From the NCBI RefSeq assembly GCF_001423845.1, contig NZ_LMPM01000001.1, positions 1,155,493 to 1,219,492 on the forward strand: a DNA stretch of 64,000 bases, given 5' to 3'. Within the stretch, counting starts at the first letter, position 1; every line of letters begins with the position of its first letter. The notes beneath the pieces were generated by a model. The model worked only from the letters and a program-made list of their open reading frames with translations, was not told the origin of the DNA and searched no databases. This DNA is from Sphingomonas sp. Leaf357 (GTDB lineage Bacteria > Pseudomonadota > Alphaproteobacteria > Sphingomonadales > Sphingomonadaceae). Below are positions 1-64,000 of the stretch, piece by piece. A program made the translations under genes and the position numbers.

Positions 1-671
1 AACGAGGTCAGCGCGCCGAGCATGGAGACGTCGACCTGCTGGCCGAGGCCGGTGCGGTGCCGTTGCTCGATCGCCGCGAGGATCCCGATCACCCCGAACA
101 CGGGCGCGAGCATGTCGGCGATCGGAATGCCCATGCGGACCGGCGGTTCGCCGGGCCCGCCGCTCGCGTACATCGCGCCGCTCAGCGCCTGCACGATCAC
201 GTCCATCGCCTTCGCGCCGGCATCGACATTCTGGCCGAACCCGCTGAGCGAGCAATAGACGATCCGCGGGTTGATCGCCCGGGCGTCCGCATAGCCGATG
301 CCGAGTCGTTCGGCCGTGCCGCTGCTGAAATTCTCCACCACGATATCGGCGCCGCGCACCAGATCGGCGAAGACCTCCTTCGCACCCGGCTGCTTGAAGT
401 TCAGCGACACGCCGTATTTGCCCCGCGCCCGCGACAGATGCGAGACCGACACGTCGTCGTCGTGCACCTTCTGCACCCCCACGCCGTCCCGTCCGACATA
501 GGGGCTGTTCTCGCGCGCCAGATCGCCGTGCCGCGGATCCTCCACCTTGATCACCTCGGCCCCGAGCCCGGCGAGCAGCAGGGTCGCATAAGGGCCGGCG
601 AGCGCCCGGGTAAGGTCGATGACGCGCAAGCCCTCGAGTGGTCGACCGCAGGCGGACAGGGCGTCGATCAT
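1..671 (-). CDS. CaiB/BaiF family (family III) CoA-transferase, partial
   Basis: About 223 N-terminal residues are visible; the rest lies beyond the left edge (full-length members are about 400 residues). The protein opens with the family's Rossmann-like core (GLRVIDLTRALAGPYAT, then GAEVIKVEDP), followed by VVENFSSG and the segment RMGIPIADM, whose Asp is the likely acyl-transfer nucleophile in family III enzymes. These enzymes move CoA between acids, so the job here is probably to activate an imported acid. The ATG at 671 has a GGAG ribosome site just upstream. The gene is divergent from the TonB-receptor operon, which suggests shared function. The substrate cannot be told from the sequence. 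Confidence 0.88.
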   Translation of the reverse strand, partial: MIDALSACGRPLEGLRVIDLTRALAGPYATLLLAGLGAEVIKVEDPRHGDLARENSPYVGRDGVGVQKVHDDDVSVSHLSRARGKYGVSLNFKQPGAKEVFADLVRGADIVVENFSSGTAERLGIGYADARAINPRIVYCSLSGFGQNVDAGAKAMDVIVQALSGAMYASGGPGEPPVRMGIPIADMLAPVFGVIGILAAIEQRHRTGLGQQVDVSMLGALTS

Positions 672-712
672 TCTCTTCTCCAGCCGATACCGGCAAAATA
701 TGCGTTTCTTAT

Positions 713-731
713 TAGTTGTAATGTTCAACTA
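713..731. promoter_or_regulatory. 19-bp inverted repeat TAGTTG-N7-CAACTA, possible MarR-type operator
   Basis: Perfect 6-bp arms TAGTTG and CAACTA are separated by 7 bp, 42 bp upstream of the CoA-transferase start. Size and GTTG...CAAC core resemble sites bound by MarR-family dimers, and a MarR gene lies at 9906-10391. The link is inference; no second copy was found near the MarR gene. Confidence 0.4.
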
Positions 732-831
732 TTATTTGTGCAGCGTCAAGCCGCTAGATCCGCATCCACTCCGTGAACACCCTGTTGCTGCGGTGCAAAA
801 ACGATTTCTTGGCTGCGCATGGATCAGCCGA

Positions 832-859
832 TTGACAACGAAAGTGGATCATATAAACT
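832..859 (+). promoter_or_regulatory. Sigma-70-like promoter of the TonB/hydrolase/TRAP operon
   Basis: TTGACA (832-837) and TAAACT (854-859) are spaced by 16 bp, about 50 bp before the TonB receptor start. This is a good -35 and a fair -10 element. The -10 overlaps the inverted repeat at 857-877, so repression by steric block is plausible. Confidence 0.45.
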
Positions 860-877
860 GTTATGAACGTAAACAGT
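857..877. promoter_or_regulatory. Inverted repeat ACTGTT-N9-AACAGT overlapping the -10 region
   Basis: Perfect 6-bp arms (857-862 and 872-877) flank a 9-bp spacer. The repeat covers the predicted transcription start of the receptor operon and ends 31 bp before its ATG. It differs from the 713-731 repeat, so two regulators or two site types may act in this intergenic region. Confidence 0.4.
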
Positions 878-908
878 CGGGTCCAAGCCGACGTATCGGC
901 GGGAGAGA

Positions 909-3644
909 ATGATGGGCAATCGTATGCAATCCGAAACACGTCGCCTGTTGCTGGGGGCGGCGCTCGCCGCGTTGAGCGCGGGCAGCGTGCAGGCGCAGAC
1001 CGTTCCGCCGACTCAGGCGCCAGCGTCCGCCGATCCCGTCACCGCCGAGGCCGATCCCGCCGCGACGGCGGCGGCCGCCGATCAGGCCGCGGCCGACGAG
1101 ATCGTCGTCACCGGCAGCCGCATTCGCGGCGTCGCCCCGGTCGGGTCGAGCGTGATCGCGGTCGGCCGTGCCGACTTCAAGGCGACCTCGGCGGTCTCCA
1201 CCGCCGATTTGTTCAAGGATGTGCCGCAGGCGATCAATATCGGCGTCAACGAAACCAATCGCGGCGCACAAGGCGGTGCGGGCAACATCACCTATGTCAA
1301 TTCTGTCAATCTGCGCGGCATCGGGCCGAGCGCGACGCTGACCCTGCTCAACGGGCATCGCCTGCCCGGCAGCGGCACCGGCGGCAATCTTTCCGATACC
1401 TCGATCGTGCCGTTGCTCGCGCTGCAGCGGGTCGAGGTCGTGGCCGATGGCGCATCCGCGATCTACGGGTCGGATGCGGTCGCGGGCGTCGTCAACCTGA
1501 TCCTGCGGCGCGATCTGGACGGAGTGGAGATGAACGCCCGCAACGGCGTGGCTGACAACTACACCACCCGGCAATACGGCATCGCGGTCGGCAAGAAATG
1601 GGCGACCGGCCAGTTGATGCTCACCTACGAACACAGCTACCATTCGGCGCTGAACGGCCTCGACCGCAGCTACATCCGGTCCGACCAGCGCGGCTTCGGC
1701 GGTCCGGATTTCCGCGTCGCCACTTGCAATCCCGGCACGATCACCGCCGGCGGCGTCACCTATGCGATTCCGGCGGGCGGCGTCACGCCGGGTACGGCCG
1801 GCGCGCTGGTGCCGGGCACGATCAACCGCTGCGACATCGGCGCGTTCACCGACGTGATTCCGAAGATCAGCAAGGACGGCGTCGTCGCCACCTTCTCGCA
1901 GGATATCACCTCCGGCATCCGGATCATCGGCGACGCCTTCTGGTACAAGCGCAGCTTCGTGCGCAACGTCGCCGCCACGGCCCAGTCGCTGACCGTGCCG
2001 AGCAGCAACGCCTTCTACGTTCGCCCGCCCGGCACAAACCCGGCGAGCGAGAGCGTGAACTACTTCTTCGGCCAGGAACTGGGCAATACGCTGGCCTTCG
2101 ACGGCGGCTCCGAAACGTATCAGGGCACGATCGGCGTTCAGGTCGATCTGCCGCACGGCTGGAAGGCGGAGGTCAACGGATCGTTCGGCCACAACAAGGA
2201 TTCGGCCTACAATTACGGCGTGAACGCCGCAGCGCTCACCTCGGCCTTGGCCAGCAGCAACCCCTTGACCGCGTTCAACCCGTATGGCGGCGGAAACTCC
2301 GCCGCTGTCTCCAGCGCGATCGGCAATTTCGTCTCGCTCGCCGCGATCGGCCGGACCAAGCAGACGCAGATCCAGGCGAAGCTGGACGGATCGCTGTTCG
2401 CCCTGCCCGGCGGCGACGTCCGGCTCGCGGTGGGCGCGGAATACAATCGGGTCCGCGTCGCCAACGGCAGTTTCACCGGGCCGATCGGATCGTTGACCGG
2501 GACGGTTTTCAACCTCGGCCGCTCGTTCAAATCGGCCTATGGCGAGGTGTTGATCCCGCTGTTCGGCAACGACAATGCGGTGGGCGGCATCCGCAAACTC
2601 GATATCGATATCGCCGGCCGCTACGACAGTTACAGCGATGTCGGCGACACGTGGAATCCGAAGATCGGCGTGAACTATTCGCCGGTCGACGGGCTGATGC
2701 TGCGCGGCAGTTACGGCACGTCGTTCCGCGCGCCGAACCTCGGGTCTCTGGTGTCGAGCAACCCGTCGCTCACGGTGCAGAATTTCCCCGATCCGCTGTC
2801 CGCCACCGGGTTCACGCAGGGCTATGCCTGGACCGAGGGCAATCTCGACCTTAAGCCGGAAACGGCGACAACCTGGTCGCTGGGGGCGGATCTCACACCG
2901 CGCGCGCTGCCGGGCTTCTCGCTGACGCTCAGCTATTTCAACGTAAAGTATGAGGGGCAGATCTCGTCGCTGCTCGGCGACCTGTCGGTGTTGCAGCGCT
3001 CGGCGCTGTTCAGCAGCTTCATCATTCGCAATCCGACCGCCGCGTTCGTCGAATCGCTGACGTCGCGATTGCCGATCCGCGGCGTCGCGCTCGCCAACCC
3101 CGCCGTGATCGTCGATGCGCGACCGGCCAATCTGGGCATCACCCAGACCGACGGTATCGATTTCTCGGCCCGGTACCGGTTCGATACGGAGCGGGCCGGC
3201 ACGTTCCAGATCGGCGCGAACGGAATCTACTACACGACCTACAAGGTCGCGCAGACCGCCACCGCGCCGGTGCTGGAGCGGCTCGGCTTCATCAACTATC
3301 CGGTCAAATACCGCGTCCGCGGCAATCTCGGCTGGTCGAAGGACGGCTTTGCGGTCAACACGTTCGCCAATTACGTGCCGTCCTACCGCAACGACACGAT
3401 CACGCCGGTGCAGAGGATCAAGAGCTGGACCACGATCGACCTGGACCTGTCCTACACGATCAAGAACACCAACTTCCCCGGCCTGGACACGGCCACGTTC
3501 AACGTGAATGCGACCAACCTGTTCGATCGCGATCCGCCTTATGACGCGCTCGCGCCCAGCGCGAACCAGAGCGGCGGGTTCGACGTGCAGAACGCAAACC
3601 CGCTCGGGCGGCTGATCACGGTGGGTGTCACGCTGAAGTTCTGA
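909..3644 (+). CDS. TonB-dependent outer-membrane receptor
   Basis: The protein has 911 residues, the usual size for the family. A signal peptide (residues 1-29, cleaved near VQA) leads to an Ala/Pro-rich spacer, a TonB-box-like segment DEIVVTG (about 63-69), the plug domain, and a 22-strand-type barrel ending in GVTLKF with a terminal Phe. It imports a bulky ligand across the outer membrane using TonB energy. ATG ATG at 909/912 both follow a GGGAGAG ribosome site; 909 is used here. It is the first gene of a rightward series with two exported hydrolases and a TRAP transporter, which points to a nutrient rather than a siderophore. The ligand is unknown. Confidence 0.93.
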   Translation: MMGNRMQSETRRLLLGAALAALSAGSVQAQTVPPTQAPASADPVTAEADPAATAAAADQAAADEIVVTGSRIRGVAPVGSSVIAVGRADFKATSAVSTADLFKDVPQAINIGVNETNRGAQGGAGNITYVNSVNLRGIGPSATLTLLNGHRLPGSGTGGNLSDTSIVPLLALQRVEVVADGASAIYGSDAVAGVVNLILRRDLDGVEMNARNGVADNYTTRQYGIAVGKKWATGQLMLTYEHSYHSALNGLDRSYIRSDQRGFGGPDFRVATCNPGTITAGGVTYAIPAGGVTPGTAGALVPGTINRCDIGAFTDVIPKISKDGVVATFSQDITSGIRIIGDAFWYKRSFVRNVAATAQSLTVPSSNAFYVRPPGTNPASESVNYFFGQELGNTLAFDGGSETYQGTIGVQVDLPHGWKAEVNGSFGHNKDSAYNYGVNAAALTSALASSNPLTAFNPYGGGNSAAVSSAIGNFVSLAAIGRTKQTQIQAKLDGSLFALPGGDVRLAVGAEYNRVRVANGSFTGPIGSLTGTVFNLGRSFKSAYGEVLIPLFGNDNAVGGIRKLDIDIAGRYDSYSDVGDTWNPKIGVNYSPVDGLMLRGSYGTSFRAPNLGSLVSSNPSLTVQNFPDPLSATGFTQGYAWTEGNLDLKPETATTWSLGADLTPRALPGFSLTLSYFNVKYEGQISSLLGDLSVLQRSALFSSFIIRNPTAAFVESLTSRLPIRGVALANPAVIVDARPANLGITQTDGIDFSARYRFDTERAGTFQIGANGIYYTTYKVAQTATAPVLERLGFINYPVKYRVRGNLGWSKDGFAVNTFANYVPSYRNDTITPVQRIKSWTTIDLDLSYTIKNTNFPGLDTATFNVNATNLFDRDPPYDALAPSANQSGGFDVQNANPLGRLITVGVTLKF

Positions 3645-3671
3645 AGCTCCAGGCATTTCGGGAGACGCGCA

Positions 3672-5528
3672 ATGAAGCGGCTGTATTTCGCGACGATCGT
3701 GCTGCTGGCCGTGCCGAGCATGGCGGAGGCCGGCCCGAAACGCTCGTCTCCCGGCGTGTACGAAGGCTATGGCACGGAACGGTATCAGGGCGTCGTGCGC
3801 ACGACCGAGCTGGTGCCGGTGCGCGACGGCGTGCGGCTGGCGGTCAGCGTCTATCGGCCGGCGGTGAACGGCATGGCGGTGACCGATCCGCTGCCGGTCC
3901 TGTTCAGTTTCACGCCCTACCTCGCCCGGCGCATCGATGCGGCGGGCAAGGCGGTCGACACGCTGGCGACGCCCAATCCGCGTAACCGGCCGTTCGTGGA
4001 GATGGCGCGCTACGGCTATGTCGTCGCGGTCGCCGACGTCCGCGGCAAGGGATCCTCGTTCGGGGTCCGTTCGGGCTATGCCGACCAGCATGAGGGTGAG
4101 GACGGGCGCGATCTGGTCGAATGGCTCGCCGCGCAGCCCTGGGCCAATGCCAGGGTCGGCATGTTCGGATGCTCCTATGTCGGGGGCACGCAATGGGCCA
4201 CCGCGCGCAACGTGCCTCCGCATCTGCGCGCGATCTTCCCGCAGGCGGCGCAGTTCGACAGCTATCGCAACGTCCGGCGCGGTGGCATTTCCGGCCAGTT
4301 CAACACCCGGCCGCAAAGCGTGGACGAGGACCTGCCGACCGCACCCGTCGATGCCGATCGCGACGGGACGTTTAAACAGGCGGCGCTCGCCCAGCATGCG
4401 GCGAACGGGCAGATGTCGGATCTGGTCGCCGAGCTCGCCTATCGAGACGATCGGACCAAAGCCGGGGATATCCAATACTGGCCGCTCTCCTCGCCCTATC
4501 CCAAGATCGCGGAGATGCGGGCGGCGGGCATCTCGGTCTATGCCTGGGGCAATTGGATGGACGAGCCCGCCGACCAGGCGATGATCGCCTATCGGAACAT
4601 GGCCGGCGGGCGCGGTCTGACCAAGCTCATCATGGGGCCGGGCGGGCATTGCGACGTCGATACGATCGACAGTTTCGCCGAACATCTGCGCTACTTCGAT
4701 CATGTGCTGAAGGGGGTCGACAACGGCATCGATCGCGAGCCGCCGATCTGGTTCAAGACGATCGGGCTGCCGGCGGACGGCGCATGGCGTTTCGCGCGCC
4801 GCCTGCCGCTGGCGGAGGATCCGCCGCGCCGGCTCTATCTCTCGCCGGGCGGTATGCTGGTCGCCGATCGGCCGCGCCGGGCGACGAAGGATCGCTACGC
4901 CGTGACCTACCGGGTCGGCTGCGCCCCGCCGGCGTGGAGCGTGCCCCGGCCGACCGCGACCGACCTCGCGGTGAAGCCGGTGCCCGGCGCCCTGCCGCAG
5001 CCGGGCCTGTGGGCCTGTGTCGATCCCGCCGCCGCGAAACCCTATGTCACCGCGCCGATGACGGCGGACATGTGGCTGTCGGGTTTTTCCGTCGTGCGCC
5101 TGGCGCTCGCCAGCTCGACCCCCGAGGCCTATCTCTTCGGATATCTCGAGGATGTCGCGCCGGACGGCACGTCGATCCTGGTCGCGCATGGCCGGCTGCT
5201 CGCGTCGCAGCGCAAGGAAGGTGCGCCGCCCTACGACAATTTCGGCTTGCCCTGGCACACCGGCCTGCGCGCCGATGCCCGGCCGATGGTGCCGGGCAAG
5301 ACCGCCGATCTGGCGTTCGACCTGAGCCCGACCTCGCGCATCATCGCCGCCGGGCATCGCCTGCGTCTCTCCTTCACCGGCGCCGACCAGCGGCAGCGCA
5401 ATCTGGCGGAGCTCAGGACCGATCCGGCACCCGTCTGGGATATCACGACTGGCGGAGCCTCGGCCTCGTCGGTCGAACTGACGTTGCTGCCGGTCGATCG
5501 TCTGCCGAAAAAGGATCCTGCGTCATGA
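3672..5528 (+). CDS. CocE/NonD-type alpha/beta hydrolase (X-Pro dipeptidyl-peptidase S15 fold), exported
   Basis: The 618 residues begin with a signal peptide (MKRLYFATIVLLAVPSMAEA), so the enzyme probably works in the periplasm. The fold has an S15 catalytic domain with nucleophile Ser168 in GCSYVGG, a candidate Asp in the GNWMDEPADQ segment and a His in MGPGGHCD, then a C-terminal jelly-roll domain (about 370-610) typical of cocaine esterase and X-prolyl peptidases. Members cleave esters or acyl-amide bonds. It lies 27 bp after the TonB receptor and overlaps the next hydrolase by 4 bp (ATGA), so the two hydrolases are translationally coupled. The exact substrate is unknown. Confidence 0.9.
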   Translation: MKRLYFATIVLLAVPSMAEAGPKRSSPGVYEGYGTERYQGVVRTTELVPVRDGVRLAVSVYRPAVNGMAVTDPLPVLFSFTPYLARRIDAAGKAVDTLATPNPRNRPFVEMARYGYVVAVADVRGKGSSFGVRSGYADQHEGEDGRDLVEWLAAQPWANARVGMFGCSYVGGTQWATARNVPPHLRAIFPQAAQFDSYRNVRRGGISGQFNTRPQSVDEDLPTAPVDADRDGTFKQAALAQHAANGQMSDLVAELAYRDDRTKAGDIQYWPLSSPYPKIAEMRAAGISVYAWGNWMDEPADQAMIAYRNMAGGRGLTKLIMGPGGHCDVDTIDSFAEHLRYFDHVLKGVDNGIDREPPIWFKTIGLPADGAWRFARRLPLAEDPPRRLYLSPGGMLVADRPRRATKDRYAVTYRVGCAPPAWSVPRPTATDLAVKPVPGALPQPGLWACVDPAAAKPYVTAPMTADMWLSGFSVVRLALASSTPEAYLFGYLEDVAPDGTSILVAHGRLLASQRKEGAPPYDNFGLPWHTGLRADARPMVPGKTADLAFDLSPTSRIIAAGHRLRLSFTGADQRQRNLAELRTDPAPVWDITTGGASASSVELTLLPVDRLPKKDPAS

Positions 5529-6952
5529 TGCCGAACACCAACCGTCGCCAGGCGCTGGCTCTCGGGGTCGCCGCCGGGGCCGGTGCCTTGCTGCCCGGCA
5601 TCGCCCGCGCGGCGACGCGGGCGATGCCCAGGTTGCGCGCTTTGCCCGAGGCCGGAAAATACGGCGTGCTGGTTTGGGACGTCGGCGGCCTCGGCTATGT
5701 CGCCGAGGAATATGTGATGTCGGGGCAGGCCGACGTGCTGCAATCGGTATCGATGGCGGATGCGGTCGACATGTCGAAGCGCGACGGCGCGGCGGATTTC
5801 GCCAATCGCGATTTCACCCGCAAGGTGGTGAGCGCCAACCAGCCTTATGCGACCCGTGTCCTCGTCTATCGCCCGGCGGACTGGAAGGCGTTCAGCGGCA
5901 ACGTGGTGATCGAGGTGCTGCACCCCGGCGGCGGCGGGCGGAGCATCGTCTGGGGCCATAGCCACGAAATGCTCGCCCGGCGCGGCGACGCCTATATCGG
6001 CGTGCAGCCACCGCTCACGCTGCCCGGCCTCCTGCAGGTCGCGCCGAAACGTTACGAAGGCGTAACGTCCGTTCATCCGACGCAATTGTGGGATGCGGTC
6101 ATCGATGCCGCCACGCTGTCGCGCGCGCCCGGCGGGCTGCTGCCCGGCGGCCGCGTCCGCCGCCAGGTGCTCACCGGCTATTCCTATACCGGCGTCGTCT
6201 GCGCCAACTTTGCCAACTTCCACCACGACCGCGCCCGATCCGCAAACGGCCGCCCGTTGATCGACGGGTACCTGCCGATGGCCTGCGCCACCTTCGTGCA
6301 GCCGCTCGACGTGCCGGTGATGCGACTCAATACGCAGAGCGAGTTCAACGGTACCGGCGGCATCGCCGCCCGCACCCCGGATCGTGACGATATGGCCGGG
6401 CGCGCGCGGCATTACGAACTCGCCGGTGCCTCGCACGTGACGATCGAGCGTCCACTGACCCGTGCCAAGCCGCCGACGATCACCGTGCCCGAGGCGGCGG
6501 GCTTGCCCAAATTCTCGCCTGCGGCCTGCTATGCCGGGTTTCCGGCCGGATCGTCGCAAAACGATTATCCGGTGCATCTGGTGGTGGATGCGATGCTCGC
6601 TAACATGTTCGACTGGATCGAAAAGGGCGTGGCTCCGCCCCGTGCGCCGCTGATCGCCACCGATGCCGCCGGCGCGACATTGCTCGATCCCGACGGCAAC
6701 GCGATCGGCGGCCTGCGGCTGCCGCCGGTTTCCGTGCCGGCCGCCGCCTACGGCGTCGGCACCGGGCAATGCCGCAATTTCGGCTATACCTCGCCCTTCA
6801 CCGAACAACGCAAACGCGCCTTGCACGGCGATCATGCCGCCTATGTCGCCAAGGTCCGGAGCGCCGCCGAACGGCTGGTCGCCGAACGCTGGCTGTTGCC
6901 CGAGGCGGTCGCGGTATTGGCGGCATCCGCACAGGCGAGCAAAAGCTTCTGA
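5525..6952 (+). CDS. Alpha/beta hydrolase domain protein (PF20091-like), Tat-exported
   Basis: The 475-residue protein starts with a twin-arginine type leader (RRQALALGVAAGAGALLPG), so it should be exported folded. A likely catalytic Ser220 sits in LTGYSYTG, with a candidate His in GASHVTIE. The sequence resembles the large uncharacterised hydrolase family with a LHPGGGG-type oxyanion segment (here VLHPGGGGRSIVWGH). The start at 5525 overlaps the previous stop by 4 bp and its own stop overlaps the TRAP gene by 1 bp. Together with the CocE-type enzyme it suggests two-step periplasmic processing of one substrate. Family assignment is from memory of motif and size. Confidence 0.8.
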   Translation: MMPNTNRRQALALGVAAGAGALLPGIARAATRAMPRLRALPEAGKYGVLVWDVGGLGYVAEEYVMSGQADVLQSVSMADAVDMSKRDGAADFANRDFTRKVVSANQPYATRVLVYRPADWKAFSGNVVIEVLHPGGGGRSIVWGHSHEMLARRGDAYIGVQPPLTLPGLLQVAPKRYEGVTSVHPTQLWDAVIDAATLSRAPGGLLPGGRVRRQVLTGYSYTGVVCANFANFHHDRARSANGRPLIDGYLPMACATFVQPLDVPVMRLNTQSEFNGTGGIAARTPDRDDMAGRARHYELAGASHVTIERPLTRAKPPTITVPEAAGLPKFSPAACYAGFPAGSSQNDYPVHLVVDAMLANMFDWIEKGVAPPRAPLIATDAAGATLLDPDGNAIGGLRLPPVSVPAAAYGVGTGQCRNFGYTSPFTEQRKRALHGDHAAYVAKVRSAAERLVAERWLLPEAVAVLAASAQASKSF

Positions 6953-7476
6953 TGGCACGCATCGCCGTCGAACCCCTCGCCGATCTCGTGGACGATCCCC
7001 GCCCGCTGGAGGAGCCGCGATCCCTGCTTGGCAGGATCGTGTTCGTCACCGGTTCGGTCGCCTTGCTCGTGGCGATGTCGAGCGACGCGATCGCCGTTGC
7101 AGGACGGCACATCGGCATACCGCTCCTCGGATCGATCGAGGTGGTTCAGGCGGCGGCGAGCGTCACGGGGGCGTCGGCGATCGTCGGTGCGACCCTGGTC
7201 GGGGCGCATGCGTCGATCCATATCGTCACCGATCGGGTGGCACCGCCGATGCGTCGGCTGCTGTCGATCTCCGCCAACACGCTGGCGGCCCTCTTCTTCG
7301 CGATCCTGACCCTCGGCTGTGGCTGGGTGGCGTGGGATCTGCACGCCGGGCAGGAACAGTCGGAATTGCTCGCGCTCCCGATCCTGCCGCTCCGCATCTT
7401 CGCCACCGCGGCGTTCGGTGCGGCCGCCGCGATCTTCCTGGTGCGGCTCGCGGGTGCGATCCGGGGTCGCGCATGA
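6952..7476 (+). CDS. TRAP transporter small permease (DctQ type)
   Basis: The 174 residues contain four hydrophobic segments (about 25-45, 60-80, 100-122, 140-162) with short loops, as in DctQ subunits. The start at 6952 shares one base with the upstream stop (TGATG) and the stop overlaps the DctM start by 4 bp. DctQ pairs with DctM to form the sodium- or proton-driven importer of C4-dicarboxylates, aromatic acids or similar carboxylates. A long in-frame upstream extension was dropped because it would overlap the hydrolase gene. Confidence 0.88.
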   Translation: MARIAVEPLADLVDDPRPLEEPRSLLGRIVFVTGSVALLVAMSSDAIAVAGRHIGIPLLGSIEVVQAAASVTGASAIVGATLVGAHASIHIVTDRVAPPMRRLLSISANTLAALFFAILTLGCGWVAWDLHAGQEQSELLALPILPLRIFATAAFGAAAAIFLVRLAGAIRGRA

Positions 7477-8777
7477 GCCCCGAATCGATCGGCATCGTCG
7501 CGATCGTCGCGTTGCTGGCCCTGCTGGCGACCGGCATTCCAATCGCCGCCGCGCTCGGTCTGGTCGGCGTGCTGGGCCTGGCGGCGATCGCCTCGCCCGA
7601 GGCCGGCGTGATCAAGGCCGGCGTCGTCGCCTGGGAAACGATCTCGCGCTACGAACTGGGCGTCCTGCCGCTGTTCCTGCTGATGGCGCATCTGTGTTTC
7701 GCGGCCGGGGCCAGCCGCGACTTCTTCGACGCCGCCGCCCGGCTGTTCGGGCATCGGCGCGGCGGGCTGGCGATCGCGTCGATCGCGGGCTGCGGTGGTT
7801 TCGGCGCGATCAGCGGATCCAGTCTGGCGACGGCGGCGACGGTGGGGCTGGTGGCGTTGCCCGAGATGCGCAAACGCAATTACGCCCCGTCGCTGTCGAC
7901 CGGAGCGATCGCGGCCGGAGGAACGCTTGGCGCGCTCGTCCCGCCCAGCGGCATGCTCATCGTCTATGGCATCATCGCCGAGCAGCCGATCAGCAAATTG
8001 TTCACCGGCGCGCTGATCCCGGTCGCAACCCAGGCTTTGTTCTACATCGCCACGATCGTCATCCTGTGCCGGCTCGATCCGGCGCTGGGGCCGGTGACGC
8101 CCAAGGCGAGCTGGGGCGAGCGTTGGGCGGCGATCCGCCGCGTCGCCGATGTGTCCCTGCTGATCGTGATCGTCATCGGCGGGCTTTCGGTCGGCTGGTT
8201 CACGCCGACCGAAGCGGCCTCGGTCGGATCGGTCTTGGCGCTATTGCTCTGCCTGAAACGCGGGCGGCTGAGCCGGGCGAACCTGACCCACGCGTTGCGC
8301 GAAACGCTCAGGACGTCCGGACTGATCTACGCGATCATCATCGGCGCGGTCATCTTCAGCGTGTTCCTCGGCGCGACCGGCATCGCGCGGCATCTGACCG
8401 ACCTCGTCATCGCGACGAACCTCGGCGCGACCGGGGCGGCGATCCTCATCGTGATCGTATTGCTGCTGCTGGGGTCGCTGCTGGACGGCATGGCCTTGAT
8501 GTTGCTGACCGTCCCGATCTTCCTGCCGATGATGGCGGGGCTGGGCCTCAGCCCGATCTGGTTCGGGATTTTCGTCGTCCGCACGATCGAGCTCGGTCTT
8601 GTCCATCCGCCGCTCGGCATGAGCGTCTACATCATCCAGGGGATCGCCAAGGATGTGCCGCTCGGCACGATCTTCCGCGGCGTGATGCCGTTTCTGCTGT
8701 CCGATTTCCTGCACATCGCGCTGCTGATCGCGGTGCCGGCGACGGTCATGTGGCTTCCCGGGATGCTCGCCCGATGA
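7473..8777 (+). CDS. TRAP transporter large permease (DctM type)
   Basis: The protein has 434 residues and about 12 membrane segments, the normal DctM length. Typical family stretches are visible: LPLFLLMAHLCFAAG near the start, then GGFGAISGSSLATAATVG, GGTLGALVPPSGMLIVYG and the TPTEAASVG loop. It is the transport channel of the TRAP system and sits between the small permease and the binding protein, overlapping each by 4 bp. Confidence 0.95.
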   Translation: MSPESIGIVAIVALLALLATGIPIAAALGLVGVLGLAAIASPEAGVIKAGVVAWETISRYELGVLPLFLLMAHLCFAAGASRDFFDAAARLFGHRRGGLAIASIAGCGGFGAISGSSLATAATVGLVALPEMRKRNYAPSLSTGAIAAGGTLGALVPPSGMLIVYGIIAEQPISKLFTGALIPVATQALFYIATIVILCRLDPALGPVTPKASWGERWAAIRRVADVSLLIVIVIGGLSVGWFTPTEAASVGSVLALLLCLKRGRLSRANLTHALRETLRTSGLIYAIIIGAVIFSVFLGATGIARHLTDLVIATNLGATGAAILIVIVLLLLGSLLDGMALMLLTVPIFLPMMAGLGLSPIWFGIFVVRTIELGLVHPPLGMSVYIIQGIAKDVPLGTIFRGVMPFLLSDFLHIALLIAVPATVMWLPGMLAR

Positions 8778-9841
8778 CGATGGTTCGCGCGGTCCGCGCT
8801 GCGTTGGCGATGGTCGGAATGCTCGTGCTGGCGAGTTGCGGCGCGCAAACGGAGCCCGGCCATTATGTCTTGCGCTATGCGTCACCCTATACGCCGGGGC
8901 ATCCGCTCAGCCGTGCGGACCAGACGTGGATGCGTTGGATCGAACGGGCCAGCGGCGGACGCATCGAGGTGCGGCCGTCCTGGGCCGGCGGCCTCATCTC
9001 GTCCGAGCACAATATGGTCGAACTGCGCCACGGCGTGGCCGATGTCGCGACGATCACCCCGATATATGCCAAAGGCGGCACCCACGCCATTCGCGGTCAG
9101 GCCGGCTTCTATGGCGGTGAGCGATCGATCGATCAGCAGGTCGCCGTCTATCGTTGCCTCGCGGCGGAGTTCCCGGTCCTGAACCAGGAGGTCGCGGGAT
9201 TGCACGTGCTCGCCGTGCAGGGCGGGAACGTTCTCGGCATCGTCACGCGGGGAAGGCCGGTGCGTCGGCTGGAGGATCTGCGCGGAATGCGGTTGCGTGC
9301 GCCAGGTGAATTGGTGCCGTTGCTGCGCGAACTCGGTGCCGATCCGCTCGATATGCCGATGTCCGACGTCTATCCCGCGATGGCCAAGGGGGTGATCGAT
9401 GGCGTGGTCGCGCCGGCCGATACGCTCAAGAGCCTGCATTTCGGCGAGGTGGCACGCTATTTCAATCAGGTGCGAATCGCGCGGGGCGGGTATCCCGCGC
9501 GAGCGATCGGCTTCGTCGCCTTGCGTCGTCTGCCCCCGGATCTGCAGGCGATCGTGCGGCGTAGCCAAACCGTTTGGGAAGCGGCGATCGCCAGGGAACT
9601 GGGAGCGGCGGAGACGAGCGGGGCCGCCTACGGACGTAGCGAAGGAATGCAGTTCGTTCCGTTCGATCCCGCATCGCAAGCCCGCTTCGATCGGCTTTAC
9701 AACGCTCAGGCCGCCCGGGCTGCACAGCATCTGCGGGCCTTCGGCATCGACGGCGGTCCGATCTTCGGTCGCGCTCAGGCCGTTCTGGCGGCGATCAACG
9801 CCGGCCGGCCCCCGGACTGTGCTGTCGCAACGTCCAAATGA
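8774..9841 (+). CDS. TRAP transporter solute-binding protein (DctP type), predicted lipoprotein
   Basis: The 355-residue protein has the DctP fold: YTPGHPLSRADQTWMRWIER near the N terminus, GMRLRAPGELVPLLRELGADP, the PMSDVYPAMAKGVIDGVVAP segment, and AIGFVALRRLPPDLQAIV. The Arg in RLRAP is the usual carboxylate-binding residue, so the ligand is probably an organic acid. Unusually, the leader ends in a lipobox (VLASC, Cys22), so the protein should be lipid-anchored rather than free in the periplasm. It overlaps DctM by 4 bp and closes the transporter operon. Confidence 0.93.
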   Translation: MTMVRAVRAALAMVGMLVLASCGAQTEPGHYVLRYASPYTPGHPLSRADQTWMRWIERASGGRIEVRPSWAGGLISSEHNMVELRHGVADVATITPIYAKGGTHAIRGQAGFYGGERSIDQQVAVYRCLAAEFPVLNQEVAGLHVLAVQGGNVLGIVTRGRPVRRLEDLRGMRLRAPGELVPLLRELGADPLDMPMSDVYPAMAKGVIDGVVAPADTLKSLHFGEVARYFNQVRIARGGYPARAIGFVALRRLPPDLQAIVRRSQTVWEAAIARELGAAETSGAAYGRSEGMQFVPFDPASQARFDRLYNAQAARAAQHLRAFGIDGGPIFGRAQAVLAAINAGRPPDCAVATSK

Positions 9842-9905
9842 TGCCGGGGATTGAAGATCGCGGCGGAAGCGGGAAAGAGGATCGCGCATTCATTACGGAA
9901 AACGC

Positions 9906-10391
9906 ATGACGATCGAACCTCCAGCCGCCGTCAAAGAGGGTGCGGCCGACGATCCGGTGGAGATGGGCCGGTTGAACGGCTTTATCGGCTTTCGCTTACG
10001 GCGGATCCAGAATCATCTTTCGCGCAGTTTTTCGGAGCGCACTCAGGAATATGGTCTGCGCAGTGGAGCGTTGAGCGCCCTGGCGATCATCGAGGCCAAT
10101 CCCGGAATATCGCAGGCGGTCGTCGCACGCGAGATCGGCATGGATGCGTCGGCGGCGGTCGCCTTGCTGGACGAACTCGGCCAGAACGGTTGGACCAAGC
10201 GCGTCCGCGTCGCCAACGACCGGCGACGTTATGCCATCCATCTCACGGACCAGGGCAAAATCATGCTCGATCGCGTTTTCGAGATCCTCGCGGAAACCGA
10301 GGATGCCGCTCTTCGATCGCTGACCTCGAGCGAACTCCTGATGCTGAACCGTGCGCTCGACGGTATCTACCAGAGCTGCTTTCGCGGCTAG
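9906..10391 (+). CDS. MarR family transcriptional regulator
   Basis: The 161-residue protein has a helical dimerisation region, a winged helix at about residues 55-115 (GLRSGALSALAIIEANPGISQ, then MDASAAVALLDELGQNGW), and a wing with the family pattern RVANDRRRYAIHLTDQG. It lies 64 bp after the binding-protein gene in the same direction and may be co-transcribed. MarR proteins usually repress catabolic genes until an aromatic or acyl ligand binds, so the CoA-transferase/TonB intergenic region is a likely target. Confidence 0.93.
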   Translation: MTIEPPAAVKEGAADDPVEMGRLNGFIGFRLRRIQNHLSRSFSERTQEYGLRSGALSALAIIEANPGISQAVVAREIGMDASAAVALLDELGQNGWTKRVRVANDRRRYAIHLTDQGKIMLDRVFEILAETEDAALRSLTSSELLMLNRALDGIYQSCFRG

Positions 10392-10487
10392 CCCGTCGAC
10401 GACCGATCGCTGAGCGATAGTTCTCGACTTGTCGCGCACGTTTGGTGATCGGCAGTCCGAGAGCGGTGGAGCCGCCAAGGGGGCACG

Positions 10488-11711
10488 ATGACGAACACGA
10501 CGAGCGCGCCGGGCATCGGCATGGGGCTAACCGCCATATTCGCCGTCGCATGTGGCCTGATGGTGGCGAATCTCTATTACGCTCAGGCGCTGATCGGCGA
10601 AATCGCGCCGGCGCTGGGCCTCCATGGCGGGGCCGCTGGATTGATCGTCACGTTGACCCAGCTGGGTTATGGCGCGGGCCTGTTCTTCGTGGTCTCGCTG
10701 GCGGACCGGGTCGAGAACAAGCGGTTGATCCTGCTGCTCACGGTGGGCGCATGCCTTGGACTGTTCGGCACCTGGATGGCGGCCGACGCAATACAATTTC
10801 TGTTCTTCTCCTTCATGACGGGCTTCTGCTCGGTCGGCGCGCAGGTCATGGTACCGCTCGCTGCCCATCTGGCGCCCGAGCACAGCCGCGGCCGGGTGGT
10901 CGGCAACATCATGGGCGGGCTGATCACCGGGATCATGCTGGCCCGCCCCCTGGCGAACGGGCTCGCCGCCGTGGCGGGCTGGCGTGCGATCTTCGGGCTG
11001 TCGGCAATTAGCATGGCCGCGCTAGCGTTGCTGATTGCCCGCACCATTCCGGAACGACGCCCCGAGCCAGAATTGCGATACGGGCAGCTTTTGCGGTCCA
11101 GCCTTTCCCTGCTGGTGAACACGCCGGCAATCCGGCGACGCGCTGCCTATCAGGCGACGATGTTCGCGACGTTCAACCTGTTCTGGACGGCAGTGCCCTT
11201 GCTGCTCGCGAGGCAGTTCGGCCTCGGACAGGGTGGCATCGCGTTGTTCGCGCTCGCCGGCGCGGGCGGTGCCCTCGCTGCCCCGATCGCCGGACGGCTC
11301 GGGGATCGCGGGCACGTTCGGGCGGGAACGGCGGCGGCGCTCGCCTCGGCGATCGTCGCCTTCCTGATCGCGGGTTGGGCCGCTGCGGCGCAGGCGCTGA
11401 TCATGCTCGCGGCGGCCGCTGTCCTGATCGATGGCGCGACGCAGCTGAATCAGGTGCTTGGCCAGCGCGTACTCTTCTCGATCAATCCGAAGGCGCGCGG
11501 ACGCATCAACTCGGTCTACATGACCGCGATGTTCCTCGCGGGAGCCCTTGGCTCCACGCTTGCCACCCTAAGCCTGGACTGGGGAGGTTGGACGGCGACG
11601 ACGTCGGCGGGCGCGCTATTGGCCACGGCGGCCTTCCTGCTCTTTCTGACCGAGCCCGATATCTGGAATCGAGATCATCCGGGATCGTCCGATACCGGTC
11701 CGTCCGGGTGA
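10488..11711 (+). CDS. MFS transporter
   Basis: The 407-residue protein has 12 predicted membrane segments in two halves. Family landmarks include SLADRVENKRLIL between segments 2 and 3 and a long central loop near residue 200 (IPERRPEPE). ATG at 10488 follows an AAGGGGG ribosome site. It resembles drug/proton antiporter-type MFS carriers and follows the MarR gene by 96 bp, a common MarR-efflux pairing, though import of a catabolite is possible too. The last few codons overlap the antisense remnant of a regulator gene. Confidence 0.9.
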   Translation: MTNTTSAPGIGMGLTAIFAVACGLMVANLYYAQALIGEIAPALGLHGGAAGLIVTLTQLGYGAGLFFVVSLADRVENKRLILLLTVGACLGLFGTWMAADAIQFLFFSFMTGFCSVGAQVMVPLAAHLAPEHSRGRVVGNIMGGLITGIMLARPLANGLAAVAGWRAIFGLSAISMAALALLIARTIPERRPEPELRYGQLLRSSLSLLVNTPAIRRRAAYQATMFATFNLFWTAVPLLLARQFGLGQGGIALFALAGAGGALAAPIAGRLGDRGHVRAGTAAALASAIVAFLIAGWAAAAQALIMLAAAAVLIDGATQLNQVLGQRVLFSINPKARGRINSVYMTAMFLAGALGSTLATLSLDWGGWTATTSAGALLATAAFLLFLTEPDIWNRDHPGSSDTGPSG

Positions 11712-11920
11712 CCATTCAATAGCATGCGCAATCGGTCGGCATCCGCCGGCGATGCCGGCTTGTAGATGATCATGCCGGGCTCCGGCCGCCTTCGACGGCG
11801 AACGACGAAAACGCCATCGCGAGCGATCCGGCGACCGGGTGACGGATGCGCTTCACCCGTTCGCCGTGCGCGACGACGTCATTGTCCTGCCAGAGCGTCT
11901 CGAAATGCGCGATGATGCGC
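11690..11920 (-). pseudogene. 3' remnant of an XRE-family regulator with MmyB-type ligand-binding domain
   Basis: Read leftward from 11920, one frame gives [18 protein letters not shown] and then GERVKRIRHPVAGSLAMAFS, which match the end of the MmyB-like domain found in XRE regulators. A frameshift near 11780 is needed to continue with PGMIIYKPASPADADRLRML, the usual C-terminal ending of that family. The N-terminal helix-turn-helix and most of the domain are missing, and the remnant abuts the stop of the histidine kinase. The piece is thus a decayed gene end with at least one frameshift. Confidence 0.65.
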
Positions 11921-14779
11921 TTATGCGCCGATCAGTTCCCGAATGCGCGAGGCCAGGACGTCCATTCCGAAAGGCTTGGTCAGCACATGCATGCCCCGCT
12001 CGAGCTGCCCGTTTCCCACCACCGCGTTTTCCGCATAGCCAGTGATGAACAATATCTTCAGATCAGGCCGGCCGACCCGCGCGGCATCGGCGAGCTGCCG
12101 CCCGTTCATCCCCTTGGGCAGGCCGACGTCGGTGATGAGGAGATCGATCCGGGTCGTCGATTCGAGGATGGCGAGACCGGCCGGGCCGTCCTTGGCCTCG
12201 ATCGCGTGATAGCCGAGATCGGCGAGCGTGTCCGCGACGAGGACCCGGATCGCCGGTTCGTCATCGACCACGAGTACGGTTTCGCCGCTCCCAGCGCCGA
12301 GCTGATCGCGGGGATATTCGGCTTCCGCCTCGTCGTCGGCTTCGGCATTCGATCGTGGGAGGTACAAGCACATGGTCGTGCCTTGTCCGATCTCCGAATA
12401 GATGCGCACCTGACCCCCGGACTGACGCACGAAGCCATAGATCATCGAAAGGCCCAACCCGGTTCCCTCGCCCATCGGCTTGGTCGTGTAGAAGGGATCG
12501 AACGCTCGCTCGATCGTCTCGGCCGACATGCCGGTCCCGGTATCGGTGACGCACAGCGAGACGTATTGGCCGGGCTGCAGATCGCGTTCCTTGGCCGCAC
12601 GCCGGTCGAGCCACTTGTTCGCCGTCTCGATCGTGATCCGCCCACCGTCCGGCATCGCGTCGCGCGCGTTGATGCACAGATTGAGCAGGGCGTTCTCCAA
12701 TTGGTTCGGGTCGATCAACGTCGTCCACAGCCCCCCCGCGCCGACCACTTCCAGTTCGATCCCCGGTCCGACCGACCGGCGCAGCAGATCGTCCAGACTG
12801 ACGATCAGCCGGTTGATATCGGTCGGGCGCGGATCGAGGGTCTGGCGTCGCGAAAACGCGAGCAGGCGATGCGTCAGCGCCGCCGCGCGCTTGGCCCCTT
12901 GTTGCGCCATGTCGATGTAGCGATCTATCGCATCCGGACGCCCTTGACGCACGCGCGTCTGGATCAATTCCAGGCTGCCTGAAATCGCGGTCAGCAGGTT
13001 GTTGAAATCATGCGCCAAGCCGCCGGTCAGCTGCCCTACGGCCTCCATCTTCTGGGCCTGGCGCAACTGGTCCTGTGCCTGTTCCAACTCCGCCTGAGCT
13101 TCGCGTTCGGCGGTGATATGTCGACCGCTGGCATACACTCTGTCGCCAGCGACCGTCGCGACCCAGGATATCCACCGATAGGATCCGTCCTTGTGCCGCA
13201 CGCGGTTCTCATATTGCCGCAACGGGCCGAGCAGTGCGCGCCCCAGCGCGTCCGCACTGGCGGCACGATCGTCGGGATGACTGAAATCGACGTGCTGCTG
13301 TCCGACCACCTCGTTCGGCACCCAACCCAGAATGGTAGTCCATGCCGGATTGACTGCAAGGAATTCGCCGTCCGACGACACGATCGCGAGCAGGTCCTGT
13401 GAATTCTGCCACGTCCGGTCCCGTTCGCGGGTCCGTTCCTCGACCTGCCGTTCGAGCGTCTCGGCCAGCGCGGCCAGCGACAGTTCGGCGGTACGCCGCT
13501 CGATCGCCGCCTGGGTGCGGTCGGCCACGTCGCGGATAAACGCGAAATCGTCTTCGGACCAGGCGCGCGGTGCCGCGTGACTCAGATACAGCAATGCGAC
13601 GAACGCGCCATTCTCGACGATCGGCATGTTGAGCAGCGAGCGTGCCGAAATTTTCTCGAGCGCCGCCGCGGTGCCGGCGGTGCGGGGGTCGAGCCGCGCA
13701 TCCGCGATCGCCGCGGTTCGGCCCGCCTTCAGATCCTCGATATACGATCCGTAATCGCGAAAATGCAGCGTGCCCGCCAGGCTTTCGATGCCAGGCATGT
13801 TCCAGTCGCGCTCGATCGTGATCGTTTCCTTGACCGTGTCGACCTTGCCATAGCCGGCGCGGCTCACCGCGAGCGTCGTTCCCAAAATCTCCGCCGCGTC
13901 GAACGACATCTGCGCGGCGTCGCCCGCCTCGCGAAGCCGGTCGCTCAGGGTCAGCAGGGCCTGTTGTCGTGCCTCGACGATGCGCCGATCGGTGATTTCA
14001 TGCGACACGCCGATCAACCGGATCGCCCGTCCATCGGCGTTGCGCTCGACCCGCCCATTGGTCTGCACCCAATGGAGCGAGCCGTCCGGCCAGATACAGC
14101 GATATTCCGCGCTATAGTCGATGCCGGTCTCGATCGAGGCCACCGCAGCCTGTCGGACGGCCGCGCGATCGTCGGGATGGATATCGGCGAACAGATCCTC
14201 GTAGCTGAACGGGTCGTCCTTGGTTCGACCGAAATGCGCCTTGCTATCCGCTTCGGCGGTCAACGACAGCGTCGTGAGATCGATCACCCATGCGCCGAGC
14301 CCGCCTGCGGCGAGCGCGAGCTTCAACTGCTCCTGGCCGCGGTGAATGTCCTCGAGCCGCTTGCGCGCCTCATATTGTCGCAGCCGCGCCCGCCGCGCCG
14401 ACCGGGCCAGCGACAGCAGAGTGGTGGGATGGAACGGCCGTTCCAGAAAGGTCACGTTGCCCAAGGTCTCGAGAAGCCGCACCGCGCCCGGATTGCGTTC
14501 GAGTCCGCCGCCCCGCTCGGTCAGAACGATGAAGGGCAGATCCGACCATTCCGCCTGATCGGCGATGAAGCCCGCCAACTCCTTGAGATCGGCCCCCCGC
14601 AACGCTTCTTCGGTGATGATCGCGAAGCCGGCACCGTTTCGCAGCATCGCCACGAAGTTGGCCAGCCCGGCGGCGATGCTTGCCTCCAGTCCGCCCTCCG
14701 CAAGCATCGCCATCGCGATGGACGCATCGCGGCCTCGTGGAGCGAGAATGACGGCGCCTTCGGCAAAAGTACGGTTCAA
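11921..14779 (-). CDS. Hybrid sensor histidine kinase / response regulator (pseudo-REC, PAS, GAF, PAS, HisKA, HATPase, REC)
   Basis: The 952-residue protein has an N-terminal receiver-like region (1-130) that lacks the phospho-acceptor Asp and has Arg in place of the conserved Lys (ERPFHP), a PAS domain (about 150-265), a GAF domain (about 270-435), a second PAS (about 455-565), HisKA with His590 in LAHDFNNLL, an HATPase with N and G boxes ([24 protein letters not shown]), and a normal C-terminal receiver with Asp884 (LLITDVGLP) and Lys in LTKPF. No membrane segment is seen, so it is cytoplasmic. The start is TTG at 14779, 9 bp after the KaiC-like stop, behind TAGGG. It probably senses redox, light or energy state with the adjacent ATPase. 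Confidence 0.9.
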
Positions 14780-14788
14780 CGGCAGGCC

Positions 14789-16261
14789 CTAATCCACATC
14801 CAACAGCCGCTCACCGTCTCCGACCAATGTCGGTACGCCCCGCAAAACCCCCTGGAAGGCAGTCAGTGGCTCACCCAGCGTGATGCCATCGCTGCCGATC
14901 ACAAATTCGCGGATCGTGTCTTCATGGTAACCGGTCCGCTTTTTAACGACCGAGATGGCACGTCGGACCCGTCCCAATGCCTCGAAATATCGAAGCAGGA
15001 TCACCGTGTCGGCCAGGTAGGTGACATCCACCGGTGACTTCATGTCACCGACCAGCCCGTGCTGCGCCACCGTCAGGAAGGTCATCGCGCCTCGCCGGTT
15101 CAGATATTGCAGGAGTTCGTGCATGTGCAGGATCAGCGCCTGCTCCTCGGGCATCGCCGCCTGATACCCGTTCAAGCTGTCGATCACCACGGTTTGCGCC
15201 CCACGCTTCTCGACGCAGTTGCGCACCCGTTCGGAAAACTCGCCGGGGGTCAGTTCGGCGGCGTCGATCTGCTCGATCAGCAGCCGACCGCTGTCCACCA
15301 TCGCCTGCAGATCGATGTCCAGCCCCTTCGCCCGATCGAACAGGAGCCCGAGTTCCTCGTCGAAGATGAACATGGCGGCGCTCTCGCCCCGGGCGATCGC
15401 CGACTTCACGAAGCTGAGCACCAGCAGGGATTTTCCGGTACCCGCCGGACCCAGAACGAGCGTGCTCGCACCGCGTTCGAACCCGCCGCCGATCAACCCG
15501 TTCAAAGCGCGATTGTCGACGGCGATGGTGGTCCGGTCGAAAGGCGTGCGGTGTTCCGCCGACACCAGACGGGGAAAGGCGCGAACCCCGCCGGTATCGA
15601 TCACGAAATCATGATATCCGCCGCGATATTTGCGCCCCCGATACTTCAGTACGCGCATGCGTCGCCGTTCCGCGCCGTAATTGGGTGACAATTCCTCAAG
15701 TCGAATGACCGCGTGCGCGACGCTGTGGACCGTCTTGTCCATGACGTCCGCGGTGAGATCGTCCAGCATTAGCACGGTCGCGTCGTGCCGCGAGAAATAA
15801 TGTTTGAGCGCGAGAATCTGCCGCCGATAGCGGAGCGAACTCTGCGCCAGAAGGCGGATTTCGGACAGGCTGTCGAGTACGATCCGCGACGGCCTGATCC
15901 GTTCGAACACCTCGAAGATCCGTTTCGTCGTCTCGCCGAGTTCCAGATCGGACGAATAGAGCAAGCTTTGCTGCTGATCCTCGTCGAGCAACGTTTCGGG
16001 CGGGACCAATTCGAACACCTCGAACGACGGCGCGAAATCCCACCCGTGCGACGCCGCCCCGGCGCGCAATTCCTCATCCGTCTCCGACAACGTGATGTAG
16101 AGTACGCGCTCGCCAGCCGCCGCGCCGGCCATCAGAAATTGCGTGGCGATCGTCGTCTTGCCGGTACCGGGGCTTCCCTCCAGCAGGAAGAGCCGACCGC
16201 GCGCCAAACCGCCGGCTAGGATCTCGTCGAGCCCGGCCACGCCGGTCGCACAGTTCTTCAC
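14789..16261 (-). CDS. KaiC-like RecA-superfamily ATPase (two RecA domains)
   Basis: The 490-residue protein is a tandem of two KaiC domains. Walker A motifs are GSPGTGKT (residues 29-36) and GPAGTGKS (about 269-276); hydrophobic Walker B strands precede SRIVLDSLSE and QTVVIDSLNG. GTG at 16261 follows an AGGAG site. No kaiA or kaiB is nearby. Such KaiC homologues in alphaproteobacteria are commonly paired with a histidine kinase, as here, and are thought to act in stress or light signalling rather than in a true clock. The kinase follows by 9 bp, so they form one transcription unit. Length agrees with two-domain KaiC proteins. Confidence 0.9.
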   Translation of the reverse strand: MKNCATGVAGLDEILAGGLARGRLFLLEGSPGTGKTTIATQFLMAGAAAGERVLYITLSETDEELRAGAASHGWDFAPSFEVFELVPPETLLDEDQQQSLLYSSDLELGETTKRIFEVFERIRPSRIVLDSLSEIRLLAQSSLRYRRQILALKHYFSRHDATVLMLDDLTADVMDKTVHSVAHAVIRLEELSPNYGAERRRMRVLKYRGRKYRGGYHDFVIDTGGVRAFPRLVSAEHRTPFDRTTIAVDNRALNGLIGGGFERGASTLVLGPAGTGKSLLVLSFVKSAIARGESAAMFIFDEELGLLFDRAKGLDIDLQAMVDSGRLLIEQIDAAELTPGEFSERVRNCVEKRGAQTVVIDSLNGYQAAMPEEQALILHMHELLQYLNRRGAMTFLTVAQHGLVGDMKSPVDVTYLADTVILLRYFEALGRVRRAISVVKKRTGYHEDTIREFVIGSDGITLGEPLTAFQGVLRGVPTLVGDGERLLDVD

Positions 16262-16383
16262 GCTTTCGCTCCTACTGTCGCGTTCTGCTACAAGCTAGCG
16301 TCGCGAAGGAAATTGATCGAGAGTAATGCTCGGTTGCGAGCGCAATCCGATCGCAGAGTTGTCCTTCGACTTTACATCAAGAT

Positions 16384-17010
16384 CTAGATGGGGGCGGGCT
16401 GGAGATCGGACGTGTTTACCGATCGGTCACTGGCGGAGTCGTTACGCGAATATGTACCGACCAGCAGCCCGCTCCCCAAGACGATCCCGGAAATCGCTTT
16501 GATGAACGCGCTTCTGCCAGGATTGGTGAGCACGGGATGCTGGGACAGCGCGAACAGCTGAAAAACGTAATCGTGCTCGCCGTGACCCGTCGGCGGATCG
16601 GGCGGAAGCCACCCTTCGCGTAGATAGCTGTTTCGCCCGACATCTCCATGTGGACCACCGGCACCGTCGGGCACGATCGCACCTTCGGCGAGGCTGCGCT
16701 CGTCGGGCGACATCCCCCACAGGATGGCGTGGACCAACGGGCTGGGCGTGGGGGCATCGGGATCCTCGACGATCAGGGCGATGCTGGCGGTACCTTGCGG
16801 CACCTCCGACCAGTTCAAGGCAGGCGATACGCCCTCGCCGTCGGCGGTGAAACGGGTCGGCAGCCTGCCGCCCGGCGCGAACGACGGGCTCGAGAGATCG
16901 ATCGTCTCGACGCCGAGCCCTAACCCCCGATCGGCGATGACGAGTTTCTCATGGCCAGCGCGTTGGTTGCGAAGCAGATTGCCGAGCCAGCCAGGAACAT
17001 GTTCGAGCAT
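16384..17010 (-). CDS. YbhB/YbcL-type PEBP (Raf kinase inhibitor-like) protein
   Basis: The 208-residue protein carries the PEBP fold signature: FTADGEGVSPALNWSEVP, the anion-pocket segment VEDPDAPTPSPLVHAILWG, and GGPHGDVGRNSYLREGWLPPDPPTGHGEHDY with its DPPxGHGxHxY ligand loop. The N-terminal 35 residues are not part of the domain. A GGAG site precedes ATG 17010. Bacterial members are cytoplasmic or periplasmic small proteins with poorly known roles; no signal peptide is evident here. It stands alone between the KaiC unit and yjbQ. A weak GGAAC element lies upstream but its -10 partner is poor. Confidence 0.9.
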   Translation of the reverse strand: MLEHVPGWLGNLLRNQRAGHEKLVIADRGLGLGVETIDLSSPSFAPGGRLPTRFTADGEGVSPALNWSEVPQGTASIALIVEDPDAPTPSPLVHAILWGMSPDERSLAEGAIVPDGAGGPHGDVGRNSYLREGWLPPDPPTGHGEHDYVFQLFALSQHPVLTNPGRSAFIKAISGIVLGSGLLVGTYSRNDSASDRSVNTSDLQPAPI

Positions 17011-17183
17011 ATCGATCTCCTTCGCACGATGTCGGGGGACGTGCGGTCCTGTAGGATAAGCCTTAAGCCCGGCGTCGGTTCCGCGTCGCGGATCGCCCGG
17101 CTGCGGGGGAATTGCTGCACATCTTGCTCGGCGGCATGGTCACTGGCGGTGTCTCGTGTCGTCCCAAGCTCAGCAGACCGCCG

Positions 17184-17600
17184 TCATTGCCCCATCACAT
17201 GCAGGACGATCTCGCGCCGATGGGGCCGTCTGCGATGTTCGAACAGATAAATGCCCTGCCACGTGCCGAGCACCATCGTCGCGTCGACGATGGGAATCGA
17301 CAGCTGCACCTGCGTCAGGGCGGTACGAAGGTGGGCCGGCATGTCGTCGGGGCCTTCGTCGTCATGCGCGTAATCCGCGCCTTCCGGCGCGATGTGCGCG
17401 AAATAGTCTTCGATATCACTGCGGACCTCCCGCGCCGCATTCTCCTGAATAAGCAGCGATGCCGAGGTGTGGCGGCAGAATATCGTCAGCAGCCCGGTCT
17501 CGATCGACTGCGCCGCGACCCACGCCGCGATGTCGCGGGTGATGTCGCTCAGACCCTGCCGGCGGGTGCCGATCGTCAATTTGGTATAAGCCTGTCGCAT
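17184..17600 (-). CDS. yjbQ: YjbQ/UPF0047 family protein (secondary thiamine-phosphate synthase type)
   Basis: The 138 residues match the compact UPF0047 fold, with the signature FCRHTSASLLIQENA, the acidic run DYAHDDEGPDDMPAH and the C-terminal GTWQGIYLFEHRR. Conserved His and Glu/Asp residues probably bind a metal. Some members have weak thiamine-phosphate synthase activity in vitro, but their physiological role is unclear. ATG 17600 with an upstream GGAG was chosen; a longer reading to 19388 is only an open frame running through other genes. Confidence 0.9.
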   Translation of the reverse strand: MRQAYTKLTIGTRRQGLSDITRDIAAWVAAQSIETGLLTIFCRHTSASLLIQENAAREVRSDIEDYFAHIAPEGADYAHDDEGPDDMPAHLRTALTQVQLSIPIVDATMVLGTWQGIYLFEHRRRPHRREIVLHVMGQ

Positions 17601-17813
17601 GGCTGCTCCGATGATTTGAGGGGCGGACGTTACCGAACATCTCGAAGTCCGGCCGGAACGCCCGGTTTCCGCAAGGTGAACGGCTATCCTCTGCGCGAAG
17701 ATCCCCGGGGGGCTGTGTCGACACCGACTATGGGATCCGTTCGATCGACATTTCTCCGGCGCGCGGCACATTGCCCGTCGGTGGGCGTTCGGCGGGAAAG
17801 CGGAGGATATAGT

Positions 17814-18536
17814 GTGCGCAACATCGATTTCAGTTCGTGGCAAAGCCTGCTTGCCACGCTCTTCGGCCTGACGCTCGTCACCCTGCTCGGCGTCGGCATC
17901 CGGCTGCTGACACAGATGACGTTCCAGCAGCGCCGGGAACGTCTGAACCGGCAGATCAACGAGCGCCTGCGAACCCTGATCGCGGCCTACAAAACGCTCG
18001 GCGGATCCTTCACCGGTGACCTCACCGTCGACCCGGCACACAAGCGCGACCTGCGGTCGCGCGGGTCGACCGTCGGTGCGACCGAGCCGATGGCGGCGCT
18101 GGACCTTTCCGCCGAGGGCGCGTCCCGATCGGATCGCAATCGTCGCATCCGCGACGCCGTCGAGGCGGCATTGTCGGACATCATCCTGCTGGGCACCGAG
18201 GAGCATGTGCGGCTCGCGGACCGGGCGGTGAAGGAGCTGGTCGCCGGCCATCCGGTACACACCTACGAGCTGGTCGTTTCGTTGCGGGCGTTCGTCCGCG
18301 AAGCGCTCGACCTCGATCCGATACCGGCGGATCTGACGCTGTCGATCCAGGGGCCTACCCGGCCCGGTGCGTCCGGCGGGGGCGGCAGGGGCGCAGGCGG
18401 CAAGGAGGATGCTGGGAAGGGCAGTGGAGGCGGTGGCGCGAACGGTGGAGGAGGTGGTGGCGGTTTGGGCGGCGGATCGGGCGGCGGGGCGACCATCTAC
18501 GAGGATTCGCCTCACGAACCGACCCGCCACGCCTGA
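17814..18536 (+). CDS. Membrane-anchored protein with Gly-rich C-terminal tail, function unknown
   Basis: The 240-residue reading uses GTG 17814 behind a strong GGAGG at 7 bp; no better start exists nearby. It has one membrane segment at about residues 10-32, then a charged, probably coiled-coil part (TFQQRRERLNRQINERLRTL), a helical cytoplasmic domain to about residue 180, and a low-complexity tail of about 45 residues dominated by Gly with a few Ala, Ser and Lys. The last 13 residues are polar and acidic. I do not recognise a family. The Gly tail could be a flexible or phase-separating linker. Codon use resembles that of its neighbours. Confidence 0.7.
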   Translation: MRNIDFSSWQSLLATLFGLTLVTLLGVGIRLLTQMTFQQRRERLNRQINERLRTLIAAYKTLGGSFTGDLTVDPAHKRDLRSRGSTVGATEPMAALDLSAEGASRSDRNRRIRDAVEAALSDIILLGTEEHVRLADRAVKELVAGHPVHTYELVVSLRAFVREALDLDPIPADLTLSIQGPTRPGASGGGGRGAGGKEDAGKGSGGGGANGGGGGGGLGGGSGGGATIYEDSPHEPTRHA

Positions 18537-18848
18537 TCGATCGACCATGCGCCGCCAGCGCGCTCGTCGTGTGCTTTGAATTGGGATGGAGGGGCTGTTC
18601 GAACAACTGCACTTGTTCTGGAAACCAAGACAAACCTCTTCGATGTAGTCGGATCCGGATTTCGTGTCGGTCCTCCAGATGATCCGCCTACCGACGACAC
18701 TGTACGCCCAGCTTCTTCTCTGAATATCGAAGGGAGCGGCGCTTTTGTTTAGGCTGGATGCCCCGTTGTTGCCGAAACGCGAGTCGATCGATAAATCGAC
18801 GGTGAATAAAGCTGCAATCGCGACGGTGTCGTCGAAAATAGGGCCGAT
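18537..18848. other. 312-bp intergenic stretch before the GAF gene
   Basis: No credible gene is seen. It is less GC-rich than the surroundings and holds a short inverted repeat GTCGAT-N6-ATCGAC at 18783-18800, about 50 bp before the GAF start, which could be an operator or a weak leader hairpin. No clear promoter match was found. Confidence 0.5.
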
Positions 18849-19529
18849 GTGAATATGGGCGATGCGAACGACGAAGCCGAACGCGCGAAAATCCTGAGCC
18901 GGTATAAAATTATGGATACGGCACCGGAGGAGGTTTTCGACCAGATCGTTCGGGATGCCGCGTTTCTCACCGGGGCACCGATCTCGACCATCTCGATGAT
19001 CGATGACACGCGGCAATGGTTCAAGGCCAAGGTCGGCCTCGATCACGATGGCGACCCAATCGATCAGTCGATTTGCGCGATAGCGGTGCGCCAGGGCAAT
19101 GCTTTCATCGTGGAGGATGCCAGCCTCGACGAGCGGTTTCGCGATCTGCGAGCCGTCAATCGCGGCGATATCCGCTTTTATGCCGGCATCCCGCTGAAGG
19201 TTCGCGATGGCACGCGGATCGGGACGCTGTGCGTGATCGATAGCAAGGCCAGGACCGGTCTGCAGCCCGACGAGCATGTCAGTCTCGAGGCGCTCGCTCG
19301 GCGCGCAGTGGCCGCGCTCGAAATTCGTCGCGACTTGCAGGAAGCGCAGCACGGGCGGCCGCTCAGCGACGGCGTGTGGATCGAGCATGCGAGGTCCTTA
19401 CTGGACCAGGCGGCAGCCGCGCTATCACAGGTCGGTGCGACGGCCGCGCTGGCGCAACTTGAAACGGTCATAGACGTTGTCGGCGAGATTTCAGATGAAT
19501 GTTCCACACGAGATCGGCATGGATCATGA
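18849..19529 (+). CDS. GAF domain protein
   Basis: The 226-residue cytoplasmic protein is almost all one GAF domain (about 20-165): VFDQIVRDAAFLTGAPISTISMIDD, then QSICAIAVRQGNAFIVEDA and FYAGIPLKVRDGTRIGTLCVID. It is the stand-alone GAF type often found before kinase or output modules. A helical C-terminal part (180-220) may mediate contacts. The GTG at 18849 has AGGG at a good distance; the in-frame ATG at 18855 is an alternative. Its stop overlaps the next gene by 4 bp (ATGA), so both products are probably made together. Confidence 0.88.
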   Translation: MNMGDANDEAERAKILSRYKIMDTAPEEVFDQIVRDAAFLTGAPISTISMIDDTRQWFKAKVGLDHDGDPIDQSICAIAVRQGNAFIVEDASLDERFRDLRAVNRGDIRFYAGIPLKVRDGTRIGTLCVIDSKARTGLQPDEHVSLEALARRAVAALEIRRDLQEAQHGRPLSDGVWIEHARSLLDQAAAALSQVGATAALAQLETVIDVVGEISDECSTRDRHGS

Positions 19530-19921
19530 TGACTGAGTACGAGCCTGCCGCGCACCAGGCCAAGGACGACCAGCGTCTCGTCCTCGGCCGGAAGATGCTT
19601 TCGGCGCAGGAGGCTATAGCAAGCAAATTCGGTTCGCATTTTGCCGCGAACATCGCTCTCGAGCTGATGCTCGAGCTTTTTCTGGCGGCCGCGGGCGATG
19701 AAGGCATCACCGCCAACGAGGCGATCAGACGTCGCGGACGATCGGCCAACGTCACCTGGCGTTGGATCGTCGCGCTGCAGGATGATGGCCTAGTCCAGCT
19801 TGCCGATGGCGGACGTTCCGGAGTGTTGGCCTTAACGAGCCGGGGGGTCGACAGGATCGGCGCGACGATCGATGCCTTCGGCGATTCCGTTGGGCTCTCC
19901 GCTACTGGCGGACCAAGCTGA
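19526..19921 (+). CDS. Small winged-helix (MarR-like) DNA-binding protein
   Basis: The 131-residue protein has a helical N-terminal half (LGRKMLSAQEAIASKFGSHF), then a winged-helix pattern: ITANEAIRRRGRSANVTWRWIVALQDDGLVQLADGG and LALTSRGVDRI. This resembles the single-domain wHTH proteins of sphingomonads that follow sensor-domain genes. ATG 19526 lies within the GAF stop; ATG 19499 is a longer option. Coupling to the GAF gene suggests a sensor and its DNA-binding partner. The 3' end overlaps the convergent reductase by 20 bp. Confidence 0.7.
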   Translation: MMTEYEPAAHQAKDDQRLVLGRKMLSAQEAIASKFGSHFAANIALELMLELFLAAAGDEGITANEAIRRRGRSANVTWRWIVALQDDGLVQLADGGRSGVLALTSRGVDRIGATIDAFGDSVGLSATGGPS

Positions 19922-20846
19922 TCGTCTTGGCGAGGTCGTTTCTGATCGTGGTCGCCGCGACGCCCGCCTCGCCCATCGCATGGCTGATCTGGTCGAGACC
20001 TTTCGACACATCCCCGGCGGCGTAGAGGCCCGCGATGCTGGTGCGCTGATGATCGTCGACGACGAGGCATCCCTCGTCCGTGGCCTTCGCGCCCAGCGCC
20101 ACGGCGAGATCCGAACGAATGACCGACCCCAAAGCAGGGTAGATCGTGTCGAACCTAATCAAGCCGTCAGCGGTGGGCGCGACGATAGCGTCGCCATCGA
20201 TGCCGAGGTCGTCACAGGGGCCGTCGACCGCGTCGATGCCGAGGTCGGCCAACGTCCGACGCTGTTCCGGCGATAGATCGTGGATCGAGTCCGGCGCGAT
20301 CAACGTGACGCGCTTGGAATACATCCGCAGAAAAACGGCCTCATTGAAGCCGTGGGTACGGGTGCCGATTACACCGATCTGACGGTCGATGACTTCGTAG
20401 CCGTCACAGATCGGGCAGTATCGCAGCAGGCCGCGCTCGACGGCACGATCATGATCCTCGTCGTCCATGCGCGGACGATTGTTCACCACGCCCGTGGCGA
20501 GCAGGACGGTTCGGGCACTCAGCGTGTCGCCCTTTAGCGCGACCGCGAAGTGCCCGGCGTCGTCGCGTGCGATCCGATCGATCCGGGACGCGACGACATG
20601 CACGCCGAATTCGGCGGCCTGATCGCGCATGCGATCAAGCAGCTCGATACCCGCTATCCCCCCCGGATATCCGGCATGGTTGCGCGTGCGAGGGATCGTG
20701 GCGCACCGGCTCTTGCCGTCGTCCACGACGCGGATCGAAAGGTTGAAACGCGCCAGGTAGATCGCGGCCGTGAGGCCCGCCGGCCCGGCACCGACGATCA
20801 GACAATCGGTGATGTTGGTCATGTTCATCTCGCTATCGTCGGACAT
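19902..20846 (-). CDS. FAD-dependent thioredoxin-reductase-like oxidoreductase
   Basis: The 314-residue enzyme has the thioredoxin reductase plan: FAD site VGAGPAGLTAAIYLARF near the start, redox pair Cys144/Cys147 in YCPICDGYE (CPIC rather than CATC), and the C-terminal FAD motif YAAGDVSKGLDQISHAMGEA. The NAD(P)H motif is degenerate (GVIGTRTHGFNEA instead of GxGxxA/E), so cofactor use may differ. The ATG at 20846 lies inside the upstream gene's 3' end (14-bp overlap), so it is translationally coupled to the PRC-barrel membrane protein. It probably reduces a small thiol partner that is not encoded nearby. Confidence 0.88.
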   Translation of the reverse strand: MSDDSEMNMTNITDCLIVGAGPAGLTAAIYLARFNLSIRVVDDGKSRCATIPRTRNHAGYPGGIAGIELLDRMRDQAAEFGVHVVASRIDRIARDDAGHFAVALKGDTLSARTVLLATGVVNNRPRMDDEDHDRAVERGLLRYCPICDGYEVIDRQIGVIGTRTHGFNEAVFLRMYSKRVTLIAPDSIHDLSPEQRRTLADLGIDAVDGPCDDLGIDGDAIVAPTADGLIRFDTIYPALGSVIRSDLAVALGAKATDEGCLVVDDHQRTSIAGLYAAGDVSKGLDQISHAMGEAGVAATTIRNDLAKTISLVRQ

Positions 20847-21480
20847 CGAGCCGGGTTTTGGGAATCTCGGCGGGCCACTCGCCCTGCTCGAGTATCGCTA
20901 GTTCTTGGAGATCGGACGCAGTCAGATCGCAGCGTGCGCCGGCGGGCGAGAAATGAACCGCACTAGGATCGAGTGCGTGTAGTCGCTCCCCGAGGCCTGC
21001 CATGCCGCCTTCGGACACGACGAGATACGCCAGGTCGCGATTATCGCATCGCATCATGCCATCGACGATGGTGCCCAGGCGGCCGCCGCCCCGCCCGGTG
21101 AGCGGTGCGCCGACGATCGATCCCATGCCGAACAAGGTGGCGACATCGGTGCTTTCGGCGCTGTGGGCGGTTGCCGCTTCACGTCCGTCCTCATGGCGCG
21201 CTTCGCGACCGAGCCAGCGCCAGATACCGATGGCGTTGACGATCGTGAGGAAGCCGTTGGTCCATAAAAGATTGGTCTGCCCTGTGCCGATCGCCACCGT
21301 CGACCAGGCGACCGAGCCGATCATGAAGACGATGAAGCCCCAGCCCGTGATGCGCGTGCCGAGATTGGCCGCGGTCATGATCGCGGCGATCATCGTCGCG
21401 ACCGGAGCGATCCAACCGGCAAGATCCGAGATGCTGATGACGAGTCCACTTTCCGAGGATTGTACCGGCGGAAATGCCAC
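20833..21480 (-). CDS. Membrane protein with C-terminal PRC-barrel-like domain
   Basis: The 215-residue protein has two membrane segments (about 18-40 and 45-75) followed by a linker and a C-terminal region starting FGMGSIVGAPLTGR that has the PRC-barrel pattern (short strands, then MRCDNRDLAYLVVSEGG). PRC-barrel domains bind membranes or act in stress responses. The only in-frame start is GTG at 21480, with a weak ribosome site, so the exact start is uncertain. It precedes the reductase in one unit. A possible EcfG-type promoter lies directly upstream. Confidence 0.68.
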   Translation of the reverse strand: MAFPPVQSSESGLVISISDLAGWIAPVATMIAAIMTAANLGTRITGWGFIVFMIGSVAWSTVAIGTGQTNLLWTNGFLTIVNAIGIWRWLGREARHEDGREAATAHSAESTDVATLFGMGSIVGAPLTGRGGGRLGTIVDGMMRCDNRDLAYLVVSEGGMAGLGERLHALDPSAVHFSPAGARCDLTASDLQELAILEQGEWPAEIPKTRLDVRR

Positions 21481-21493
21481 CGTTCATTTCGCC

Positions 21494-21519
21494 AACGCGC
21501 CGTCTCGCCCAAGCGTTGC
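21494..21519 (-). promoter_or_regulatory. Near-consensus EcfG-type promoter
   Basis: On the minus strand GCAAC (21519-21515), 17 bp, then CGTT (21497-21494). The alphaproteobacterial general-stress consensus is GGAAC-N16/17-CGTT; one base differs. It lies just before the PRC-barrel gene start. Confidence 0.3.
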
Positions 21520-21584
21520 CGGGATTGATCGAGGTCAGTGCGAATTGCGGCGCAACATTGCGGAGGCGTGGGCGACGGCGCGGT

Positions 21585-22667
21585 TCAGGTCGTGGATGCA
21601 GTGATGGCTGAGCGGGTGGGGCGTCGGGCACTCGTGCGGATAACAAGTTCGCCGTTTATGATCCGATGCACCGGCGCGGCGGGGGCGTCGTTCGCGCGCA
21701 ATCCCCGGATAATGTCGATCGTCGCCCGTACCATCAGGTCGGCACGCTGCGCGAAGGTGGTGAGCGAGTAGCATGGCCGGCTGGCCGCCTGGATATCGTC
21801 GAAGCCGACGATCGAGAGTTCGCGCCCCACCTCGAGCCCGAATTCGAATTGCGCGATGTCGATCGCCGCGGTGGCCATGTGATCGTTGGCGCAGAAGATC
21901 GCGTCCGGACGATCGGGCGACAGCAACAAACGGCGCGTGGCGGCGGCCGCGCCCTCATAGGTAAAGTCGCCGGTCGCACGCAGCGGGGCGGCGAAACCGT
22001 GTTCCGACAGATAGGCGTTGAAGCCGCTTTCGCGGGCGCGGCTGGTCGATGAATCCTCTAGCCCCGCGATGAAGGCGAAGCGCCGGTGGCCGCCCGCGAT
22101 CAGAAACGCTGCGAGCGCCCGGGCACCGAAGACGTTGTCGCCGGTGACGCTGGAGATCCTCTCGTCGCCGTTCGTGCGATTATAGAGGATGACCGGCACG
22201 CGTGCCGCCTGGCATTGCGAAGCGAAGCCGGACGAGAACGTCGCCGACACCAGCACCAGCGCATCGAGGCGGTAGCGCAATACATCCTGGACCGGCGTGT
22301 CGGCGGTCTCATCGTCGCGGGTCGTGAACAGCATCGACCTTAGGCCGGCCTTGGCCAGCTCCAGCGACATCGCTTCCAGCGTCTCGGAAAAGAACGGATT
22401 GCGCAGATTTTCGATACCAATGCCGACGAGATTGGACCGTCCGCTGGTCAGCGAGCGCGCGATCAGATTGGGCTGATAGCCGAGTTGTTCGGCGATCCGG
22501 AAGATACGATCGCGGGTCGCCTCGCTGATGCTCGATCCCGGCGTGAACGCGCGGGAGACCGTTGCCTGCGAGACCCCTGCCGCATGCGCGACGTCGACCG
22601 CGGTCGCCAACGCAATCCTGCTACCGATCGCACGCTCCATCCTCACCGCATCGTCCATCGCCATCAT
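21585..22667 (-). CDS. LacI family transcriptional regulator
   Basis: The 360-residue protein has the LacI helix-turn-helix (TAVDVAHAAGVSQATVSRAF, about 22-42), hinge helix (YQPNLIARSLTSGRSNLVGI), and a periplasmic-binding-type effector domain (FSETLEAMSLELAKAGL, YNRTNGDERISSVTGDN, FCANDHMATAAIDIA). It binds a small effector, often a sugar or a catabolic intermediate, and represses nearby genes. Start ATG 22667. It is divergent from the FAH operon, and two LacI-type operator matches lie between them, one 12 bp from its own start, so it very likely controls both sides. Confidence 0.95.
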   Translation of the reverse strand: MMAMDDAVRMERAIGSRIALATAVDVAHAAGVSQATVSRAFTPGSSISEATRDRIFRIAEQLGYQPNLIARSLTSGRSNLVGIGIENLRNPFFSETLEAMSLELAKAGLRSMLFTTRDDETADTPVQDVLRYRLDALVLVSATFSSGFASQCQAARVPVILYNRTNGDERISSVTGDNVFGARALAAFLIAGGHRRFAFIAGLEDSSTSRARESGFNAYLSEHGFAAPLRATGDFTYEGAAAATRRLLLSPDRPDAIFCANDHMATAAIDIAQFEFGLEVGRELSIVGFDDIQAASRPCYSLTTFAQRADLMVRATIDIIRGLRANDAPAAPVHRIINGELVIRTSARRPTRSAITASTT

Positions 22668-22678
22668 GAAAGCAATCG

Positions 22679-22692
22679 TGGAAGCGTATCCG
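22679..22692. promoter_or_regulatory. LacI-type operator, second copy (TGGAAGCGTATCCG)
   Basis: Matches the LacI-family consensus TGNAANCGNTTNCA with two mismatches. It shares the core AAGCGTAT with the site at 22757-22770 read in reverse, and sits 12 bp upstream of the lacI start, as an autoregulatory site would. Confidence 0.5.
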
Positions 22693-22756
22693 TCGATATT
22701 TATGGCAGAAATTTACTAACAAATTCGATATTACGAGGCTTTAATTGACGAAAACG

Positions 22757-22770
22757 TGAATACGCTTGCA
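22757..22770. promoter_or_regulatory. LacI-type operator TGAATACGCTTGCA
   Basis: A central CG with TG...CA ends fits the LacI-family consensus with one mismatch. It lies between lacI and the FAH gene, 97 bp before the latter's start and 78 bp from the second copy, a spacing that would allow DNA looping. Confidence 0.6.
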
Positions 22771-22866
22771 CGGCCGGTTGTGGGCATGTAGGTGCAAAGC
22801 CCAGGACGCTGATCCGCGCGGTATCGGCGTGCAGCGATCATGAGACGTGCAGCTGGGAGACATTCT

Positions 22867-23838
22867 GTGAAACTCGCCACCCTGGATGACGGTACCCGCG
22901 ATGGCCGCCTTTTCCTCGTCTCCCGCGATCACGCGCGCGCAGCGTCAGCCGATGGCATCGCGGCGACTCTGCAGGAGGCGCTCGAGCGGTGGAGCGTGGT
23001 CGAGGCACCGCTTCGCGCCCGTGCCGTAGCGCTCGAAAGCGGTGACCTGAACGATGCGATCGATTTCGTGGCGGGCGATGCGCTCGCCCCGCTGCCACGC
23101 GCATGGCAGTGGCTCGACGGCTCCGCCTATGACAGCCACGGCGCGCTGCTGCGGTCGGTGTCGGGGCGCGCGGCTCCTCCTCCGGGGCCGCTGATGTATC
23201 AGGGCGTGTCGCACACCTTCTATGCGAGCACCGCCGATTTTCCGGCGCCGAGCGAAAGCCACAACATCGATTTCGAGGGTGAATTCGGGATCATCGTCGA
23301 TGACGTGCCGATGGGAACGACGGCCGAGGAGGCCGCGTCGCACATCAAGCTGATCGTGCTGATCAACGATTGGTCGTTGCGGGGTTTCGCAGGACGCGAG
23401 TCGGCGATCGGCTTCGGCTGGGTGCAGGCCAAGCCGCCGTGCAGCGTCGCTCCGGTCGCGATCACGCCCGACGAACTGGGCGTGCACTGGCGCGACGGGC
23501 GGGTCGACCTGCCGCTGCTGGTCGACTGGAACGGCGAGCGCTTCGGCGCGGCGCAGGGCTATCATATGAGCTGGTCGTTCCCGGAGCACGTGGCGCACGC
23601 CGCGCTGACCCGGTCGCTGTGCGCCGGCACGATCATCGGCGGCGGTACGGTTTCGAACGAGAATTACCGCGAGGTCGGATCGTCGTGCATCGCCGAGCGG
23701 CGCGGAATCGAGGCGCTCGACGAGGGCAAGCCGCGGACCGAATTCATGAAATTCGGTGATCGCGTGCGGATGGAAGCGACGCTGCCCGACGGCGCGCCGC
23801 TGTTCGGCGTGATCGACCAGAAGGTCGTGCCGGCATGA
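22867..23838 (+). CDS. Fumarylacetoacetate hydrolase (FAH) family protein
   Basis: The 323-residue reading starts at GTG 22867 (VKLATLDDGTRDGRLF) behind GGGAGA; an ATG at 22840 would add residues that do not belong to the family. FAH signatures are visible: the metal ligands in HNIDFEGEFGIIVDDV, the INDWSLRG segment with its Asp, FGWVQAKPPCSVAPV, and AGTIIGGGTVSNEN. FAH enzymes cleave or hydrate acyl-pyruvates and similar ring-opening products, so this could act late in aromatic breakdown. It starts a rightward operon with a 4-bp overlap to the next gene and is probably controlled by the divergent LacI protein. Confidence 0.93.
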   Translation: MKLATLDDGTRDGRLFLVSRDHARAASADGIAATLQEALERWSVVEAPLRARAVALESGDLNDAIDFVAGDALAPLPRAWQWLDGSAYDSHGALLRSVSGRAAPPPGPLMYQGVSHTFYASTADFPAPSESHNIDFEGEFGIIVDDVPMGTTAEEAASHIKLIVLINDWSLRGFAGRESAIGFGWVQAKPPCSVAPVAITPDELGVHWRDGRVDLPLLVDWNGERFGAAQGYHMSWSFPEHVAHAALTRSLCAGTIIGGGTVSNENYREVGSSCIAERRGIEALDEGKPRTEFMKFGDRVRMEATLPDGAPLFGVIDQKVVPA

Positions 23839-24134
23839 TCTTCGAAATCGCCGAGATCGACGTGATCGCGGGGCACGAAACCGCATTCGAAGCGGGCGTC
23901 GCCGAGGCCGCGCCGCATTTCAAGGCGGCGCGCGGTTGCCGCAGCTTCGCGCTCACCCGCGGGATCGAGCATCCGCAGCGCTATCGCCTGACGGTCGGCT
24001 GGGACAGCGTCGAGGATCATATGGTGCATTTCCGCGACAGCACAGGATTTCAGGCGTGGCGCCGCCTTGTCGGCCCGCATTTCGCCGCCCCACCGCGCGT
24101 CGACCATGTCGAACGCGTGATCATTAGCTTCTGA
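23835..24134 (+). CDS. Antibiotic biosynthesis monooxygenase (ABM) domain protein
   Basis: The 99-residue protein has the small alpha-beta ferredoxin-like ABM fold: AEIDVIAGHETAFEAGVAEA, GCRSFALTRGIEHPQRYRL, TVGWDSVEDHMVHFRDSTGF. Such proteins are dimeric, cofactor-poor oxygenases or muconolactone-isomerase-like enzymes; the true reaction here is unknown. It overlaps the FAH gene by 4 bp and lies 18 bp before the dehydrogenase, so it belongs to the same pathway. Confidence 0.88.
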   Translation: MIFEIAEIDVIAGHETAFEAGVAEAAPHFKAARGCRSFALTRGIEHPQRYRLTVGWDSVEDHMVHFRDSTGFQAWRRLVGPHFAAPPRVDHVERVIISF

Positions 24135-24152
24135 AGACCAAAGGAACGACAC

Positions 24153-25508
24153 ATGGCAATCTGGCTCAAACAGGGGTCGACGGCGGCGGCGCGTGCCGAT
24201 CTGGACCGCAAGGTGCGCGACGTGGTGGAAAGCACGCTCGCCGATATCGAGACGCGGGGCGATGCTGCCGTGCGCGATCTCTCGATCAAGTTCGACACAT
24301 GGGACCGCGACGATTATCGGCTGAGCGATCGCGAAATCCAGGACTGCATGGACCAGCTAACCGGGCAGGATCTGAAAGACATCGAGTTCGCGCAGACGCA
24401 GGTCCGCAACTTCGCGCAGATCCAGCGCAACAGCATGAAGGACGTCGAGGTCGAGACGCTGCCCGGCGTCGTGCTCGGCCACAAGCACATCCCGGTCAAT
24501 GCAGCGGGCTGCTACGTCCCCGGTGGCAAATACCCGCTGCTCGCCTCGGCGCATATGTCGGTCATCACCGCCAAGGTCGCGGGCGTCCCGCGCGTCATCA
24601 CCTGCGCGCCGCCGTTCGAGGGCAAGCCCGCCCCCGCCATCGTCGCCGCGCAACACATGGCCGGCGCCGACGCAATCTATGCGTTGGGTGGCATCCAGGC
24701 GATCGGCGCGATGGCGCTGGGCACCGAGAGCATCGAACGCGTCGATATGCTGGTCGGCCCGGGCAACGCCTTCGTCGCGGAGGCCAAGCGGCAATTGTTC
24801 GGCCGCGTCGGCATCGACCTGTTCGCCGGCCCGACCGAGACGATGGTGATCGCCGACGACAGCGTCGATGGCGAGATCTGCGCGACCGACCTGCTCGGCC
24901 AGGCCGAACACGGCCCCGACAGCCCGGCGATCCTGATCACCAATTCGGAGAAGCTGGCACGCGACACGATGCGCGAGATCGAGCGGCTACTGACGATCCT
25001 GCCGACCGCGTCGATCGCCGCCAAGGCGTGGGAGACGTATGGCGAGATCATCGTTTGCGAGGACGAGGCCGAGATGGCCCGCATCGCAGACGATTACGCC
25101 AACGAGCATGTGCAGGTGATGACGCGTGATCCGGAGTATTTCCTGAACACGATGACCAATTACGGTGCCCTGTTCCTCGGCCCGCGCACCAACGTGGCGT
25201 TCGGCGACAAGGTGATTGGGACCAACCATACTCTGCCGACGAAGAAGGCGGCGCGCTATACCGGCGGCTTGTGGGTGGGCAAGTTCATCAAGACCTGCAC
25301 CTACCAGAACGTCACGACCGATGCGGCGTCCGCGCTGATCGGCGAATATTGCAGCCGGCTGTGCGCTTTGGAAGGTTTTGCCGGCCACGGCGAACAGGCC
25401 AACATCCGCGTGCGCCGCTATGGCGGCCGGAACGTGCCCTATGCCGGCGCAGTCGCGCCGTCGGGGGCTACGGCGCTGCGGCACGAGCCGGCCACAAACC
25501 ACATTTGA
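24153..25508 (+). CDS. Histidinol-dehydrogenase family enzyme, probably catabolic
   Basis: The 451-residue protein is a full-length HisD homologue. All catalytic and zinc residues are in place: Gln250 and His253 (GQAEHG), Glu318 and His319 (ANEHVQV), Asp352 (FGDKVIG) and His412 ([12 protein letters not shown]), corresponding to Q259, H262, E326, H327, D360 and H419 of E. coli HisD. No other histidine gene is nearby; instead it sits in an FAH-ABM-SDR operon. The C-terminal ligand region reads AGHGEQ rather than DAHAEA, as in non-biosynthetic paralogues such as sulfopropanediol dehydrogenases. It likely oxidises a primary alcohol to an acid in two NAD-dependent steps. A ribosome site AAGGAACG precedes the ATG. 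Confidence 0.9.
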
Positions 25509-25528
25509 CGTCGGTAAACGCCGACGTC
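25507..25528 (+). repeat. Perfect 8-bp-arm hairpin at the dehydrogenase stop
   Basis: GACGTCGG and CCGACGTC flank a 6-base loop TAAACG and begin inside the stop codon of the HisD-type gene. No T-run follows, so it is more likely an mRNA-stabilising or attenuating hairpin than a full terminator. A second small stem (TTTGC / GCAAA, about 25542-25559) brackets the GGGGG ribosome site of the next gene. Confidence 0.45.
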
Positions 25529-25564
25529 CTACGCCGTAATGGTCACATTTGCTTGGGGGCAAAC

Positions 25565-25882
25565 ATGGTCCGCGACGACACTGGACGAGTTTGTGTCTTG
25601 CTCGAACTCACGCTGGCCAACATGGCCGTACTTTGGGATGGTGCGGCGCGGGTCGCGGGCGCGGTTCACGCAATGACAGATGACGAAGTCATGGAAATGC
25701 TCGGCCCGCGCGACGATCCCGACGCCACGGCCTGTGCTGCCATGTTGTTCGACACGGTGGTGAAGCAGAGCGGCGCGATCGATACGCCCACGATCAAGGT
25801 CACGAGGTTCGACGAGGAAGCGACCTGGTCTGCCGACACGGTACCGGCGTCTGGCCGTCGACGTGGGGCGACTGGTGGCTGA
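25565..25882 (+). CDS. Small acidic protein, function unknown
   Basis: The 105-residue protein (MVRDDTGRVCVLLELTLANM...) starts at ATG 25565 behind a GGGGG ribosome site. It has a hydrophobic first half, an acidic middle (MTDDEVMEMLGPRDDPDATA) and a basic, Gly-rich end (SGRRRGATGG). I do not recognise a family and see no signal peptide or membrane segment. It lies between the HisD-type gene and an SDR gene and overlaps the SDR start by 20 bp. It could be a subunit or chaperone for one of its neighbours, or a marginal coding region. Confidence 0.45.
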   Translation: MVRDDTGRVCVLLELTLANMAVLWDGAARVAGAVHAMTDDEVMEMLGPRDDPDATACAAMLFDTVVKQSGAIDTPTIKVTRFDEEATWSADTVPASGRRRGATGG

Positions 25883-26645
25883 GCGACTTCCGCGCACGCC
25901 GAGCTTCCGGCTCGACGGCCGCCGCGCCATGGTGACGGGGGCCGGGCGGGGCATCGGGCTCGCCGCGGCCGCCGCGCTCGCCGAAGCGGGTGCGGCGGTG
26001 ACGTTGATCGCGCGCACCGGCGACGAGATCGCGGCGGGCGCGGACGCGATCCGCACGGCGGGCGGAACGGCCGAATCCGTAACGCTCGACGTATCCGACC
26101 TCGAGGCTGTCGCCGGGTTCTTCGCCGCGCGGCCGGCATTCCACGTCCTCGTCAACAATGCCGGGACCAATCGGCCTAAGGCGATGGTCGAGGTGAGCGA
26201 AGCCGATTACGATGCGGTGCTCGATCTCAACCTGAAGAGCGCCTTTTTCGTCGCGCAGCATTGCGTGAAGCGGATGCTGTCCGATCGGATCGCCGGCAGC
26301 CTGATCCATATGGGATCGCAGATGGGCCATGTCGGCGGGCCGAATCGATCGCTGTATTGCGCGTCGAAATGGGCGCTCGAGGGCATGAGCAAGGCATTCG
26401 CGCTCGATCTGGCCGCGCACGATATCCGTAGCAACACGATCGCGCCGACCTTCATCGAGACGCCGCTGACCCGCCCGTTCTTCGAAGACCCCGTCTTCAA
26501 GGCAAGCGTGCTGGCGAAAATCAAGCTCGGCAGGCTCGGCCAAGTCGAGGATCTGATGGGTGCGATCCTGTTTCTCGCCGCGGACGCGTCGGCGCTGATG
26601 ACCGGCACAAGCCTGGTCGTCGATGGCGGCTGGACGGCGGACTGA
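25863..26645 (+). CDS. Short-chain dehydrogenase/reductase (SDR)
   Basis: The 260-residue classical SDR has the NAD(P) motif MVTGAGRGIG (about 23-32), NNAG (VLVNNAGTN), catalytic Ser in HMGSQMGHVG and the YCASK pair, and the C-terminal TGTSLVVDGGW. It reversibly oxidises a hydroxyl group, probably with NAD(H). GTG 25863 or GTG 25875 can serve as start; both overlap the upstream gene. It closes the LacI-linked operon and meets the convergent TetR gene 9 bp later at a strong hairpin. Confidence 0.92.
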   Translation: MGRLVAERLPRTPSFRLDGRRAMVTGAGRGIGLAAAAALAEAGAAVTLIARTGDEIAAGADAIRTAGGTAESVTLDVSDLEAVAGFFAARPAFHVLVNNAGTNRPKAMVEVSEADYDAVLDLNLKSAFFVAQHCVKRMLSDRIAGSLIHMGSQMGHVGGPNRSLYCASKWALEGMSKAFALDLAAHDIRSNTIAPTFIETPLTRPFFEDPVFKASVLAKIKLGRLGQVEDLMGAILFLAADASALMTGTSLVVDGGWTAD

Positions 26646-26663
26646 CGCCGCCGGTCAGTCCGC
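26637..26663. terminator. Bidirectional hairpin between convergent SDR and TetR genes
   Basis: Perfect 10-bp arms GCGGACTGAC (26637-26646) and GTCAGTCCGC (26654-26663) with a 7-base loop cover both stop codons. No T-run is present on either side, so it may need Rho or act mainly as an RNA 3' barrier. Confidence 0.5.
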
Positions 26664-27314
26664 TGCGGACTTCATCATGCCATGCATCAAAAGTTTGACC
26701 AGAAACGCCTGATAGCCATCGGCCAATTTATCCATGTCGGTATTCTTCGGCAGCAGCCCCTGGATCAGCGGTCCGGCGGATGACAGGAAGTCGCTCGCCC
26801 CGAGCACGGCGACGAACAGATAGAAGGGATCGGCCTCGACCAGTTGCTTGCCCCCGTCGGCTTTCAGCAACGTGCGATAGAAGTCGATCAGCTCGAGATT
26901 CATGTGACGGACGCGATCCCTGGTTTCGTCCGGTTCGGCCTGCGCCAGCTCGTCGATCATCAGGCGATTCATGTACGGAGCGCGGCGAACGAGCTTGACG
27001 GTTTGCGCGATATGAGCCGCCAGCGCGGTGGCGGGGTCTCCTTTCGGCGGCTCGCGGTGGTCGTGAACGGTCACGCGGTCCACCACGGCCAGGAGCAAGG
27101 CATCGCGGCTGCCGAAGTGATAATAGACCAGTGAGGGCGTGACGTTCGCTTCCCGCGCAACGCGTGGAATGGTCACCCGTGCCGGTGGTATCGTGCGCAG
27201 AAGTTTTTCCGTGGCAGCGAGCAGGCCTTCGCGGCCGACATCGTTCTTGCCCGGCACGGGCCGCCCTTTGCCACGCTTCGGGGCCGCTTTCGAGACTGGA
27301 TCAGGTTGCGTCAT
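26655..27314 (-). CDS. TetR family transcriptional regulator
   Basis: The 219-residue protein has the TetR helix-turn-helix (LLRTIPPARVTIPRVAREANVTPSLVYYHFGSRDALLLAVVD) and a helical ligand domain (MNRLMIDELAQAEPDE and following). The first 25 residues are basic and Pro-rich. ATG 27314 was chosen over a longer frame because the extra residues are not family-like. It is a candidate regulator of the cupin-SDR genes and of the TonB and dioxygenase operons, since an 18-bp palindrome of TetR-site size occurs three times there. Ligand unknown. Confidence 0.9.
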   Translation of the reverse strand: MTQPDPVSKAAPKRGKGRPVPGKNDVGREGLLAATEKLLRTIPPARVTIPRVAREANVTPSLVYYHFGSRDALLLAVVDRVTVHDHREPPKGDPATALAAHIAQTVKLVRRAPYMNRLMIDELAQAEPDETRDRVRHMNLELIDFYRTLLKADGGKQLVEADPFYLFVAVLGASDFLSSAGPLIQGLLPKNTDMDKLADGYQAFLVKLLMHGMMKSAAD

Positions 27315-27450
27315 TGCGGCGGTATCCTGTTTCCTGGCTCGGCTGGCAACCACGGGTTGCGCGCCGCGCGGCGGGTCGGCGTGATTCGGCTTTCGACGCT
27401 CGCGCAGCCCGCCTGCTTGGCCAGTCACGGCAAAAGTGTTCTGGCACCCG

Positions 27451-27960
27451 CTAGGGCTTCAAGCCTTCGCGCGGATGAATCTCGCGCAGCGGGACATCGT
27501 TCACGGTGGCCGGCGTGGCGTCGATCAGGACGAAGGCGACCCGTGCTGTTACGTCCGCACTGGGGTTGCGCCAGCTGTGGATGGTGCCGCGCTGCACGAC
27601 GATGCCGCCGGGTTCGACCAAGGTGGAGTGTCTGTCGTCCAGGATAAGTTCGATCGCACCCGAAATGACGATGCCGTAATCCAAGCTGTTGGTGCGATGC
27701 ATCGGCGCAACGGTGCCCGGCAGCATATCGACAACTCGGATGATCGACCCGCCCGGCAGGGTCAGATCGAGCTTCCGTTCGCGGCCATCGCTGGCGTCGT
27801 CATTATCGACCGGCAGGCCCTGCGACGACCAGATCGTCGTATGCAGCGACGTTCCGCTGGGATTGGGCACGCCATCGAACGCGGCGTCGGACAGCACTAC
27901 AGCCTTGCCGGCGGCATCATGCCCGGTGACGATGCGGCGTACGGGGGGCAAGGTCGGCAT
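27451..27960 (-). CDS. Cupin domain protein
   Basis: The 169-residue protein has a single cupin barrel: the first motif around MLPGTVAPMHRTNSLDYGIV and the second around VEPGGIVVQRGTIHSWRNPS, giving His ligands for a metal but not the full HxHx3-4E pattern (Asp and Tyr take the middle places). Related proteins are small dioxygenases, isomerases or ligand sensors in aromatic pathways. ATG 27960 has GGGAGC from the SDR 3' end at a good distance; 27972 is an alternative. It follows the SDR gene with no gap and is co-transcribed with it. Confidence 0.85.
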   Translation of the reverse strand: MPTLPPVRRIVTGHDAAGKAVVLSDAAFDGVPNPSGTSLHTTIWSSQGLPVDNDDASDGRERKLDLTLPGGSIIRVVDMLPGTVAPMHRTNSLDYGIVISGAIELILDDRHSTLVEPGGIVVQRGTIHSWRNPSADVTARVAFVLIDATPATVNDVPLREIHPREGLKP

Positions 27961-27961
27961 A

Positions 27962-28738
27962 TCAGCTCCCATCGGTAATCACGGTGCCGCCATCGACGGT
28001 GAGCACCTGGCCATTGACGAAGCCGCCGGCCGGCGCGGCAAGAAAGACCGCGGTGCCGGCGATCTCGTATGGCTGGCCCATGCGGCGCAGCGGGGTCATC
28101 TGCATCCGTCGCGCCATAAAGGCGGCATCGGCTTTCAGATGGTCGGCCAGGCGCGTGTCGATAAGCCCGGGCGCGATCGCGTTGGCGCGCACGCCCTTCG
28201 GGCCCCATTGCACGGCGATGTTGCGCGCCAGTTGGGTGACGCCCGCCTTGGCGAGCGCATAGGCATCGATCTTGGCATTGCCGCGCAGCGCCGAAATGCT
28301 CGCGGTGAGGATCACCGACGCGCCCTCGCGCTTGGCCATGTGCGGCAAAGCGTGCTTGGTCAGCACCACCATCGAGCGCAGATTGATCGCCAGGACCCGA
28401 TCGAAAACGGACATGTCGAGCGGATCCGCCGCCGGGCCACCCTGGATGCCGGCATTGGACACCAGAATGTCGATGCCGCCGAACCGGTCCACCGTCTGCG
28501 CCACCAAAGATGCGATGGCGGCATCGTCGGACACGTCGCAAACGATGCCCGTCGCGCGACCCGTGTTCTCGCCGGCATTAAGAGTCTCGGCGGCAGCGGC
28601 GGTGTCCTCGGCGTTTTCGCTCGACACGACCACCGTCGCTCCATGCGCCACCATCGCCTCGGCGATCGCATAGCCCAGGCCGCGGCTCGACCCGGTGACG
28701 ATCGCGACCCGTCCCGAAAGATCGAACAGGTTCTTCAT
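27962..28738 (-). CDS. Short-chain dehydrogenase/reductase (SDR)
   Basis: The 258-residue classical SDR has VTGSSRGLGYAIAEA (cofactor site, from residue 15), SNAGIQGG, catalytic Ser in ILTASISALRG and Tyr/Lys in DAYALAKAG, and ends with the usual VLTVDGGTVI. It is unlike the SDR at 25863-26645 in detail, so the two probably catalyse different steps. It is divergent from the TonB receptor; a palindromic site ATTGAT-N6-ATCAAT lies 42 bp upstream of its start. Confidence 0.93.
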   Translation of the reverse strand: MKNLFDLSGRVAIVTGSSRGLGYAIAEAMVAHGATVVVSSENAEDTAAAAETLNAGENTGRATGIVCDVSDDAAIASLVAQTVDRFGGIDILVSNAGIQGGPAADPLDMSVFDRVLAINLRSMVVLTKHALPHMAKREGASVILTASISALRGNAKIDAYALAKAGVTQLARNIAVQWGPKGVRANAIAPGLIDTRLADHLKADAAFMARRMQMTPLRRMGQPYEIAGTAVFLAAPAGGFVNGQVLTVDGGTVITDGS

Positions 28739-28779
28739 CGTGGCTCAACTCTCATCGTCATCCTCTCACGCCATTCTTT

Positions 28780-28797
28780 ATTGATGACATAATCAAT
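28780..28797. promoter_or_regulatory. Palindrome ATTGATGACATAATCAAT, copy 1 of a three-site set
   Basis: Perfect ATTGAT-N6-ATCAAT upstream of the SDR-cupin operon. Two further copies with the same geometry (ATTGAY-N6-RTCAAT) lie at 28895-28912 and 31433-31450, all at promoters of this cluster. Confidence 0.6.
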
Positions 28798-28894
28798 TAC
28801 TGTTATCGAGACAAGCGGGGTCGAAAGCGTGCGGAGCGCCGAAAGCGTCGAGATAGGACGACGTCTGCTAATTTTCGTTTGCATTCCCACATTA

Positions 28895-28912
28895 ATTGAT
28901 GTTACCGTCAAT
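28895..28912. promoter_or_regulatory. Palindrome ATTGATGTTACCGTCAAT, copy 2 of a three-site set
   Basis: Same arm sequence and 6-bp spacer as the copies at 28780 and 31433, here 33 bp before the TonB receptor ATG, where it would overlap the transcription start region. Confidence 0.6.
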
Positions 28913-28945
28913 AGTCGGTCGGAAAGAACCGTTTGGAGGAGGGTT

Positions 28946-31393
28946 ATGAAAGGCTTCATGTTGGGATCGGCGTCTGTCCTGGCGATTTTCGCCGTGCCGG
29001 CGCACGCGCAAGGCGCGCCTTCGGATGCGACGCAGAACGGCTCCGGGCCGCAGGCGGAAATTCCGCAGACCGTCGTCGGGCACGAGGGAGAACTCGAAGA
29101 GATTATCGTTACCGCGCAGCGGACCGAGCAGTCGGCGCAAAAGGCACCGATCGCGATCGCGGTGGTCCGGCCCGAGGAGCTGATCCGCCAGAACGTCACG
29201 CGCGCAGAGGATCTGTCGCGTGTCGTGCCGGCGTTGGTGGCGACCGCATCGGGCGGTGCCAATACCAGCTTCTTCGTGCGCGGTGTCGGCAACACCACGA
29301 CCAATTCGTACAGCGACCCGGCGATCTCGTTCAATTACGACGGCGTCTATATCGGTCGCCCGAACTCGACCCAGGGTTTCTTCTACGACCTGCAGCGCAT
29401 CGAAGTGCTGAAGGGGCCGCAGGGCACGCTCTATGGCCGCAATGCGACCGGCGGCGCGATCAACGTCCTGCCCAACCGTCCCGAACTCGGCGTGACCAGT
29501 GGAGAAGTTCAGGCCAGCTACGGCAACTACAATGCCATCCAGGCGCAAGGCGCGCTGAACCTGCCGATCGGCGGCAGCGGGGCGTTCCGCCTGGCGGGCG
29601 CGATCAACCGGCACGACGGCTATCTGTCGGACGGCACCAGCGACCAGAAGGAATATGCCCTGCGCGCGCAGGTGCTGGCCGATCTGACGCCCGCGCTGAC
29701 CACGCGGATCGGTGTCGATTACGCGCATCAGGGTGGCCGGGGCACCGGTTCCTATCTCTACGGCACCTATGCATATGCTCCGGCCACCGGCTTCGTCTTC
29801 ACGCCGACGCCGCAGTTCGGCCCCAAGGTCGGGGTACACGATCCCCGCACCGAAGCATTCGTCCAGAACATCTTCGTCTCGCAGGTCGGTCGAACCTCCG
29901 AGGCCACCGGCACGCTGCCCAGCCAGAACAACGCGGTATGGGGCATCACCAACGAAACCAACTGGACGACCGGTGCGGGAACGCTGACGGTCCAGGCCGC
30001 CTATCGCCAGTCCGACATTAATGCGCTGTCGACCACGTCCAACTTCCGCGGCGCCTATGCTGACGAGCACACCGATCAGGCCACGCTCGAGGCGCGCTTC
30101 GCCGGAAAGGCCGGCCCGGTCGATTATCTGGTGGGCGCGTTCCTGTTCGACGAGGATATCGACGCCGCGAACTCGATCAACCAGATCGTCACGGTCCCGT
30201 TCCAGACCTACAAGACCGGCACCAACTCGAAGGCCGTGTTCGGGCGCCTCGCGCTGCATGCCACCGATGCACTGACGCTCACGGCGGCCGGCCGCTACAC
30301 CGACGACAGCAAATACATGAGCGGCCTGAGCAACGTCTTCACGCTGAACTGCGGCAATCCCTTCGCGCCCCCGCAGGACCTGTGCCCGACATTGCCGTTG
30401 GTGCCGCTCGTCCGTACGCCGGCGGAGCTCATCGCCTTCTATACCTCGCGTGGAATCCTCGTCGGCAACAATGGCGTGAACCCGGCTCCGGTGCTCAACA
30501 CGCCGCGCGTCCTGAATACCCAGATTCCGATCGACGCGACGCTGGAGACGAAGAAGTTCACCTATCGCCTCGCCGCAGACCTGCAGCTCACGCCGTCGAA
30601 CCTGCTCTATGCCAGCTACGAGACCGGTTTCCATGCCGGCGGTTTCAGCTTCGGGAAGGGAGTCGAAACCTACAAGCCGGAGTCGATCCGCGCCTTTACG
30701 GTCGGCTCCAAGAACCGGTTCTTCGGCAACCGCGTGCAGTTGAACATCGAAGGCTTCTACTGGAAGTACAAGGACCAGCAGGTCAGCCAGTTCGGCACCG
30801 ATTTCAGCACGCCGCCGATCTCGGTCTTCTACACCACCAATATCGGCAGCAGCACGATCAAGGGCGTCGATGTCGATCTCGACGCCCGGGTGACGCCGAC
30901 CACGCGGATCGGCGGTAGCGTCCAATATCTCGACACAAGCTACGACACGTTCATCTTCAACGTTACGACTGCCGCTCCCACCCCGCCGAACTACGCCTGC
31001 CCGGCGCCGATCGTCGGCGGCTTCTACCGCGTGGATTGTTCCGGCAAGCAGGCGTTATTCTCGCCGAAATGGTCGTTTAACGCCAATATCGAACAAACGA
31101 TCAAGCTCGACGGCTTCAGGCTGGTCGCACAGGGCGGAACCCGCTGGCGCGGCGATTTCTACGCTGCCACTACCTACCAGCCCTGGGTGATCTCAAAGGC
31201 GGCATTCCAGTCGGACGCGTCGTTGACGCTCGCGCCCGACTCGGACGGCTGGTTCGTCACAGCCTTCGTCAACAATATCGAAGACAAGCGCCGCATCACG
31301 CAGTCCAACGTCAACGGCACGTTGAGCACGCAGTCGGCCATCGCCACGGCCCCGCGAACCTACGGCATCCGCATCGGGGGACGGTTCAAATAA
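28946..31393 (+). CDS. TonB-dependent outer-membrane receptor
   Basis: The 815-residue reading starts at ATG 28946 behind GGAGGAGGG; the longer frame from 28829 was rejected. It has a signal peptide (MKGFMLGSASVLAIFAVPAHA), a TonB-box-like EEIIVTAQR, the plug motif RGVGNTTTNSYSDPAI, then LKGPQGTLYGRNATGGAIN, and a barrel ending IRIGGRFK. This is the sphingomonad type seen with catabolic clusters rather than iron transport. It is divergent from the SDR-cupin operon and upstream of the dioxygenase operon, so it likely brings in that pathway's substrate. Confidence 0.95.
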   Translation: MKGFMLGSASVLAIFAVPAHAQGAPSDATQNGSGPQAEIPQTVVGHEGELEEIIVTAQRTEQSAQKAPIAIAVVRPEELIRQNVTRAEDLSRVVPALVATASGGANTSFFVRGVGNTTTNSYSDPAISFNYDGVYIGRPNSTQGFFYDLQRIEVLKGPQGTLYGRNATGGAINVLPNRPELGVTSGEVQASYGNYNAIQAQGALNLPIGGSGAFRLAGAINRHDGYLSDGTSDQKEYALRAQVLADLTPALTTRIGVDYAHQGGRGTGSYLYGTYAYAPATGFVFTPTPQFGPKVGVHDPRTEAFVQNIFVSQVGRTSEATGTLPSQNNAVWGITNETNWTTGAGTLTVQAAYRQSDINALSTTSNFRGAYADEHTDQATLEARFAGKAGPVDYLVGAFLFDEDIDAANSINQIVTVPFQTYKTGTNSKAVFGRLALHATDALTLTAAGRYTDDSKYMSGLSNVFTLNCGNPFAPPQDLCPTLPLVPLVRTPAELIAFYTSRGILVGNNGVNPAPVLNTPRVLNTQIPIDATLETKKFTYRLAADLQLTPSNLLYASYETGFHAGGFSFGKGVETYKPESIRAFTVGSKNRFFGNRVQLNIEGFYWKYKDQQVSQFGTDFSTPPISVFYTTNIGSSTIKGVDVDLDARVTPTTRIGGSVQYLDTSYDTFIFNVTTAAPTPPNYACPAPIVGGFYRVDCSGKQALFSPKWSFNANIEQTIKLDGFRLVAQGGTRWRGDFYAATTYQPWVISKAAFQSDASLTLAPDSDGWFVTAFVNNIEDKRRITQSNVNGTLSTQSAIATAPRTYGIRIGGRFK

Positions 31394-31427
31394 GTGGGCC
31401 GGACCCCGAGCGAGACGCTCGCGGGCC

Positions 31428-31456
31428 TTGTAATTGACGAATGCATCAATTATCTA
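31428..31456 (+). promoter_or_regulatory. Promoter of the dioxygenase operon
   Basis: TTGTAA (31428-31433) and TATCTA (31451-31456) with an ideal 17-bp spacer. The copy-3 palindrome fills the spacer exactly, as expected for a repressor-controlled promoter. It lies 32 bp before the ATG. Confidence 0.5.
31433..31450. promoter_or_regulatory. Palindrome ATTGACGAATGCATCAAT, copy 3 of a three-site set
   Basis: ATTGAC-N6-ATCAAT between the -35 and -10 elements of the dioxygenase operon. It matches the other two copies in arm sequence and spacing. Confidence 0.6.
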
Positions 31457-31487
31457 CGTGGACAGCAACGCTGAGTAGGAAAGCATC

Positions 31488-32393
31488 ATGACGGCCCGAG
31501 TCACCGATCTTCATTATGTCGCCCACGCGGTCCCGGATCTGGTCGCGGAACGCAAATTCTATGGCGAGACCTGGGGCCTGACGGAGGTCGCGGAAGAAGA
31601 TGGGAAGGTCTATTTCGCGGCGGAAGGCTCCGAGCATCCGTTCGTCATTCGCCTGCGGCAGGACGACGAGAAGAAGACCGATCTGATCGGATTCTCGGCG
31701 GAGTCGAAGGCCGACGTGGATGCGATTTACGCCCAGGCGATCGCCGCGGGTATGAAATCGATCCGCGAGCCCGGTCCGGCCGAGGGGCCGCAAGGGGGGT
31801 ATGCGGCGCGTTTCTTCGATCCCGAAGGTCGGGCGCTCGAAGTGATCTGCGACGTCACCAAGCGCGCGTCGCGCACGCTCGCCAAGGGCGAGTCGATCCC
31901 GATCGGGATAAGCCACGTCGTGTTCCATTCCCCCGATCACAAGGGCCTGACGAAATTCTATCAGGACGTCCTCGGCTTCAAGGTCTCGGACTGGCTGGGT
32001 GAGTTCATGGTATTCCTGCGCTGCAATCCGGCGCACCACCGGCTTGCCATCATGCCCGGCAAGCCGGCGCTCAACCACGTCGCGTTCGACGTCAGCTCCA
32101 TCGATGAGATGATGCGCGGCCTGGGCCGTTTGACCAGGGAAGGCGTGACGCTGAGCTGGGGGCCGGGCCGCCACACCGCCGGCAACAACACGTTCACTTA
32201 TTATCTGACGCCCAACGGCAACGCGGTCGAATATACCTCCGATGTCGAAGAGTGCGACGACGAATGGGTGCCCAACACCTATGAGATGAACGCCCAGATC
32301 TCCGATCAATGGGGCACCGGCCGGATCATCCCCGGCAACGTGCCGCATCAGACGGCGGAAGCCGACAAGGGTCTGTGGTGCGTACCGGCTTGA
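31488..32393 (+). CDS. Two-domain VOC protein, probable type I extradiol dioxygenase
   Basis: The 301-residue protein has two vicinal-oxygen-chelate domains, the plan of 2,3-dihydroxybiphenyl dioxygenases. The C-terminal domain keeps the metal triad: His143 (GISHVVFH), His197 (LNHVAFDV) and Glu248 (NAVEYTSD), and an HHRLAI segment where BphC-type enzymes carry a catalytic His. This predicts Fe(II)- or Mn(II)-dependent ring cleavage next to the two hydroxyls of a catechol-like substrate. ATG 31488 follows AGGAAAG. A flavin monooxygenase and an alpha/beta hydrolase follow within 60 bp, which fits a hydroxylate-cleave-hydrolyse order. Confidence 0.85.
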   Translation: MTARVTDLHYVAHAVPDLVAERKFYGETWGLTEVAEEDGKVYFAAEGSEHPFVIRLRQDDEKKTDLIGFSAESKADVDAIYAQAIAAGMKSIREPGPAEGPQGGYAARFFDPEGRALEVICDVTKRASRTLAKGESIPIGISHVVFHSPDHKGLTKFYQDVLGFKVSDWLGEFMVFLRCNPAHHRLAIMPGKPALNHVAFDVSSIDEMMRGLGRLTREGVTLSWGPGRHTAGNNTFTYYLTPNGNAVEYTSDVEECDDEWVPNTYEMNAQISDQWGTGRIIPGNVPHQTAEADKGLWCVPA

Positions 32394-32421
32394 ACCGGGG
32401 GACGCGAGGATCCGGCAGGTC

Positions 32422-33531
32422 ATGGTGAAGAACGTTCTCGTCGTCGGTGGCGGCATCGGCGGGATGTCGGCGGCGCTGGCGCTCACCCGGCGCGGCATGC
32501 AGGTGGCGCTGATCGATTCCGATCCCAATTGGCGTGTCTACGGCGCGGGAATCACGATCACCGGCATGTCGCTGCGCGCGTTCGACGATCTCGGCGTGCT
32601 CGATGACATTCGCGCACGCGGCTTCGTGCACAACGGGATGCGGCCGCGCCGCTTTACCGGCGAAGTGCTGCCCGGACCGCCGCTCGCCGCCGAAAATGCG
32701 CCACCGGTCATGCTCGGGGGTGGCATCATGCGTCCCGTCCTGCACGACATCCTGTCGACGCGCGTGCGGGCGACGGGGATCGACGTGCGGCTCGGGGTCG
32801 CGGTCCAGGCCATCGACCAGGACGACACCGGCGTCGATGTCGTCCTGAACGACGGCACCAAGGAGCGCTATGATCTCGTCGTCGGTGCCGACGGCATCTT
32901 TTCGACGATGCGCACGATGCTCTTCCCGGATGCGCCGAAGCCCAAATTCACCGATCAGGGGTGCTGGCGGATCGTCGCCGATCGACCGCCGGAGATCGAT
33001 CGCGCGGAGATCTATTTCGGCGGACCGATGAAGATCGGCATGTCGCCGATCTCGCAGGACCAGATGTATGTCTTCCTGCTCGAGCATGTTCCCGGCAACC
33101 CGTGGTTCGCGCCGGAAACGCATGTCGCGCATCTGAGCGAATTGATGGCTCCCTTCGGCGGACACATCCCGGCGATCCGCGCGGCGCTCGGCGACGATTC
33201 GAACATCGTCTATCGGCCGCTCGAATGGCTGTTGCTGCCCGATCCCTGGTACAAGGGGCGCGTCGTCCTGATCGGCGATGCCGCGCACGCGACGACGCCG
33301 CAGATGGCGTCCGGCGCGGGGTTGGCGGTCGAGGACGGGCTGGTGCTCGCCGACGAACTGTCCAAGACCGACGACATCGCGGTAGCCTTGCGCGGCTTCA
33401 TGGATCGCCGGTTCGAGCGCGCCAAACTGGTGGTCGAGACCTCGGTCAAGTCGGGCGAACTGGAAATCGCGGGCGCACCTCAGACCGGCATCATGGCGGC
33501 CGCGAACAAGACGCTGGCGCAACCTTACTGA
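32422..33531 (+). CDS. FAD-dependent aromatic monooxygenase (PHBH-type)
   Basis: The 369-residue protein has the group A flavoprotein hydroxylase motifs: GGGIGGMSAALAL at the N terminus, the DG motif (VVGADGIFSTMR), and the FAD/ribityl GD motif GDAAHATTPQMASGAGLAVED. It should use NAD(P)H and oxygen to hydroxylate an aromatic ring, making the diol needed by the adjacent dioxygenase. It lies 28 bp after the dioxygenase gene and 51 bp before the hydrolase gene. No membrane segment or signal is present. Confidence 0.92.
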   Translation: MVKNVLVVGGGIGGMSAALALTRRGMQVALIDSDPNWRVYGAGITITGMSLRAFDDLGVLDDIRARGFVHNGMRPRRFTGEVLPGPPLAAENAPPVMLGGGIMRPVLHDILSTRVRATGIDVRLGVAVQAIDQDDTGVDVVLNDGTKERYDLVVGADGIFSTMRTMLFPDAPKPKFTDQGCWRIVADRPPEIDRAEIYFGGPMKIGMSPISQDQMYVFLLEHVPGNPWFAPETHVAHLSELMAPFGGHIPAIRAALGDDSNIVYRPLEWLLLPDPWYKGRVVLIGDAAHATTPQMASGAGLAVEDGLVLADELSKTDDIAVALRGFMDRRFERAKLVVETSVKSGELEIAGAPQTGIMAAANKTLAQPY

Positions 33532-33582
33532 CATGGCGGCGTCGCGCGACCGTTCGCGGCGGCAAACAGACAGGATCGATCC

Positions 33583-34737
33583 ATGAGCTTTTCAGACCCG
33601 CGCATTGCGCCGTCCCGCACGCTGGAAGAGTTGCGTGAGGACACGATCAGGCGGATCAAGGGCAACGGCTATCCCGGCCGGGGCATTCGCCTGGCCGATG
33701 CCGAGGTCGCGATGGCCGAACTGTCCTCGCTCGACCCCGACGATTGGGCGAAGGTGTGGATGGCGGCGGGCGATGGCGTGATCGCGGAGGCCGAACGCGT
33801 CGCCAGCCCCGACGCGCAGCGCGAGCTCTACAAGACGGCCTTTTCGACCTATACGATGGGGCGGTTCCCGACCCCCACGACGCCCGGCAAGCAGACCTCC
33901 TACGGCAAGGCGATCGAGGCATACATGCGCTACGCCGAGTTGCTGCCGCAGAAGCTGGAGGTCGTCCGCATCCCCTTCGAAGGCAAGGAGATCATCGGGT
34001 ATTTCCGCAAGCCCGAAGGCGCCGGTCCGTTCCCGCTGATGGTCCAGTGCGGCGGCCTCGATTACTGGAAGGAACAGGTCGCCGACGAGGCGCTCAACTA
34101 TCTGCCGCACGGCATCTGCGTGATGGGGCTCGACATGCCCGGCACCGGCCAGGCCCCGATCAAGGGCGATGTCGGTGCGGAGCGGATGTTCACGACCGTA
34201 TTCGACTGGGCGCAGACCCGCCCCGATATCGACGGCACGCGCATGTTCATGCGTGGTGTCAGCTGGGGCGGCCACTGGGCGACGCGGGTCGCGATCGCCG
34301 AGAAGGATCGCCTGCTCGGCGCGATCAACCATGGCGGCGCGGTGCATCATTTCTTCCAGCCGGAATGGCAGTTGAAAGCGCTCGGCACGCGTGAATATCT
34401 CATGGATCTGTTCGGCGCGCGCGCAAACGTGTTCGGGGTCAAGACGCTCGACGAGTTCCTCGAATACGGCCCGCGCATGTCGCTGCTGATCGACGACCAG
34501 ATCGATCTGCCGACCGCACCGATGCTGGTGATGAACGGTGCTAAGGACAGCCAGGTGCCGATCGCCGACCAACTGCTGCTGCTCCAGCGCGGCGACGCGA
34601 AGGAAGCCTGGATCAATCCCAAGGGCGTCCACATGGGCTTCGGTGCCGGATGGGGCCCGGAGCGGACGATCAAGGACATCATCGTCCCCTGGCTGCTAAA
34701 GAAGCTCGCGCAGCATAAAGACAGCCAGGCCGGTTGA
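33583..34737 (+). CDS. Alpha/beta hydrolase, related to C-C bond hydrolases of the DHPON-hydrolase/FrsA type
   Basis: The 384-residue protein has an N-terminal helical cap region (1-130) and an alpha/beta hydrolase core with nucleophile Ser227 (RGVSWGGHWA), Asp322 (NGAKDSQVP) and His350 (KGVHMGFG), the normal order. Size and cap resemble 2,6-dihydroxy-pseudooxynicotine hydrolase and related beta-ketone hydrolases. In this operon it probably hydrolyses the ring-cleavage product or an acyl side chain. A long cap and the PMLVMNG strand separate it from the exported hydrolases of region 1. It is cytoplasmic (no signal peptide). Confidence 0.85.
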   Translation: MSFSDPRIAPSRTLEELREDTIRRIKGNGYPGRGIRLADAEVAMAELSSLDPDDWAKVWMAAGDGVIAEAERVASPDAQRELYKTAFSTYTMGRFPTPTTPGKQTSYGKAIEAYMRYAELLPQKLEVVRIPFEGKEIIGYFRKPEGAGPFPLMVQCGGLDYWKEQVADEALNYLPHGICVMGLDMPGTGQAPIKGDVGAERMFTTVFDWAQTRPDIDGTRMFMRGVSWGGHWATRVAIAEKDRLLGAINHGGAVHHFFQPEWQLKALGTREYLMDLFGARANVFGVKTLDEFLEYGPRMSLLIDDQIDLPTAPMLVMNGAKDSQVPIADQLLLLQRGDAKEAWINPKGVHMGFGAGWGPERTIKDIIVPWLLKKLAQHKDSQAG

Positions 34738-34799
34738 GGCGGGCGCGGCGATACTGCCGGAGCCCATTCGACACGATGCCTGAGCGGAGAGGAACGGAT

Positions 34800-36092
34800 A
34801 TGGACGTGACGCAGACTGGCACGCTACCGCGCAAAGGCCCGGTCGCAGCCTACGGCCTGACCTTGCTGTTCCTCGCCAACATGCTGAACTATGCCGATCG
34901 CAGCCTGCTCGGCATTGTTGTCGAGCCGATCCGCAAGGAATTGCTGCTCAACGACACCCAGATCAGCATCGTTTCGGGCTTCGCCTTCTCCCTGTTCTAC
35001 CTGATCGCCGGGATCGCCATCGCGCGCTGGGTCGATCGTGGCAATCGCCGGTTGATCCTCGCTTTGGGGGTGGCCTTATGGTCGGCCGCGACGGCGGCGA
35101 CCGGCCTGGCACAGGGGTTCGTCTCTCTCGCCTTGTGCCGCATGCTCATCGGCGTGGGCGAGGCGACCGTCTTTCCGGTCGCCTTGTCGCTTCTGGCCGA
35201 TCTCTATCCAGGCCCCCGGCTGTCACGCTCGGTCTCCATCTTCCAGGCGAGCGGCGGCGTCGGAATCATGGCCGGCGCGGTGCTGGCCGGGCTTTTGGCG
35301 GCATCGTTCGGCTGGCGCGCGACGTTCGGACTTTTCGGCGTGGTCGGGGCGCTGGTCGTCCTGCTGATCGCGTTTACGATGCGACCGACGCCGCGCACCG
35401 CCGCGCACGGCCCGAAGGAGCTGGAAAACGGCGGGGTTCCGCCCGAAGACGGTCGATTGCTGCCAGCGGTGCGCGCCATTCTGACGGTTCCCGGCTTCGC
35501 TTGGCTCGCTTTCGGCTATGCCGTCTCGAACATGATGCTGGCCTGCCTGCCGACCTGGGCTCCCGCCTTCCTGCTGCGGTCCCACGGCGTGGAACTCGCT
35601 CATATCGGTGCCGTGGTCGGCCCGCCGGCAGTGATCGGCGGCCTTGCCGGCACGATCCTGTCAGGTATCTTCTCCAGCAGGCTGATCGCGCGCAGCGGCA
35701 ATCGCCGGGCCGGGCTGATCGTGCCGATCGTTGCCTTGCCGCTGGCGGTACCGGCGTTCGCGCTGTTCCTGTTCGCGCCGTCGCTACCGGTGGTGATGAT
35801 CGGGATCGGGGTGATGAACTTCATGTTGTCGAGTTCGCTCGGGCCCTGCGTCGCGCTGGCGGTGTCGCTGGTCTCGCCGAACAGGCGCGGCCTGACCTCG
35901 ACGATCATGCTGATCGTACAGACGATCATCGCCTTCGCGCTCGCGCCGCTGATCGTCGGCGCCGCAAGCGATGCGTTCCGGCCGAGCTATGGCGAGGAGG
36001 CGCTGCGTCACGGATTGACGCTGATGCTGGTGACGCCGCTGCTGGCATCGTTGCTGCTGTGGATCGCGCGCCGCCGCATCGTTGCGGGCTGA
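34800..36092 (+). CDS. MFS transporter, spinster-like family
   Basis: The 430-residue protein has 12 membrane segments and the family opening LLFLANMLNYADRSLLGIV and SGFAFSLFYLIAGIAIARWVDR, typical of spinster-like carriers and aromatic-acid/metabolite MFS proteins in sphingomonads. ATG 34800 follows GAGAGG; ATG 34776 is a possible longer start. It follows the hydrolase by 62 bp and so belongs to the dioxygenase operon. It probably carries the pathway substrate or an intermediate across the inner membrane. Confidence 0.92.
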   Translation: MDVTQTGTLPRKGPVAAYGLTLLFLANMLNYADRSLLGIVVEPIRKELLLNDTQISIVSGFAFSLFYLIAGIAIARWVDRGNRRLILALGVALWSAATAATGLAQGFVSLALCRMLIGVGEATVFPVALSLLADLYPGPRLSRSVSIFQASGGVGIMAGAVLAGLLAASFGWRATFGLFGVVGALVVLLIAFTMRPTPRTAAHGPKELENGGVPPEDGRLLPAVRAILTVPGFAWLAFGYAVSNMMLACLPTWAPAFLLRSHGVELAHIGAVVGPPAVIGGLAGTILSGIFSSRLIARSGNRRAGLIVPIVALPLAVPAFALFLFAPSLPVVMIGIGVMNFMLSSSLGPCVALAVSLVSPNRRGLTSTIMLIVQTIIAFALAPLIVGAASDAFRPSYGEEALRHGLTLMLVTPLLASLLLWIARRRIVAG

Positions 36093-36262
36093 AGCGGTGC
36101 GGCTGCCGCCTCTCGATCCGATCGGGAAACCGCCGCGAACCGATCGACGCAGGTTGCCATGATGCCGGCATCCGGTCGCTGCGACGGACTACATGTCTTG
36201 GCCGGAATGCTCTTGCCGGCGGTGATCAGCCAAGAGCGTGGGACTTTCGGGACGGTTTAGAG

Positions 36263-36724
36263 ATGGCACAGGAATATTGGTTTCATCACGTCGGCTTGAG
36301 CGTGACGGACTTCGAGGGTTCGATCGACTGGTATGCGCGGGTACTTGGCTTTCGATGCCAGGGGCGCTTCCACAACCCCAATATCCCGGCCGACATGGCA
36401 ATGCTGCGGAACGGCGACATGCACGTCGAATTGTTGTGCGTGCCCGGCTCCGTTCCGGTCCCGCCGGAGCGTACCATCCCCGACGAGGATCTCAAGACCT
36501 GCGGCAACAAGCACATCTCGTTCGCCTGCGCCGATGTGCCGGCCGCGATCGAGGACATCCGTTCCCGCGGCGGTGACGTCGTCTGGATCAAGGACAATGG
36601 CGGCGGGCGGATCAACGCGTTCATCCGCGATCACGAGGGTAATCTGATCGAATTCATGCAGCGCGCGCGCGTGGAGGACCATCAGGCGTTTCTACAGGAC
36701 GTGCGATCCACCACGCCCGCCTGA
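36263..36724 (+). CDS. VOC family protein (single domain, glyoxalase-like)
   Basis: The 153-residue protein has one VOC module pair with possible metal ligands His in FHHVGLSV, Glu in MHVELLC, His in NKHISFAC and Glu in NLIEFMQ, an H/E/H/E set like glyoxalase I and methylmalonyl-CoA epimerase. Such small members isomerise or lyse, rather than cleave rings. ATG 36263 is the first good start; the long open frame from 35078 lies over the MFS gene. It follows the MFS gene by 170 bp and may have its own promoter. Confidence 0.88.
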   Translation: MAQEYWFHHVGLSVTDFEGSIDWYARVLGFRCQGRFHNPNIPADMAMLRNGDMHVELLCVPGSVPVPPERTIPDEDLKTCGNKHISFACADVPAAIEDIRSRGGDVVWIKDNGGGRINAFIRDHEGNLIEFMQRARVEDHQAFLQDVRSTTPA

Positions 36725-36907
36725 CGATCGCGGTATCGGGTGGCCAAAGCCCTGCCGGACAGTGGCGCGGAGCCGCTACCGCCCAACCATGAACGAGCGT
36801 TTCAACTCGGTGTGAAACTTCGGGGACAGCGCGACGTTGGACGGGCGATGCTGGCGGAAGGCTCCGGTTGTGGCTCGGTGCCGGAATACGGGCCAATTGC
36901 GGCGCGA

Positions 36908-38542
36908 TCATATCGTCGGCGTATCGATCGGTTTGGCCAATTCCGCCCCGACGATATTGCCCATGTCGTGTGAGCTGGTAATCCCCTGGATGAACGGATG
37001 TCGTCCCAGGATGTACGGGATACTGAGGCAATAAAGTCCTCGCGCCGCAGGGTGTTCGGAAACCGGGTGAAAGGTTTCGTCGATCGCGACTCCCTTGGGG
37101 CCGTTCTCATCGCCCTCCGCGGCATCGCGGACCACGCCCTGTTCGAGCAAGGTCGGGAACGGGAAAGTGTCGATGGCGAGCGGGCGTTGCCCGGTGGCTT
37201 CGATGAAGACCGGGTAATGCTCCCGCTCGCTATTGCATAGGACGGTGGCCCCGGATTCCCTGCCGTGCGTATCGATCCGCGCGCCGTCGCCGAGCGCGGT
37301 GACGCTGAGCCGCCCAGCCCGATGCAGCGCCATCATCCGCTCGATCGAGACATGGGGGACGGTCGCATATTCGTCGACGAAGACCGGCTTCAGATAGCGG
37401 TTGAACCGTTCGAGCGCTTCGACATTGAGATGCGGCGCGATCAGGGCGAGCACTTCGTGCATGCGCAGGATGGCATAGCGCCACGGCACGGTGACGGCCG
37501 CCGCGTAATTCGCGCGTGCCTCGGCGAGATTGGTCTCGGCCCAGGCGAACGGGTCGGTCGCGACGCGCTCGGCGAAGTAGCGATCGGCGAAATCCTCCAG
37601 TGCAAGCCCCGCGAGCCCGACCCGGGCGGCGTAGTCCGGATCGGCCCGCAGCAACTCCTGCTTGAACAGCGCGTAGGACTGTTCAAGCAAGGTGTCGCAC
37701 TGCTCTTCGATCAGCAGGTTCACTGCTTCGGGCGTGCAGATCGCGAGTGGTTCGTAGGGCACCGGGTGATGGAAATCCGCCTCCGGCAACAACCCCTTGC
37801 GGGACATCATGGTCATGTCGAACGCCTCGGCCCCGGGATTGAGGCGATAGTCGATCGCCTGATGGTCGGTCTCGATGAACGTGCCGTGCGCCACCGCCAG
37901 CGCGACCGCGGCATCGATCGCGGTCAGCGAACTGCCGCGAATGCCGACCTTGGCGGCGGGAATACGCTGCAACGCGGTCGCCGGCCACGGGCTGAGGAAG
38001 TAACCGGGGCGGACCTCGGGCTCCTCGGGCCATCGATGCCCGGTGGCGAGCACGACCCGGTCGAACCTGCTTTGATATGGTGCTCCCTTTGTCGGAGCGA
38101 CCGAAAGGCACAGGCCATCCGCCACGGCCGCAATGTCGAGGACCCGGCAGCGCGTCGCGATCTCGACCGTGATGCCATGGTCGCGTGCGCGGGCGATCAA
38201 CGCGGTGAACTGATCCAGGAAATATTCGCCTAGCGCCAGGCGCGGATAGAAAGCGTGATCGTCGATCTGGTCAGGATCGATGCCGAGACGGACGAGCCGC
38301 GCACGGGGCTGTCGCTCGAGCCACGCGATCAAAGTTTCGTCGATCGGCGGAATCTCGACACTGGCGATGTTCGACAGCATCGCCGGATCGTTCCATCCCG
38401 GCCGGTATGGCGTCCCGAGCCCGGCGCGCGGCTGCTCCTCGAAGATGGTGATCTCCCCTGGCAGGATCTCCTCGTCGAGAAGCGCGCACAGAGTGTAGAT
38501 CGTGGTCGGGCCGGCACCGACAAAGGCAATGGACAAGGACAT
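36908..38542 (-). CDS. FAD/NAD(P)-binding protein (PF13454-like)
   Basis: The 544-residue protein opens with an FAD site (FVGAGPTTIYTLCALL) and a second nucleotide motif around DRVVLATGHRWP, followed by a long helical middle and a C-terminal FAD loop (CLSIPYILGRHPFIQGITSS). The family is large and mostly uncharacterised; some members hydroxylate amines or act in natural-product pathways. ATG 38542 was chosen, but upstream in-frame ATGs at 38578 and 38599 are possible and no strong ribosome site marks any of them. It converges on the VOC gene and closes the catabolic region. Confidence 0.75.
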   Translation of the reverse strand: MSLSIAFVGAGPTTIYTLCALLDEEILPGEITIFEEQPRAGLGTPYRPGWNDPAMLSNIASVEIPPIDETLIAWLERQPRARLVRLGIDPDQIDDHAFYPRLALGEYFLDQFTALIARARDHGITVEIATRCRVLDIAAVADGLCLSVAPTKGAPYQSRFDRVVLATGHRWPEEPEVRPGYFLSPWPATALQRIPAAKVGIRGSSLTAIDAAVALAVAHGTFIETDHQAIDYRLNPGAEAFDMTMMSRKGLLPEADFHHPVPYEPLAICTPEAVNLLIEEQCDTLLEQSYALFKQELLRADPDYAARVGLAGLALEDFADRYFAERVATDPFAWAETNLAEARANYAAAVTVPWRYAILRMHEVLALIAPHLNVEALERFNRYLKPVFVDEYATVPHVSIERMMALHRAGRLSVTALGDGARIDTHGRESGATVLCNSEREHYPVFIEATGQRPLAIDTFPFPTLLEQGVVRDAAEGDENGPKGVAIDETFHPVSEHPAARGLYCLSIPYILGRHPFIQGITSSHDMGNIVGAELAKPIDTPTI

Positions 38543-38686
38543 GCGAACGGGAACGCCCGTCGTGCGAATTCGTGGCATCGCGCGGATGTCGCACCGCATC
38601 GTGTCGCCCGGTTCGGTGGTGGCAGACGGTGCGGGGCCGCATAAAGTCCTCTTGGCAGCGGCACCGCGTCCGGGCACACCGCTGCG

Positions 38687-39799
38687 ATGTTTTCCACGCT
38701 GCTTCTGCTCGCCGCCCAGGCCGCCGCCGCCCCCGCGGCACCCCCGCTTGCCGTATCTGCTCCCGCGCCGACCGCGGCACCGCGATGGCCGACACGCGAA
38801 GCCGATTTCAGCATCAGGGATTTTCGCTTCGTCTCGGGGGAGACGCTGGCGGACCTGCGGATCCACTACACGACGCTGGGCCAGCCGCACCGCAATGCGC
38901 GGGGGGACATCGACAATGCGGTGATGGTGCTGCACGGGACGGGCGGCACCGGCAAGCAGTTCCTCGCTCCGCAATTCGCGGACGAACTCTATGGCCCGGG
39001 CCAGCCGCTCGACATCCGTCGCTACTGGATCATCCTGCCCGATGGCATCGGGCATGGCGGGTCGTCCAAACCCTCCGACGGGCTGAGGATGCGGTTCCCC
39101 CATTACGATTATGCCGACATGGTCGACGCGCAATATCGGCTGCTGAGCGAAGGGCTGGGGATCCGTCGGATGCGGCTGATCATGGGCACGTCGATGGGCT
39201 GCATGCATGGCCTGATGTGGGGCGAGACGCATCCGGATTTCGCGCGTGCGCTGATGCCACTGGCGTGCGAGCCGGTGCCGATCGCCGGGTTGAACCGCAT
39301 GTGGCGGCAGTTGGTGATCGATGGGATCAAGGCGGATCCCGCATGGGCCGGCGGCGATTACAAGACGCAGCCGCTGCAGGGTCTGCGAACGGCCCAGACC
39401 GCCTTGTTCATCGCCGGTGCCGCGCCGCTCAATCTTCAGGCATCTTATCCAATGCGCGATGCCGCATCTGCCTTTGCGCAGGACCGGGTCGCCAAGGCGT
39501 TGCCGCTGCTCGACGCGAACGACCTGATCTATCAGGTCGACGCCTCGCGGACCTACGATCCCTCGGCGAAGCTCGCGGCGATCACCGCGCCGCTCGTCTG
39601 GATCAATTCGGCGGACGATTTCATCAATCCGCGCAATCTGGATTATCCCGTGCGCGCGGTTCGGCAGATGAAGTCCGCGCGGTTCCGCCTGATTCCCGAG
39701 ACGACCGACACGCACGGGCACGGGACGCACACCTGGGCCGTCAACTGGAAGGCCGATCTTGCCGATCTGCTGGCGCGGACGGAGCGGGTGCCGGAATAG
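38687..39799 (+). CDS. Exported alpha/beta hydrolase of the homoserine O-acetyltransferase fold
   Basis: The 370-residue protein has an N-terminal secretion signal (FSTLLLLAAQAAAAPAAPP) and an alpha/beta core with nucleophile Ser in IMGTSMGCMHG, Asp in NSADDFINP and His in HGHGTHTW. Overall it resembles MetX-type acyltransferases, but the export signal and absence of met genes argue for a secreted esterase-like enzyme instead. The substrate is unknown. It is divergent from the FAD-binding gene. Confidence 0.85.
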   Translation: MFSTLLLLAAQAAAAPAAPPLAVSAPAPTAAPRWPTREADFSIRDFRFVSGETLADLRIHYTTLGQPHRNARGDIDNAVMVLHGTGGTGKQFLAPQFADELYGPGQPLDIRRYWIILPDGIGHGGSSKPSDGLRMRFPHYDYADMVDAQYRLLSEGLGIRRMRLIMGTSMGCMHGLMWGETHPDFARALMPLACEPVPIAGLNRMWRQLVIDGIKADPAWAGGDYKTQPLQGLRTAQTALFIAGAAPLNLQASYPMRDAASAFAQDRVAKALPLLDANDLIYQVDASRTYDPSAKLAAITAPLVWINSADDFINPRNLDYPVRAVRQMKSARFRLIPETTDTHGHGTHTWAVNWKADLADLLARTERVPE

Positions 39800-39833
39800 T
39801 CTGCCCTTGGCGGTCCAGGCCGGCCCCAGCGTT

Positions 39834-39858
39834 GGAACGGCCTATCCGGCAACGCGTT
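39834..39858 (+). promoter_or_regulatory. Perfect EcfG-type promoter GGAAC-N16-CGTT
   Basis: GGAAC at 39834-39838 and CGTT at 39855-39858, 16 bp apart, match the alphaproteobacterial general-stress sigma consensus exactly. The start codon at 39867 is only 8 bp downstream of CGTT, so the transcript would begin at or next to the ATG (leaderless). Confidence 0.55.
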
Positions 39859-39866
39859 GGCTTCGG

Positions 39867-40262
39867 ATGAACGGTCTTCCTCTGCTCGCCTCGGTCGCCC
39901 TGCTCGTCGCCGACCCCGGCAGCATCGCTGCGATGAAATGGGAGCGACGCGTGCTGCTGATCAGCGCACCGAGCGCGAAGACCGCCGAGCTTGCCGCGCA
40001 GCGCCGCATCATCGCTCGCTGGAAGGACGAGAGTGCGGCCCGCGACCTGAGCATCGTGGAAGTGGTTGCCCAGACGGTATCGGGCGCGAACGATACCGCC
40101 GCCGCGCTCCGCAAGACGTATCGGTTGCCCGCGACAGGTTTCGCCGCGATCCTGATCGGCAAGGACGGCGGTGAAAAACTGCGCAGCGCGCATCCCATTC
40201 CCGCCATCGTGCTCGAACGAACCATCGATGCCATGCCGATGCGTCAGGCCGGTAAGCGGTAA
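39867..40262 (+). CDS. DUF4174 domain protein
   Basis: The 131-residue protein has a short signal-like N terminus (LPLLASVALLVADP) and a single DUF4174 module: MKWERRVLLISAPSAKTAE, then RDLSIVEVV, and the C-terminal LPATGFAAILIGKDGGEKLR, a thioredoxin-like arrangement without Cys residues. Function is unknown; it may be periplasmic. A perfect stress-type promoter sits directly before it, which suggests induction by EcfG. It lies 67 bp after the preceding hydrolase gene. Confidence 0.75.
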   Translation: MNGLPLLASVALLVADPGSIAAMKWERRVLLISAPSAKTAELAAQRRIIARWKDESAARDLSIVEVVAQTVSGANDTAAALRKTYRLPATGFAAILIGKDGGEKLRSAHPIPAIVLERTIDAMPMRQAGKR

Positions 40263-40395
40263 TTTTCCCGGCCGGCGGGCACCGCATCGGTTTGGGCGAC
40301 GAGAGCCCCACGCCCATTGCGCCCTTCGGAAATGAAGGGAGATCCCGTCCTGGATTTGTAAAATTTCATCAAAGGCGTCCGGTCACACCTTGCCT

Positions 40396-40420
40396 CGAAC
40401 ATAAGGCTCGGCCACGCGTT
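40396..40420 (+). promoter_or_regulatory. Near-consensus EcfG-type promoter
   Basis: CGAAC (40396-40400), 16 bp, CGTT (40417-40420). Only the first base of the -35 differs from GGAAC. It lies 63 bp upstream of the small acidic protein at 40484. Confidence 0.35.
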
Positions 40421-40483
40421 GCACCCACCTGATGGACGGTCTGCACTCACCGCGACCAAAAGACGAAACAGGAAGGAAATGAT

Positions 40484-40756
40484 ATGGCGGCCGACAAGAT
40501 GGACATCGATCAGGCGACGATCCTCGACAATGTCGAGGAACGGATGGTGGAATTCAGCGCCGAGGTCGATGGCGAGGATTATGATTTCGGCGTGCAATAT
40601 TCGGTGCTGAAGGCGCTGAGCGGGGATGAGCCGGAAGACGATGCGGTCCAGATGTTCAACATGTTCAGCGACGAGATCGCCGAAGCCGGTCTAGCCGCGC
40701 TGGCGCGTGACAGCGATCCGGCGATGATCGTGATCAGCGAAAACGACCTCGAATAA
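40484..40756 (+). CDS. Small acidic protein, DUF1488-like
   Basis: The 90-residue protein is strongly acidic (about 20 Asp/Glu, few basic residues), with a beta-rich middle (EFSAEVDGEDYDFGVQYSVL) and a helical C-terminal part (MFNMFSDEIAEAGLAALARD). Length and the pattern resemble DUF1488, small proteins of unknown role, but the match is weak. It has an AAGGAAA ribosome site and a near-EcfG promoter upstream. No partner genes are seen; the stop is followed after 7 bp by the phosphatase remnant. Confidence 0.6.
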   Translation: MAADKMDIDQATILDNVEERMVEFSAEVDGEDYDFGVQYSVLKALSGDEPEDDAVQMFNMFSDEIAEAGLAALARDSDPAMIVISENDLE

Positions 40757-40763
40757 TCTCGCC

Positions 40764-40955
40764 ATGCCGGCGACGCGGGTGCTTCTCGTCTGTCTCGCCA
40801 ACATCTGCCGTTCGCCGCTGGCGGAAGCAGCCTTCCGTCGGGAACGCCGATCGTACCGGCGTCATGATGGGATATCGCTTCCGCCGGCATCGGGGCTGGC
40901 ATGTCGGTGATCCGCCCGACCGGCGTGCGCAGGCGACCGCGCGGCTTCTATCCGT
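40764..40955 (+). pseudogene. Broken low-molecular-weight protein tyrosine phosphatase
   Basis: The first frame (ATG 40764) reads MPATRVLLVCLANICRSPLA..., with the phosphatase P-loop CLANICRS (C-x5-R-S), and then stops at 40910. Continuations of the same family appear in other frames: ADRTGV, then IASAGIG, then GWHVGDPPDRRAQATARL. At least two or three frameshifts within 100 bp are needed, and the rest (about 90 residues, including the catalytic Asp region) is missing, replaced by the 3' end of the convergent Cys-cluster gene. This looks like a decayed copy, unless the read contains errors. Confidence 0.75.
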
Positions 40956-41508
40956 TCGAAGCGAAAACGCCGTAACGTTCGCGCCAGGCGGCGACTTCGT
41001 CGTGCAGATGCGCAGGCGCAGGGTCTCCCGACAGGACCAGACGGGCGACATCGTTCTCGGGGTGCATCAGCATCTTCCGTGATCCATCGCTGAACCACAC
41101 GGGAACCAGTTGATCGCACACGCTGTCAAGGACGGCGGCGGCCATGCCCTTCTCGATCGCGTCGGCACCGTTGAGCGCCCGAACGGTGATCGATACGCCC
41201 TCGAAGCAGTTTTGCGGCTGCTGGACGAAATTGAGCGACACGAGCAGGCCGGACCGGTCGGGCCGGGCGGCATCGGGCATGCTCGCGACCCTTCGCCAGG
41301 CGCAGAACCACGTCCGGCAGATGCGCGGGCGTTCGGCATGGATCCCGCATCCCCGGGCCGAAAGATGGACGCAGGGCGTGCCAGCGAGTTTCTTGAATTC
41401 GGGCGTGTCCACGGTCAGGACGGTGCAGCACGCCGTGCACTCGCCACACGCCCGATCGGGCAGGACCGGCCCCAGCAAAATGGTCTCGAGATCGGCCTCA
41501 GTGTCCAT
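40948..41508 (-). CDS. YkgJ-type cysteine-cluster protein
   Basis: The 186-residue protein has Cys21, Cys24, Cys27 and Cys28 in ACGECTACCTV, then CVHLSARGCGIHAERPRICRTWFCAW, the usual zinc- or iron-sulfur-binding pattern of the UPF0153/YkgJ family. The C-terminal half is not conserved. The family binds metal but its role is unclear. Its end converges on the phosphatase remnant. Confidence 0.88.
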   Translation of the reverse strand: MDTEADLETILLGPVLPDRACGECTACCTVLTVDTPEFKKLAGTPCVHLSARGCGIHAERPRICRTWFCAWRRVASMPDAARPDRSGLLVSLNFVQQPQNCFEGVSITVRALNGADAIEKGMAAAVLDSVCDQLVPVWFSDGSRKMLMHPENDVARLVLSGDPAPAHLHDEVAAWRERYGVFASNG

Positions 41509-41608
41509 TCGTGTCGGGAGTGCCTCTGCGGGGATAGAAAGACAAGACCCGGGGCGGAGCGCCGAGCGACGCGAGGGGCCGACGCCGAAAACCCCGGCGC
41601 AAGGCGCG

Positions 41609-42658
<1,050 letters not shown>

Positions 42659-42857
42659 TCAATCTTTTGTTGTCGGACAAGACGGGCGACCCGCCCGCCT
42701 GCGCATCCGACTAATTTTCTCCCGACGCCAGCCGGATCAGGACGGACGGATGCATATTTGAGCCAGCAGACATTCTTGATCGTCGCTCGATCGGGATGAG
42801 AGCGCATTCGCTGCGGCCGATGTTGACCTCCGACCTCCGGCCATTAGTCTCACGGCC

Positions 42858-44681
42858 ATGAACCCATCAGACTTGTCGCGCCGCGAGGCGCTCACCGCGG
42901 TCGCCGCCACCGCCGCGCTCGCCGCCGCTCCGGTCCGGGCTGCTGCGGCGCGAACGCCCGCCGCCGCCCTGCTCGATCGGCTCGCCTGGGGACTGCTCGA
43001 ACTGCAACCGGGCGAGGCGACCCGGCTCGGCGTCGATACCGGCGTGCATTCAGCGCTTCGCGGCAAGCTGGACGATCGCTCGCCGGCGGGGGTCGCGCGG
43101 AGCCGCACATTCCTGTCCGACGCGCTGACGGCGCTGAAGCGCGTTTCCCGTGCCGGGCTCGACCCTTCCACGCTGACCAGCCTGGCGGTGACGGAAAGCG
43201 CGTTCCGCAACGCACTGGAGGGCATGGAGCTGCCGTACGGAGTCGCGACGATCGGCAGCTGGCGCAATACGCCCTATGGCGTGATCCAGAATGTCGGGGC
43301 GTGGCTCGACGTTCCGCAACTGCTCGACGGCGACCAGCCCGTGCGCACCGCCGCCGATGCGGAGGCCTATCTCGCGCGCCTGTCCGCCACGCCCGCGCAG
43401 CTCGATGGCGAGACGATGCGGATCGGGAGCGCGCGGCAGCAGGGTCTGGTGCCGCCCGCCTTCCTGCTCGACAAGACGATCGTGGGCGTGACGCAAACGA
43501 TCGCCGAGGCGGCGCAGAGGGACGGGCCCTTCATCGGCCCGCTCGCGCGCAAGGTGACCGCGATTCCCGGCGATTGGACGGATCGCGCCGTGCGGGTCGT
43601 GCGGAGCGCGATCATCCCCGCGTTTGAGCGGCAACTCGCCGAATTGCGCGCGGAACGAGCGGTGGCGACCGATGCGGCAGGTTTGGGCACGCGCCCGCAT
43701 GGCCCCGAATGGTACGCCTGGGGGCTGCGTGCCAGCACCACCACGAACCGCAATCCGGCCGAGATCCATGCGATCGGCCGGGCGCAGCTGATCGATCTGC
43801 AGGCGCGGATGGACACGATCCTGAAGGGCTTCGGCCTCGCCGAAGGCAGCGTCGCGGCGCGCGCCACCGCGCTGCAGGAGCGGCCCGGCATCGGCTTTCC
43901 CAACGATGACGAGGGTCGCCGCCAGATCGTCGCCTATATGCAGGGCAAGATCGACGCGATCCGCCCGCGCCTGCCTCAGGCCTTCCGGCGGCTGGTGAAA
44001 GGCAATCTCGAAATCCGGCGCATGCCGTTGGCGCAGGAGCCGGGTGCGCCAGCCGCGTATGGCGGGCCAGGGTCGCTCGACGGGAGCAATCCCGGCCGGA
44101 TCTGGGTCAATCTGGCGGACCCCAAGATCCACAACAAGGTCACGATTCCGGATCTGGTGTTTCACGAAGGGATACCGGGCCATGTCTGGCAGGGGGATTA
44201 TGCGCAGCAATTGCCGCTGATCCGCTCGATCCTGGCGTTCAACGCCTATTCCGAGGGCTGGGCGCTCTATGCGGAACAGCTCGCCGACGAACTGGGTATG
44301 TATGACGACGATCCCGCTGGGCGGCTCGGCTATCTGATGGGCCTGTCGTGGCGCGCGGTGCGGCTCGTGGTCGATACCGGCATTCACGCCATGGGCTGGT
44401 CGCGCGAGCGGGCACTGGACGAATTCATCGCCGCGACCGGCCTGCCGCGCAGCAACGCGGCCAGCGAAGTCGATCGCTATTGCGCGTGGCCGGGGCAGGC
44501 GTGCGGCTACAAGCTCGGCCAGACCGAGGTCGTCGCCCAGCGCGACCGGGCCAAGAAGGCGATGGGCGCGCGCTTCGACCTGCGCGATTTCGACCAGGCC
44601 GTGGTGGAAGGCGGCAACGTGCCGCTGAACGTGCTGGCGGACAACGTCACGCGCTATATCGGGACGGTTCCGAAGGGCTGA
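42858..44681 (+). CDS. DUF885 metallopeptidase-like protein, Tat-exported
   Basis: The 607-residue protein begins with a twin-arginine leader (SRREALTAVAATAALAAAP) and should be periplasmic. DUF885 proteins have a thermolysin-like zinc motif; here HEGIPGH at residues 436-442, with a downstream Glu in AYSEGWALYAEQLADELG. The reaction is likely peptide hydrolysis, but substrates are unknown for most members. A homologue of identical length lies at 58030-59853. The 3' end is followed after 13 bp by a palindromic repeat. Confidence 0.9.
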   Translation: MNPSDLSRREALTAVAATAALAAAPVRAAAARTPAAALLDRLAWGLLELQPGEATRLGVDTGVHSALRGKLDDRSPAGVARSRTFLSDALTALKRVSRAGLDPSTLTSLAVTESAFRNALEGMELPYGVATIGSWRNTPYGVIQNVGAWLDVPQLLDGDQPVRTAADAEAYLARLSATPAQLDGETMRIGSARQQGLVPPAFLLDKTIVGVTQTIAEAAQRDGPFIGPLARKVTAIPGDWTDRAVRVVRSAIIPAFERQLAELRAERAVATDAAGLGTRPHGPEWYAWGLRASTTTNRNPAEIHAIGRAQLIDLQARMDTILKGFGLAEGSVAARATALQERPGIGFPNDDEGRRQIVAYMQGKIDAIRPRLPQAFRRLVKGNLEIRRMPLAQEPGAPAAYGGPGSLDGSNPGRIWVNLADPKIHNKVTIPDLVFHEGIPGHVWQGDYAQQLPLIRSILAFNAYSEGWALYAEQLADELGMYDDDPAGRLGYLMGLSWRAVRLVVDTGIHAMGWSRERALDEFIAATGLPRSNAASEVDRYCAWPGQACGYKLGQTEVVAQRDRAKKAMGARFDLRDFDQAVVEGGNVPLNVLADNVTRYIGTVPKG

Positions 44682-44693
44682 GATAGTCTAATG

Positions 44694-44792
44694 CCGTCCG
44701 TGCTGAGCTTGTCGGAGCACTGCCCTTTTCTTCGTTCGGCAGTTCCACCGGCCCGAAGAAAGGCGGCCCTTCGACAAGCTCAGGGCAGACGG
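44694..44792. repeat. Intergenic palindromic (REP-like) element, copy 1
   Basis: About 99 bp between convergent genes. Core arms CTGAGCTTGTCG (44703-44714) and CGACAAGCTCAG (44772-44783) match 12 of 12, with imperfect pairing continuing toward the loop (TTCTTCG / CGAAGAA). The core is shared with the element at 57927-58013. Probably acts as a bidirectional RNA 3' end. Confidence 0.8.
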
Positions 44793-44814
44793 GTAGGGTT
44801 CGGGGCTGATCGCC

Positions 44815-46323
44815 CTAATTGCGGTACAGCGCCTCCGCGTCGGCCTTGAAGCGGGCGCCACTGTCGCCGCGGCTGTAGAACATGTGCCCGCCGGGATAGA
44901 CGCGCAACTGCACGCGCTCCGCCACGCCGAAGGCCGGCATCTGATCGACGATCAGGCGCGAGGCGAAGAACGGGCAGGACAGATCGTCCCAGCCGTGCAC
45001 GATCAGCACGCGCATCTTGGCATCGGCGGCGATCGCCTTGCGCAGATCGGACACCGGCGTGTCGTCCGGCTTGCCGCGATCCCAGGCGCGGTTCACGGCG
45101 TAGGAGAGGGCGTTATATCGCGCCTCCGTCTTCCAGCCCACTTCGCGCGTTACGAAATCGACCATCGCGCTGGTGGTCGGCGCGATCAGCGCGTCGAGGA
45201 TCGGATCGTTCGACTTCTGTTGCGGCGACCATGGAAAGGGATCGAACGCGGTGACGTTGGAATCGTAGACGCTGCCGATCGTGCCGTCGTTGCGGTGGAC
45301 CTCGCGCAGAAACGTGCGGCTGTCGATCCGCCCGCCGAGCCGGCGGACCAGTGCGGGATCCAGCCCGGTCAGCTCGGTCACGCGGCCCACGATCCGCGCC
45401 GTCGCCTCGGGGTCCGAGCGTCCGCGCAACAGATCGCGCGCGAAATCGCCGCGCGTATAGGCCTCGACATCGCTCATCGCCGCCGGGGTCAGCCGCCCCT
45501 GCCGCTCGAGATTGGCCGCTGCCATCGAGGGCAGGTCGATCATCCACGGCAGGGGCGACAGCGCCGTGGCATCGTCGCCCGAAGCCGGGTCGAGATAGGG
45601 CGAGACCATGATCAGGCCGTTCACGCCCACGCCAATCTGCGATTGCAGCTCATAGGCGATGCGCGGCGCACGATAGCCGCCATAGCTTTCGCCCATGATG
45701 TACTTCGGCGAGCGCAACCGCCCGGCCTTGACCAGCCAGTCATAGACGACCTTCGACAGATATTTGATGTCGGGGTCGTTGGCGTAGAAAGCCTTCTTCG
45801 TCTCCGCCTCGTCGACCAGGCTGCGGCTGAACCCGGTGCCGACCGGATCGATGAAGACCAGATCGGTGAAATCGAGCCAGCTGTTGGGATTGTCACGCGC
45901 GATCGGCGCGTCGGACGGGGCGTCGCCCTGCGCACCGAACTGCACGCGCTTCGGCCCCACCGCGCCGAGGTTCAGATAGACCGACGCCGCGCCCGGCCCG
46001 CCGTTGAACGCGAAGGTCACGGGGCGCGCGGGATCGCGGCCGGGCACGGTATAGGCGGTGTAGACGACCTGCCCGATCTCCTTGCCCTTGTCGTCGCGCA
46101 CGGAAATCATCCCGACGCTCGCCTGATAGGTGATCGCGCGGCCACCGATCCTCGCGGTCTGCGTGATCGTCTTGTCGGCGGACATCGGCGGCAGCTTGGG
46201 GCCTTCCTCCGTCTTCTTCTCGACCGTGGTGGTGGTCTTGTCGGCCTGGGCATGCGCGGCGGTGGCGGTGGCGAACAGCAGGAGAGCGGCGGACAGGAGG
46301 CGGGTGGCGGTCAACGGAATCAC
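44815..46323 (-). CDS. S10 family serine carboxypeptidase, exported
   Basis: The 502-residue reading starts at GTG 46323 with a signal peptide (TRLLSAALLLFATATAAHAQ), 4 bp after the S9 gene's stop. It has the S10 oxyanion segment FNGGPGAASVYLNLGAVGP, nucleophile Ser213 in GESYGGYRAPRIA, Asp in HGWDDLSCPF and His in YPGGHMFY. It removes C-terminal residues from peptides, probably in the periplasm. It follows the S9 peptidase in one operon, which suggests joint breakdown of peptides from both ends. Confidence 0.92.
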   Translation of the reverse strand: MIPLTATRLLSAALLLFATATAAHAQADKTTTTVEKKTEEGPKLPPMSADKTITQTARIGGRAITYQASVGMISVRDDKGKEIGQVVYTAYTVPGRDPARPVTFAFNGGPGAASVYLNLGAVGPKRVQFGAQGDAPSDAPIARDNPNSWLDFTDLVFIDPVGTGFSRSLVDEAETKKAFYANDPDIKYLSKVVYDWLVKAGRLRSPKYIMGESYGGYRAPRIAYELQSQIGVGVNGLIMVSPYLDPASGDDATALSPLPWMIDLPSMAAANLERQGRLTPAAMSDVEAYTRGDFARDLLRGRSDPEATARIVGRVTELTGLDPALVRRLGGRIDSRTFLREVHRNDGTIGSVYDSNVTAFDPFPWSPQQKSNDPILDALIAPTTSAMVDFVTREVGWKTEARYNALSYAVNRAWDRGKPDDTPVSDLRKAIAADAKMRVLIVHGWDDLSCPFFASRLIVDQMPAFGVAERVQLRVYPGGHMFYSRGDSGARFKADAEALYRN

Positions 46324-46327
46324 TTTC

Positions 46328-48424
46328 TTACTGCTTGCCGGCGATGGCGGGGGCAGGGGCGGGGGAAGGGGCGGGGGCGGGCGCGGCGGACGCGCGATAG
46401 CGATCGAACCAGGCGAGGATCGCCGAGGCCTTGGCCGCCGATTGCGACGGCCGCGAGGTGAAGCCGCCATGGCTCGCGCCCGGCAGCTTGACCAACGCGG
46501 TGGGTACGCCTCGGATCTGCAGCGCGGCATAATATTGCTCGGATTCGGAAACCGGCGTCCGATAATCCTCGCTTCCCACCACCACCAGGGTCGGCGTCTT
46601 GACGTTGCCGACCAGGCTCAGCGGCGACCGGTTCCAATAGCTCATCGGATCCTCCCACGGCAGCTTGGTGAACCAGTAGCGCGACGTGAACAACGTATTG
46701 TCCATCGTCAGCGCCTCGCTGACCCAGTTGATCACCGGCTTCTGCGTCGCGGCGGCCTTGAACCGGTCGGTCTTGCCGACGATCCAGGCGGTCAGCACGC
46801 CGCCGCCCGATCCGCCGGTGACGAACAGGTTGTTCGCATCCGCCGTCCCGTCGGCGATCGCGGCATCGACCGCGGCCATCAGGTCGTCGTAATCGGCCGA
46901 CGGATAGGCCTTGTCGATCAGGTTGGCGAATTCGGCTCCGTAGGAGGTCGATCCGCGCGGATTGGTCCACAGCACGGCATAACCCGCGGCGGCGTAGAGT
47001 TGCACGTCGGTCGCGAAGCTCGGGCCATAGGCGCTGTTTGGGCCGCCATGGATTTCGAGGATCAGCGGAACGCGCTGTCCGGCCGTGCGCCCCGGTGGCG
47101 TCGCCAGCCACGCGTCGATCGACCGGCCATCGGGGGCCGTCACTGCGATCTTGCGCACCGGAGCCAGTGCCTTGGACGCCGTCATCACGGCATTGAGTTG
47201 CGTCAGACGGCGCGGCTTGCCGCCGCTCCACACCCAGACGTCGGCGGGCGCGCCGGCATCGCCGCCGGTATAGGCGATCGTGCCGCCGCGCGAGACCGAG
47301 AACTCGCCGCCGGTATAGGGCCGGTCGAGCCCGCCGCCCTCGACATTGTCGATCAGCGGCGAAAGTTTCCCGTCGAGGCCGATGCGCGCGATCCGGCGGC
47401 GGCCATGATCGTCATAGCTGGCATACAGGCTGCGCCCGTCCGCCGCCCAGGCCGTGGCCTCGATCCCGCGATCCAGCGATGCTGTGAGCGAGCGCGGGCC
47501 GGCGGCATCGCGATCGCCCACATAGAGCTGCGCATTCTCGTAACTGCGCCTCTTGTCATCGAACCCCAGCCAGGCGATGCGATTGCCGTCCGGCGACACC
47601 AATGGCTGGCCGTCCGGCCCGTCGCGCGTCGTCAGCATGCGCAGCGCGCCGCTCGCCACGTCGATCGCGATCACGTCGGAATTCATCACCTGCCGTTCGG
47701 CCTCGGGACCGCGGATCGCGGCGAACACGATCTCCCGGCCATCGGGCGTCCAGGACAATGGCCCGCCATCGTCGAACGCGCCGAACGTCAATTGCCGCGC
47801 CGCGCCTCCATCCGCCGCGACGACGAACAGATGGTCGCGGTCCGGCTTGACGTAGCCGGGACCGTCGTTGCGATAATTGACCCGGTCGATGACGGTCAGC
47901 GGCTCGGCCCATTTCGCCCCCTCGGGCTTGGGCGGCGCTTTGCCCAGCGTCGTCGCCTCGCCCGCCACGGTCGCGACATAGGCCAGGCGCGTGCCGTCCG
48001 GCGACCAGGCGAGCGCCTGCGGATCGCCGGGGAAGCTCGTCACCCGCGCGCTGGCCCCGCTCGCGATCCAGCGCACGAACAGTTGGGATCCGCTGCCGTC
48101 GCCGGCGGCATAGGCGATGCGCGTGCCATCCGGCGACCAGCGCGGGCTCGATCCTTGCGCAACCAAAGGCGACTGGCGGCCGGACGCGACATCGATCAGC
48201 CAGAGCGACGATTGCATCCGGTCGTTCATCACGTCGCCGGAGCGCCGCACATAGACGATCGAGCGTCCGTCCGGGCTGATCTGCGGATCGGCGGCGATCG
48301 ACAGGCCGAATAGATCCGCGCCGGTGAACACGCGCGACGGCGCGTCGGCGGGCGCGGCGTTCGGCTGCTGCTGCGCGACGGCCGGCGTCGCGGCAAGGAT
48401 CAGGAAGGCGAGGGACAAACGCAC
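46328..48424 (-). CDS. S9 family prolyl-oligopeptidase-like peptidase, exported
   Basis: The 698-residue enzyme has a signal peptide (VRLSLAFLILAATPAVAQ), an N-terminal beta-propeller of repeated ...SPDG...I.Y/F... blades (about 30-420), and a C-terminal alpha/beta catalytic domain with Ser539 in GGSGGGVLT, Asp in GSEDYRTPV and His in PGASHGGFT. It acts as a dipeptidyl or acylaminoacyl peptidase. GTG 48424 follows GGAGCC; the ATG at 48487 would bury the signal peptide. The S10 gene follows with a 4-bp gap. Confidence 0.93.
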   Translation of the reverse strand: MRLSLAFLILAATPAVAQQQPNAAPADAPSRVFTGADLFGLSIAADPQISPDGRSIVYVRRSGDVMNDRMQSSLWLIDVASGRQSPLVAQGSSPRWSPDGTRIAYAAGDGSGSQLFVRWIASGASARVTSFPGDPQALAWSPDGTRLAYVATVAGEATTLGKAPPKPEGAKWAEPLTVIDRVNYRNDGPGYVKPDRDHLFVVAADGGAARQLTFGAFDDGGPLSWTPDGREIVFAAIRGPEAERQVMNSDVIAIDVASGALRMLTTRDGPDGQPLVSPDGNRIAWLGFDDKRRSYENAQLYVGDRDAAGPRSLTASLDRGIEATAWAADGRSLYASYDDHGRRRIARIGLDGKLSPLIDNVEGGGLDRPYTGGEFSVSRGGTIAYTGGDAGAPADVWVWSGGKPRRLTQLNAVMTASKALAPVRKIAVTAPDGRSIDAWLATPPGRTAGQRVPLILEIHGGPNSAYGPSFATDVQLYAAAGYAVLWTNPRGSTSYGAEFANLIDKAYPSADYDDLMAAVDAAIADGTADANNLFVTGGSGGGVLTAWIVGKTDRFKAAATQKPVINWVSEALTMDNTLFTSRYWFTKLPWEDPMSYWNRSPLSLVGNVKTPTLVVVGSEDYRTPVSESEQYYAALQIRGVPTALVKLPGASHGGFTSRPSQSAAKASAILAWFDRYRASAAPAPAPSPAPAPAIAGKQ

Positions 48425-48503
48425 GGATGGCTCCTTCGATAAAGGCCGGAGCATCATGCCCGATCGCCGTGCCCGCGCAACCGCCATTCGCTGGACATAA
48501 AAA

Positions 48504-48530
48504 CGGCCCGACAGGGGCGCTGTCGGGCCG
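48504..48530 (-). terminator. Rho-independent terminator of the epsC-GATase-lipoprotein operon
   Basis: Perfect 11-bp arms CGGCCCGACAG / CTGTCGGGCCG with a GGGCG loop. Read on the minus strand the stem is followed by TTTTT, so it ends transcripts from the small lipoprotein gene and separates them from the S9 peptidase gene. Confidence 0.9.
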
Positions 48531-48586
48531 GAGGTTACGCTAGGGAGCTTACCCGGCGTGTTTCGGTGCCGCCTCGGCGGGAAATC

Positions 48587-48823
48587 CTATTGGCCGTTGC
48601 CGAGTTCGCCCGCGGCATTGTCGACGACGGCATTGTCCGGGCCGGCCGCATTGTCGGCGAGCGGATCGGCGCCGCCGGCGAAATTGCCGTCCGTCACGGG
48701 GCTCTCGTCGTTCAGCACGACGTCGCTCGACGTGATGTTGGTCGTCTCGTCCTGCTTCGCGCAGGCGGATACCGTCAGTGCGGTGCCGAGCAGGATCGGC
48801 AGGGCCAGATTGATCTTCTTCAT
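48587..48823 (-). CDS. Small lipoprotein, function unknown
   Basis: The 78-residue protein has a lipoprotein leader (KKINLALPILLGTALTVSAC) whose Cys21 is the lipidation site, followed by a short, acidic, Asn/Asp/Ala-rich mature part with VDNAAGE-like repeats (DNAAGPDNAVVDNAAGE). AAGGAG precedes ATG 48823. No known domain is visible; it is probably disordered. It lies 31 bp after the amidotransferase gene in the same direction and just before a strong terminator, so it is the last gene of that operon. Confidence 0.8.
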   Translation of the reverse strand: MKKINLALPILLGTALTVSACAKQDETTNITSSDVVLNDESPVTDGNFAGGADPLADNAAGPDNAVVDNAAGELGNGQ

Positions 48824-48854
48824 GGAAACTCCTTCTTCGGTGGTGAGATGATCG

Positions 48855-49610
48855 TCATGCTGCGACCGATGCGCGCAGCGAGCTGCCGACGAGCGAGAAG
48901 AACGCGCGGCTTTCGGCCGATCGATCGACATTCCATTCCGGGTGCCATTGCACCGCCAGCACGTCCGCGCCGCACGGCCGTGCCCAGATCGCCTCGATCA
49001 ACCCGTCCTCGGCCGCGATCGCCTCGATCGACAGGCCGCCGCCCAACCGATCGATGCCCTGTTCGTGCACCGAATTGACCGACATGCGCCGCCGACCGGT
49101 GGCGCGCGCGAGCAGACCGGCGTCGTTCAGCTCGACATCGTGGCAATGGCCGAACAGTTCGTCGAAGCACCCGTCCCACGATCCGCGGTGATGCCGCCCG
49201 TGACAGGCATCGGTGGAGAGCGTGCCGCCGAACAGCACGTTGATCTCCTGCAGGCCACGACAGATGCCGAACACCGGCTTGCCCGCCTCGATCATCTTGC
49301 CGGCGAGCGCCAGCGCCACCTCATCGCGCTCAGGATCGGTGCATTGCCCGGCCGGCAGTGGCGCGCCGCCATAGCGGGCCGGCGCGACGTTGGAGCGCGA
49401 TCCGGTAAGCAACAGCCCGTCGAGCATGATCGCCATCGCGGAGATATCGACCGCCTCGATCACCGCGGGCACGAGCACCACCGTCGCATCGGAAAAGCGC
49501 GAGAGCGGCGCGACGAAGCGGGTGGCGACGGTCTGGACGGGGCGAACGACCGCCTCGTTGCAGCACAGGACGCCGACGATCGGGCGCGGCGTGGCGCGCT
49601 CGGCGCTCAT
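48855..49610 (-). CDS. Class I glutamine amidotransferase (PuuD-type gamma-glutamyl-GABA hydrolase family)
   Basis: The 251-residue protein has the amidotransferase triad: Cys117 in FGICRGLQEINV, and His/Glu in VQWHPEWN near the C terminus. The DGLLLTGSRSNVAP segment is typical of the PuuD group, which frees gamma-linked amino groups from gamma-glutamyl compounds. It overlaps the acetyltransferase gene by 4 bp and is translationally coupled to it. A role in sulfur or amine metabolism (gamma-glutamyl conjugates) is plausible. Confidence 0.9.
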   Translation of the reverse strand: MSAERATPRPIVGVLCCNEAVVRPVQTVATRFVAPLSRFSDATVVLVPAVIEAVDISAMAIMLDGLLLTGSRSNVAPARYGGAPLPAGQCTDPERDEVALALAGKMIEAGKPVFGICRGLQEINVLFGGTLSTDACHGRHHRGSWDGCFDELFGHCHDVELNDAGLLARATGRRRMSVNSVHEQGIDRLGGGLSIEAIAAEDGLIEAIWARPCGADVLAVQWHPEWNVDRSAESRAFFSLVGSSLRASVAA

Positions 49611-50590
49611 GCCGAAGCCGCCCGCAAGAGCACGTCGCGCAGCGCGAGGCCGGCTTCGGTATCGAGTCGCTGCGCCTCGGGCTGCACCAGCACGCTGTCG
49701 TCGGGCACGTCGGACAGCAGCCAGACATTTCCACCGATGGTCGATCGCGCACCGATCGTGACGCGGCCGAGGATCGTCGCGCCGGCATAGATCACCACAT
49801 CGTCGCCGACGATCGGATGGCGGGCATGGCGTTCGCGCACGTCGTGCGGCGTCGCGCCGATCGGGCTGCGCGCACCCAGCGTGACATGCTGGTACAGCCG
49901 CACGCGCGCGCCGATGATCGCGGTCTCGCCGATCACGACGCCGGTGCCGTGATCGATGAAGAAGCTCTCGCCGATTGTCGCGCCGGGATGGATGTCGATG
50001 CCGGTGCGTTCGTTGGCGAGTTCGGAGATCAGCCGCGCGACGATCGGCGCGCCCAGCGCGTTCAGTTCGTGCGCGATGCGGTGATGCAGGCTGGCGATCG
50101 CGCCGGGATAGCAAACCAGGATCTCGTCCACGCTGCGCGCCGCCGGATCGCCCAGAAAGGCCGCCTCGACATCGCTGTCCACCAGCCGCCTGATATCGCC
50201 CAGAGCCGCGGCGAACAGCCGGACGATCGCCGGTGCCTGATCGGCATCGAACAGCCCCGCCTCGGGCTGCCAATAGCCCAGTTCGTTGCCGATCTCGCGT
50301 TCCAGGTCGGTCAGCGCGGCGAGCAGCTTGGCGGCGACGAAATTGTCTTCGTCGGCGAGGTTGCCGCGAAACTGGCCCAGCCGGCGCGGGTAGAGCGCGG
50401 CGGACAATTGCCGCACGATCTGTTCCAACGCCGCACGCGACGGAAAGCTGACGACGTCGCGAGCTTCGTCCTGCCGCGCCCGCCAATCTTCGCGGGCCGC
50501 GCGCAGATCGGCAATGGCGTCGCCGACCGAGAATTCCTTGACGGTGACCGCCCGGGTGTCGTGGCGGGTGTCGGTCTGCTGCGCGGTCAT
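49607..50590 (-). CDS. epsC: Serine O-acetyltransferase, EpsC/CysE type
   Basis: The 327-residue enzyme has a helical N-terminal domain (1-190) and a left-handed beta-helix of hexapeptide repeats (GIDIHPGATIGESFFIDHGTG, then VVIGETAIIG and VYAGATILGRVTIG-like turns). This is the long EpsC form. It makes O-acetylserine from serine and acetyl-CoA, the first step of cysteine synthesis. ATG 50590 lies behind GGAGG. It heads an operon with the amidotransferase and the small lipoprotein. Confidence 0.92.
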   Translation of the reverse strand: MTAQQTDTRHDTRAVTVKEFSVGDAIADLRAAREDWRARQDEARDVVSFPSRAALEQIVRQLSAALYPRRLGQFRGNLADEDNFVAAKLLAALTDLEREIGNELGYWQPEAGLFDADQAPAIVRLFAAALGDIRRLVDSDVEAAFLGDPAARSVDEILVCYPGAIASLHHRIAHELNALGAPIVARLISELANERTGIDIHPGATIGESFFIDHGTGVVIGETAIIGARVRLYQHVTLGARSPIGATPHDVRERHARHPIVGDDVVIYAGATILGRVTIGARSTIGGNVWLLSDVPDDSVLVQPEAQRLDTEAGLALRDVLLRAASA

Positions 50591-50723
50591 TGCTGCCTCC
50601 GACCCTGAGCATATCCTACTCACACGATGGGAATTCATAGAAATGCTTCGCCGGGGCAAAGCAGGCCTTTGCGGATGCGGTTTGCGTGATACGAAGACGG
50701 TTCGACAATCGTTGGCCGACATG

Positions 50724-50747
50724 GGAACTTCGCGCCGCATCAGCGTT
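50724..50747 (+). promoter_or_regulatory. EcfG-like promoter, short spacer
   Basis: GGAAC (50724-50728), 15 bp, CGTT (50744-50747), 43 bp upstream of the DUF4403 lipoprotein start. The elements are perfect but the spacer is one base shorter than consensus. Confidence 0.35.
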
Positions 50748-50790
50748 TAGCGCGGTTGACGGCGTTGGGCCGGGGGGCTTTGAAAAGGGG

Positions 50791-52263
50791 ATGGGCTTGC
50801 GCGCTCCATATCTGCTGGCGATGTCGGGCATGTTGCTGGCGACCGGGTGCAGCCATTCGGTCACGTCGCCCGCGCCGCCCAAGGTGGAGACCGCGCCGGA
50901 TTTTCCGCTCCAGACCTCGACCATCGTCGTGCCGATTTCCAGCTCGCTCGACGATCTGCAGCGCGCGCTGGAACAGCAACTGCCGCGCCGCCTGTGGGGC
51001 ATCGACAAGCGGCTGGACACATGCGTCGGGGAGAAGCGCGTCGATCTGGGCATCGCCAGGCTGAAGGTGGTGCCGAACCTTGGCTGTCGCATCGTCGGCG
51101 ATGTGCGGCGCGGCAAGATCACGCTCGGCGGAAGCGGCGATCGGCTGACGATCACGATGCCGATCCACGCGGCGATCGCGGCGCAGAAGGTCGGCGGCGT
51201 GGTGTCGAAGACCGCGACCGGCGATGCCGTCGTCCATGCCGTCGCGCGGCTGTCGATCGTCGGAAACTGGCGCCCGTCCGCCAGGGTGTCGATCGCCTAT
51301 GACTGGACCACCCCGCCGGGGGTCGATTTCCTCGGCCAGCGGATCGAATTCGTGAGCAAGGCCGATGCACGGTTGAAGCCGGTGATCGCCAGGCTCGAGC
51401 AGACGCTGCCGCGCGAACTCGACAAATTGAACCTCCGCGCCAAGCTGGCCGGCGCCTGGAAGCAGGGTTTCACCTCGATCATGCTCAACCGCGAACGCCC
51501 GCCGGCGTGGATGCGGATCACGCCAAAGCGGATCGGGTTCGGCGGCTACCGGATCCAGCGGCGCAATCTGGAACTGCTGCTGTCGGCCGAGGCGTATACG
51601 GAGACGTTCGTGGGCGATCGGCCGGCCGATCCCGCCGTCACGCCCTTGCCGCCGCCTGCCGCCGCGATCGGTCAGCGTGGGCTCAATTTCTTCATCCCCG
51701 TACTGGCCGATTATGCGCAGCTGGAACCCGTCGTACGCCGTGCTCTGCTCAAGCGTGCGCAGAAGGGCATCACGCTCGCCGGTGTCGGGCCGGTCGACGT
51801 CACGTTCGGCAAGGTCACGGTCTATGCCACCGATGGCGGACATCTCGCGGTCGGCGTCGTCGCCGAGGCGAAGGCGAAGCAGAATTCGTTGCTGTCGACC
51901 AAGGGCGAGGTCTGGTTGACCGCCGTGCCCTACAATGTGGCCAATTCGCAGCTCGTGCGCGTGCGCGATCTGACCCTGGCGACGAACACCGACAATAGCA
52001 TCACCAACCTGCTCGTCGCGTTGTTCAAGGACACCTCGATCCGCGACAGTATCGCGCAGGGCCTGACGCATGATTTCGCGCCGGATTACGCGAAGGTGCT
52101 GGCGTCCGCGCGCAAGGCGATCGGTGCGCGGCGCGAGGGCGATTTCCTGCTCTCGGCGGACGTGACCAAGGTGGAGAACGGCACGCTGGCGGTGACCGGG
52201 CAGGGGCTGTTCATGCCGGTGCGCGCCACGGGCCAAGCGACGATCGCGTACAGGCCGCGATAG
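50791..52263 (+). CDS. DUF4403 lipoprotein
   Basis: The 490-residue protein begins with a lipobox (LLATGC, Cys20) and matches DUF4403: FPLQTSTIVVPISSSLDDLQRALEQQLP near the N terminus, repeated BPI/SMP-like long beta segments, and VGVVAEAKAKQNS. The family is common in sphingomonads and Bacteroidetes and probably binds lipids, in the periplasm or at the outer membrane. ATG 50791 follows AAGGGG. It may be stress-induced. Confidence 0.85.
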   Translation: MGLRAPYLLAMSGMLLATGCSHSVTSPAPPKVETAPDFPLQTSTIVVPISSSLDDLQRALEQQLPRRLWGIDKRLDTCVGEKRVDLGIARLKVVPNLGCRIVGDVRRGKITLGGSGDRLTITMPIHAAIAAQKVGGVVSKTATGDAVVHAVARLSIVGNWRPSARVSIAYDWTTPPGVDFLGQRIEFVSKADARLKPVIARLEQTLPRELDKLNLRAKLAGAWKQGFTSIMLNRERPPAWMRITPKRIGFGGYRIQRRNLELLLSAEAYTETFVGDRPADPAVTPLPPPAAAIGQRGLNFFIPVLADYAQLEPVVRRALLKRAQKGITLAGVGPVDVTFGKVTVYATDGGHLAVGVVAEAKAKQNSLLSTKGEVWLTAVPYNVANSQLVRVRDLTLATNTDNSITNLLVALFKDTSIRDSIAQGLTHDFAPDYAKVLASARKAIGARREGDFLLSADVTKVENGTLAVTGQGLFMPVRATGQATIAYRPR

Positions 52264-52273
52264 GGTTCCCGGC

Positions 52274-53923
52274 TCACGCCGCGGGGAAATGCTCGGCGAG
52301 CGTGGCGTGGATCTGCGCGACGACGGCGGCGCCTTCGCCCACCGCCGATGCCACGCGCTTGGTCGATCCGGCGCGGACGTCGCCGATCGCGAACACGCCG
52401 GGCAGGCTCGTTTCCAGCGGCCGGCCGGTCCGCCCGGTGACGATGAAACCCTTGTCGTCGGTCTCGACACAGCCTTCCAGCCAGCCGGCATTGGGATCGG
52501 CACCGATGAACAGGAAGACGTGGTGCAGCGTGCAGCGCGAAATGGTGCCGTCGGCTACGCGGCGGAAGGTCGCGGCCTGCAACGCGCCGGCGGCGTCGCC
52601 CTCAAGTCCTACGATCTCGCTTCCGACATGCATCGTGACGTTGGGCAGCGCGGCGATCCGATCGATTAGGTAGCGCGACATCGTCGCGGCGAGAGGGCGC
52701 CGGACGATCAGATGCAACCGCTTCACCTTGGGCGCGAGGAACGCGATCGCCTGCCCCGCCGAATTGCCGCCGCCGACCAATGCGACCTCCTCGCCGTCAC
52801 ACAGCTTCGCCTCGGTCGGCGATACCCAATACGACACGCCGGCGCCTTCGAACTTCGACAGTTCGGCGATGTCGGGCCGGCGATAGCGTGCGCCGGACGC
52901 GACGATCACGGTGCGCGCGCGAATGCGCTGATCGTCGGCAAGCCGGAGCGACAGGGGCGATCCCGCGCCGTGCGCGTCGGCGCATTCCAATTGCTTCACG
53001 CCGAGCGGAATGGCCATTTCGGCACCGAACTTCAGCGCCTGGTTGAAGGCGCGACCGGCCAGCGCCTGTCCGGAAATGCCGGTCGGGAAGCCGAGATAGT
53101 TCTCGATCCGGGCCGACGCGCCGGCCTGTCCGCCCATCGTATGTTCGTCCAGCACGATCACCGACAAGCCTTCGGACGCGGCATAGACCGCGGCGGCCAG
53201 GCCGGAGGGGCCGGCACCGACGATCGCGACGTCGTACAGCGCGTCCGGAGCCAGTTCGGGCGTCAGGCCCAGGCAGGCCGCCATCTCGGTTTCGCTCGGC
53301 CGCTTCAGGATCGCGCCGTTGGGGCACACGACCAGGGGCAATTCCTGCGGCAGGACGCCGGCGCGCTCGACGAAGGCGCGCCCTTCCTCGTCGGATCGCA
53401 CGTCGAGCACCAGATTGGGATGGCCGCTGCGGTTGAGGAAGTTCTGCAGGCGCGTGATGTCCGCGCTGCCCGGCACGCCGATCAGGATCGTGCCTGCGCC
53501 CTCCTGGATGAGCCCGACGCGGCGCAGGATCAATGCACGCATGACGATCTCGCCGATGTCCGCGGATCCGATCATCAGCGCGCGCAGATGCGCCGCGTCG
53601 AATGGCAGCGCACGGCAACCCTCTGGCCCGGCATGCCCGCCGGCGAGTGCCGGCCGGCCGGACAATTGCGCGACTTCGCCGGTCAACTGGCCGCGATGAT
53701 AGGTGACGATCGGTGTTTCATGGTTCAGCCCGTCGCGGCGGACGACCTCGATCGACCCGTCCAGCACCAGCCAGGCCGGGCTGTGTTCGTCGGCGATCCT
53801 GAATACGTGCTCACCGGCCGCGAAGCTCCGCGCCGGGCCGCTGGCGAAGCGCTGCGCCGACTCCATCTGCACGGCGTCGAAGGTCGGGAACATCTGGTCG
53901 GCGCGGGTGTCGCTCAAGCTCAT
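52274..53923 (-). CDS. Cyclic-nucleotide-binding domain fused to a thioredoxin-reductase-like FAD enzyme
   Basis: The 549-residue protein has an N-terminal cyclic-nucleotide-binding domain (about 15-125), a short thioredoxin-like middle (about 130-225), and a TrxR-type FAD/NAD(P)H core (VAIVGAGPSGLAAAVYAAS, VALVGGGNSAGQAIAF, GVFAIGDVRAGSTKRVASAVGEG). The usual CxxC active site is missing: the region reads YWVSPTEAKLC, with one Cys. So it is unlikely to reduce thioredoxin in the normal way and may be a regulated NAD(P)H oxidase or diaphorase. ATG 53923 is the start. Confidence 0.88.
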   Translation of the reverse strand: MSLSDTRADQMFPTFDAVQMESAQRFASGPARSFAAGEHVFRIADEHSPAWLVLDGSIEVVRRDGLNHETPIVTYHRGQLTGEVAQLSGRPALAGGHAGPEGCRALPFDAAHLRALMIGSADIGEIVMRALILRRVGLIQEGAGTILIGVPGSADITRLQNFLNRSGHPNLVLDVRSDEEGRAFVERAGVLPQELPLVVCPNGAILKRPSETEMAACLGLTPELAPDALYDVAIVGAGPSGLAAAVYAASEGLSVIVLDEHTMGGQAGASARIENYLGFPTGISGQALAGRAFNQALKFGAEMAIPLGVKQLECADAHGAGSPLSLRLADDQRIRARTVIVASGARYRRPDIAELSKFEGAGVSYWVSPTEAKLCDGEEVALVGGGNSAGQAIAFLAPKVKRLHLIVRRPLAATMSRYLIDRIAALPNVTMHVGSEIVGLEGDAAGALQAATFRRVADGTISRCTLHHVFLFIGADPNAGWLEGCVETDDKGFIVTGRTGRPLETSLPGVFAIGDVRAGSTKRVASAVGEGAAVVAQIHATLAEHFPAA

Positions 53924-53989
53924 TGGGAGGCCCTCGCCTGATGCGCCATGGTCCGAGACTTACGCTTCATAGAAGGCTGCGGCAACGGC

Positions 53990-54721
53990 TCAGCGGTCCT
54001 TGAACTGCCCACCCACCAGCGGGGCAAGCTTGTCGGCGATGCGGGCGACGCCTTGAACATTGGGATGAACATGGTCCCCTTGCATGAGCGCAGGATTGCC
54101 GATCACGCCGTCGAGGATGAAGGGGTAGAGCGTGTCCTTGTGCGACGCGGCCAGCTCCGGCCAGATGCGATCGAACGCGGCGACGTACTCCGGACCGAGA
54201 TTGGGCGGCGCCTTCATGCCGGTGAGCAAGACCGGAAGGCCGCGTTTCTCCAGTTCGTCCAGCATCGCGGCCATATTGGCACGGGTTTCGGTCGGCGGGA
54301 TCTGGCGCAGGACGTCGTTGCCGCCGAGGCCGAGCATGACGAGGTCCGGCTTGCGTGGCAGATTGTCGAGCACGAAGGCCAGACGCTGCCGCCCCGCCGC
54401 GCTGGTATCGCCGGAGACGCCGGCATTGACGATCGTCGCGTTGATCCCGTCGCGCCGCAGTCGGACCTGTACGACATCGGGCAGGCTTTGGCCGCGATCG
54501 AGCCCGTAGCCGGCGTACAGGCTGTCGCCGAACGCGAGAATGAGCCGTTCCGGACCCGCGGGTCGCGCCACTTTCGCCACCATCGGGTTTGCCGAGGGCG
54601 TGGGCGTGGGCGTGGGCGTCGGGGCGGGGCCACCGCAGGCAGACAACAAAGCCGAGAGGAACAGGGCTTGGATAAGCGCGAACGCCACCGCATATCGGCT
54701 CAACGGCAATGCTCCGACCAA
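53990..54721 (-). CDS. tesA: TesA-type GDSL lysophospholipase/thioesterase, predicted lipoprotein
   Basis: The 243-residue protein has the four GDSL blocks: Ser in AFGDSLYAGYG, Gly in NAGVSGDTSAAGRQRL, Asn in GLGGNDVLRQ, and the Asp-x-x-His pair in DHVHPN. It hydrolyses lysophospholipids, esters and acyl-thioesters. It carries a lipobox (LLSAC) and a (PT)4 linker coded by a hexanucleotide repeat. The TTG start at 54721 is backed by GGAGGA 7 bp upstream. Its place, divergent from ybbA-ybbP, is the same as in E. coli. Confidence 0.9.
   Translation of the reverse strand: MVGALPLSRYAVAFALIQALFLSALLSACGGPAPTPTPTPTPSANPMVAKVARPAGPERLILAFGDSLYAGYGLDRGQSLPDVVQVRLRRDGINATIVNAGVSGDTSAAGRQRLAFVLDNLPRKPDLVMLGLGGNDVLRQIPPTETRANMAAMLDELEKRGLPVLLTGMKAPPNLGPEYVAAFDRIWPELAASHKDTLYPFILDGVIGNPALMQGDHVHPNVQGVARIADKLAPLVGGQFKDR
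54599..54623. repeat. Hexanucleotide tandem repeat (GTGGGC)4 inside tesA
   Basis: Four near-perfect copies code for the Pro-Thr linker after the lipobox. Slippage would add or remove PT pairs without shifting frame. Confidence 0.6.
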
Positions 54722-54736
54722 GGCAAATCCTCCGAC

Positions 54737-55399
54737 ATGACCGAACCTTCTATGGTGATCGACGCCCGCAATGTCACGTTGACGCTGGGCGACACCGCGA
54801 TCCTGCGCGGCGTGGACCTGTCCGTTGTGCCGGGCGAGAGCGTCGCTTTGCTCGGCGCGTCGGGTTCGGGCAAGTCGTCACTGATGGCGATCCTGACCGG
54901 GTTGGAACGCGCGAGCGCGGGACAGGTGCTGGTCGCCGGGCTGGATTTCGGATCGCTCGACGAGGATGCCTTGGCCCATGCGCGGCGCGGGCGGATTGGC
55001 ATCGTATTGCAGGCTTTCCATCTGTTACCGACGATGACGGCACGGGAGAATGTCGCCGTGCCGATGGAACTGGCCGGTAGCGCCGATGCCTGGGCACGGG
55101 CGGAGGCTGAGCTGGCGGCGGTCGGGCTGGGGCATCGGCTGGATCATTATCCTGCGCAATTGTCGGGCGGGGAACAGCAGCGCGTGGCGATCGCCCGTGC
55201 GCTCGGGCCGCGTCCGCCGCTGGTGTTCGCCGACGAGCCGACCGGCAATCTCGATACCGCGACCGGTGCTTCGATCATGGATTTGCTGTTCGATCGCCGT
55301 GCCGATCTGGGTGCAACCTTGGTGGTGATCACGCATGATCGCGCGCTGGCGGAGCGTTGCGATCGGGTCGTGACGCTGGCCGACGGGCGGGTGGTTTGA
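54737..55399 (+). CDS. ybbA: ABC transporter ATP-binding protein (YbbA type)
   Basis: The 220-residue ATPase has Walker A GASGSGKSS, the Q-loop (LQAFHLLPTMTA), the signature LSGGEQQRVAIARAL and Walker B PLVFADEPTGNLD, as in the MacB/LolD-like group. It powers the adjacent FtsX-type permease, with which it shares one base (TGATG). The system is probably linked to lipoprotein or lysophospholipid handling, given the neighbouring tesA. ATG 54737 is only 15 bp from the tesA start, so the two promoters overlap. Confidence 0.93.
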   Translation: MTEPSMVIDARNVTLTLGDTAILRGVDLSVVPGESVALLGASGSGKSSLMAILTGLERASAGQVLVAGLDFGSLDEDALAHARRGRIGIVLQAFHLLPTMTARENVAVPMELAGSADAWARAEAELAAVGLGHRLDHYPAQLSGGEQQRVAIARALGPRPPLVFADEPTGNLDTATGASIMDLLFDRRADLGATLVVITHDRALAERCDRVVTLADGRVV

Positions 55400-57894
55400 T
55401 GGGCTGGTCGTTTGCCTGGGGACTGGCGCGGCGCGAACTGGACTGGCGTTTTCGCGGGCTCCGGCTGCTGGTGGCTTGCCTGTTCCTTGGCGTCGGTGCG
55501 CTGGCGGCGATCGGCAGCCTGGCCGATGCGGTCGGCGGCGAACTGGCCTCGCGCGGGGCGAGCATTCTTGGTGGCGACGTGGAGTTCGCGACGTCGCAAC
55601 GGCTGGCCGAGCCGGCGGAGCGCGTGGCTATGGCCCGGCTGGGGCAGGTTTCGGAAACCGTTAGGATGCAGGCCAACGCGCTTGCCGGCGCGACCGGGGC
55701 GCCGATCCAGCTGAAGGCGGTGGATGGGGCGTATCCGCTCTACGGCGCGGTGAAGCTGACGGACGGGCGGTACGTCGCCGCGCCGCCCGCCGGGCAGGCG
55801 TGGATCGGGCGATCGCTGGCCGATCGGCTAGGCCTCAAGCGCGGCGCGACGATCCGGATCGGCGCGGCAAGCATCGCGGTCGGCGGGATCATCGCCGACG
55901 AGCCGGATCGGCTGGGCGAGGGCTTCACGCTTGGGCCGGTGGCGATCGTGCCGATGTCCGCGCTGCCGGCGACCGGATTGATCCAGCCGGGCAGCCTGTA
56001 CGCCACGAAATATCGTGTGCGCCTGCCCCTATTTCGCACCCCCGCCACGGTGGTGTCCGATTTCCGCAAGGCGTTTCCAGCCGGTGGCTGGGAGGGCAAG
56101 ACGCGCGACCGGGCGTCGCCGGGGGCGTCGCGCTTCGTCGACCGGATGGGTGAATTCCTCACGTTGGTCGGCCTAGCGGCGTTGGCGATCGCCGGGATCG
56201 GCGTTGGCAATGGCGTGGGATCGTTCCTGGCCGGGCGACGCGCCGGGATCGCGACGCTGAAGGTGCTGGGCGCCACCTCTGCGGATATCGCGAGAATCTA
56301 TGCGATCGAGATCGCGGTGGCGGCGCTGGTCGGGATCGTTGGCGGGCTGCTGGTCGGCGCGGCGGCGGTGCCGGTGCTGGTGCGTTTGCTCGGGAGCGTG
56401 CTGCCGGTGGCGACCGACCTGCCGATCGAACCGTGGCCGCTGGTGCGGGCGGCGGCGTATGGCGTGCTGATCGCGGTGGCTTTCGCCGCGCCGCCGCTGG
56501 CCGCGGCCGGCCGCACCTCCGCCGCCGGGCTGTTGCGCGGCGCGCTCGCCCCGCTCAGCGCACCGTCGTGGCGCGGGCGGATCGTCGCACTCGGGGCTGG
56601 GCTGGCGGCGATCGCGCTGGCGATCGGGACGTCGCAGCAACCGGGGCTGGCGGCGATGTTCCTTGCCGCCGTCGCGGGCACCTTGCTGCTGCTGGCGGGG
56701 TTGGGCCGCCTCGTCCGGATCGCTGCCGCGCGTGCACCACGCCCGCGCCGGCCGCTGATCCGACTGGCGTTGACCGCAATGTATCGGCCGGGCGCGCGGA
56801 CCGAGGCTTTGGTCGTCGCGCTCGGCCTCGGGCTGACGCTGTTCGTGTTGCTGGCGGCGATCCGCACCAGCATCGACGCCAATATCGCGACGACCGTGCC
56901 GGCCCGCGCGCCGGCCCTGTTCGCTCTCGACGTGCCGCGTCCGCGTGAGGCGGAGTTCCGCCGCGTGGTGACCAGGGCCGCGCCCGCGGCCGTGATCCGC
57001 ACCGTGCCGATCCTGCGCGGCACGATCACAGCGTATCGCGACGTGCGCGTCGCCGATCTCAAGACGCTGCCGGAGGGGGCCTGGGCGCTGCGCGGCGAAC
57101 GCGGGCTGACCTATGCGGCGACCTTGCCCGAGGGCAGTACGCTGGTGAGCGGCACATGGTGGGCAAAGGATTATGCCGGGCCGCCACTGGTCTCGGTGGA
57201 CGAGCGGCTTGCGCAGGCGCTCGACCTGAAGCTGGGCGATGCGATCACCGTCAGCCTGCTCGGCGTGGAGCGTACCGCGCGCGTCGCCTCGCTCCGGCGG
57301 ATCGAGTGGGATACTTTGGGCTTCAACTTCGTGCTGGTCTTCTCGCCGAACACGCTGATCGACGCGCCGCATAATCTGGCGGCGACGATCGACCTCCCCA
57401 AGGGTCGCGAGGATGCGGTGACGCGGGCCTTGCTTGGGCCGTTTCCCTCGGTGTCGGTAATCGAGGTGCGCGGCGTGCTGGCGCAGGTGCAGGATCTGGT
57501 CGGGCAGGTCGCCGCCGCCATCGCCGCCGCCGCCAGCGTGGCGATCGCGGCGGGAATCGCGGTCTTGATCGGCGCGATCGCGGCGGCGCGGGAGGCGCGG
57601 ACCTATGATGCGGTGGTGTTGCGCATGCTGGGCGCAACGCGGATGCAACTGCTGGCCGGACAGGTGATCGAATATCTACTGCTGGGCAGTGTCGTGGCTC
57701 TGGTCGCGGTCGGGATTGGGCTGGCGGGAGCGTGGTATGTCGTGGTGGGGCTGTTCAGCTTCACCTGGGCACCCGATCCGCTGGTGGTGGCGACGACCTT
57801 GTTCGCCGGACTGGGCCTGACCGTGGCGATTGGACTGGCCGGGGCGTGGCCGATCCTGAGTGCGCGGCCGGCGCGGGCGTTGCGACAGATTTAG
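55399..57894 (+). CDS. ybbP: FtsX-family ABC transporter permease (YbbP type)
   Basis: The 831-residue protein has an N-terminal membrane segment (about 19-40), a long periplasmic domain, and two clusters of membrane segments with FtsX modules (LVGLAALAIAGIGVGNGVGSF, then TYDAVVLRMLGATRMQLLAG), about ten segments in all, matching YbbP in size and plan. With YbbA it forms an ATP-driven mechanotransmission-type system rather than a classical importer. ATG 55399 overlaps the ATPase stop. A REP-like palindrome follows the gene. Confidence 0.9.
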   Translation: MGWSFAWGLARRELDWRFRGLRLLVACLFLGVGALAAIGSLADAVGGELASRGASILGGDVEFATSQRLAEPAERVAMARLGQVSETVRMQANALAGATGAPIQLKAVDGAYPLYGAVKLTDGRYVAAPPAGQAWIGRSLADRLGLKRGATIRIGAASIAVGGIIADEPDRLGEGFTLGPVAIVPMSALPATGLIQPGSLYATKYRVRLPLFRTPATVVSDFRKAFPAGGWEGKTRDRASPGASRFVDRMGEFLTLVGLAALAIAGIGVGNGVGSFLAGRRAGIATLKVLGATSADIARIYAIEIAVAALVGIVGGLLVGAAAVPVLVRLLGSVLPVATDLPIEPWPLVRAAAYGVLIAVAFAAPPLAAAGRTSAAGLLRGALAPLSAPSWRGRIVALGAGLAAIALAIGTSQQPGLAAMFLAAVAGTLLLLAGLGRLVRIAAARAPRPRRPLIRLALTAMYRPGARTEALVVALGLGLTLFVLLAAIRTSIDANIATTVPARAPALFALDVPRPREAEFRRVVTRAAPAAVIRTVPILRGTITAYRDVRVADLKTLPEGAWALRGERGLTYAATLPEGSTLVSGTWWAKDYAGPPLVSVDERLAQALDLKLGDAITVSLLGVERTARVASLRRIEWDTLGFNFVLVFSPNTLIDAPHNLAATIDLPKGREDAVTRALLGPFPSVSVIEVRGVLAQVQDLVGQVAAAIAAAASVAIAAGIAVLIGAIAAAREARTYDAVVLRMLGATRMQLLAGQVIEYLLLGSVVALVAVGIGLAGAWYVVVGLFSFTWAPDPLVVATTLFAGLGLTVAIGLAGAWPILSARPARALRQI

Positions 57895-57926
57895 GCTGTG
57901 TTTTAGCCAGCCGGTATTCCCATAGC

Positions 57927-58013
57927 CCGTCCGTGCTGAGCCTGTCGAAGCAATGCCTTTCTTCTCGACGGTGGAAAAGAAGGGCAGTGCTTCGACAGGC
58001 TCAGCACGACCGG
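57927..58013. repeat. Intergenic palindromic (REP-like) element, copy 2
   Basis: Two perfect 21-bp inverted arms (57932-57952 and 57988-58008) share the core CTGAGCCTGTCGAAGCA / TGCTTCGACAGGCTCAG and surround a 35-bp region that also pairs partly. It is the same family as the element at 44694-44792, again between convergent genes, and could be a bidirectional terminator. Confidence 0.85.
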
Positions 58014-58029
58014 AGAAAGGAGGTGAGCC

Positions 58030-59853
58030 TCACTTCGTACGCGCGATCCAGTCGTCGATCTTCTTTTCCAGCACCGGCATCGGCAACGATCCGGTATCGA
58101 GCACTTCGGCATGAAACGCGCGCGGATCGAACTTCGCGCCCAGCGCCGCCTTGGCCTTCGCCTTGGTGCGCAGGATCGTCAACTGGCCGATCTTGTAGGC
58201 GAGCGCCTGACCGGGAATGGCGATATAGCGTTCGACCTCGGCGGTGGCGTCGGTCCGGGCCATCGGGGAATTGGCCATCATATAAGCGATCGACTGATCG
58301 CGGGTCCAACCCTTGGAATGGATGCCGGTATCGACCACGAGGCGCATCGCGCGCAGCATCTCGTCGTTCAGGCCGCCCATGCGCTGATATGGGTCGGTCT
58401 CCATGCCGAGGTCCGGCCACAGGCTCTCGGCATAGAGCGCCCAGCCTTCGACATAGGCGGTGTTGCCGCCGAAGCGCATGAAGGCCGGCAGTTTCTCGTT
58501 TTCCGCCGCTAGGCTGATCTGGAAGTGATGCCCCGGCACCGCTTCGTGGAGGAACAACGTTTCCATCTCCCACATGTAACGCGATGGCAGATCGTAGGTG
58601 TTGTAGAAGAACACGCCGGGCCGCGAGCCGTCCGGCGTGCCCTGCTGGTAGGAGCCGCCGGCATCGGTCTTTTCCTTGTAGGCCGGGACCGGGCGGATCT
58701 CGAGTTTCGACTTGGGGATCAGCGAGAATTGCTCGCGCACGCGCGAATCCACGCGCTTTCCGATCGCCTCGTAGCGCAACCGCAGATCGTCGGCCGATTT
58801 AGGTACGAACTGCTTGTCGGTGCGCAGGAATTCGAAGAATTGCGGCAGCGTGCCCTTGAAGCCGACCTTCTGCTTCTGGGTCTCCATCTGCTTCAGGATG
58901 CGCGCGACTTCGGACAGGCCGAGCTGGTGCACCTCGTCGGCCTTGAGCGGCAGGGTGGTGCTCGATTCGATCAGGTAGTCGTACAGTTTCGCGCCGCCCG
59001 GCATCGCCGACAGGCCGACGCTGTCGCGCGCGGCGGCGAGATAGGTGTTGGCCAGGAAATCGCGCATCCGCTGATGCGCGGGGATCAGTACGTCGCGGAT
59101 CTGCGTGGCGTACGCCGTCTTCAGCCGCGCCTGATCGGAAGCGGAAATGCCTTCGGGAAATTTCTTCACCGGGCCGTAGAAGGTCGATCCTTCGACGCCC
59201 TCCTTGATGATATTGTCGAACTGCTCGATCATGTTGCGCACGACGAGCTTGGGCTGGACCACGCCGGATTTCATACCCTCGCGGAAGCGTACGATCGCGA
59301 GGTCGAGCTGCGCGGCATATTGCACGTTGCGCTTCAGGTTGTTCTCATAATCGACCAGGGTCTTGAATGGCGCGGCACCCTGCCCCGAGGCGAAATCGGG
59401 GTAGAAACCCTGGACGCCGTTGAAATGATCGAGCGGGCGCACGGCAGTGAGCGCGACGATATCTGGCGTCATGCCCTTCAGGCCGATCACCGTGCTGTGG
59501 CGGAAGACGTCGTAGGCGATCTGGTCGGTGGGGGTGAGCTTCGTGCGGTCGATGGCGTTCAGGCGGCGCAGATCGTCCTGCCCGGCGGCGCGCTCGGCAT
59601 CGATCGCCTGATAGGAGAAGAAATCGCCGAGCCGGTCGGCGTAGCGCAGGTCGCCGCGGAAAATCGCGCCGATCGGGTTGCGTTTCAGGCCGGCTTCGTC
59701 GCTGTCGTGGAACAGTTGCTTGAGTTTGGCGTCCTCCGGCCCGTCGCCGGGCAGCGCGACGGGCGGCGGGGTCTGGGCCAGCAGCGGAGCGGCGCAGGCG
59801 GCGAGGAGGGTTGTGGCGAGCAGGGCGCGGAGGCGCGTCTTTGGCGATGTCAT
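58030..59853 (-). CDS. DUF885 metallopeptidase-like protein, exported
   Basis: The 607-residue protein has an N-terminal secretion signal (TRLRALLATTLLAACAAPLLAQ), possibly a lipobox (LLAAC). The zinc motif is HEAVPGH at residues 436-442, followed by a Glu in YVEGWALYAESLWPDLGM. Its length and the motif position are identical to the DUF885 protein at 42858-44681, so they are paralogues, though the leaders differ (Tat-like there, Sec or lipoprotein here). ATG 59853 is the start; a longer open frame to 61521 is an artefact of GC-rich coding. Confidence 0.92.
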   Translation of the reverse strand: MTSPKTRLRALLATTLLAACAAPLLAQTPPPVALPGDGPEDAKLKQLFHDSDEAGLKRNPIGAIFRGDLRYADRLGDFFSYQAIDAERAAGQDDLRRLNAIDRTKLTPTDQIAYDVFRHSTVIGLKGMTPDIVALTAVRPLDHFNGVQGFYPDFASGQGAAPFKTLVDYENNLKRNVQYAAQLDLAIVRFREGMKSGVVQPKLVVRNMIEQFDNIIKEGVEGSTFYGPVKKFPEGISASDQARLKTAYATQIRDVLIPAHQRMRDFLANTYLAAARDSVGLSAMPGGAKLYDYLIESSTTLPLKADEVHQLGLSEVARILKQMETQKQKVGFKGTLPQFFEFLRTDKQFVPKSADDLRLRYEAIGKRVDSRVREQFSLIPKSKLEIRPVPAYKEKTDAGGSYQQGTPDGSRPGVFFYNTYDLPSRYMWEMETLFLHEAVPGHHFQISLAAENEKLPAFMRFGGNTAYVEGWALYAESLWPDLGMETDPYQRMGGLNDEMLRAMRLVVDTGIHSKGWTRDQSIAYMMANSPMARTDATAEVERYIAIPGQALAYKIGQLTILRTKAKAKAALGAKFDPRAFHAEVLDTGSLPMPVLEKKIDDWIARTK

Positions 59854-59940
59854 GGCGGCATGGACTATGCGCGTGCGGGGCATCGGGCAAGCGTTGCTTG
59901 CGGCTTGACGGCGCCGGCCGGCTCGCGGACATCGGCGGGC

Positions 59941-60900
59941 ATGATGCGTCGTATCCTCTCGATCTTCGAGCCCTTCATCCTGATGCTGCTCGGCACCGTG
60001 GTGCTGGCCACATTCCTGCCCGCGCGGGGCGCGTGGACCGAGATGTTCTCGGTCGCCGCCGATGTGGGCATCGTTCTGTTGTTCTTCCTGCACGGGGCGA
60101 AGCTGTCGCGCGCGGCGATCTATGACGGCGTGCGGCACTGGCGGCTGCATCTCGCCGTGCTGGGGGTGACGTTCGTGCTGTTCCCGCTGCTCGGGCTGGG
60201 GCTCGGCACGCTGCCGTTCCTTAGCGGTCCGGCGGCGGCGGGGATGCTGTTCCTGACGCTGCTGCCCTCGACCGTGCAATCCTCGATCGCCTTCACCGCG
60301 ATCGCGCGCGGCAATGTGGCGGCGGCGGTGTGCAGCGCGTCCTTCTCCAACCTGCTCGGCATCATCGTGACGCCGGCTCTGGTCGCGTTGCTGATGCAGG
60401 GCGACGGCGGCATCTCTCTGGCGTCGATCGAGACGATCGTGCTGCAACTGCTCGTGCCGTTCGTGGCCGGGCATCTGTTGCGGCCGCTGATCGGCGGGTT
60501 CGTGGCGCGGCACAAGGCGGTGCTGTCGATCGTCGATCGCGGGTCGATCCTGCTGGTCGTCTACAGCGCGTTCGGCGCGGCGGTGGTCGGCGGGTTGTGG
60601 CATCGCCTGTCGCCGACCGATCTGGCGATCATCTTCGGCTTGTGCACCGTGTTGCTGGCGCTGGTGCTGCTGGCGACGTGGGCGCTGGGGCGGCTGATGG
60701 GATTGAGGCTGGAAGACGCCATCGTGCTGCAATTCTGCGGATCTAAGAAGAGTCTTGCCTCCGGCGTGCCGATGGCCGGCGTGCTGTTCCCGGCGGCGCA
60801 GGTCGGTGTCGTGCTGCTGCCGCTGATGCTGTTCCACCAGATCCAACTGATCGCCTGTGCGGTGATCGCCCGGCATTATGCCGGCCGGGTGGAGACCTAA
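59941..60900 (+). CDS. Bile-acid:sodium symporter family (SBF-like) protein
   Basis: The 319-residue protein has about ten membrane segments and the SBF fold, including FFLHGAKLSRAAIYDG and FCGSKKSLASGVPMAGVLFP near the substrate-binding crossing helices. It belongs to the SBF-like group (YfeH/PF13593 type), sodium-coupled carriers of organic anions. ATG 59941 or ATG 59944 may start it; the large upstream open frame overlaps the antisense peptidase gene. The stop overlaps the convergent sugar carrier by 4 bp. Confidence 0.92.
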   Translation: MMRRILSIFEPFILMLLGTVVLATFLPARGAWTEMFSVAADVGIVLLFFLHGAKLSRAAIYDGVRHWRLHLAVLGVTFVLFPLLGLGLGTLPFLSGPAAAGMLFLTLLPSTVQSSIAFTAIARGNVAAAVCSASFSNLLGIIVTPALVALLMQGDGGISLASIETIVLQLLVPFVAGHLLRPLIGGFVARHKAVLSIVDRGSILLVVYSAFGAAVVGGLWHRLSPTDLAIIFGLCTVLLALVLLATWALGRLMGLRLEDAIVLQFCGSKKSLASGVPMAGVLFPAAQVGVVLLPLMLFHQIQLIACAVIARHYAGRVET

Positions 60901-62192
60901 GCCACAGGCTTTCGCGCGTAGAGGCCGTAGGCCAGGATCACCGCGTAGCAGGCTGCCGGGACGATCAGCGCGAAGGCCAGACTGTGGCTCACGTCGCTGA
61001 CGTAGCCGGTGAGCGGCGGGATCACCGCACCGCCGACGATGGCCGTGGCGATGACGCCCGACCCTTCGGAGGCGCGCGCGCCGAGGCCTTCGCTGGCCAG
61101 CGTGAAGATCGTCGGGAACATGATCGCGTTCATCAGGCCGATCGCCAGCAGCGCCCAACCGGCCACGACGCCATCGGTATTGGCGGAGAGCAGGACCAGA
61201 GCGATCGCGCCGGTGGCGACGCCGGCCAGCACCTTGCCCGGTGAGAAAAACTGCAATGCGAGCGCACCGACGAAGCGTCCGATCAGCGCGCCGGCCCAAT
61301 AGAGCGCGACATAATCGCCTGCCGTCTGGCGATCGACCGCCCAGACGGTCGACTGGCTGAGATAATTGACGATCATCGATCCGATCGCGACCTCGGCCCC
61401 GACATAGAGGAAGATGCAGGCCGCACCGGCGGAGAAGCGCGGGCGGCTGAGCAGGGTGAGCGGATGGAACATGCCGACGCCGGCGATCTGCTTTTCCTGC
61501 AGCCGGTTGCGCCGCGTCCATACCACGCCGGCGATGATCAGCAACGCGACCGCGAGGCCGAGATAGGTGTGGACGATGACGCGCGAGGCGGCCACGCGGT
61601 AATCGTCGAGCGCCGCGCCCGACAGCGACGCCGCGCTGACCCCGGCGAGACCACCGAGGATCAGGGTGGAGCCGACGCGGGGGAAGATCGTCGTGCCGAG
61701 CGAGTTGAAGGCCTGCGCGAACGTCAGGCGGCTGGATGCCGTCTTCGGCTTGCCGAGCAGCGAGATCAGCGGGTTGGCGACGACCTGCACGATCGTGATT
61801 CCCGCGCCGAGCACGAACAAGGCCAGCAGGAACATGCCGAACATCGCCGAGGACGAGGCCGGGATGAACAACAGGCAGCCGACCGTCATCACAAGCAGCC
61901 CGACCGAGGCGGTGCGCATATAGCCCAGCCGGCGCACGATCGCTGCGGCGGGCAGCGAGAACAGTGCGTAGGCGAGGAAGAAGGCCGATTGCACGAGCAT
62001 CGCCGTCGCATGGTTGAGCGTGAACAGCTCCTGCAGCTTCGGGATGATGATGTCGTTCAGGCTGGTGATGCCGCCGAAGGTGAAGAAGAGGGCGAAGACG
62101 AAGATGCGCAGATCGGGCGCATCGACATGCTCGTCATGTCCCCGCTCCGCCGCGTCGGCGCTGGTCGTGTCGTGTGCCGGCGCGAGGGCCAT
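60897..62192 (-). CDS. FucP-type sugar MFS transporter
   Basis: The 431-residue protein has 12 membrane segments and the fucose/glucose/galactose permease features (FTFGGITSLNDIIIPKLQELF, YANPL-like VVANPLISLLG, AQAFNSLGTTIFPRVG). It imports a monosaccharide with protons. The ATG 62192 follows CAGGAGAC. No sugar catabolic genes adjoin it. Confidence 0.92.
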   Translation of the reverse strand: MALAPAHDTTSADAAERGHDEHVDAPDLRIFVFALFFTFGGITSLNDIIIPKLQELFTLNHATAMLVQSAFFLAYALFSLPAAAIVRRLGYMRTASVGLLVMTVGCLLFIPASSSAMFGMFLLALFVLGAGITIVQVVANPLISLLGKPKTASSRLTFAQAFNSLGTTIFPRVGSTLILGGLAGVSAASLSGAALDDYRVAASRVIVHTYLGLAVALLIIAGVVWTRRNRLQEKQIAGVGMFHPLTLLSRPRFSAGAACIFLYVGAEVAIGSMIVNYLSQSTVWAVDRQTAGDYVALYWAGALIGRFVGALALQFFSPGKVLAGVATGAIALVLLSANTDGVVAGWALLAIGLMNAIMFPTIFTLASEGLGARASEGSGVIATAIVGGAVIPPLTGYVSDVSHSLAFALIVPAACYAVILAYGLYARKPVA

Positions 62193-62250
62193 ATGCCTGT
62201 CTCCTGAAGATCCGCGCCGTTCTATCGCCGGGATGGGCCGCGTCCAGCCC

Positions 62251-62727
62251 TCAGACGAAGCAGCCCAGTTCGGGCATGTTCTTTGCCACCGGATAGCCGA
62301 CGACCTCGACCCCCGCTGCATCGAGCCAGGCATGCGCGTCGATCGGTTTCTGCTCGCCGCGGCTGGCGCCGAAATGCATTACGCTGGCGATCCCGCGCCG
62401 ACGGAGCATGGCGTGCGCGGCCATCGCCTGTTGCAGGCAGACGGAACGGAACGGCATGAACGGCGCGGCGGCGGCGACGGCCCAGCCGATGTCCTTCGCG
62501 ATACGCGCCTGTTCGGGTGTCGCGCCTACACCGTGCGCGGTGACGCGCGGGTCGCTCGGTGGCACGAAGGTGCCGAATTTCGCCGACACTTTCGGAAACG
62601 GGCGCAGCAGCACGATCACGCGTGCGCTGAGCATGCTCGCCGCGGCTTCCGTGACGAGCCATTGCCGCCTCGCCCCGACGCCCGCGAGGGTGCGCAGCTT
62701 ACGCAGGATCGACGGCGATCGCGCCAT
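62251..62727 (-). CDS. Lasso peptide biosynthesis B2-type protein (transglutaminase-like cysteine protease)
   Basis: The 158-residue protein matches the B2 protease family: Cys97 in RSVCLQQA, His132 in DAHAWLD and Asp136 in the same stretch form the catalytic triad. This enzyme removes the leader of a lasso peptide precursor, guided by the B1 partner. It overlaps the PqqD gene by 29 bp. The precursor (A) and cyclase (C) genes are not visible here and would lie to the right of the window if present. Confidence 0.85.
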   Translation of the reverse strand: MARSPSILRKLRTLAGVGARRQWLVTEAAASMLSARVIVLLRPFPKVSAKFGTFVPPSDPRVTAHGVGATPEQARIAKDIGWAVAAAAPFMPFRSVCLQQAMAAHAMLRRRGIASVMHFGASRGEQKPIDAHAWLDAAGVEVVGYPVAKNMPELGCFV

Positions 62728-62962
62728 GCTTCTCCATCTCGCTGACGAACTGGGTCACTTCGGCGCGGCAGGTGTCGAGGTCGATCGCGAATTCCTGCAC
62801 CAAGGTAGTGCAGATCGTGTCGATGTCGCTGGGCGTTTCGATCAATTCCCAGATCCGCGCGCCGACCTCGTTGACGCCGAGATAATTGCCGCGCGCCGCG
62901 CTCATCATCATGATCTCGTCGCCGACCCGCGCGCTGAGCCAGTCTCCCGAACGCCTGATCAC
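62699..62962 (-). CDS. PqqD family protein (lasso B1-type RiPP recognition element)
   Basis: The 87-residue protein has the PqqD fold (VGDEIMMMSAARGNYLGVNEVGARIWELI) used in RiPP clusters to bind the leader peptide. GTG 62962 overlaps the sulfotransferase stop by 4 bp (GTGA), so it is coupled to that gene. Next to the B2 protease this is the usual split B1/B2 pair. Confidence 0.88.
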   Translation of the reverse strand: MIRRSGDWLSARVGDEIMMMSAARGNYLGVNEVGARIWELIETPSDIDTICTTLVQEFAIDLDTCRAEVTQFVSEMEKHGAIAVDPA

Positions 62963-63873
62963 GCCTTCATCCTTTCGTCATCGCGCACTAGTCCATAGCC
63001 GAGACGCGCCATCATCACAGCCTGATCCGTCTCGATCCGCGCGACCTGCTCGGCAGTGAGTTCGTCGCGCCATCCCCCGGCGATGCCGCGGCGGAAGAAC
63101 TTGCCCGCCGGGTTGGCGCGGGGTGCCTCGCGAAAGCCGCGCTCGCTCTCCTGCTGCTTCAGGGCGTCGAAATTGGCGAAGCGCGCGGCCTGCTCGCAAT
63201 CGGCCCGGGACACCGCGATCCCGGCAAACGCCAGCGCCTCGCGCAGCACGCCGGCGGTATCGGCGCGCAGATCCTCGTAGCGGAGGAGGTGGAGGGGGAT
63301 GTCGCCCTGGTTGATCCAGCTGACATTATAGCCGGCCCAGGTCGGCAATTGCTGGCGCAGCTGGCTGACCTGTCGATCGGAGCGCCCGGACAGGCTGGAG
63401 GTCGCCGATCCCATGAAGGCGATCGCCTCGTCCACGGACTGGTTGTTGTGATTGGCGAGCGAGGGCGCGACGTCGCGCGGATCGCGCACGATCAGGATCG
63501 CGCCCGCCGCCGCCGAAGGCCCGCCGAGCAAGGGCTCGCCGCCCGTCGTATAGGTATAGGCGTCGTGCGATTTGACGAAGCGCACGCCGCCGAACCGCGT
63601 TTCGGCGGCCTCCTCCTCCGGCTCCTGCGACTCCTGGTCGGCCGCGATCGCCTGATAGACGCGCGGCCGCAGCGCATCGCATTCCTCGTGCGTCAGCAGC
63701 CCGGCCGGGAACATCATGACATTGTCGAACCAGTGGCGCGCGCTGGCGATGCCGCCGCGTTCGGGCACGTCGTTGATATCGACCGGCACGTCGCGCTGCA
63801 GATTGGCCACCAGCAGGCGGAACCAGGTGTTGCCCGATTTGGGGTAGGAGGCGAGCCAGACGATCCGGTTCAA
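62959..63873 (-). CDS. Sulfotransferase family protein
   Basis: The 304-residue reading starts at TTG 63873, overlapping the upstream stop by 4 bp (TTGA), with GGAG 9 bp before. PAPS-binding motifs are visible: the 5' loop YPKSGNTW (residues 10-17) and the 3' segment ILIVRDPRDVAPSLANH. The C-terminal GKFFRRGIAGGWRDELT is also typical of the family. In this operon it could sulfate the lasso-type peptide, or a related product. A TTG or GTG start is unusual but fits the junction. Confidence 0.88.
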   Translation of the reverse strand: MNRIVWLASYPKSGNTWFRLLVANLQRDVPVDINDVPERGGIASARHWFDNVMMFPAGLLTHEECDALRPRVYQAIAADQESQEPEEEAAETRFGGVRFVKSHDAYTYTTGGEPLLGGPSAAAGAILIVRDPRDVAPSLANHNNQSVDEAIAFMGSATSSLSGRSDRQVSQLRQQLPTWAGYNVSWINQGDIPLHLLRYEDLRADTAGVLREALAFAGIAVSRADCEQAARFANFDALKQQESERGFREAPRANPAGKFFRRGIAGGWRDELTAEQVARIETDQAVMMARLGYGLVRDDERMKA

Positions 63874-64000
63874 GCCGCCCGCTCCAGCAACCCGAGGTCG
63901 CGCCAGTGCGTCTCCAGCCATCCGATCACCGTCGGGAAGAGCTTGAAGTCGAGCGGACGGGTGAGCGTGAAGACGCCGGAGCGCTGCCCGATCGTCGCCG
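63870..64000 (-). CDS. 3' end of an unidentified gene at the right edge
   Basis: About 43 C-terminal residues are visible in the minus strand, ending ...LDFKLFPTVIGWLETHWRD and then LGLLERAA before the stop at 63872-63870. It overlaps the sulfotransferase start (TTGA), so it is the preceding gene of the same operon. The visible part is too short to name; candidates from similar clusters include a kinase, nucleotidyltransferase or cyclase. Confidence 0.55.
   Translation of the reverse strand, partial: ATIGQRSGVFTLTRPLDFKLFPTVIGWLETHWRDLGLLERAA

Follow-up and report, generated by a model that had tools for sequence, protein, structure and literature searches.

Gene content of the locus

The stretch of DNA analysed here (64,000 nucleotides of Sphingomonas sp. 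Leaf357, the window) carries a flavin hydroxylase (FMO), an extradiol-type VOC dioxygenase and an alpha/beta hydrolase (ABH) that lie contiguously at 31488-34737, downstream of a TonB-dependent receptor (TBDT), as a preliminary description had noted. The MFS carrier, cupin, two SDRs, FAH-family hydrolase, ABM protein and HisD-like dehydrogenase that it also named are all close to this trio. Every gene of that description is an intact open reading frame with the stated domain above Pfam cut-offs, including the ABM gene, which is shorter than the 100-aa limit of the main ORF list. The description omitted the LacI and TetR regulators and a second small VOC protein, and the gene set extends to the divergent LacI gene, outside the interval originally delimited (22867..38542). 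The features are the following.

21585..22667, minus strand: LacI-family regulator (Pfam LacI/Peripla_BP_3), divergent from the FAH operon
22840..23838, plus strand: FAH-family hydrolase of the acylpyruvate/C-C hydrolase type (PF01557+PF18288), start at 22840 (ATG) or 22867 (GTG)
23835..24134, plus strand: ABM-domain protein (PF03992), small monooxygenase/isomerase type
24153..25508, plus strand: HisD-family alcohol dehydrogenase, HpsN-like (PF00815)
25514..25882, plus strand: reading frame between HisD and SDR1, possibly no gene (no Pfam match)
25863..26645, plus strand: SDR1, SDR-family dehydrogenase paired with HisD (Pfam)
26655..27428, minus strand: TetR-family regulator (PF00440)
27451..27972, minus strand: cupin (Cupin_2), belonging to the cupin family found in fde-like operons
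27962..28738, minus strand: SDR2 (Pfam), overlapping the cupin gene
28946..31393, plus strand: TonB-dependent receptor, plug and barrel above cut-off; start set at the likely signal peptide, frame open from 28829
31488..32393, plus strand: extradiol-type VOC dioxygenase (PF00903; H143/H197/E248)
32422..33531, plus strand: group A flavin hydroxylase, FMO (PF01494; NF005313, motifs and tree)
33583..34737, plus strand: putative alpha/beta C-C hydrolase, ABH (PF06500; S227-D322-H350), relative of Ayg1 and DHPON hydrolase
34800..36092, plus strand: MFS carrier (PF07690)
36263..36724, plus strand: second small VOC protein (PF00903)

The final ~1.6 kb of the original interval is occupied by a minus-strand FAD/NAD-binding protein (36908-38500), which has no counterpart beside the MFS gene in Polymorphobacter megasporae. 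A MetX-like hydrolase is found at 38687-39799, and both were kept outside the set.

Hydroxylase, dioxygenase and hydrolase

The FMO scores 435.9 bits against NCBIfam NF005313 (cut-off 372) and carries the GxGxxG, DG and GD motifs. It is 46-52% identical to the FMOs of Rieske-containing fde-like operons, by which we mean operons of other species and not those of Herbaspirillum seropedicae or Variovorax V35 themselves. In the tree it falls into one group (100/98, 24/42 rows), with long branches, together with the FMOs of three such operons (L117-L119). These contain ABH, VOC, Rieske, cyclase, FAH and epimerase genes, and a cupin in two of the three, a content that fits the published descriptions of fde and ifc. 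The FMOs of Bradyrhizobium loci with an ifc-like appearance are only 36-37% identical to the window FMO, and one of them lies outside the group formed by the fde-like and window proteins. A Streptomyces match (L120) was dropped because it sits in a biosynthesis-like region.

A profile search of genome contigs gave at least 57 loci with an FMO alignment, from which 18 short matches (L099-L116) were left out. Among the matches listed, loci with close FMOs (at least 43% identity, n=18) were compared with loci with distant ones (27-32%, n=21). FAH genes lay beside 6/18 close and 0/21 distant FMOs, fde-type VOC genes beside 7/18 and 0/21, fde-type ABH genes beside 5/18 and 0/21, and TonB receptors beside 8/18 and 0/21 (p 0.0007-0.015, uncorrected, with 13 features tested; several loci are truncated by contig ends and the distant set spans other phyla). 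Co-occurrence of the other genes at the listed close-FMO loci is patchy (SDR2 3/18, cupin 2/18, HisD 1/18, SDR1 1/18, ABM 0/18), and here FAH is absent from 12/18 and HisD from 17/18.

In the VOC dioxygenase, H143, H197 and E248 were found at the positions given in the preliminary description, and like H183, H184, H229 and Y238 they do not vary across the eight VOC proteins aligned. These residues align with those of BphC (1han), where the counterparts of H183/H184, H229 and Y238 are what we take to be the catalytic second-sphere residues. The protein thus carries the residue set of a type I (VOC) extradiol dioxygenase, with 2-His-1-Glu ligands and a second-sphere His/His/Tyr. It scored below the NCBIfam cut-offs for HpaD, catechol 2,3-dioxygenase, BphC and HsaC, the best being 98.4 vs 321.4 bits. 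With the VOC proteins of fde-like operons it aligns over 142 residues only (34%), and by its sequence it belongs to another subfamily.

S227, D322 and H350 of the ABH are invariant in 47/47 aligned rows and, as read from this alignment, are its catalytic triad. Its resemblance to the C-C hydrolases Ayg1 and 2,6-dihydroxypseudooxynicotine (DHPON) hydrolase, alpha/beta hydrolases that likewise have a Ser-Asp-His triad, predicts hydrolysis of a C-C bond. The relationship is distant in sequence, and homology covers most of the chain with the Ayg1 type and the middle only with DHPON hydrolase. Judged from its 28% identity to the ABH of the Burkholderia anthina fde-like operon, it is also of another subfamily than the fde-like enzymes. 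VOC and ABH homologues occur as well in a Rhodococcus locus, beside a ring-hydroxylating dioxygenase and with no FMO probe match.

For the window ABH, the Ayg1-like 8qd7 gives E 2e-39 and DHPON hydrolase E 1.3e-10, a far closer match to the former. This raises a possible, if unlikely, alternative: that the same chemistry serves a polyketide made by lichens or fungi, or else an acyl-resorcinol or acyl-phloroglucinol, with the Ayg1-type hydrolase removing the acyl side chain of a polyketide-like ring. Among named organisms, P. megasporae has the cluster most closely related to this one and comes from a lichen, but this ecological argument is thin, resting on one lichen isolate. Moreover, an fde-like ABH is itself almost equally near to 8qd7 (E 9.7e-16) and to DHPON hydrolase (E 8.9e-17), so that likeness to Ayg1 indicates no single substrate, and the FMO, FAH, cupin and SDR2 are common to fde-like or related sets.

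Related clusters and the flanking module

The TBDT-VOC-FMO-ABH-MFS block is syntenic in two other genomes, lichen-derived P. megasporae (p29362-2) and G653, probably Sphingomonas vulcanisoli, with 79-84% identity for the VOC/FMO/ABH trio; it is rare, being present in 2/396 genomes of the order. Both clusters also have the cupin, SDR2 and TetR genes; they differ from that of the window in carrying another FAH type between ABH and MFS, together with an amidohydrolase and an epimerase. The cupin is 74% identical to that of P. megasporae and 37% to that of B. anthina (nearest solved structure 3es1), and SDR2 has homologues of 78% in P. megasporae, 80% in G653 and 54-63% at three further loci (L049, L128, L129). 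Homologues of TetR are found in the P. megasporae cluster (57%) and in G653 (59%), and those of the TonB receptor (69-71%) and the MFS carrier (63-69%) are found at the equivalent position in both L003 and G653.

The FAH protein is 53% identical to that of the B. anthina fde-like operon and 57% to that of a Sphingobium yanoikuyae locus (L005). In other bacteria, homologues of FAH, cupin and SDR2 cluster with one another next to FMO, VOC and/or ABH genes; since the neighbourhood loci compared were chosen for similarity, they demonstrate that such adjacency occurs and say nothing of its frequency. Two Variovorax plasmid loci (L126, L127) were considered as ifc references and rejected, since they have cupin, FAH and epimerase homologues with no match to the FMO, VOC or ABH probes within 14 kb on either side.

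The host genome holds a second, commoner cassette at 2.31 Mb ("type B"), also seen in Sphingomonas R1 and N. pentaromativorans. It shares with the window cluster an FMO, a VOC (~50%) and an FAH (53-67%), and in several cases a TBDT and a cupin, and differs in its fde-like ABH (56% to that of B. anthina) and in an FMO only 39-44% identical to that of the window. Its VOC (at least 59%) was found in 5/398 genomes of the phylum, the host included.

Among solved structures, the HisD-like protein is closest to those of HpsN, a sulfopropanediol 3-dehydrogenase (382 bits, vs 246 for the best histidinol dehydrogenase); unlike that of HpsN, its gene stands in an aromatic setting, and the scanned genes of the cluster include none for sulfonates. 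Although the protein is above the TIGR00069 cut-off, a true histidinol dehydrogenase was rejected because it is nearer to HpsN, is not among his genes and shares the genome with another HisD-family gene (38% identity). It probably does not serve histidine biosynthesis, judging by these comparisons. SDR1 has homologues of 64-78% adjoining HisD at five loci (L050, L064, L128, L129, L135), in two of which (L050, L064) there is no space between HisD and SDR1 for the 25514..25882 frame.

The distribution of these genes bears on a second alternative, which we consider rather improbable: that two adjacent systems are present, LacI-FAH-ABM-HisD-SDR1, acting on a small alcohol or a sugar-like molecule unconnected with ring cleavage, and a ring-cleavage system limited to TetR-cupin-SDR2 and TBDT-VOC-FMO-ABH-MFS. 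LacI homologues (53%, 46%) adjoin those of HisD and SDR1 in Roseomonas and Klebsiella plasmids, with neither FMO nor VOC in the stretches read. In its own stretch read, Rhizobium bangladeshense has HisD without SDR1, and the core block stands without HisD, SDR1 or ABM in the stretches read from P. megasporae and G653. Against a division of this kind, Novosphingobium aromaticivorans, Blastomonas and L050, a further sphingomonad, have HisD and SDR1 joined to FAH/cupin/SDR2 sets. Of the nine sphingomonad plasmid records among the 30 HisD matches listed (381 in all), six have a cupin (at least 47%) no more than 3 kb from HisD. In a Rhizobium, HisD and SDR1 occur with an FAH/SDR2-type set in which no cupin was detected. 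ABM homologues lie next to HisD in Sphingobium V4 (58%) and in the Blastomonas cluster (53%), and the second small VOC has homologues of 39-40% in the N. aromaticivorans and Blastomonas clusters.

Predicted pathway and known ring-cleavage clusters

What the sequence establishes for this locus is the classes of the enzymes, their active-site residues, a tight gene order and the synteny. It also backs the linked series put forward in the preliminary description, from hydroxylation through extradiol ring opening and hydrolysis of a C-C bond to a later oxidation; the view expressed there that the set matches no known cluster does not hold, since hydroxylation followed by extradiol cleavage and ABH, cupin and FAH steps is the plan of fde and ifc. 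Most likely the cluster follows this known plan and is built partly from different enzymes. We think it fairly probable that it degrades a polyphenol of plant type, the likeliest being a flavonoid or a near relative, and that it opens a hydroxylated resorcinol- or phloroglucinol-like ring as fde and ifc do. A lignin-type substrate, suggested earlier, is without specific support, and a flavonoid-type polyphenol seems the better guess. The substrate would be imported by the TonB receptor and then the MFS carrier, the FMO would add a hydroxyl next to an existing phenol, and the VOC dioxygenase would cleave the ring bearing the new 1,2-diol in extradiol fashion. The Ayg1-type hydrolase would then cut a C-C bond in the 1,3-dicarbonyl-like fission product, the cupin, SDR2 and FAH may handle the remaining pieces, and HisD with SDR1 may oxidise an alcohol fragment to the acid.

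This reading is favoured because the active-site residues of the VOC and ABH are intact, the FMO groups with those of fde-like operons, the FAH and cupin are homologous to theirs, the core block is syntenic, and FAH, fde-type VOC, fde-type ABH and TonB receptor genes are enriched near close FMOs. It also draws on a related cassette in Sphingobium TomTYG65, which adjoins GMC oxidoreductase, Gfo/Idh, PF01261 and GH3 genes; GMC and Gfo/Idh enzymes have been tied to C-glycosides such as puerarin in published abstracts. What counts against an fde/ifc-type pathway is the VOC and ABH subfamilies, the lack of Rieske matches in the window proteins scanned and of cyclase matches in the genome, the dispensability of the ifc ABH locus for daidzein degradation and the patchy co-occurrence.

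The fde cluster of H. seropedicae SmR1 acts on naringenin by 8-hydroxylation of the A-ring and then meta cleavage, and its FdeE is an FMO with a Rieske partner, FdeD (PMC8552027). The window shares with it an FMO followed by a VOC-type dioxygenase. It differs in an unlike MFS carrier (31% over 51 aa) and in the added TonB receptor, HisD, SDR1, ABM and LacI genes. A Pfam scan of 17 window proteins gave no FdeD-like Rieske domain, and a genome search for the cyclase, run without a positive control, had no match. With ifc of Variovorax sp. V35, which acts on isoflavones, it has in common the FMO, a glyoxalase-type dioxygenase, an ABH and cupins. According to PMC11069340, FdeC and IfcB are of glyoxalase type, ifc includes cupins and a DHPON-hydrolase-like ABH, and disruption of the ABH locus left daidzein degradation unaffected.

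A steroid pathway like edc of Novosphingobium tardaugens, which opens the estrogen A-ring with an extradiol dioxygenase and also has the TonB receptor EdcT, would suit a sphingomonad host with a VOC dioxygenase and such a receptor. It is very improbable and was rejected: edc uses the P450 EdcA as 4-hydroxylase and an indolepyruvate ferredoxin oxidoreductase, EdcC (PMC7793797), whereas the Pfam scan of 17 window proteins matched neither family and a flavin hydroxylase stands in place of the P450.

Relative to fde and ifc, the apparent novelty lies in the VOC and ABH subfamilies, the LacI/HisD/SDR module and the TonB receptor; no TonB-linked cluster of this type in sphingomonads was found among the titles and abstract openings listed from the open-access literature. 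More speculatively, and with doubt on our part, the locus might be a separate ring-cleavage route that few sphingomonads possess. In it a retro-Claisen hydrolase of Ayg1 type would have taken over from the DHPON-type enzyme of fde-like pathways, a HisD-type alcohol dehydrogenase would carry out a late four-electron oxidation, and the substrate would be a polyphenol class without known bacterial breakdown genes (e.g. lichen or fungal polyketides, acyl-phloroglucinols). If the flavonoid-type reading is true, ring-cleaving and C-C-cutting steps would be swappable between distant subfamilies, a gene automatically named histidinol dehydrogenase would belong to aromatic breakdown, and the locus would offer testable enzymes for polyphenol turnover in soil, on plants or on lichens. 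The hydroxylate-and-cleave plan of two betaproteobacterial flavonoid clusters would then extend to sphingomonads, coupled to uptake by a TonB receptor. The literature already places ifc in this group: PMC11069340 describes IfcA homologues, with ifc genes conserved, in Sphingopyxis.

Gene content and the catalytic trio

The gene set named in the preliminary description was borne out by the ORF list and the Pfam and NCBIfam scans of the window, and gene spacing suggests three transcription-like units:

Unit 1: LacI (minus strand), divergent from FAH-ABM-HisD-(unassigned frame)-SDR1 (plus strand); FAH/ABM overlap 4, ABM-HisD gap 18 bases, HisD-SDR1 gap 354 bases
Unit 2: SDR2-cupin-TetR (minus strand); SDR2/cupin overlap 11, cupin-TetR gap 22
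Unit 3: TonB receptor, extradiol-type dioxygenase (VOC), flavin hydroxylase (FMO), alpha/beta C-C hydrolase (ABH), MFS carrier and second small VOC (VOC2) (plus strand); gaps 94, 28, 51, ~60 and ~170

Just downstream of the cluster lie genes for a FAD/NAD-binding protein (PF13454; 36908-38500, minus strand) and for an alpha/beta hydrolase that resembles MetX by eye (38687-39799).

In the alignment, the VOC retains H143, H197 and E248, as well as the residues of presumed second-sphere role as in BphC. The solved structure closest to this VOC is 3b59 (E 4e-99), which carries only the name glyoxalase/bleomycin resistance protein/dioxygenase, and in the NCBIfam scan it scored far under the cut-off for named extradiol equivalogs. 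The FMO has the GxGxxG, DG and GD motifs. The ABH residues S227, D322 and H350 are invariant in 47/47 aligned relatives, and among solved structures the ABH comes closest to Ayg1-type proteins, followed by AbyA5 and 2,6-dihydroxypseudooxynicotine hydrolase. Given these residues, motifs and structures, hydroxylation, extradiol cleavage and C-C hydrolysis would be the natural reading of the trio, which supports the pathway logic proposed earlier.

Relation to the fde and ifc clusters

The pathway had also been described as matching no recognized textbook cluster, and this is not supported: hydroxylate-and-cleave clusters for naringenin (fde) and isoflavones (ifc) are published, the window FMO groups with fde-like FMOs, and FAH and cupin are homologous. 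Judged by its sequences, the cluster looks like a variant of a known plan. In its passages on the ifc genes, one report (PMC11069340) states that the FMO IfcA yields 8-hydroxydaidzein; that IfcB, of glyoxalase type and sharing 65.8% identity with FdeC, produced a peak consistent with X2, the intermediate that follows, although some substrate was left; that the cupins IfcD1/D2 act on the pyranone intermediate X3; that disruption of a DHPON-hydrolase-like ABH within ifc left daidzein loss unaffected; and that its authors did not find the gene for the X2-to-X3 step. FdeE is described with a Rieske partner, FdeD (PMC8552027), and as an enzyme of the fde operon that hydroxylates flavonoids at C-8 (PMC11303751).

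In Azospirillum B510, Diaphorobacter HDW4B and Burkholderia anthina the operon order is ABH-(EthD)-VOC-Rieske-FMO-(MFS)-cyclase-(cupin)-FAH, followed at some distance by an epimerase; we infer that this order is that of fdeA-J. The window FMO is 46-52% identical to the FMOs of these three and Massilia, and in a midpoint-rooted tree with long branches it grouped with fde-like FMOs (24/42 rows, support 100/98), outside of which fell one Bradyrhizobium ifc-like FMO and that of type B, a sphingomonad FMO-VOC-FAH cassette with fde-like ABH. The window FAH and cupin share 53% and 37% with B. anthina and HisD 66% with Massilia, whereas VOC and ABH lie outside the fde-like subfamilies.

As a control, loci from one FMO scan were divided into 18 close (FMO at least 43% identity) and 21 distant (27-32%) and their neighboring genes compared; the other 18 of 57 listed rows, with short matches only, were omitted. 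Lower p values were obtained, close versus distant, for the TonB receptor (8 v 0), fde-type VOC (7 v 0), FAH (6 v 0) and fde-type ABH (5 v 0). Differences were not significant for Ayg1-type ABH, SDR2 and cyclase (3 v 0 each), cupin and window/type-B VOC (2 v 0 each), HisD, SDR1 and VOC2 (1 v 0 each) or ABM (0 v 0).

Conservation and possible mobility of the neighbouring genes

The core block is shared with P. megasporae, a lichen isolate (TonB receptor 69%, VOC 79%, FMO 79%, ABH 80%, MFS 63%, cupin 74%, SDR2 78%), and, in unchanged order, with another sphingomonad, G653 (71%, 80%, 79%, 84% and 69% from receptor to MFS), where a cupin-SDR2 pair (72%, 80%) lies ~10 kb further on. The close ABH type is rare, being found, own genome included, in 2/396 genomes of the order at E 1e-80 and 1/398 of the phylum at E 1e-40; at E 0.001, 23/61 relatives had ABH matches, the best other than its own at 30% identity.

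Homologues of SDR1, HisD, FAH, cupin and SDR2 are grouped with ABH plus VOC and/or FMO in N. aromaticivorans pNL2 (L128), Blastomonas RAC04 (L129) and a relative of the same family (L050). A Rhizobium locus (L064) holds SDR1, HisD, FAH, SDR2, FMO, VOC and ABH homologues, in Sphingobium V4 (L135) ABM-HisD-SDR1 adjoins FMO and a TonB receptor, and three loci (L049, L063, L067) combine FAH, cupin and SDR2 without HisD. Nine of the 30 HisD matches listed (from a total of 381 records) come from sphingomonads. Six of these nine have a window-type cupin no more than 3 kb away, a seventh has one at ~15 kb, and the remaining two had no cupin among the 25 cupin matches listed (of 114 records). On plasmids of Roseomonas and Klebsiella (L131:4856-9019, L132:4773-8083), LacI, HisD and SDR1 sit together with no match to a ring-cleavage probe in the stretches examined, and Rhizobium bangladeshense has HisD without SDR1. 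Since HisD/SDR1 are found both with and without ring-cleavage genes, they look like a portable module recruited into the window cluster. A gene of the L131/L132 module is annotated as histidinol dehydrogenase. Genes for an MhpA-like hydroxylase, heme-binding protein, VOC, FAH and amidohydrolase adjoin the FMO/HisD set on pNL2 (L128:13495-19352) and a Massilia putida plasmid (L007:8495-13308) and may form a companion pathway that acts on the other ring.

Host genome and possible substrates

The 3.87 Mb genome carries a second cassette at 2.312-2.322 Mb (locus L046, C1:2304000-2323900), with FMO, VOC, fde-like ABH, TonB receptor, epimerase, FAH and cupin, a type also present in several other sphingomonads. 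The genome also has three matches to the LigB family that passed the cut-off, and a further gene of the HisD family. The strain would thus seem to degrade aromatics and to hold two cassettes of the hydroxylate-and-cleave kind. A search of the genome for the cyclase, run without a positive control, gave no match.

The substrate may be a flavonoid or something else. Kinship of the cluster with fde/ifc favors a flavonoid, as does the type-B cassette of Sphingobium TomTYG65 (L057:4461-18658), which adjoins genes for GMC oxidoreductase, Gfo/Idh, GH3 and PF01261 (AP-endonuclease-type) proteins, the last of which we take to be deglycosidase partners. These neighbours suggest flavonoid C-glycoside use. 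In published abstracts, C-glycosides are linked to GMC oxidases and to DgpA, an enzyme of the Gfo/Idh family, and one paper describes how PurA and PurBC deglycosylate puerarin (PMC12724307). The Ayg1-type hydrolase and the relative from lichen favor a non-flavonoid substrate. The TonB receptor, for which EdcT offers a precedent (PMC7793797), would fit bulky substrates in general.
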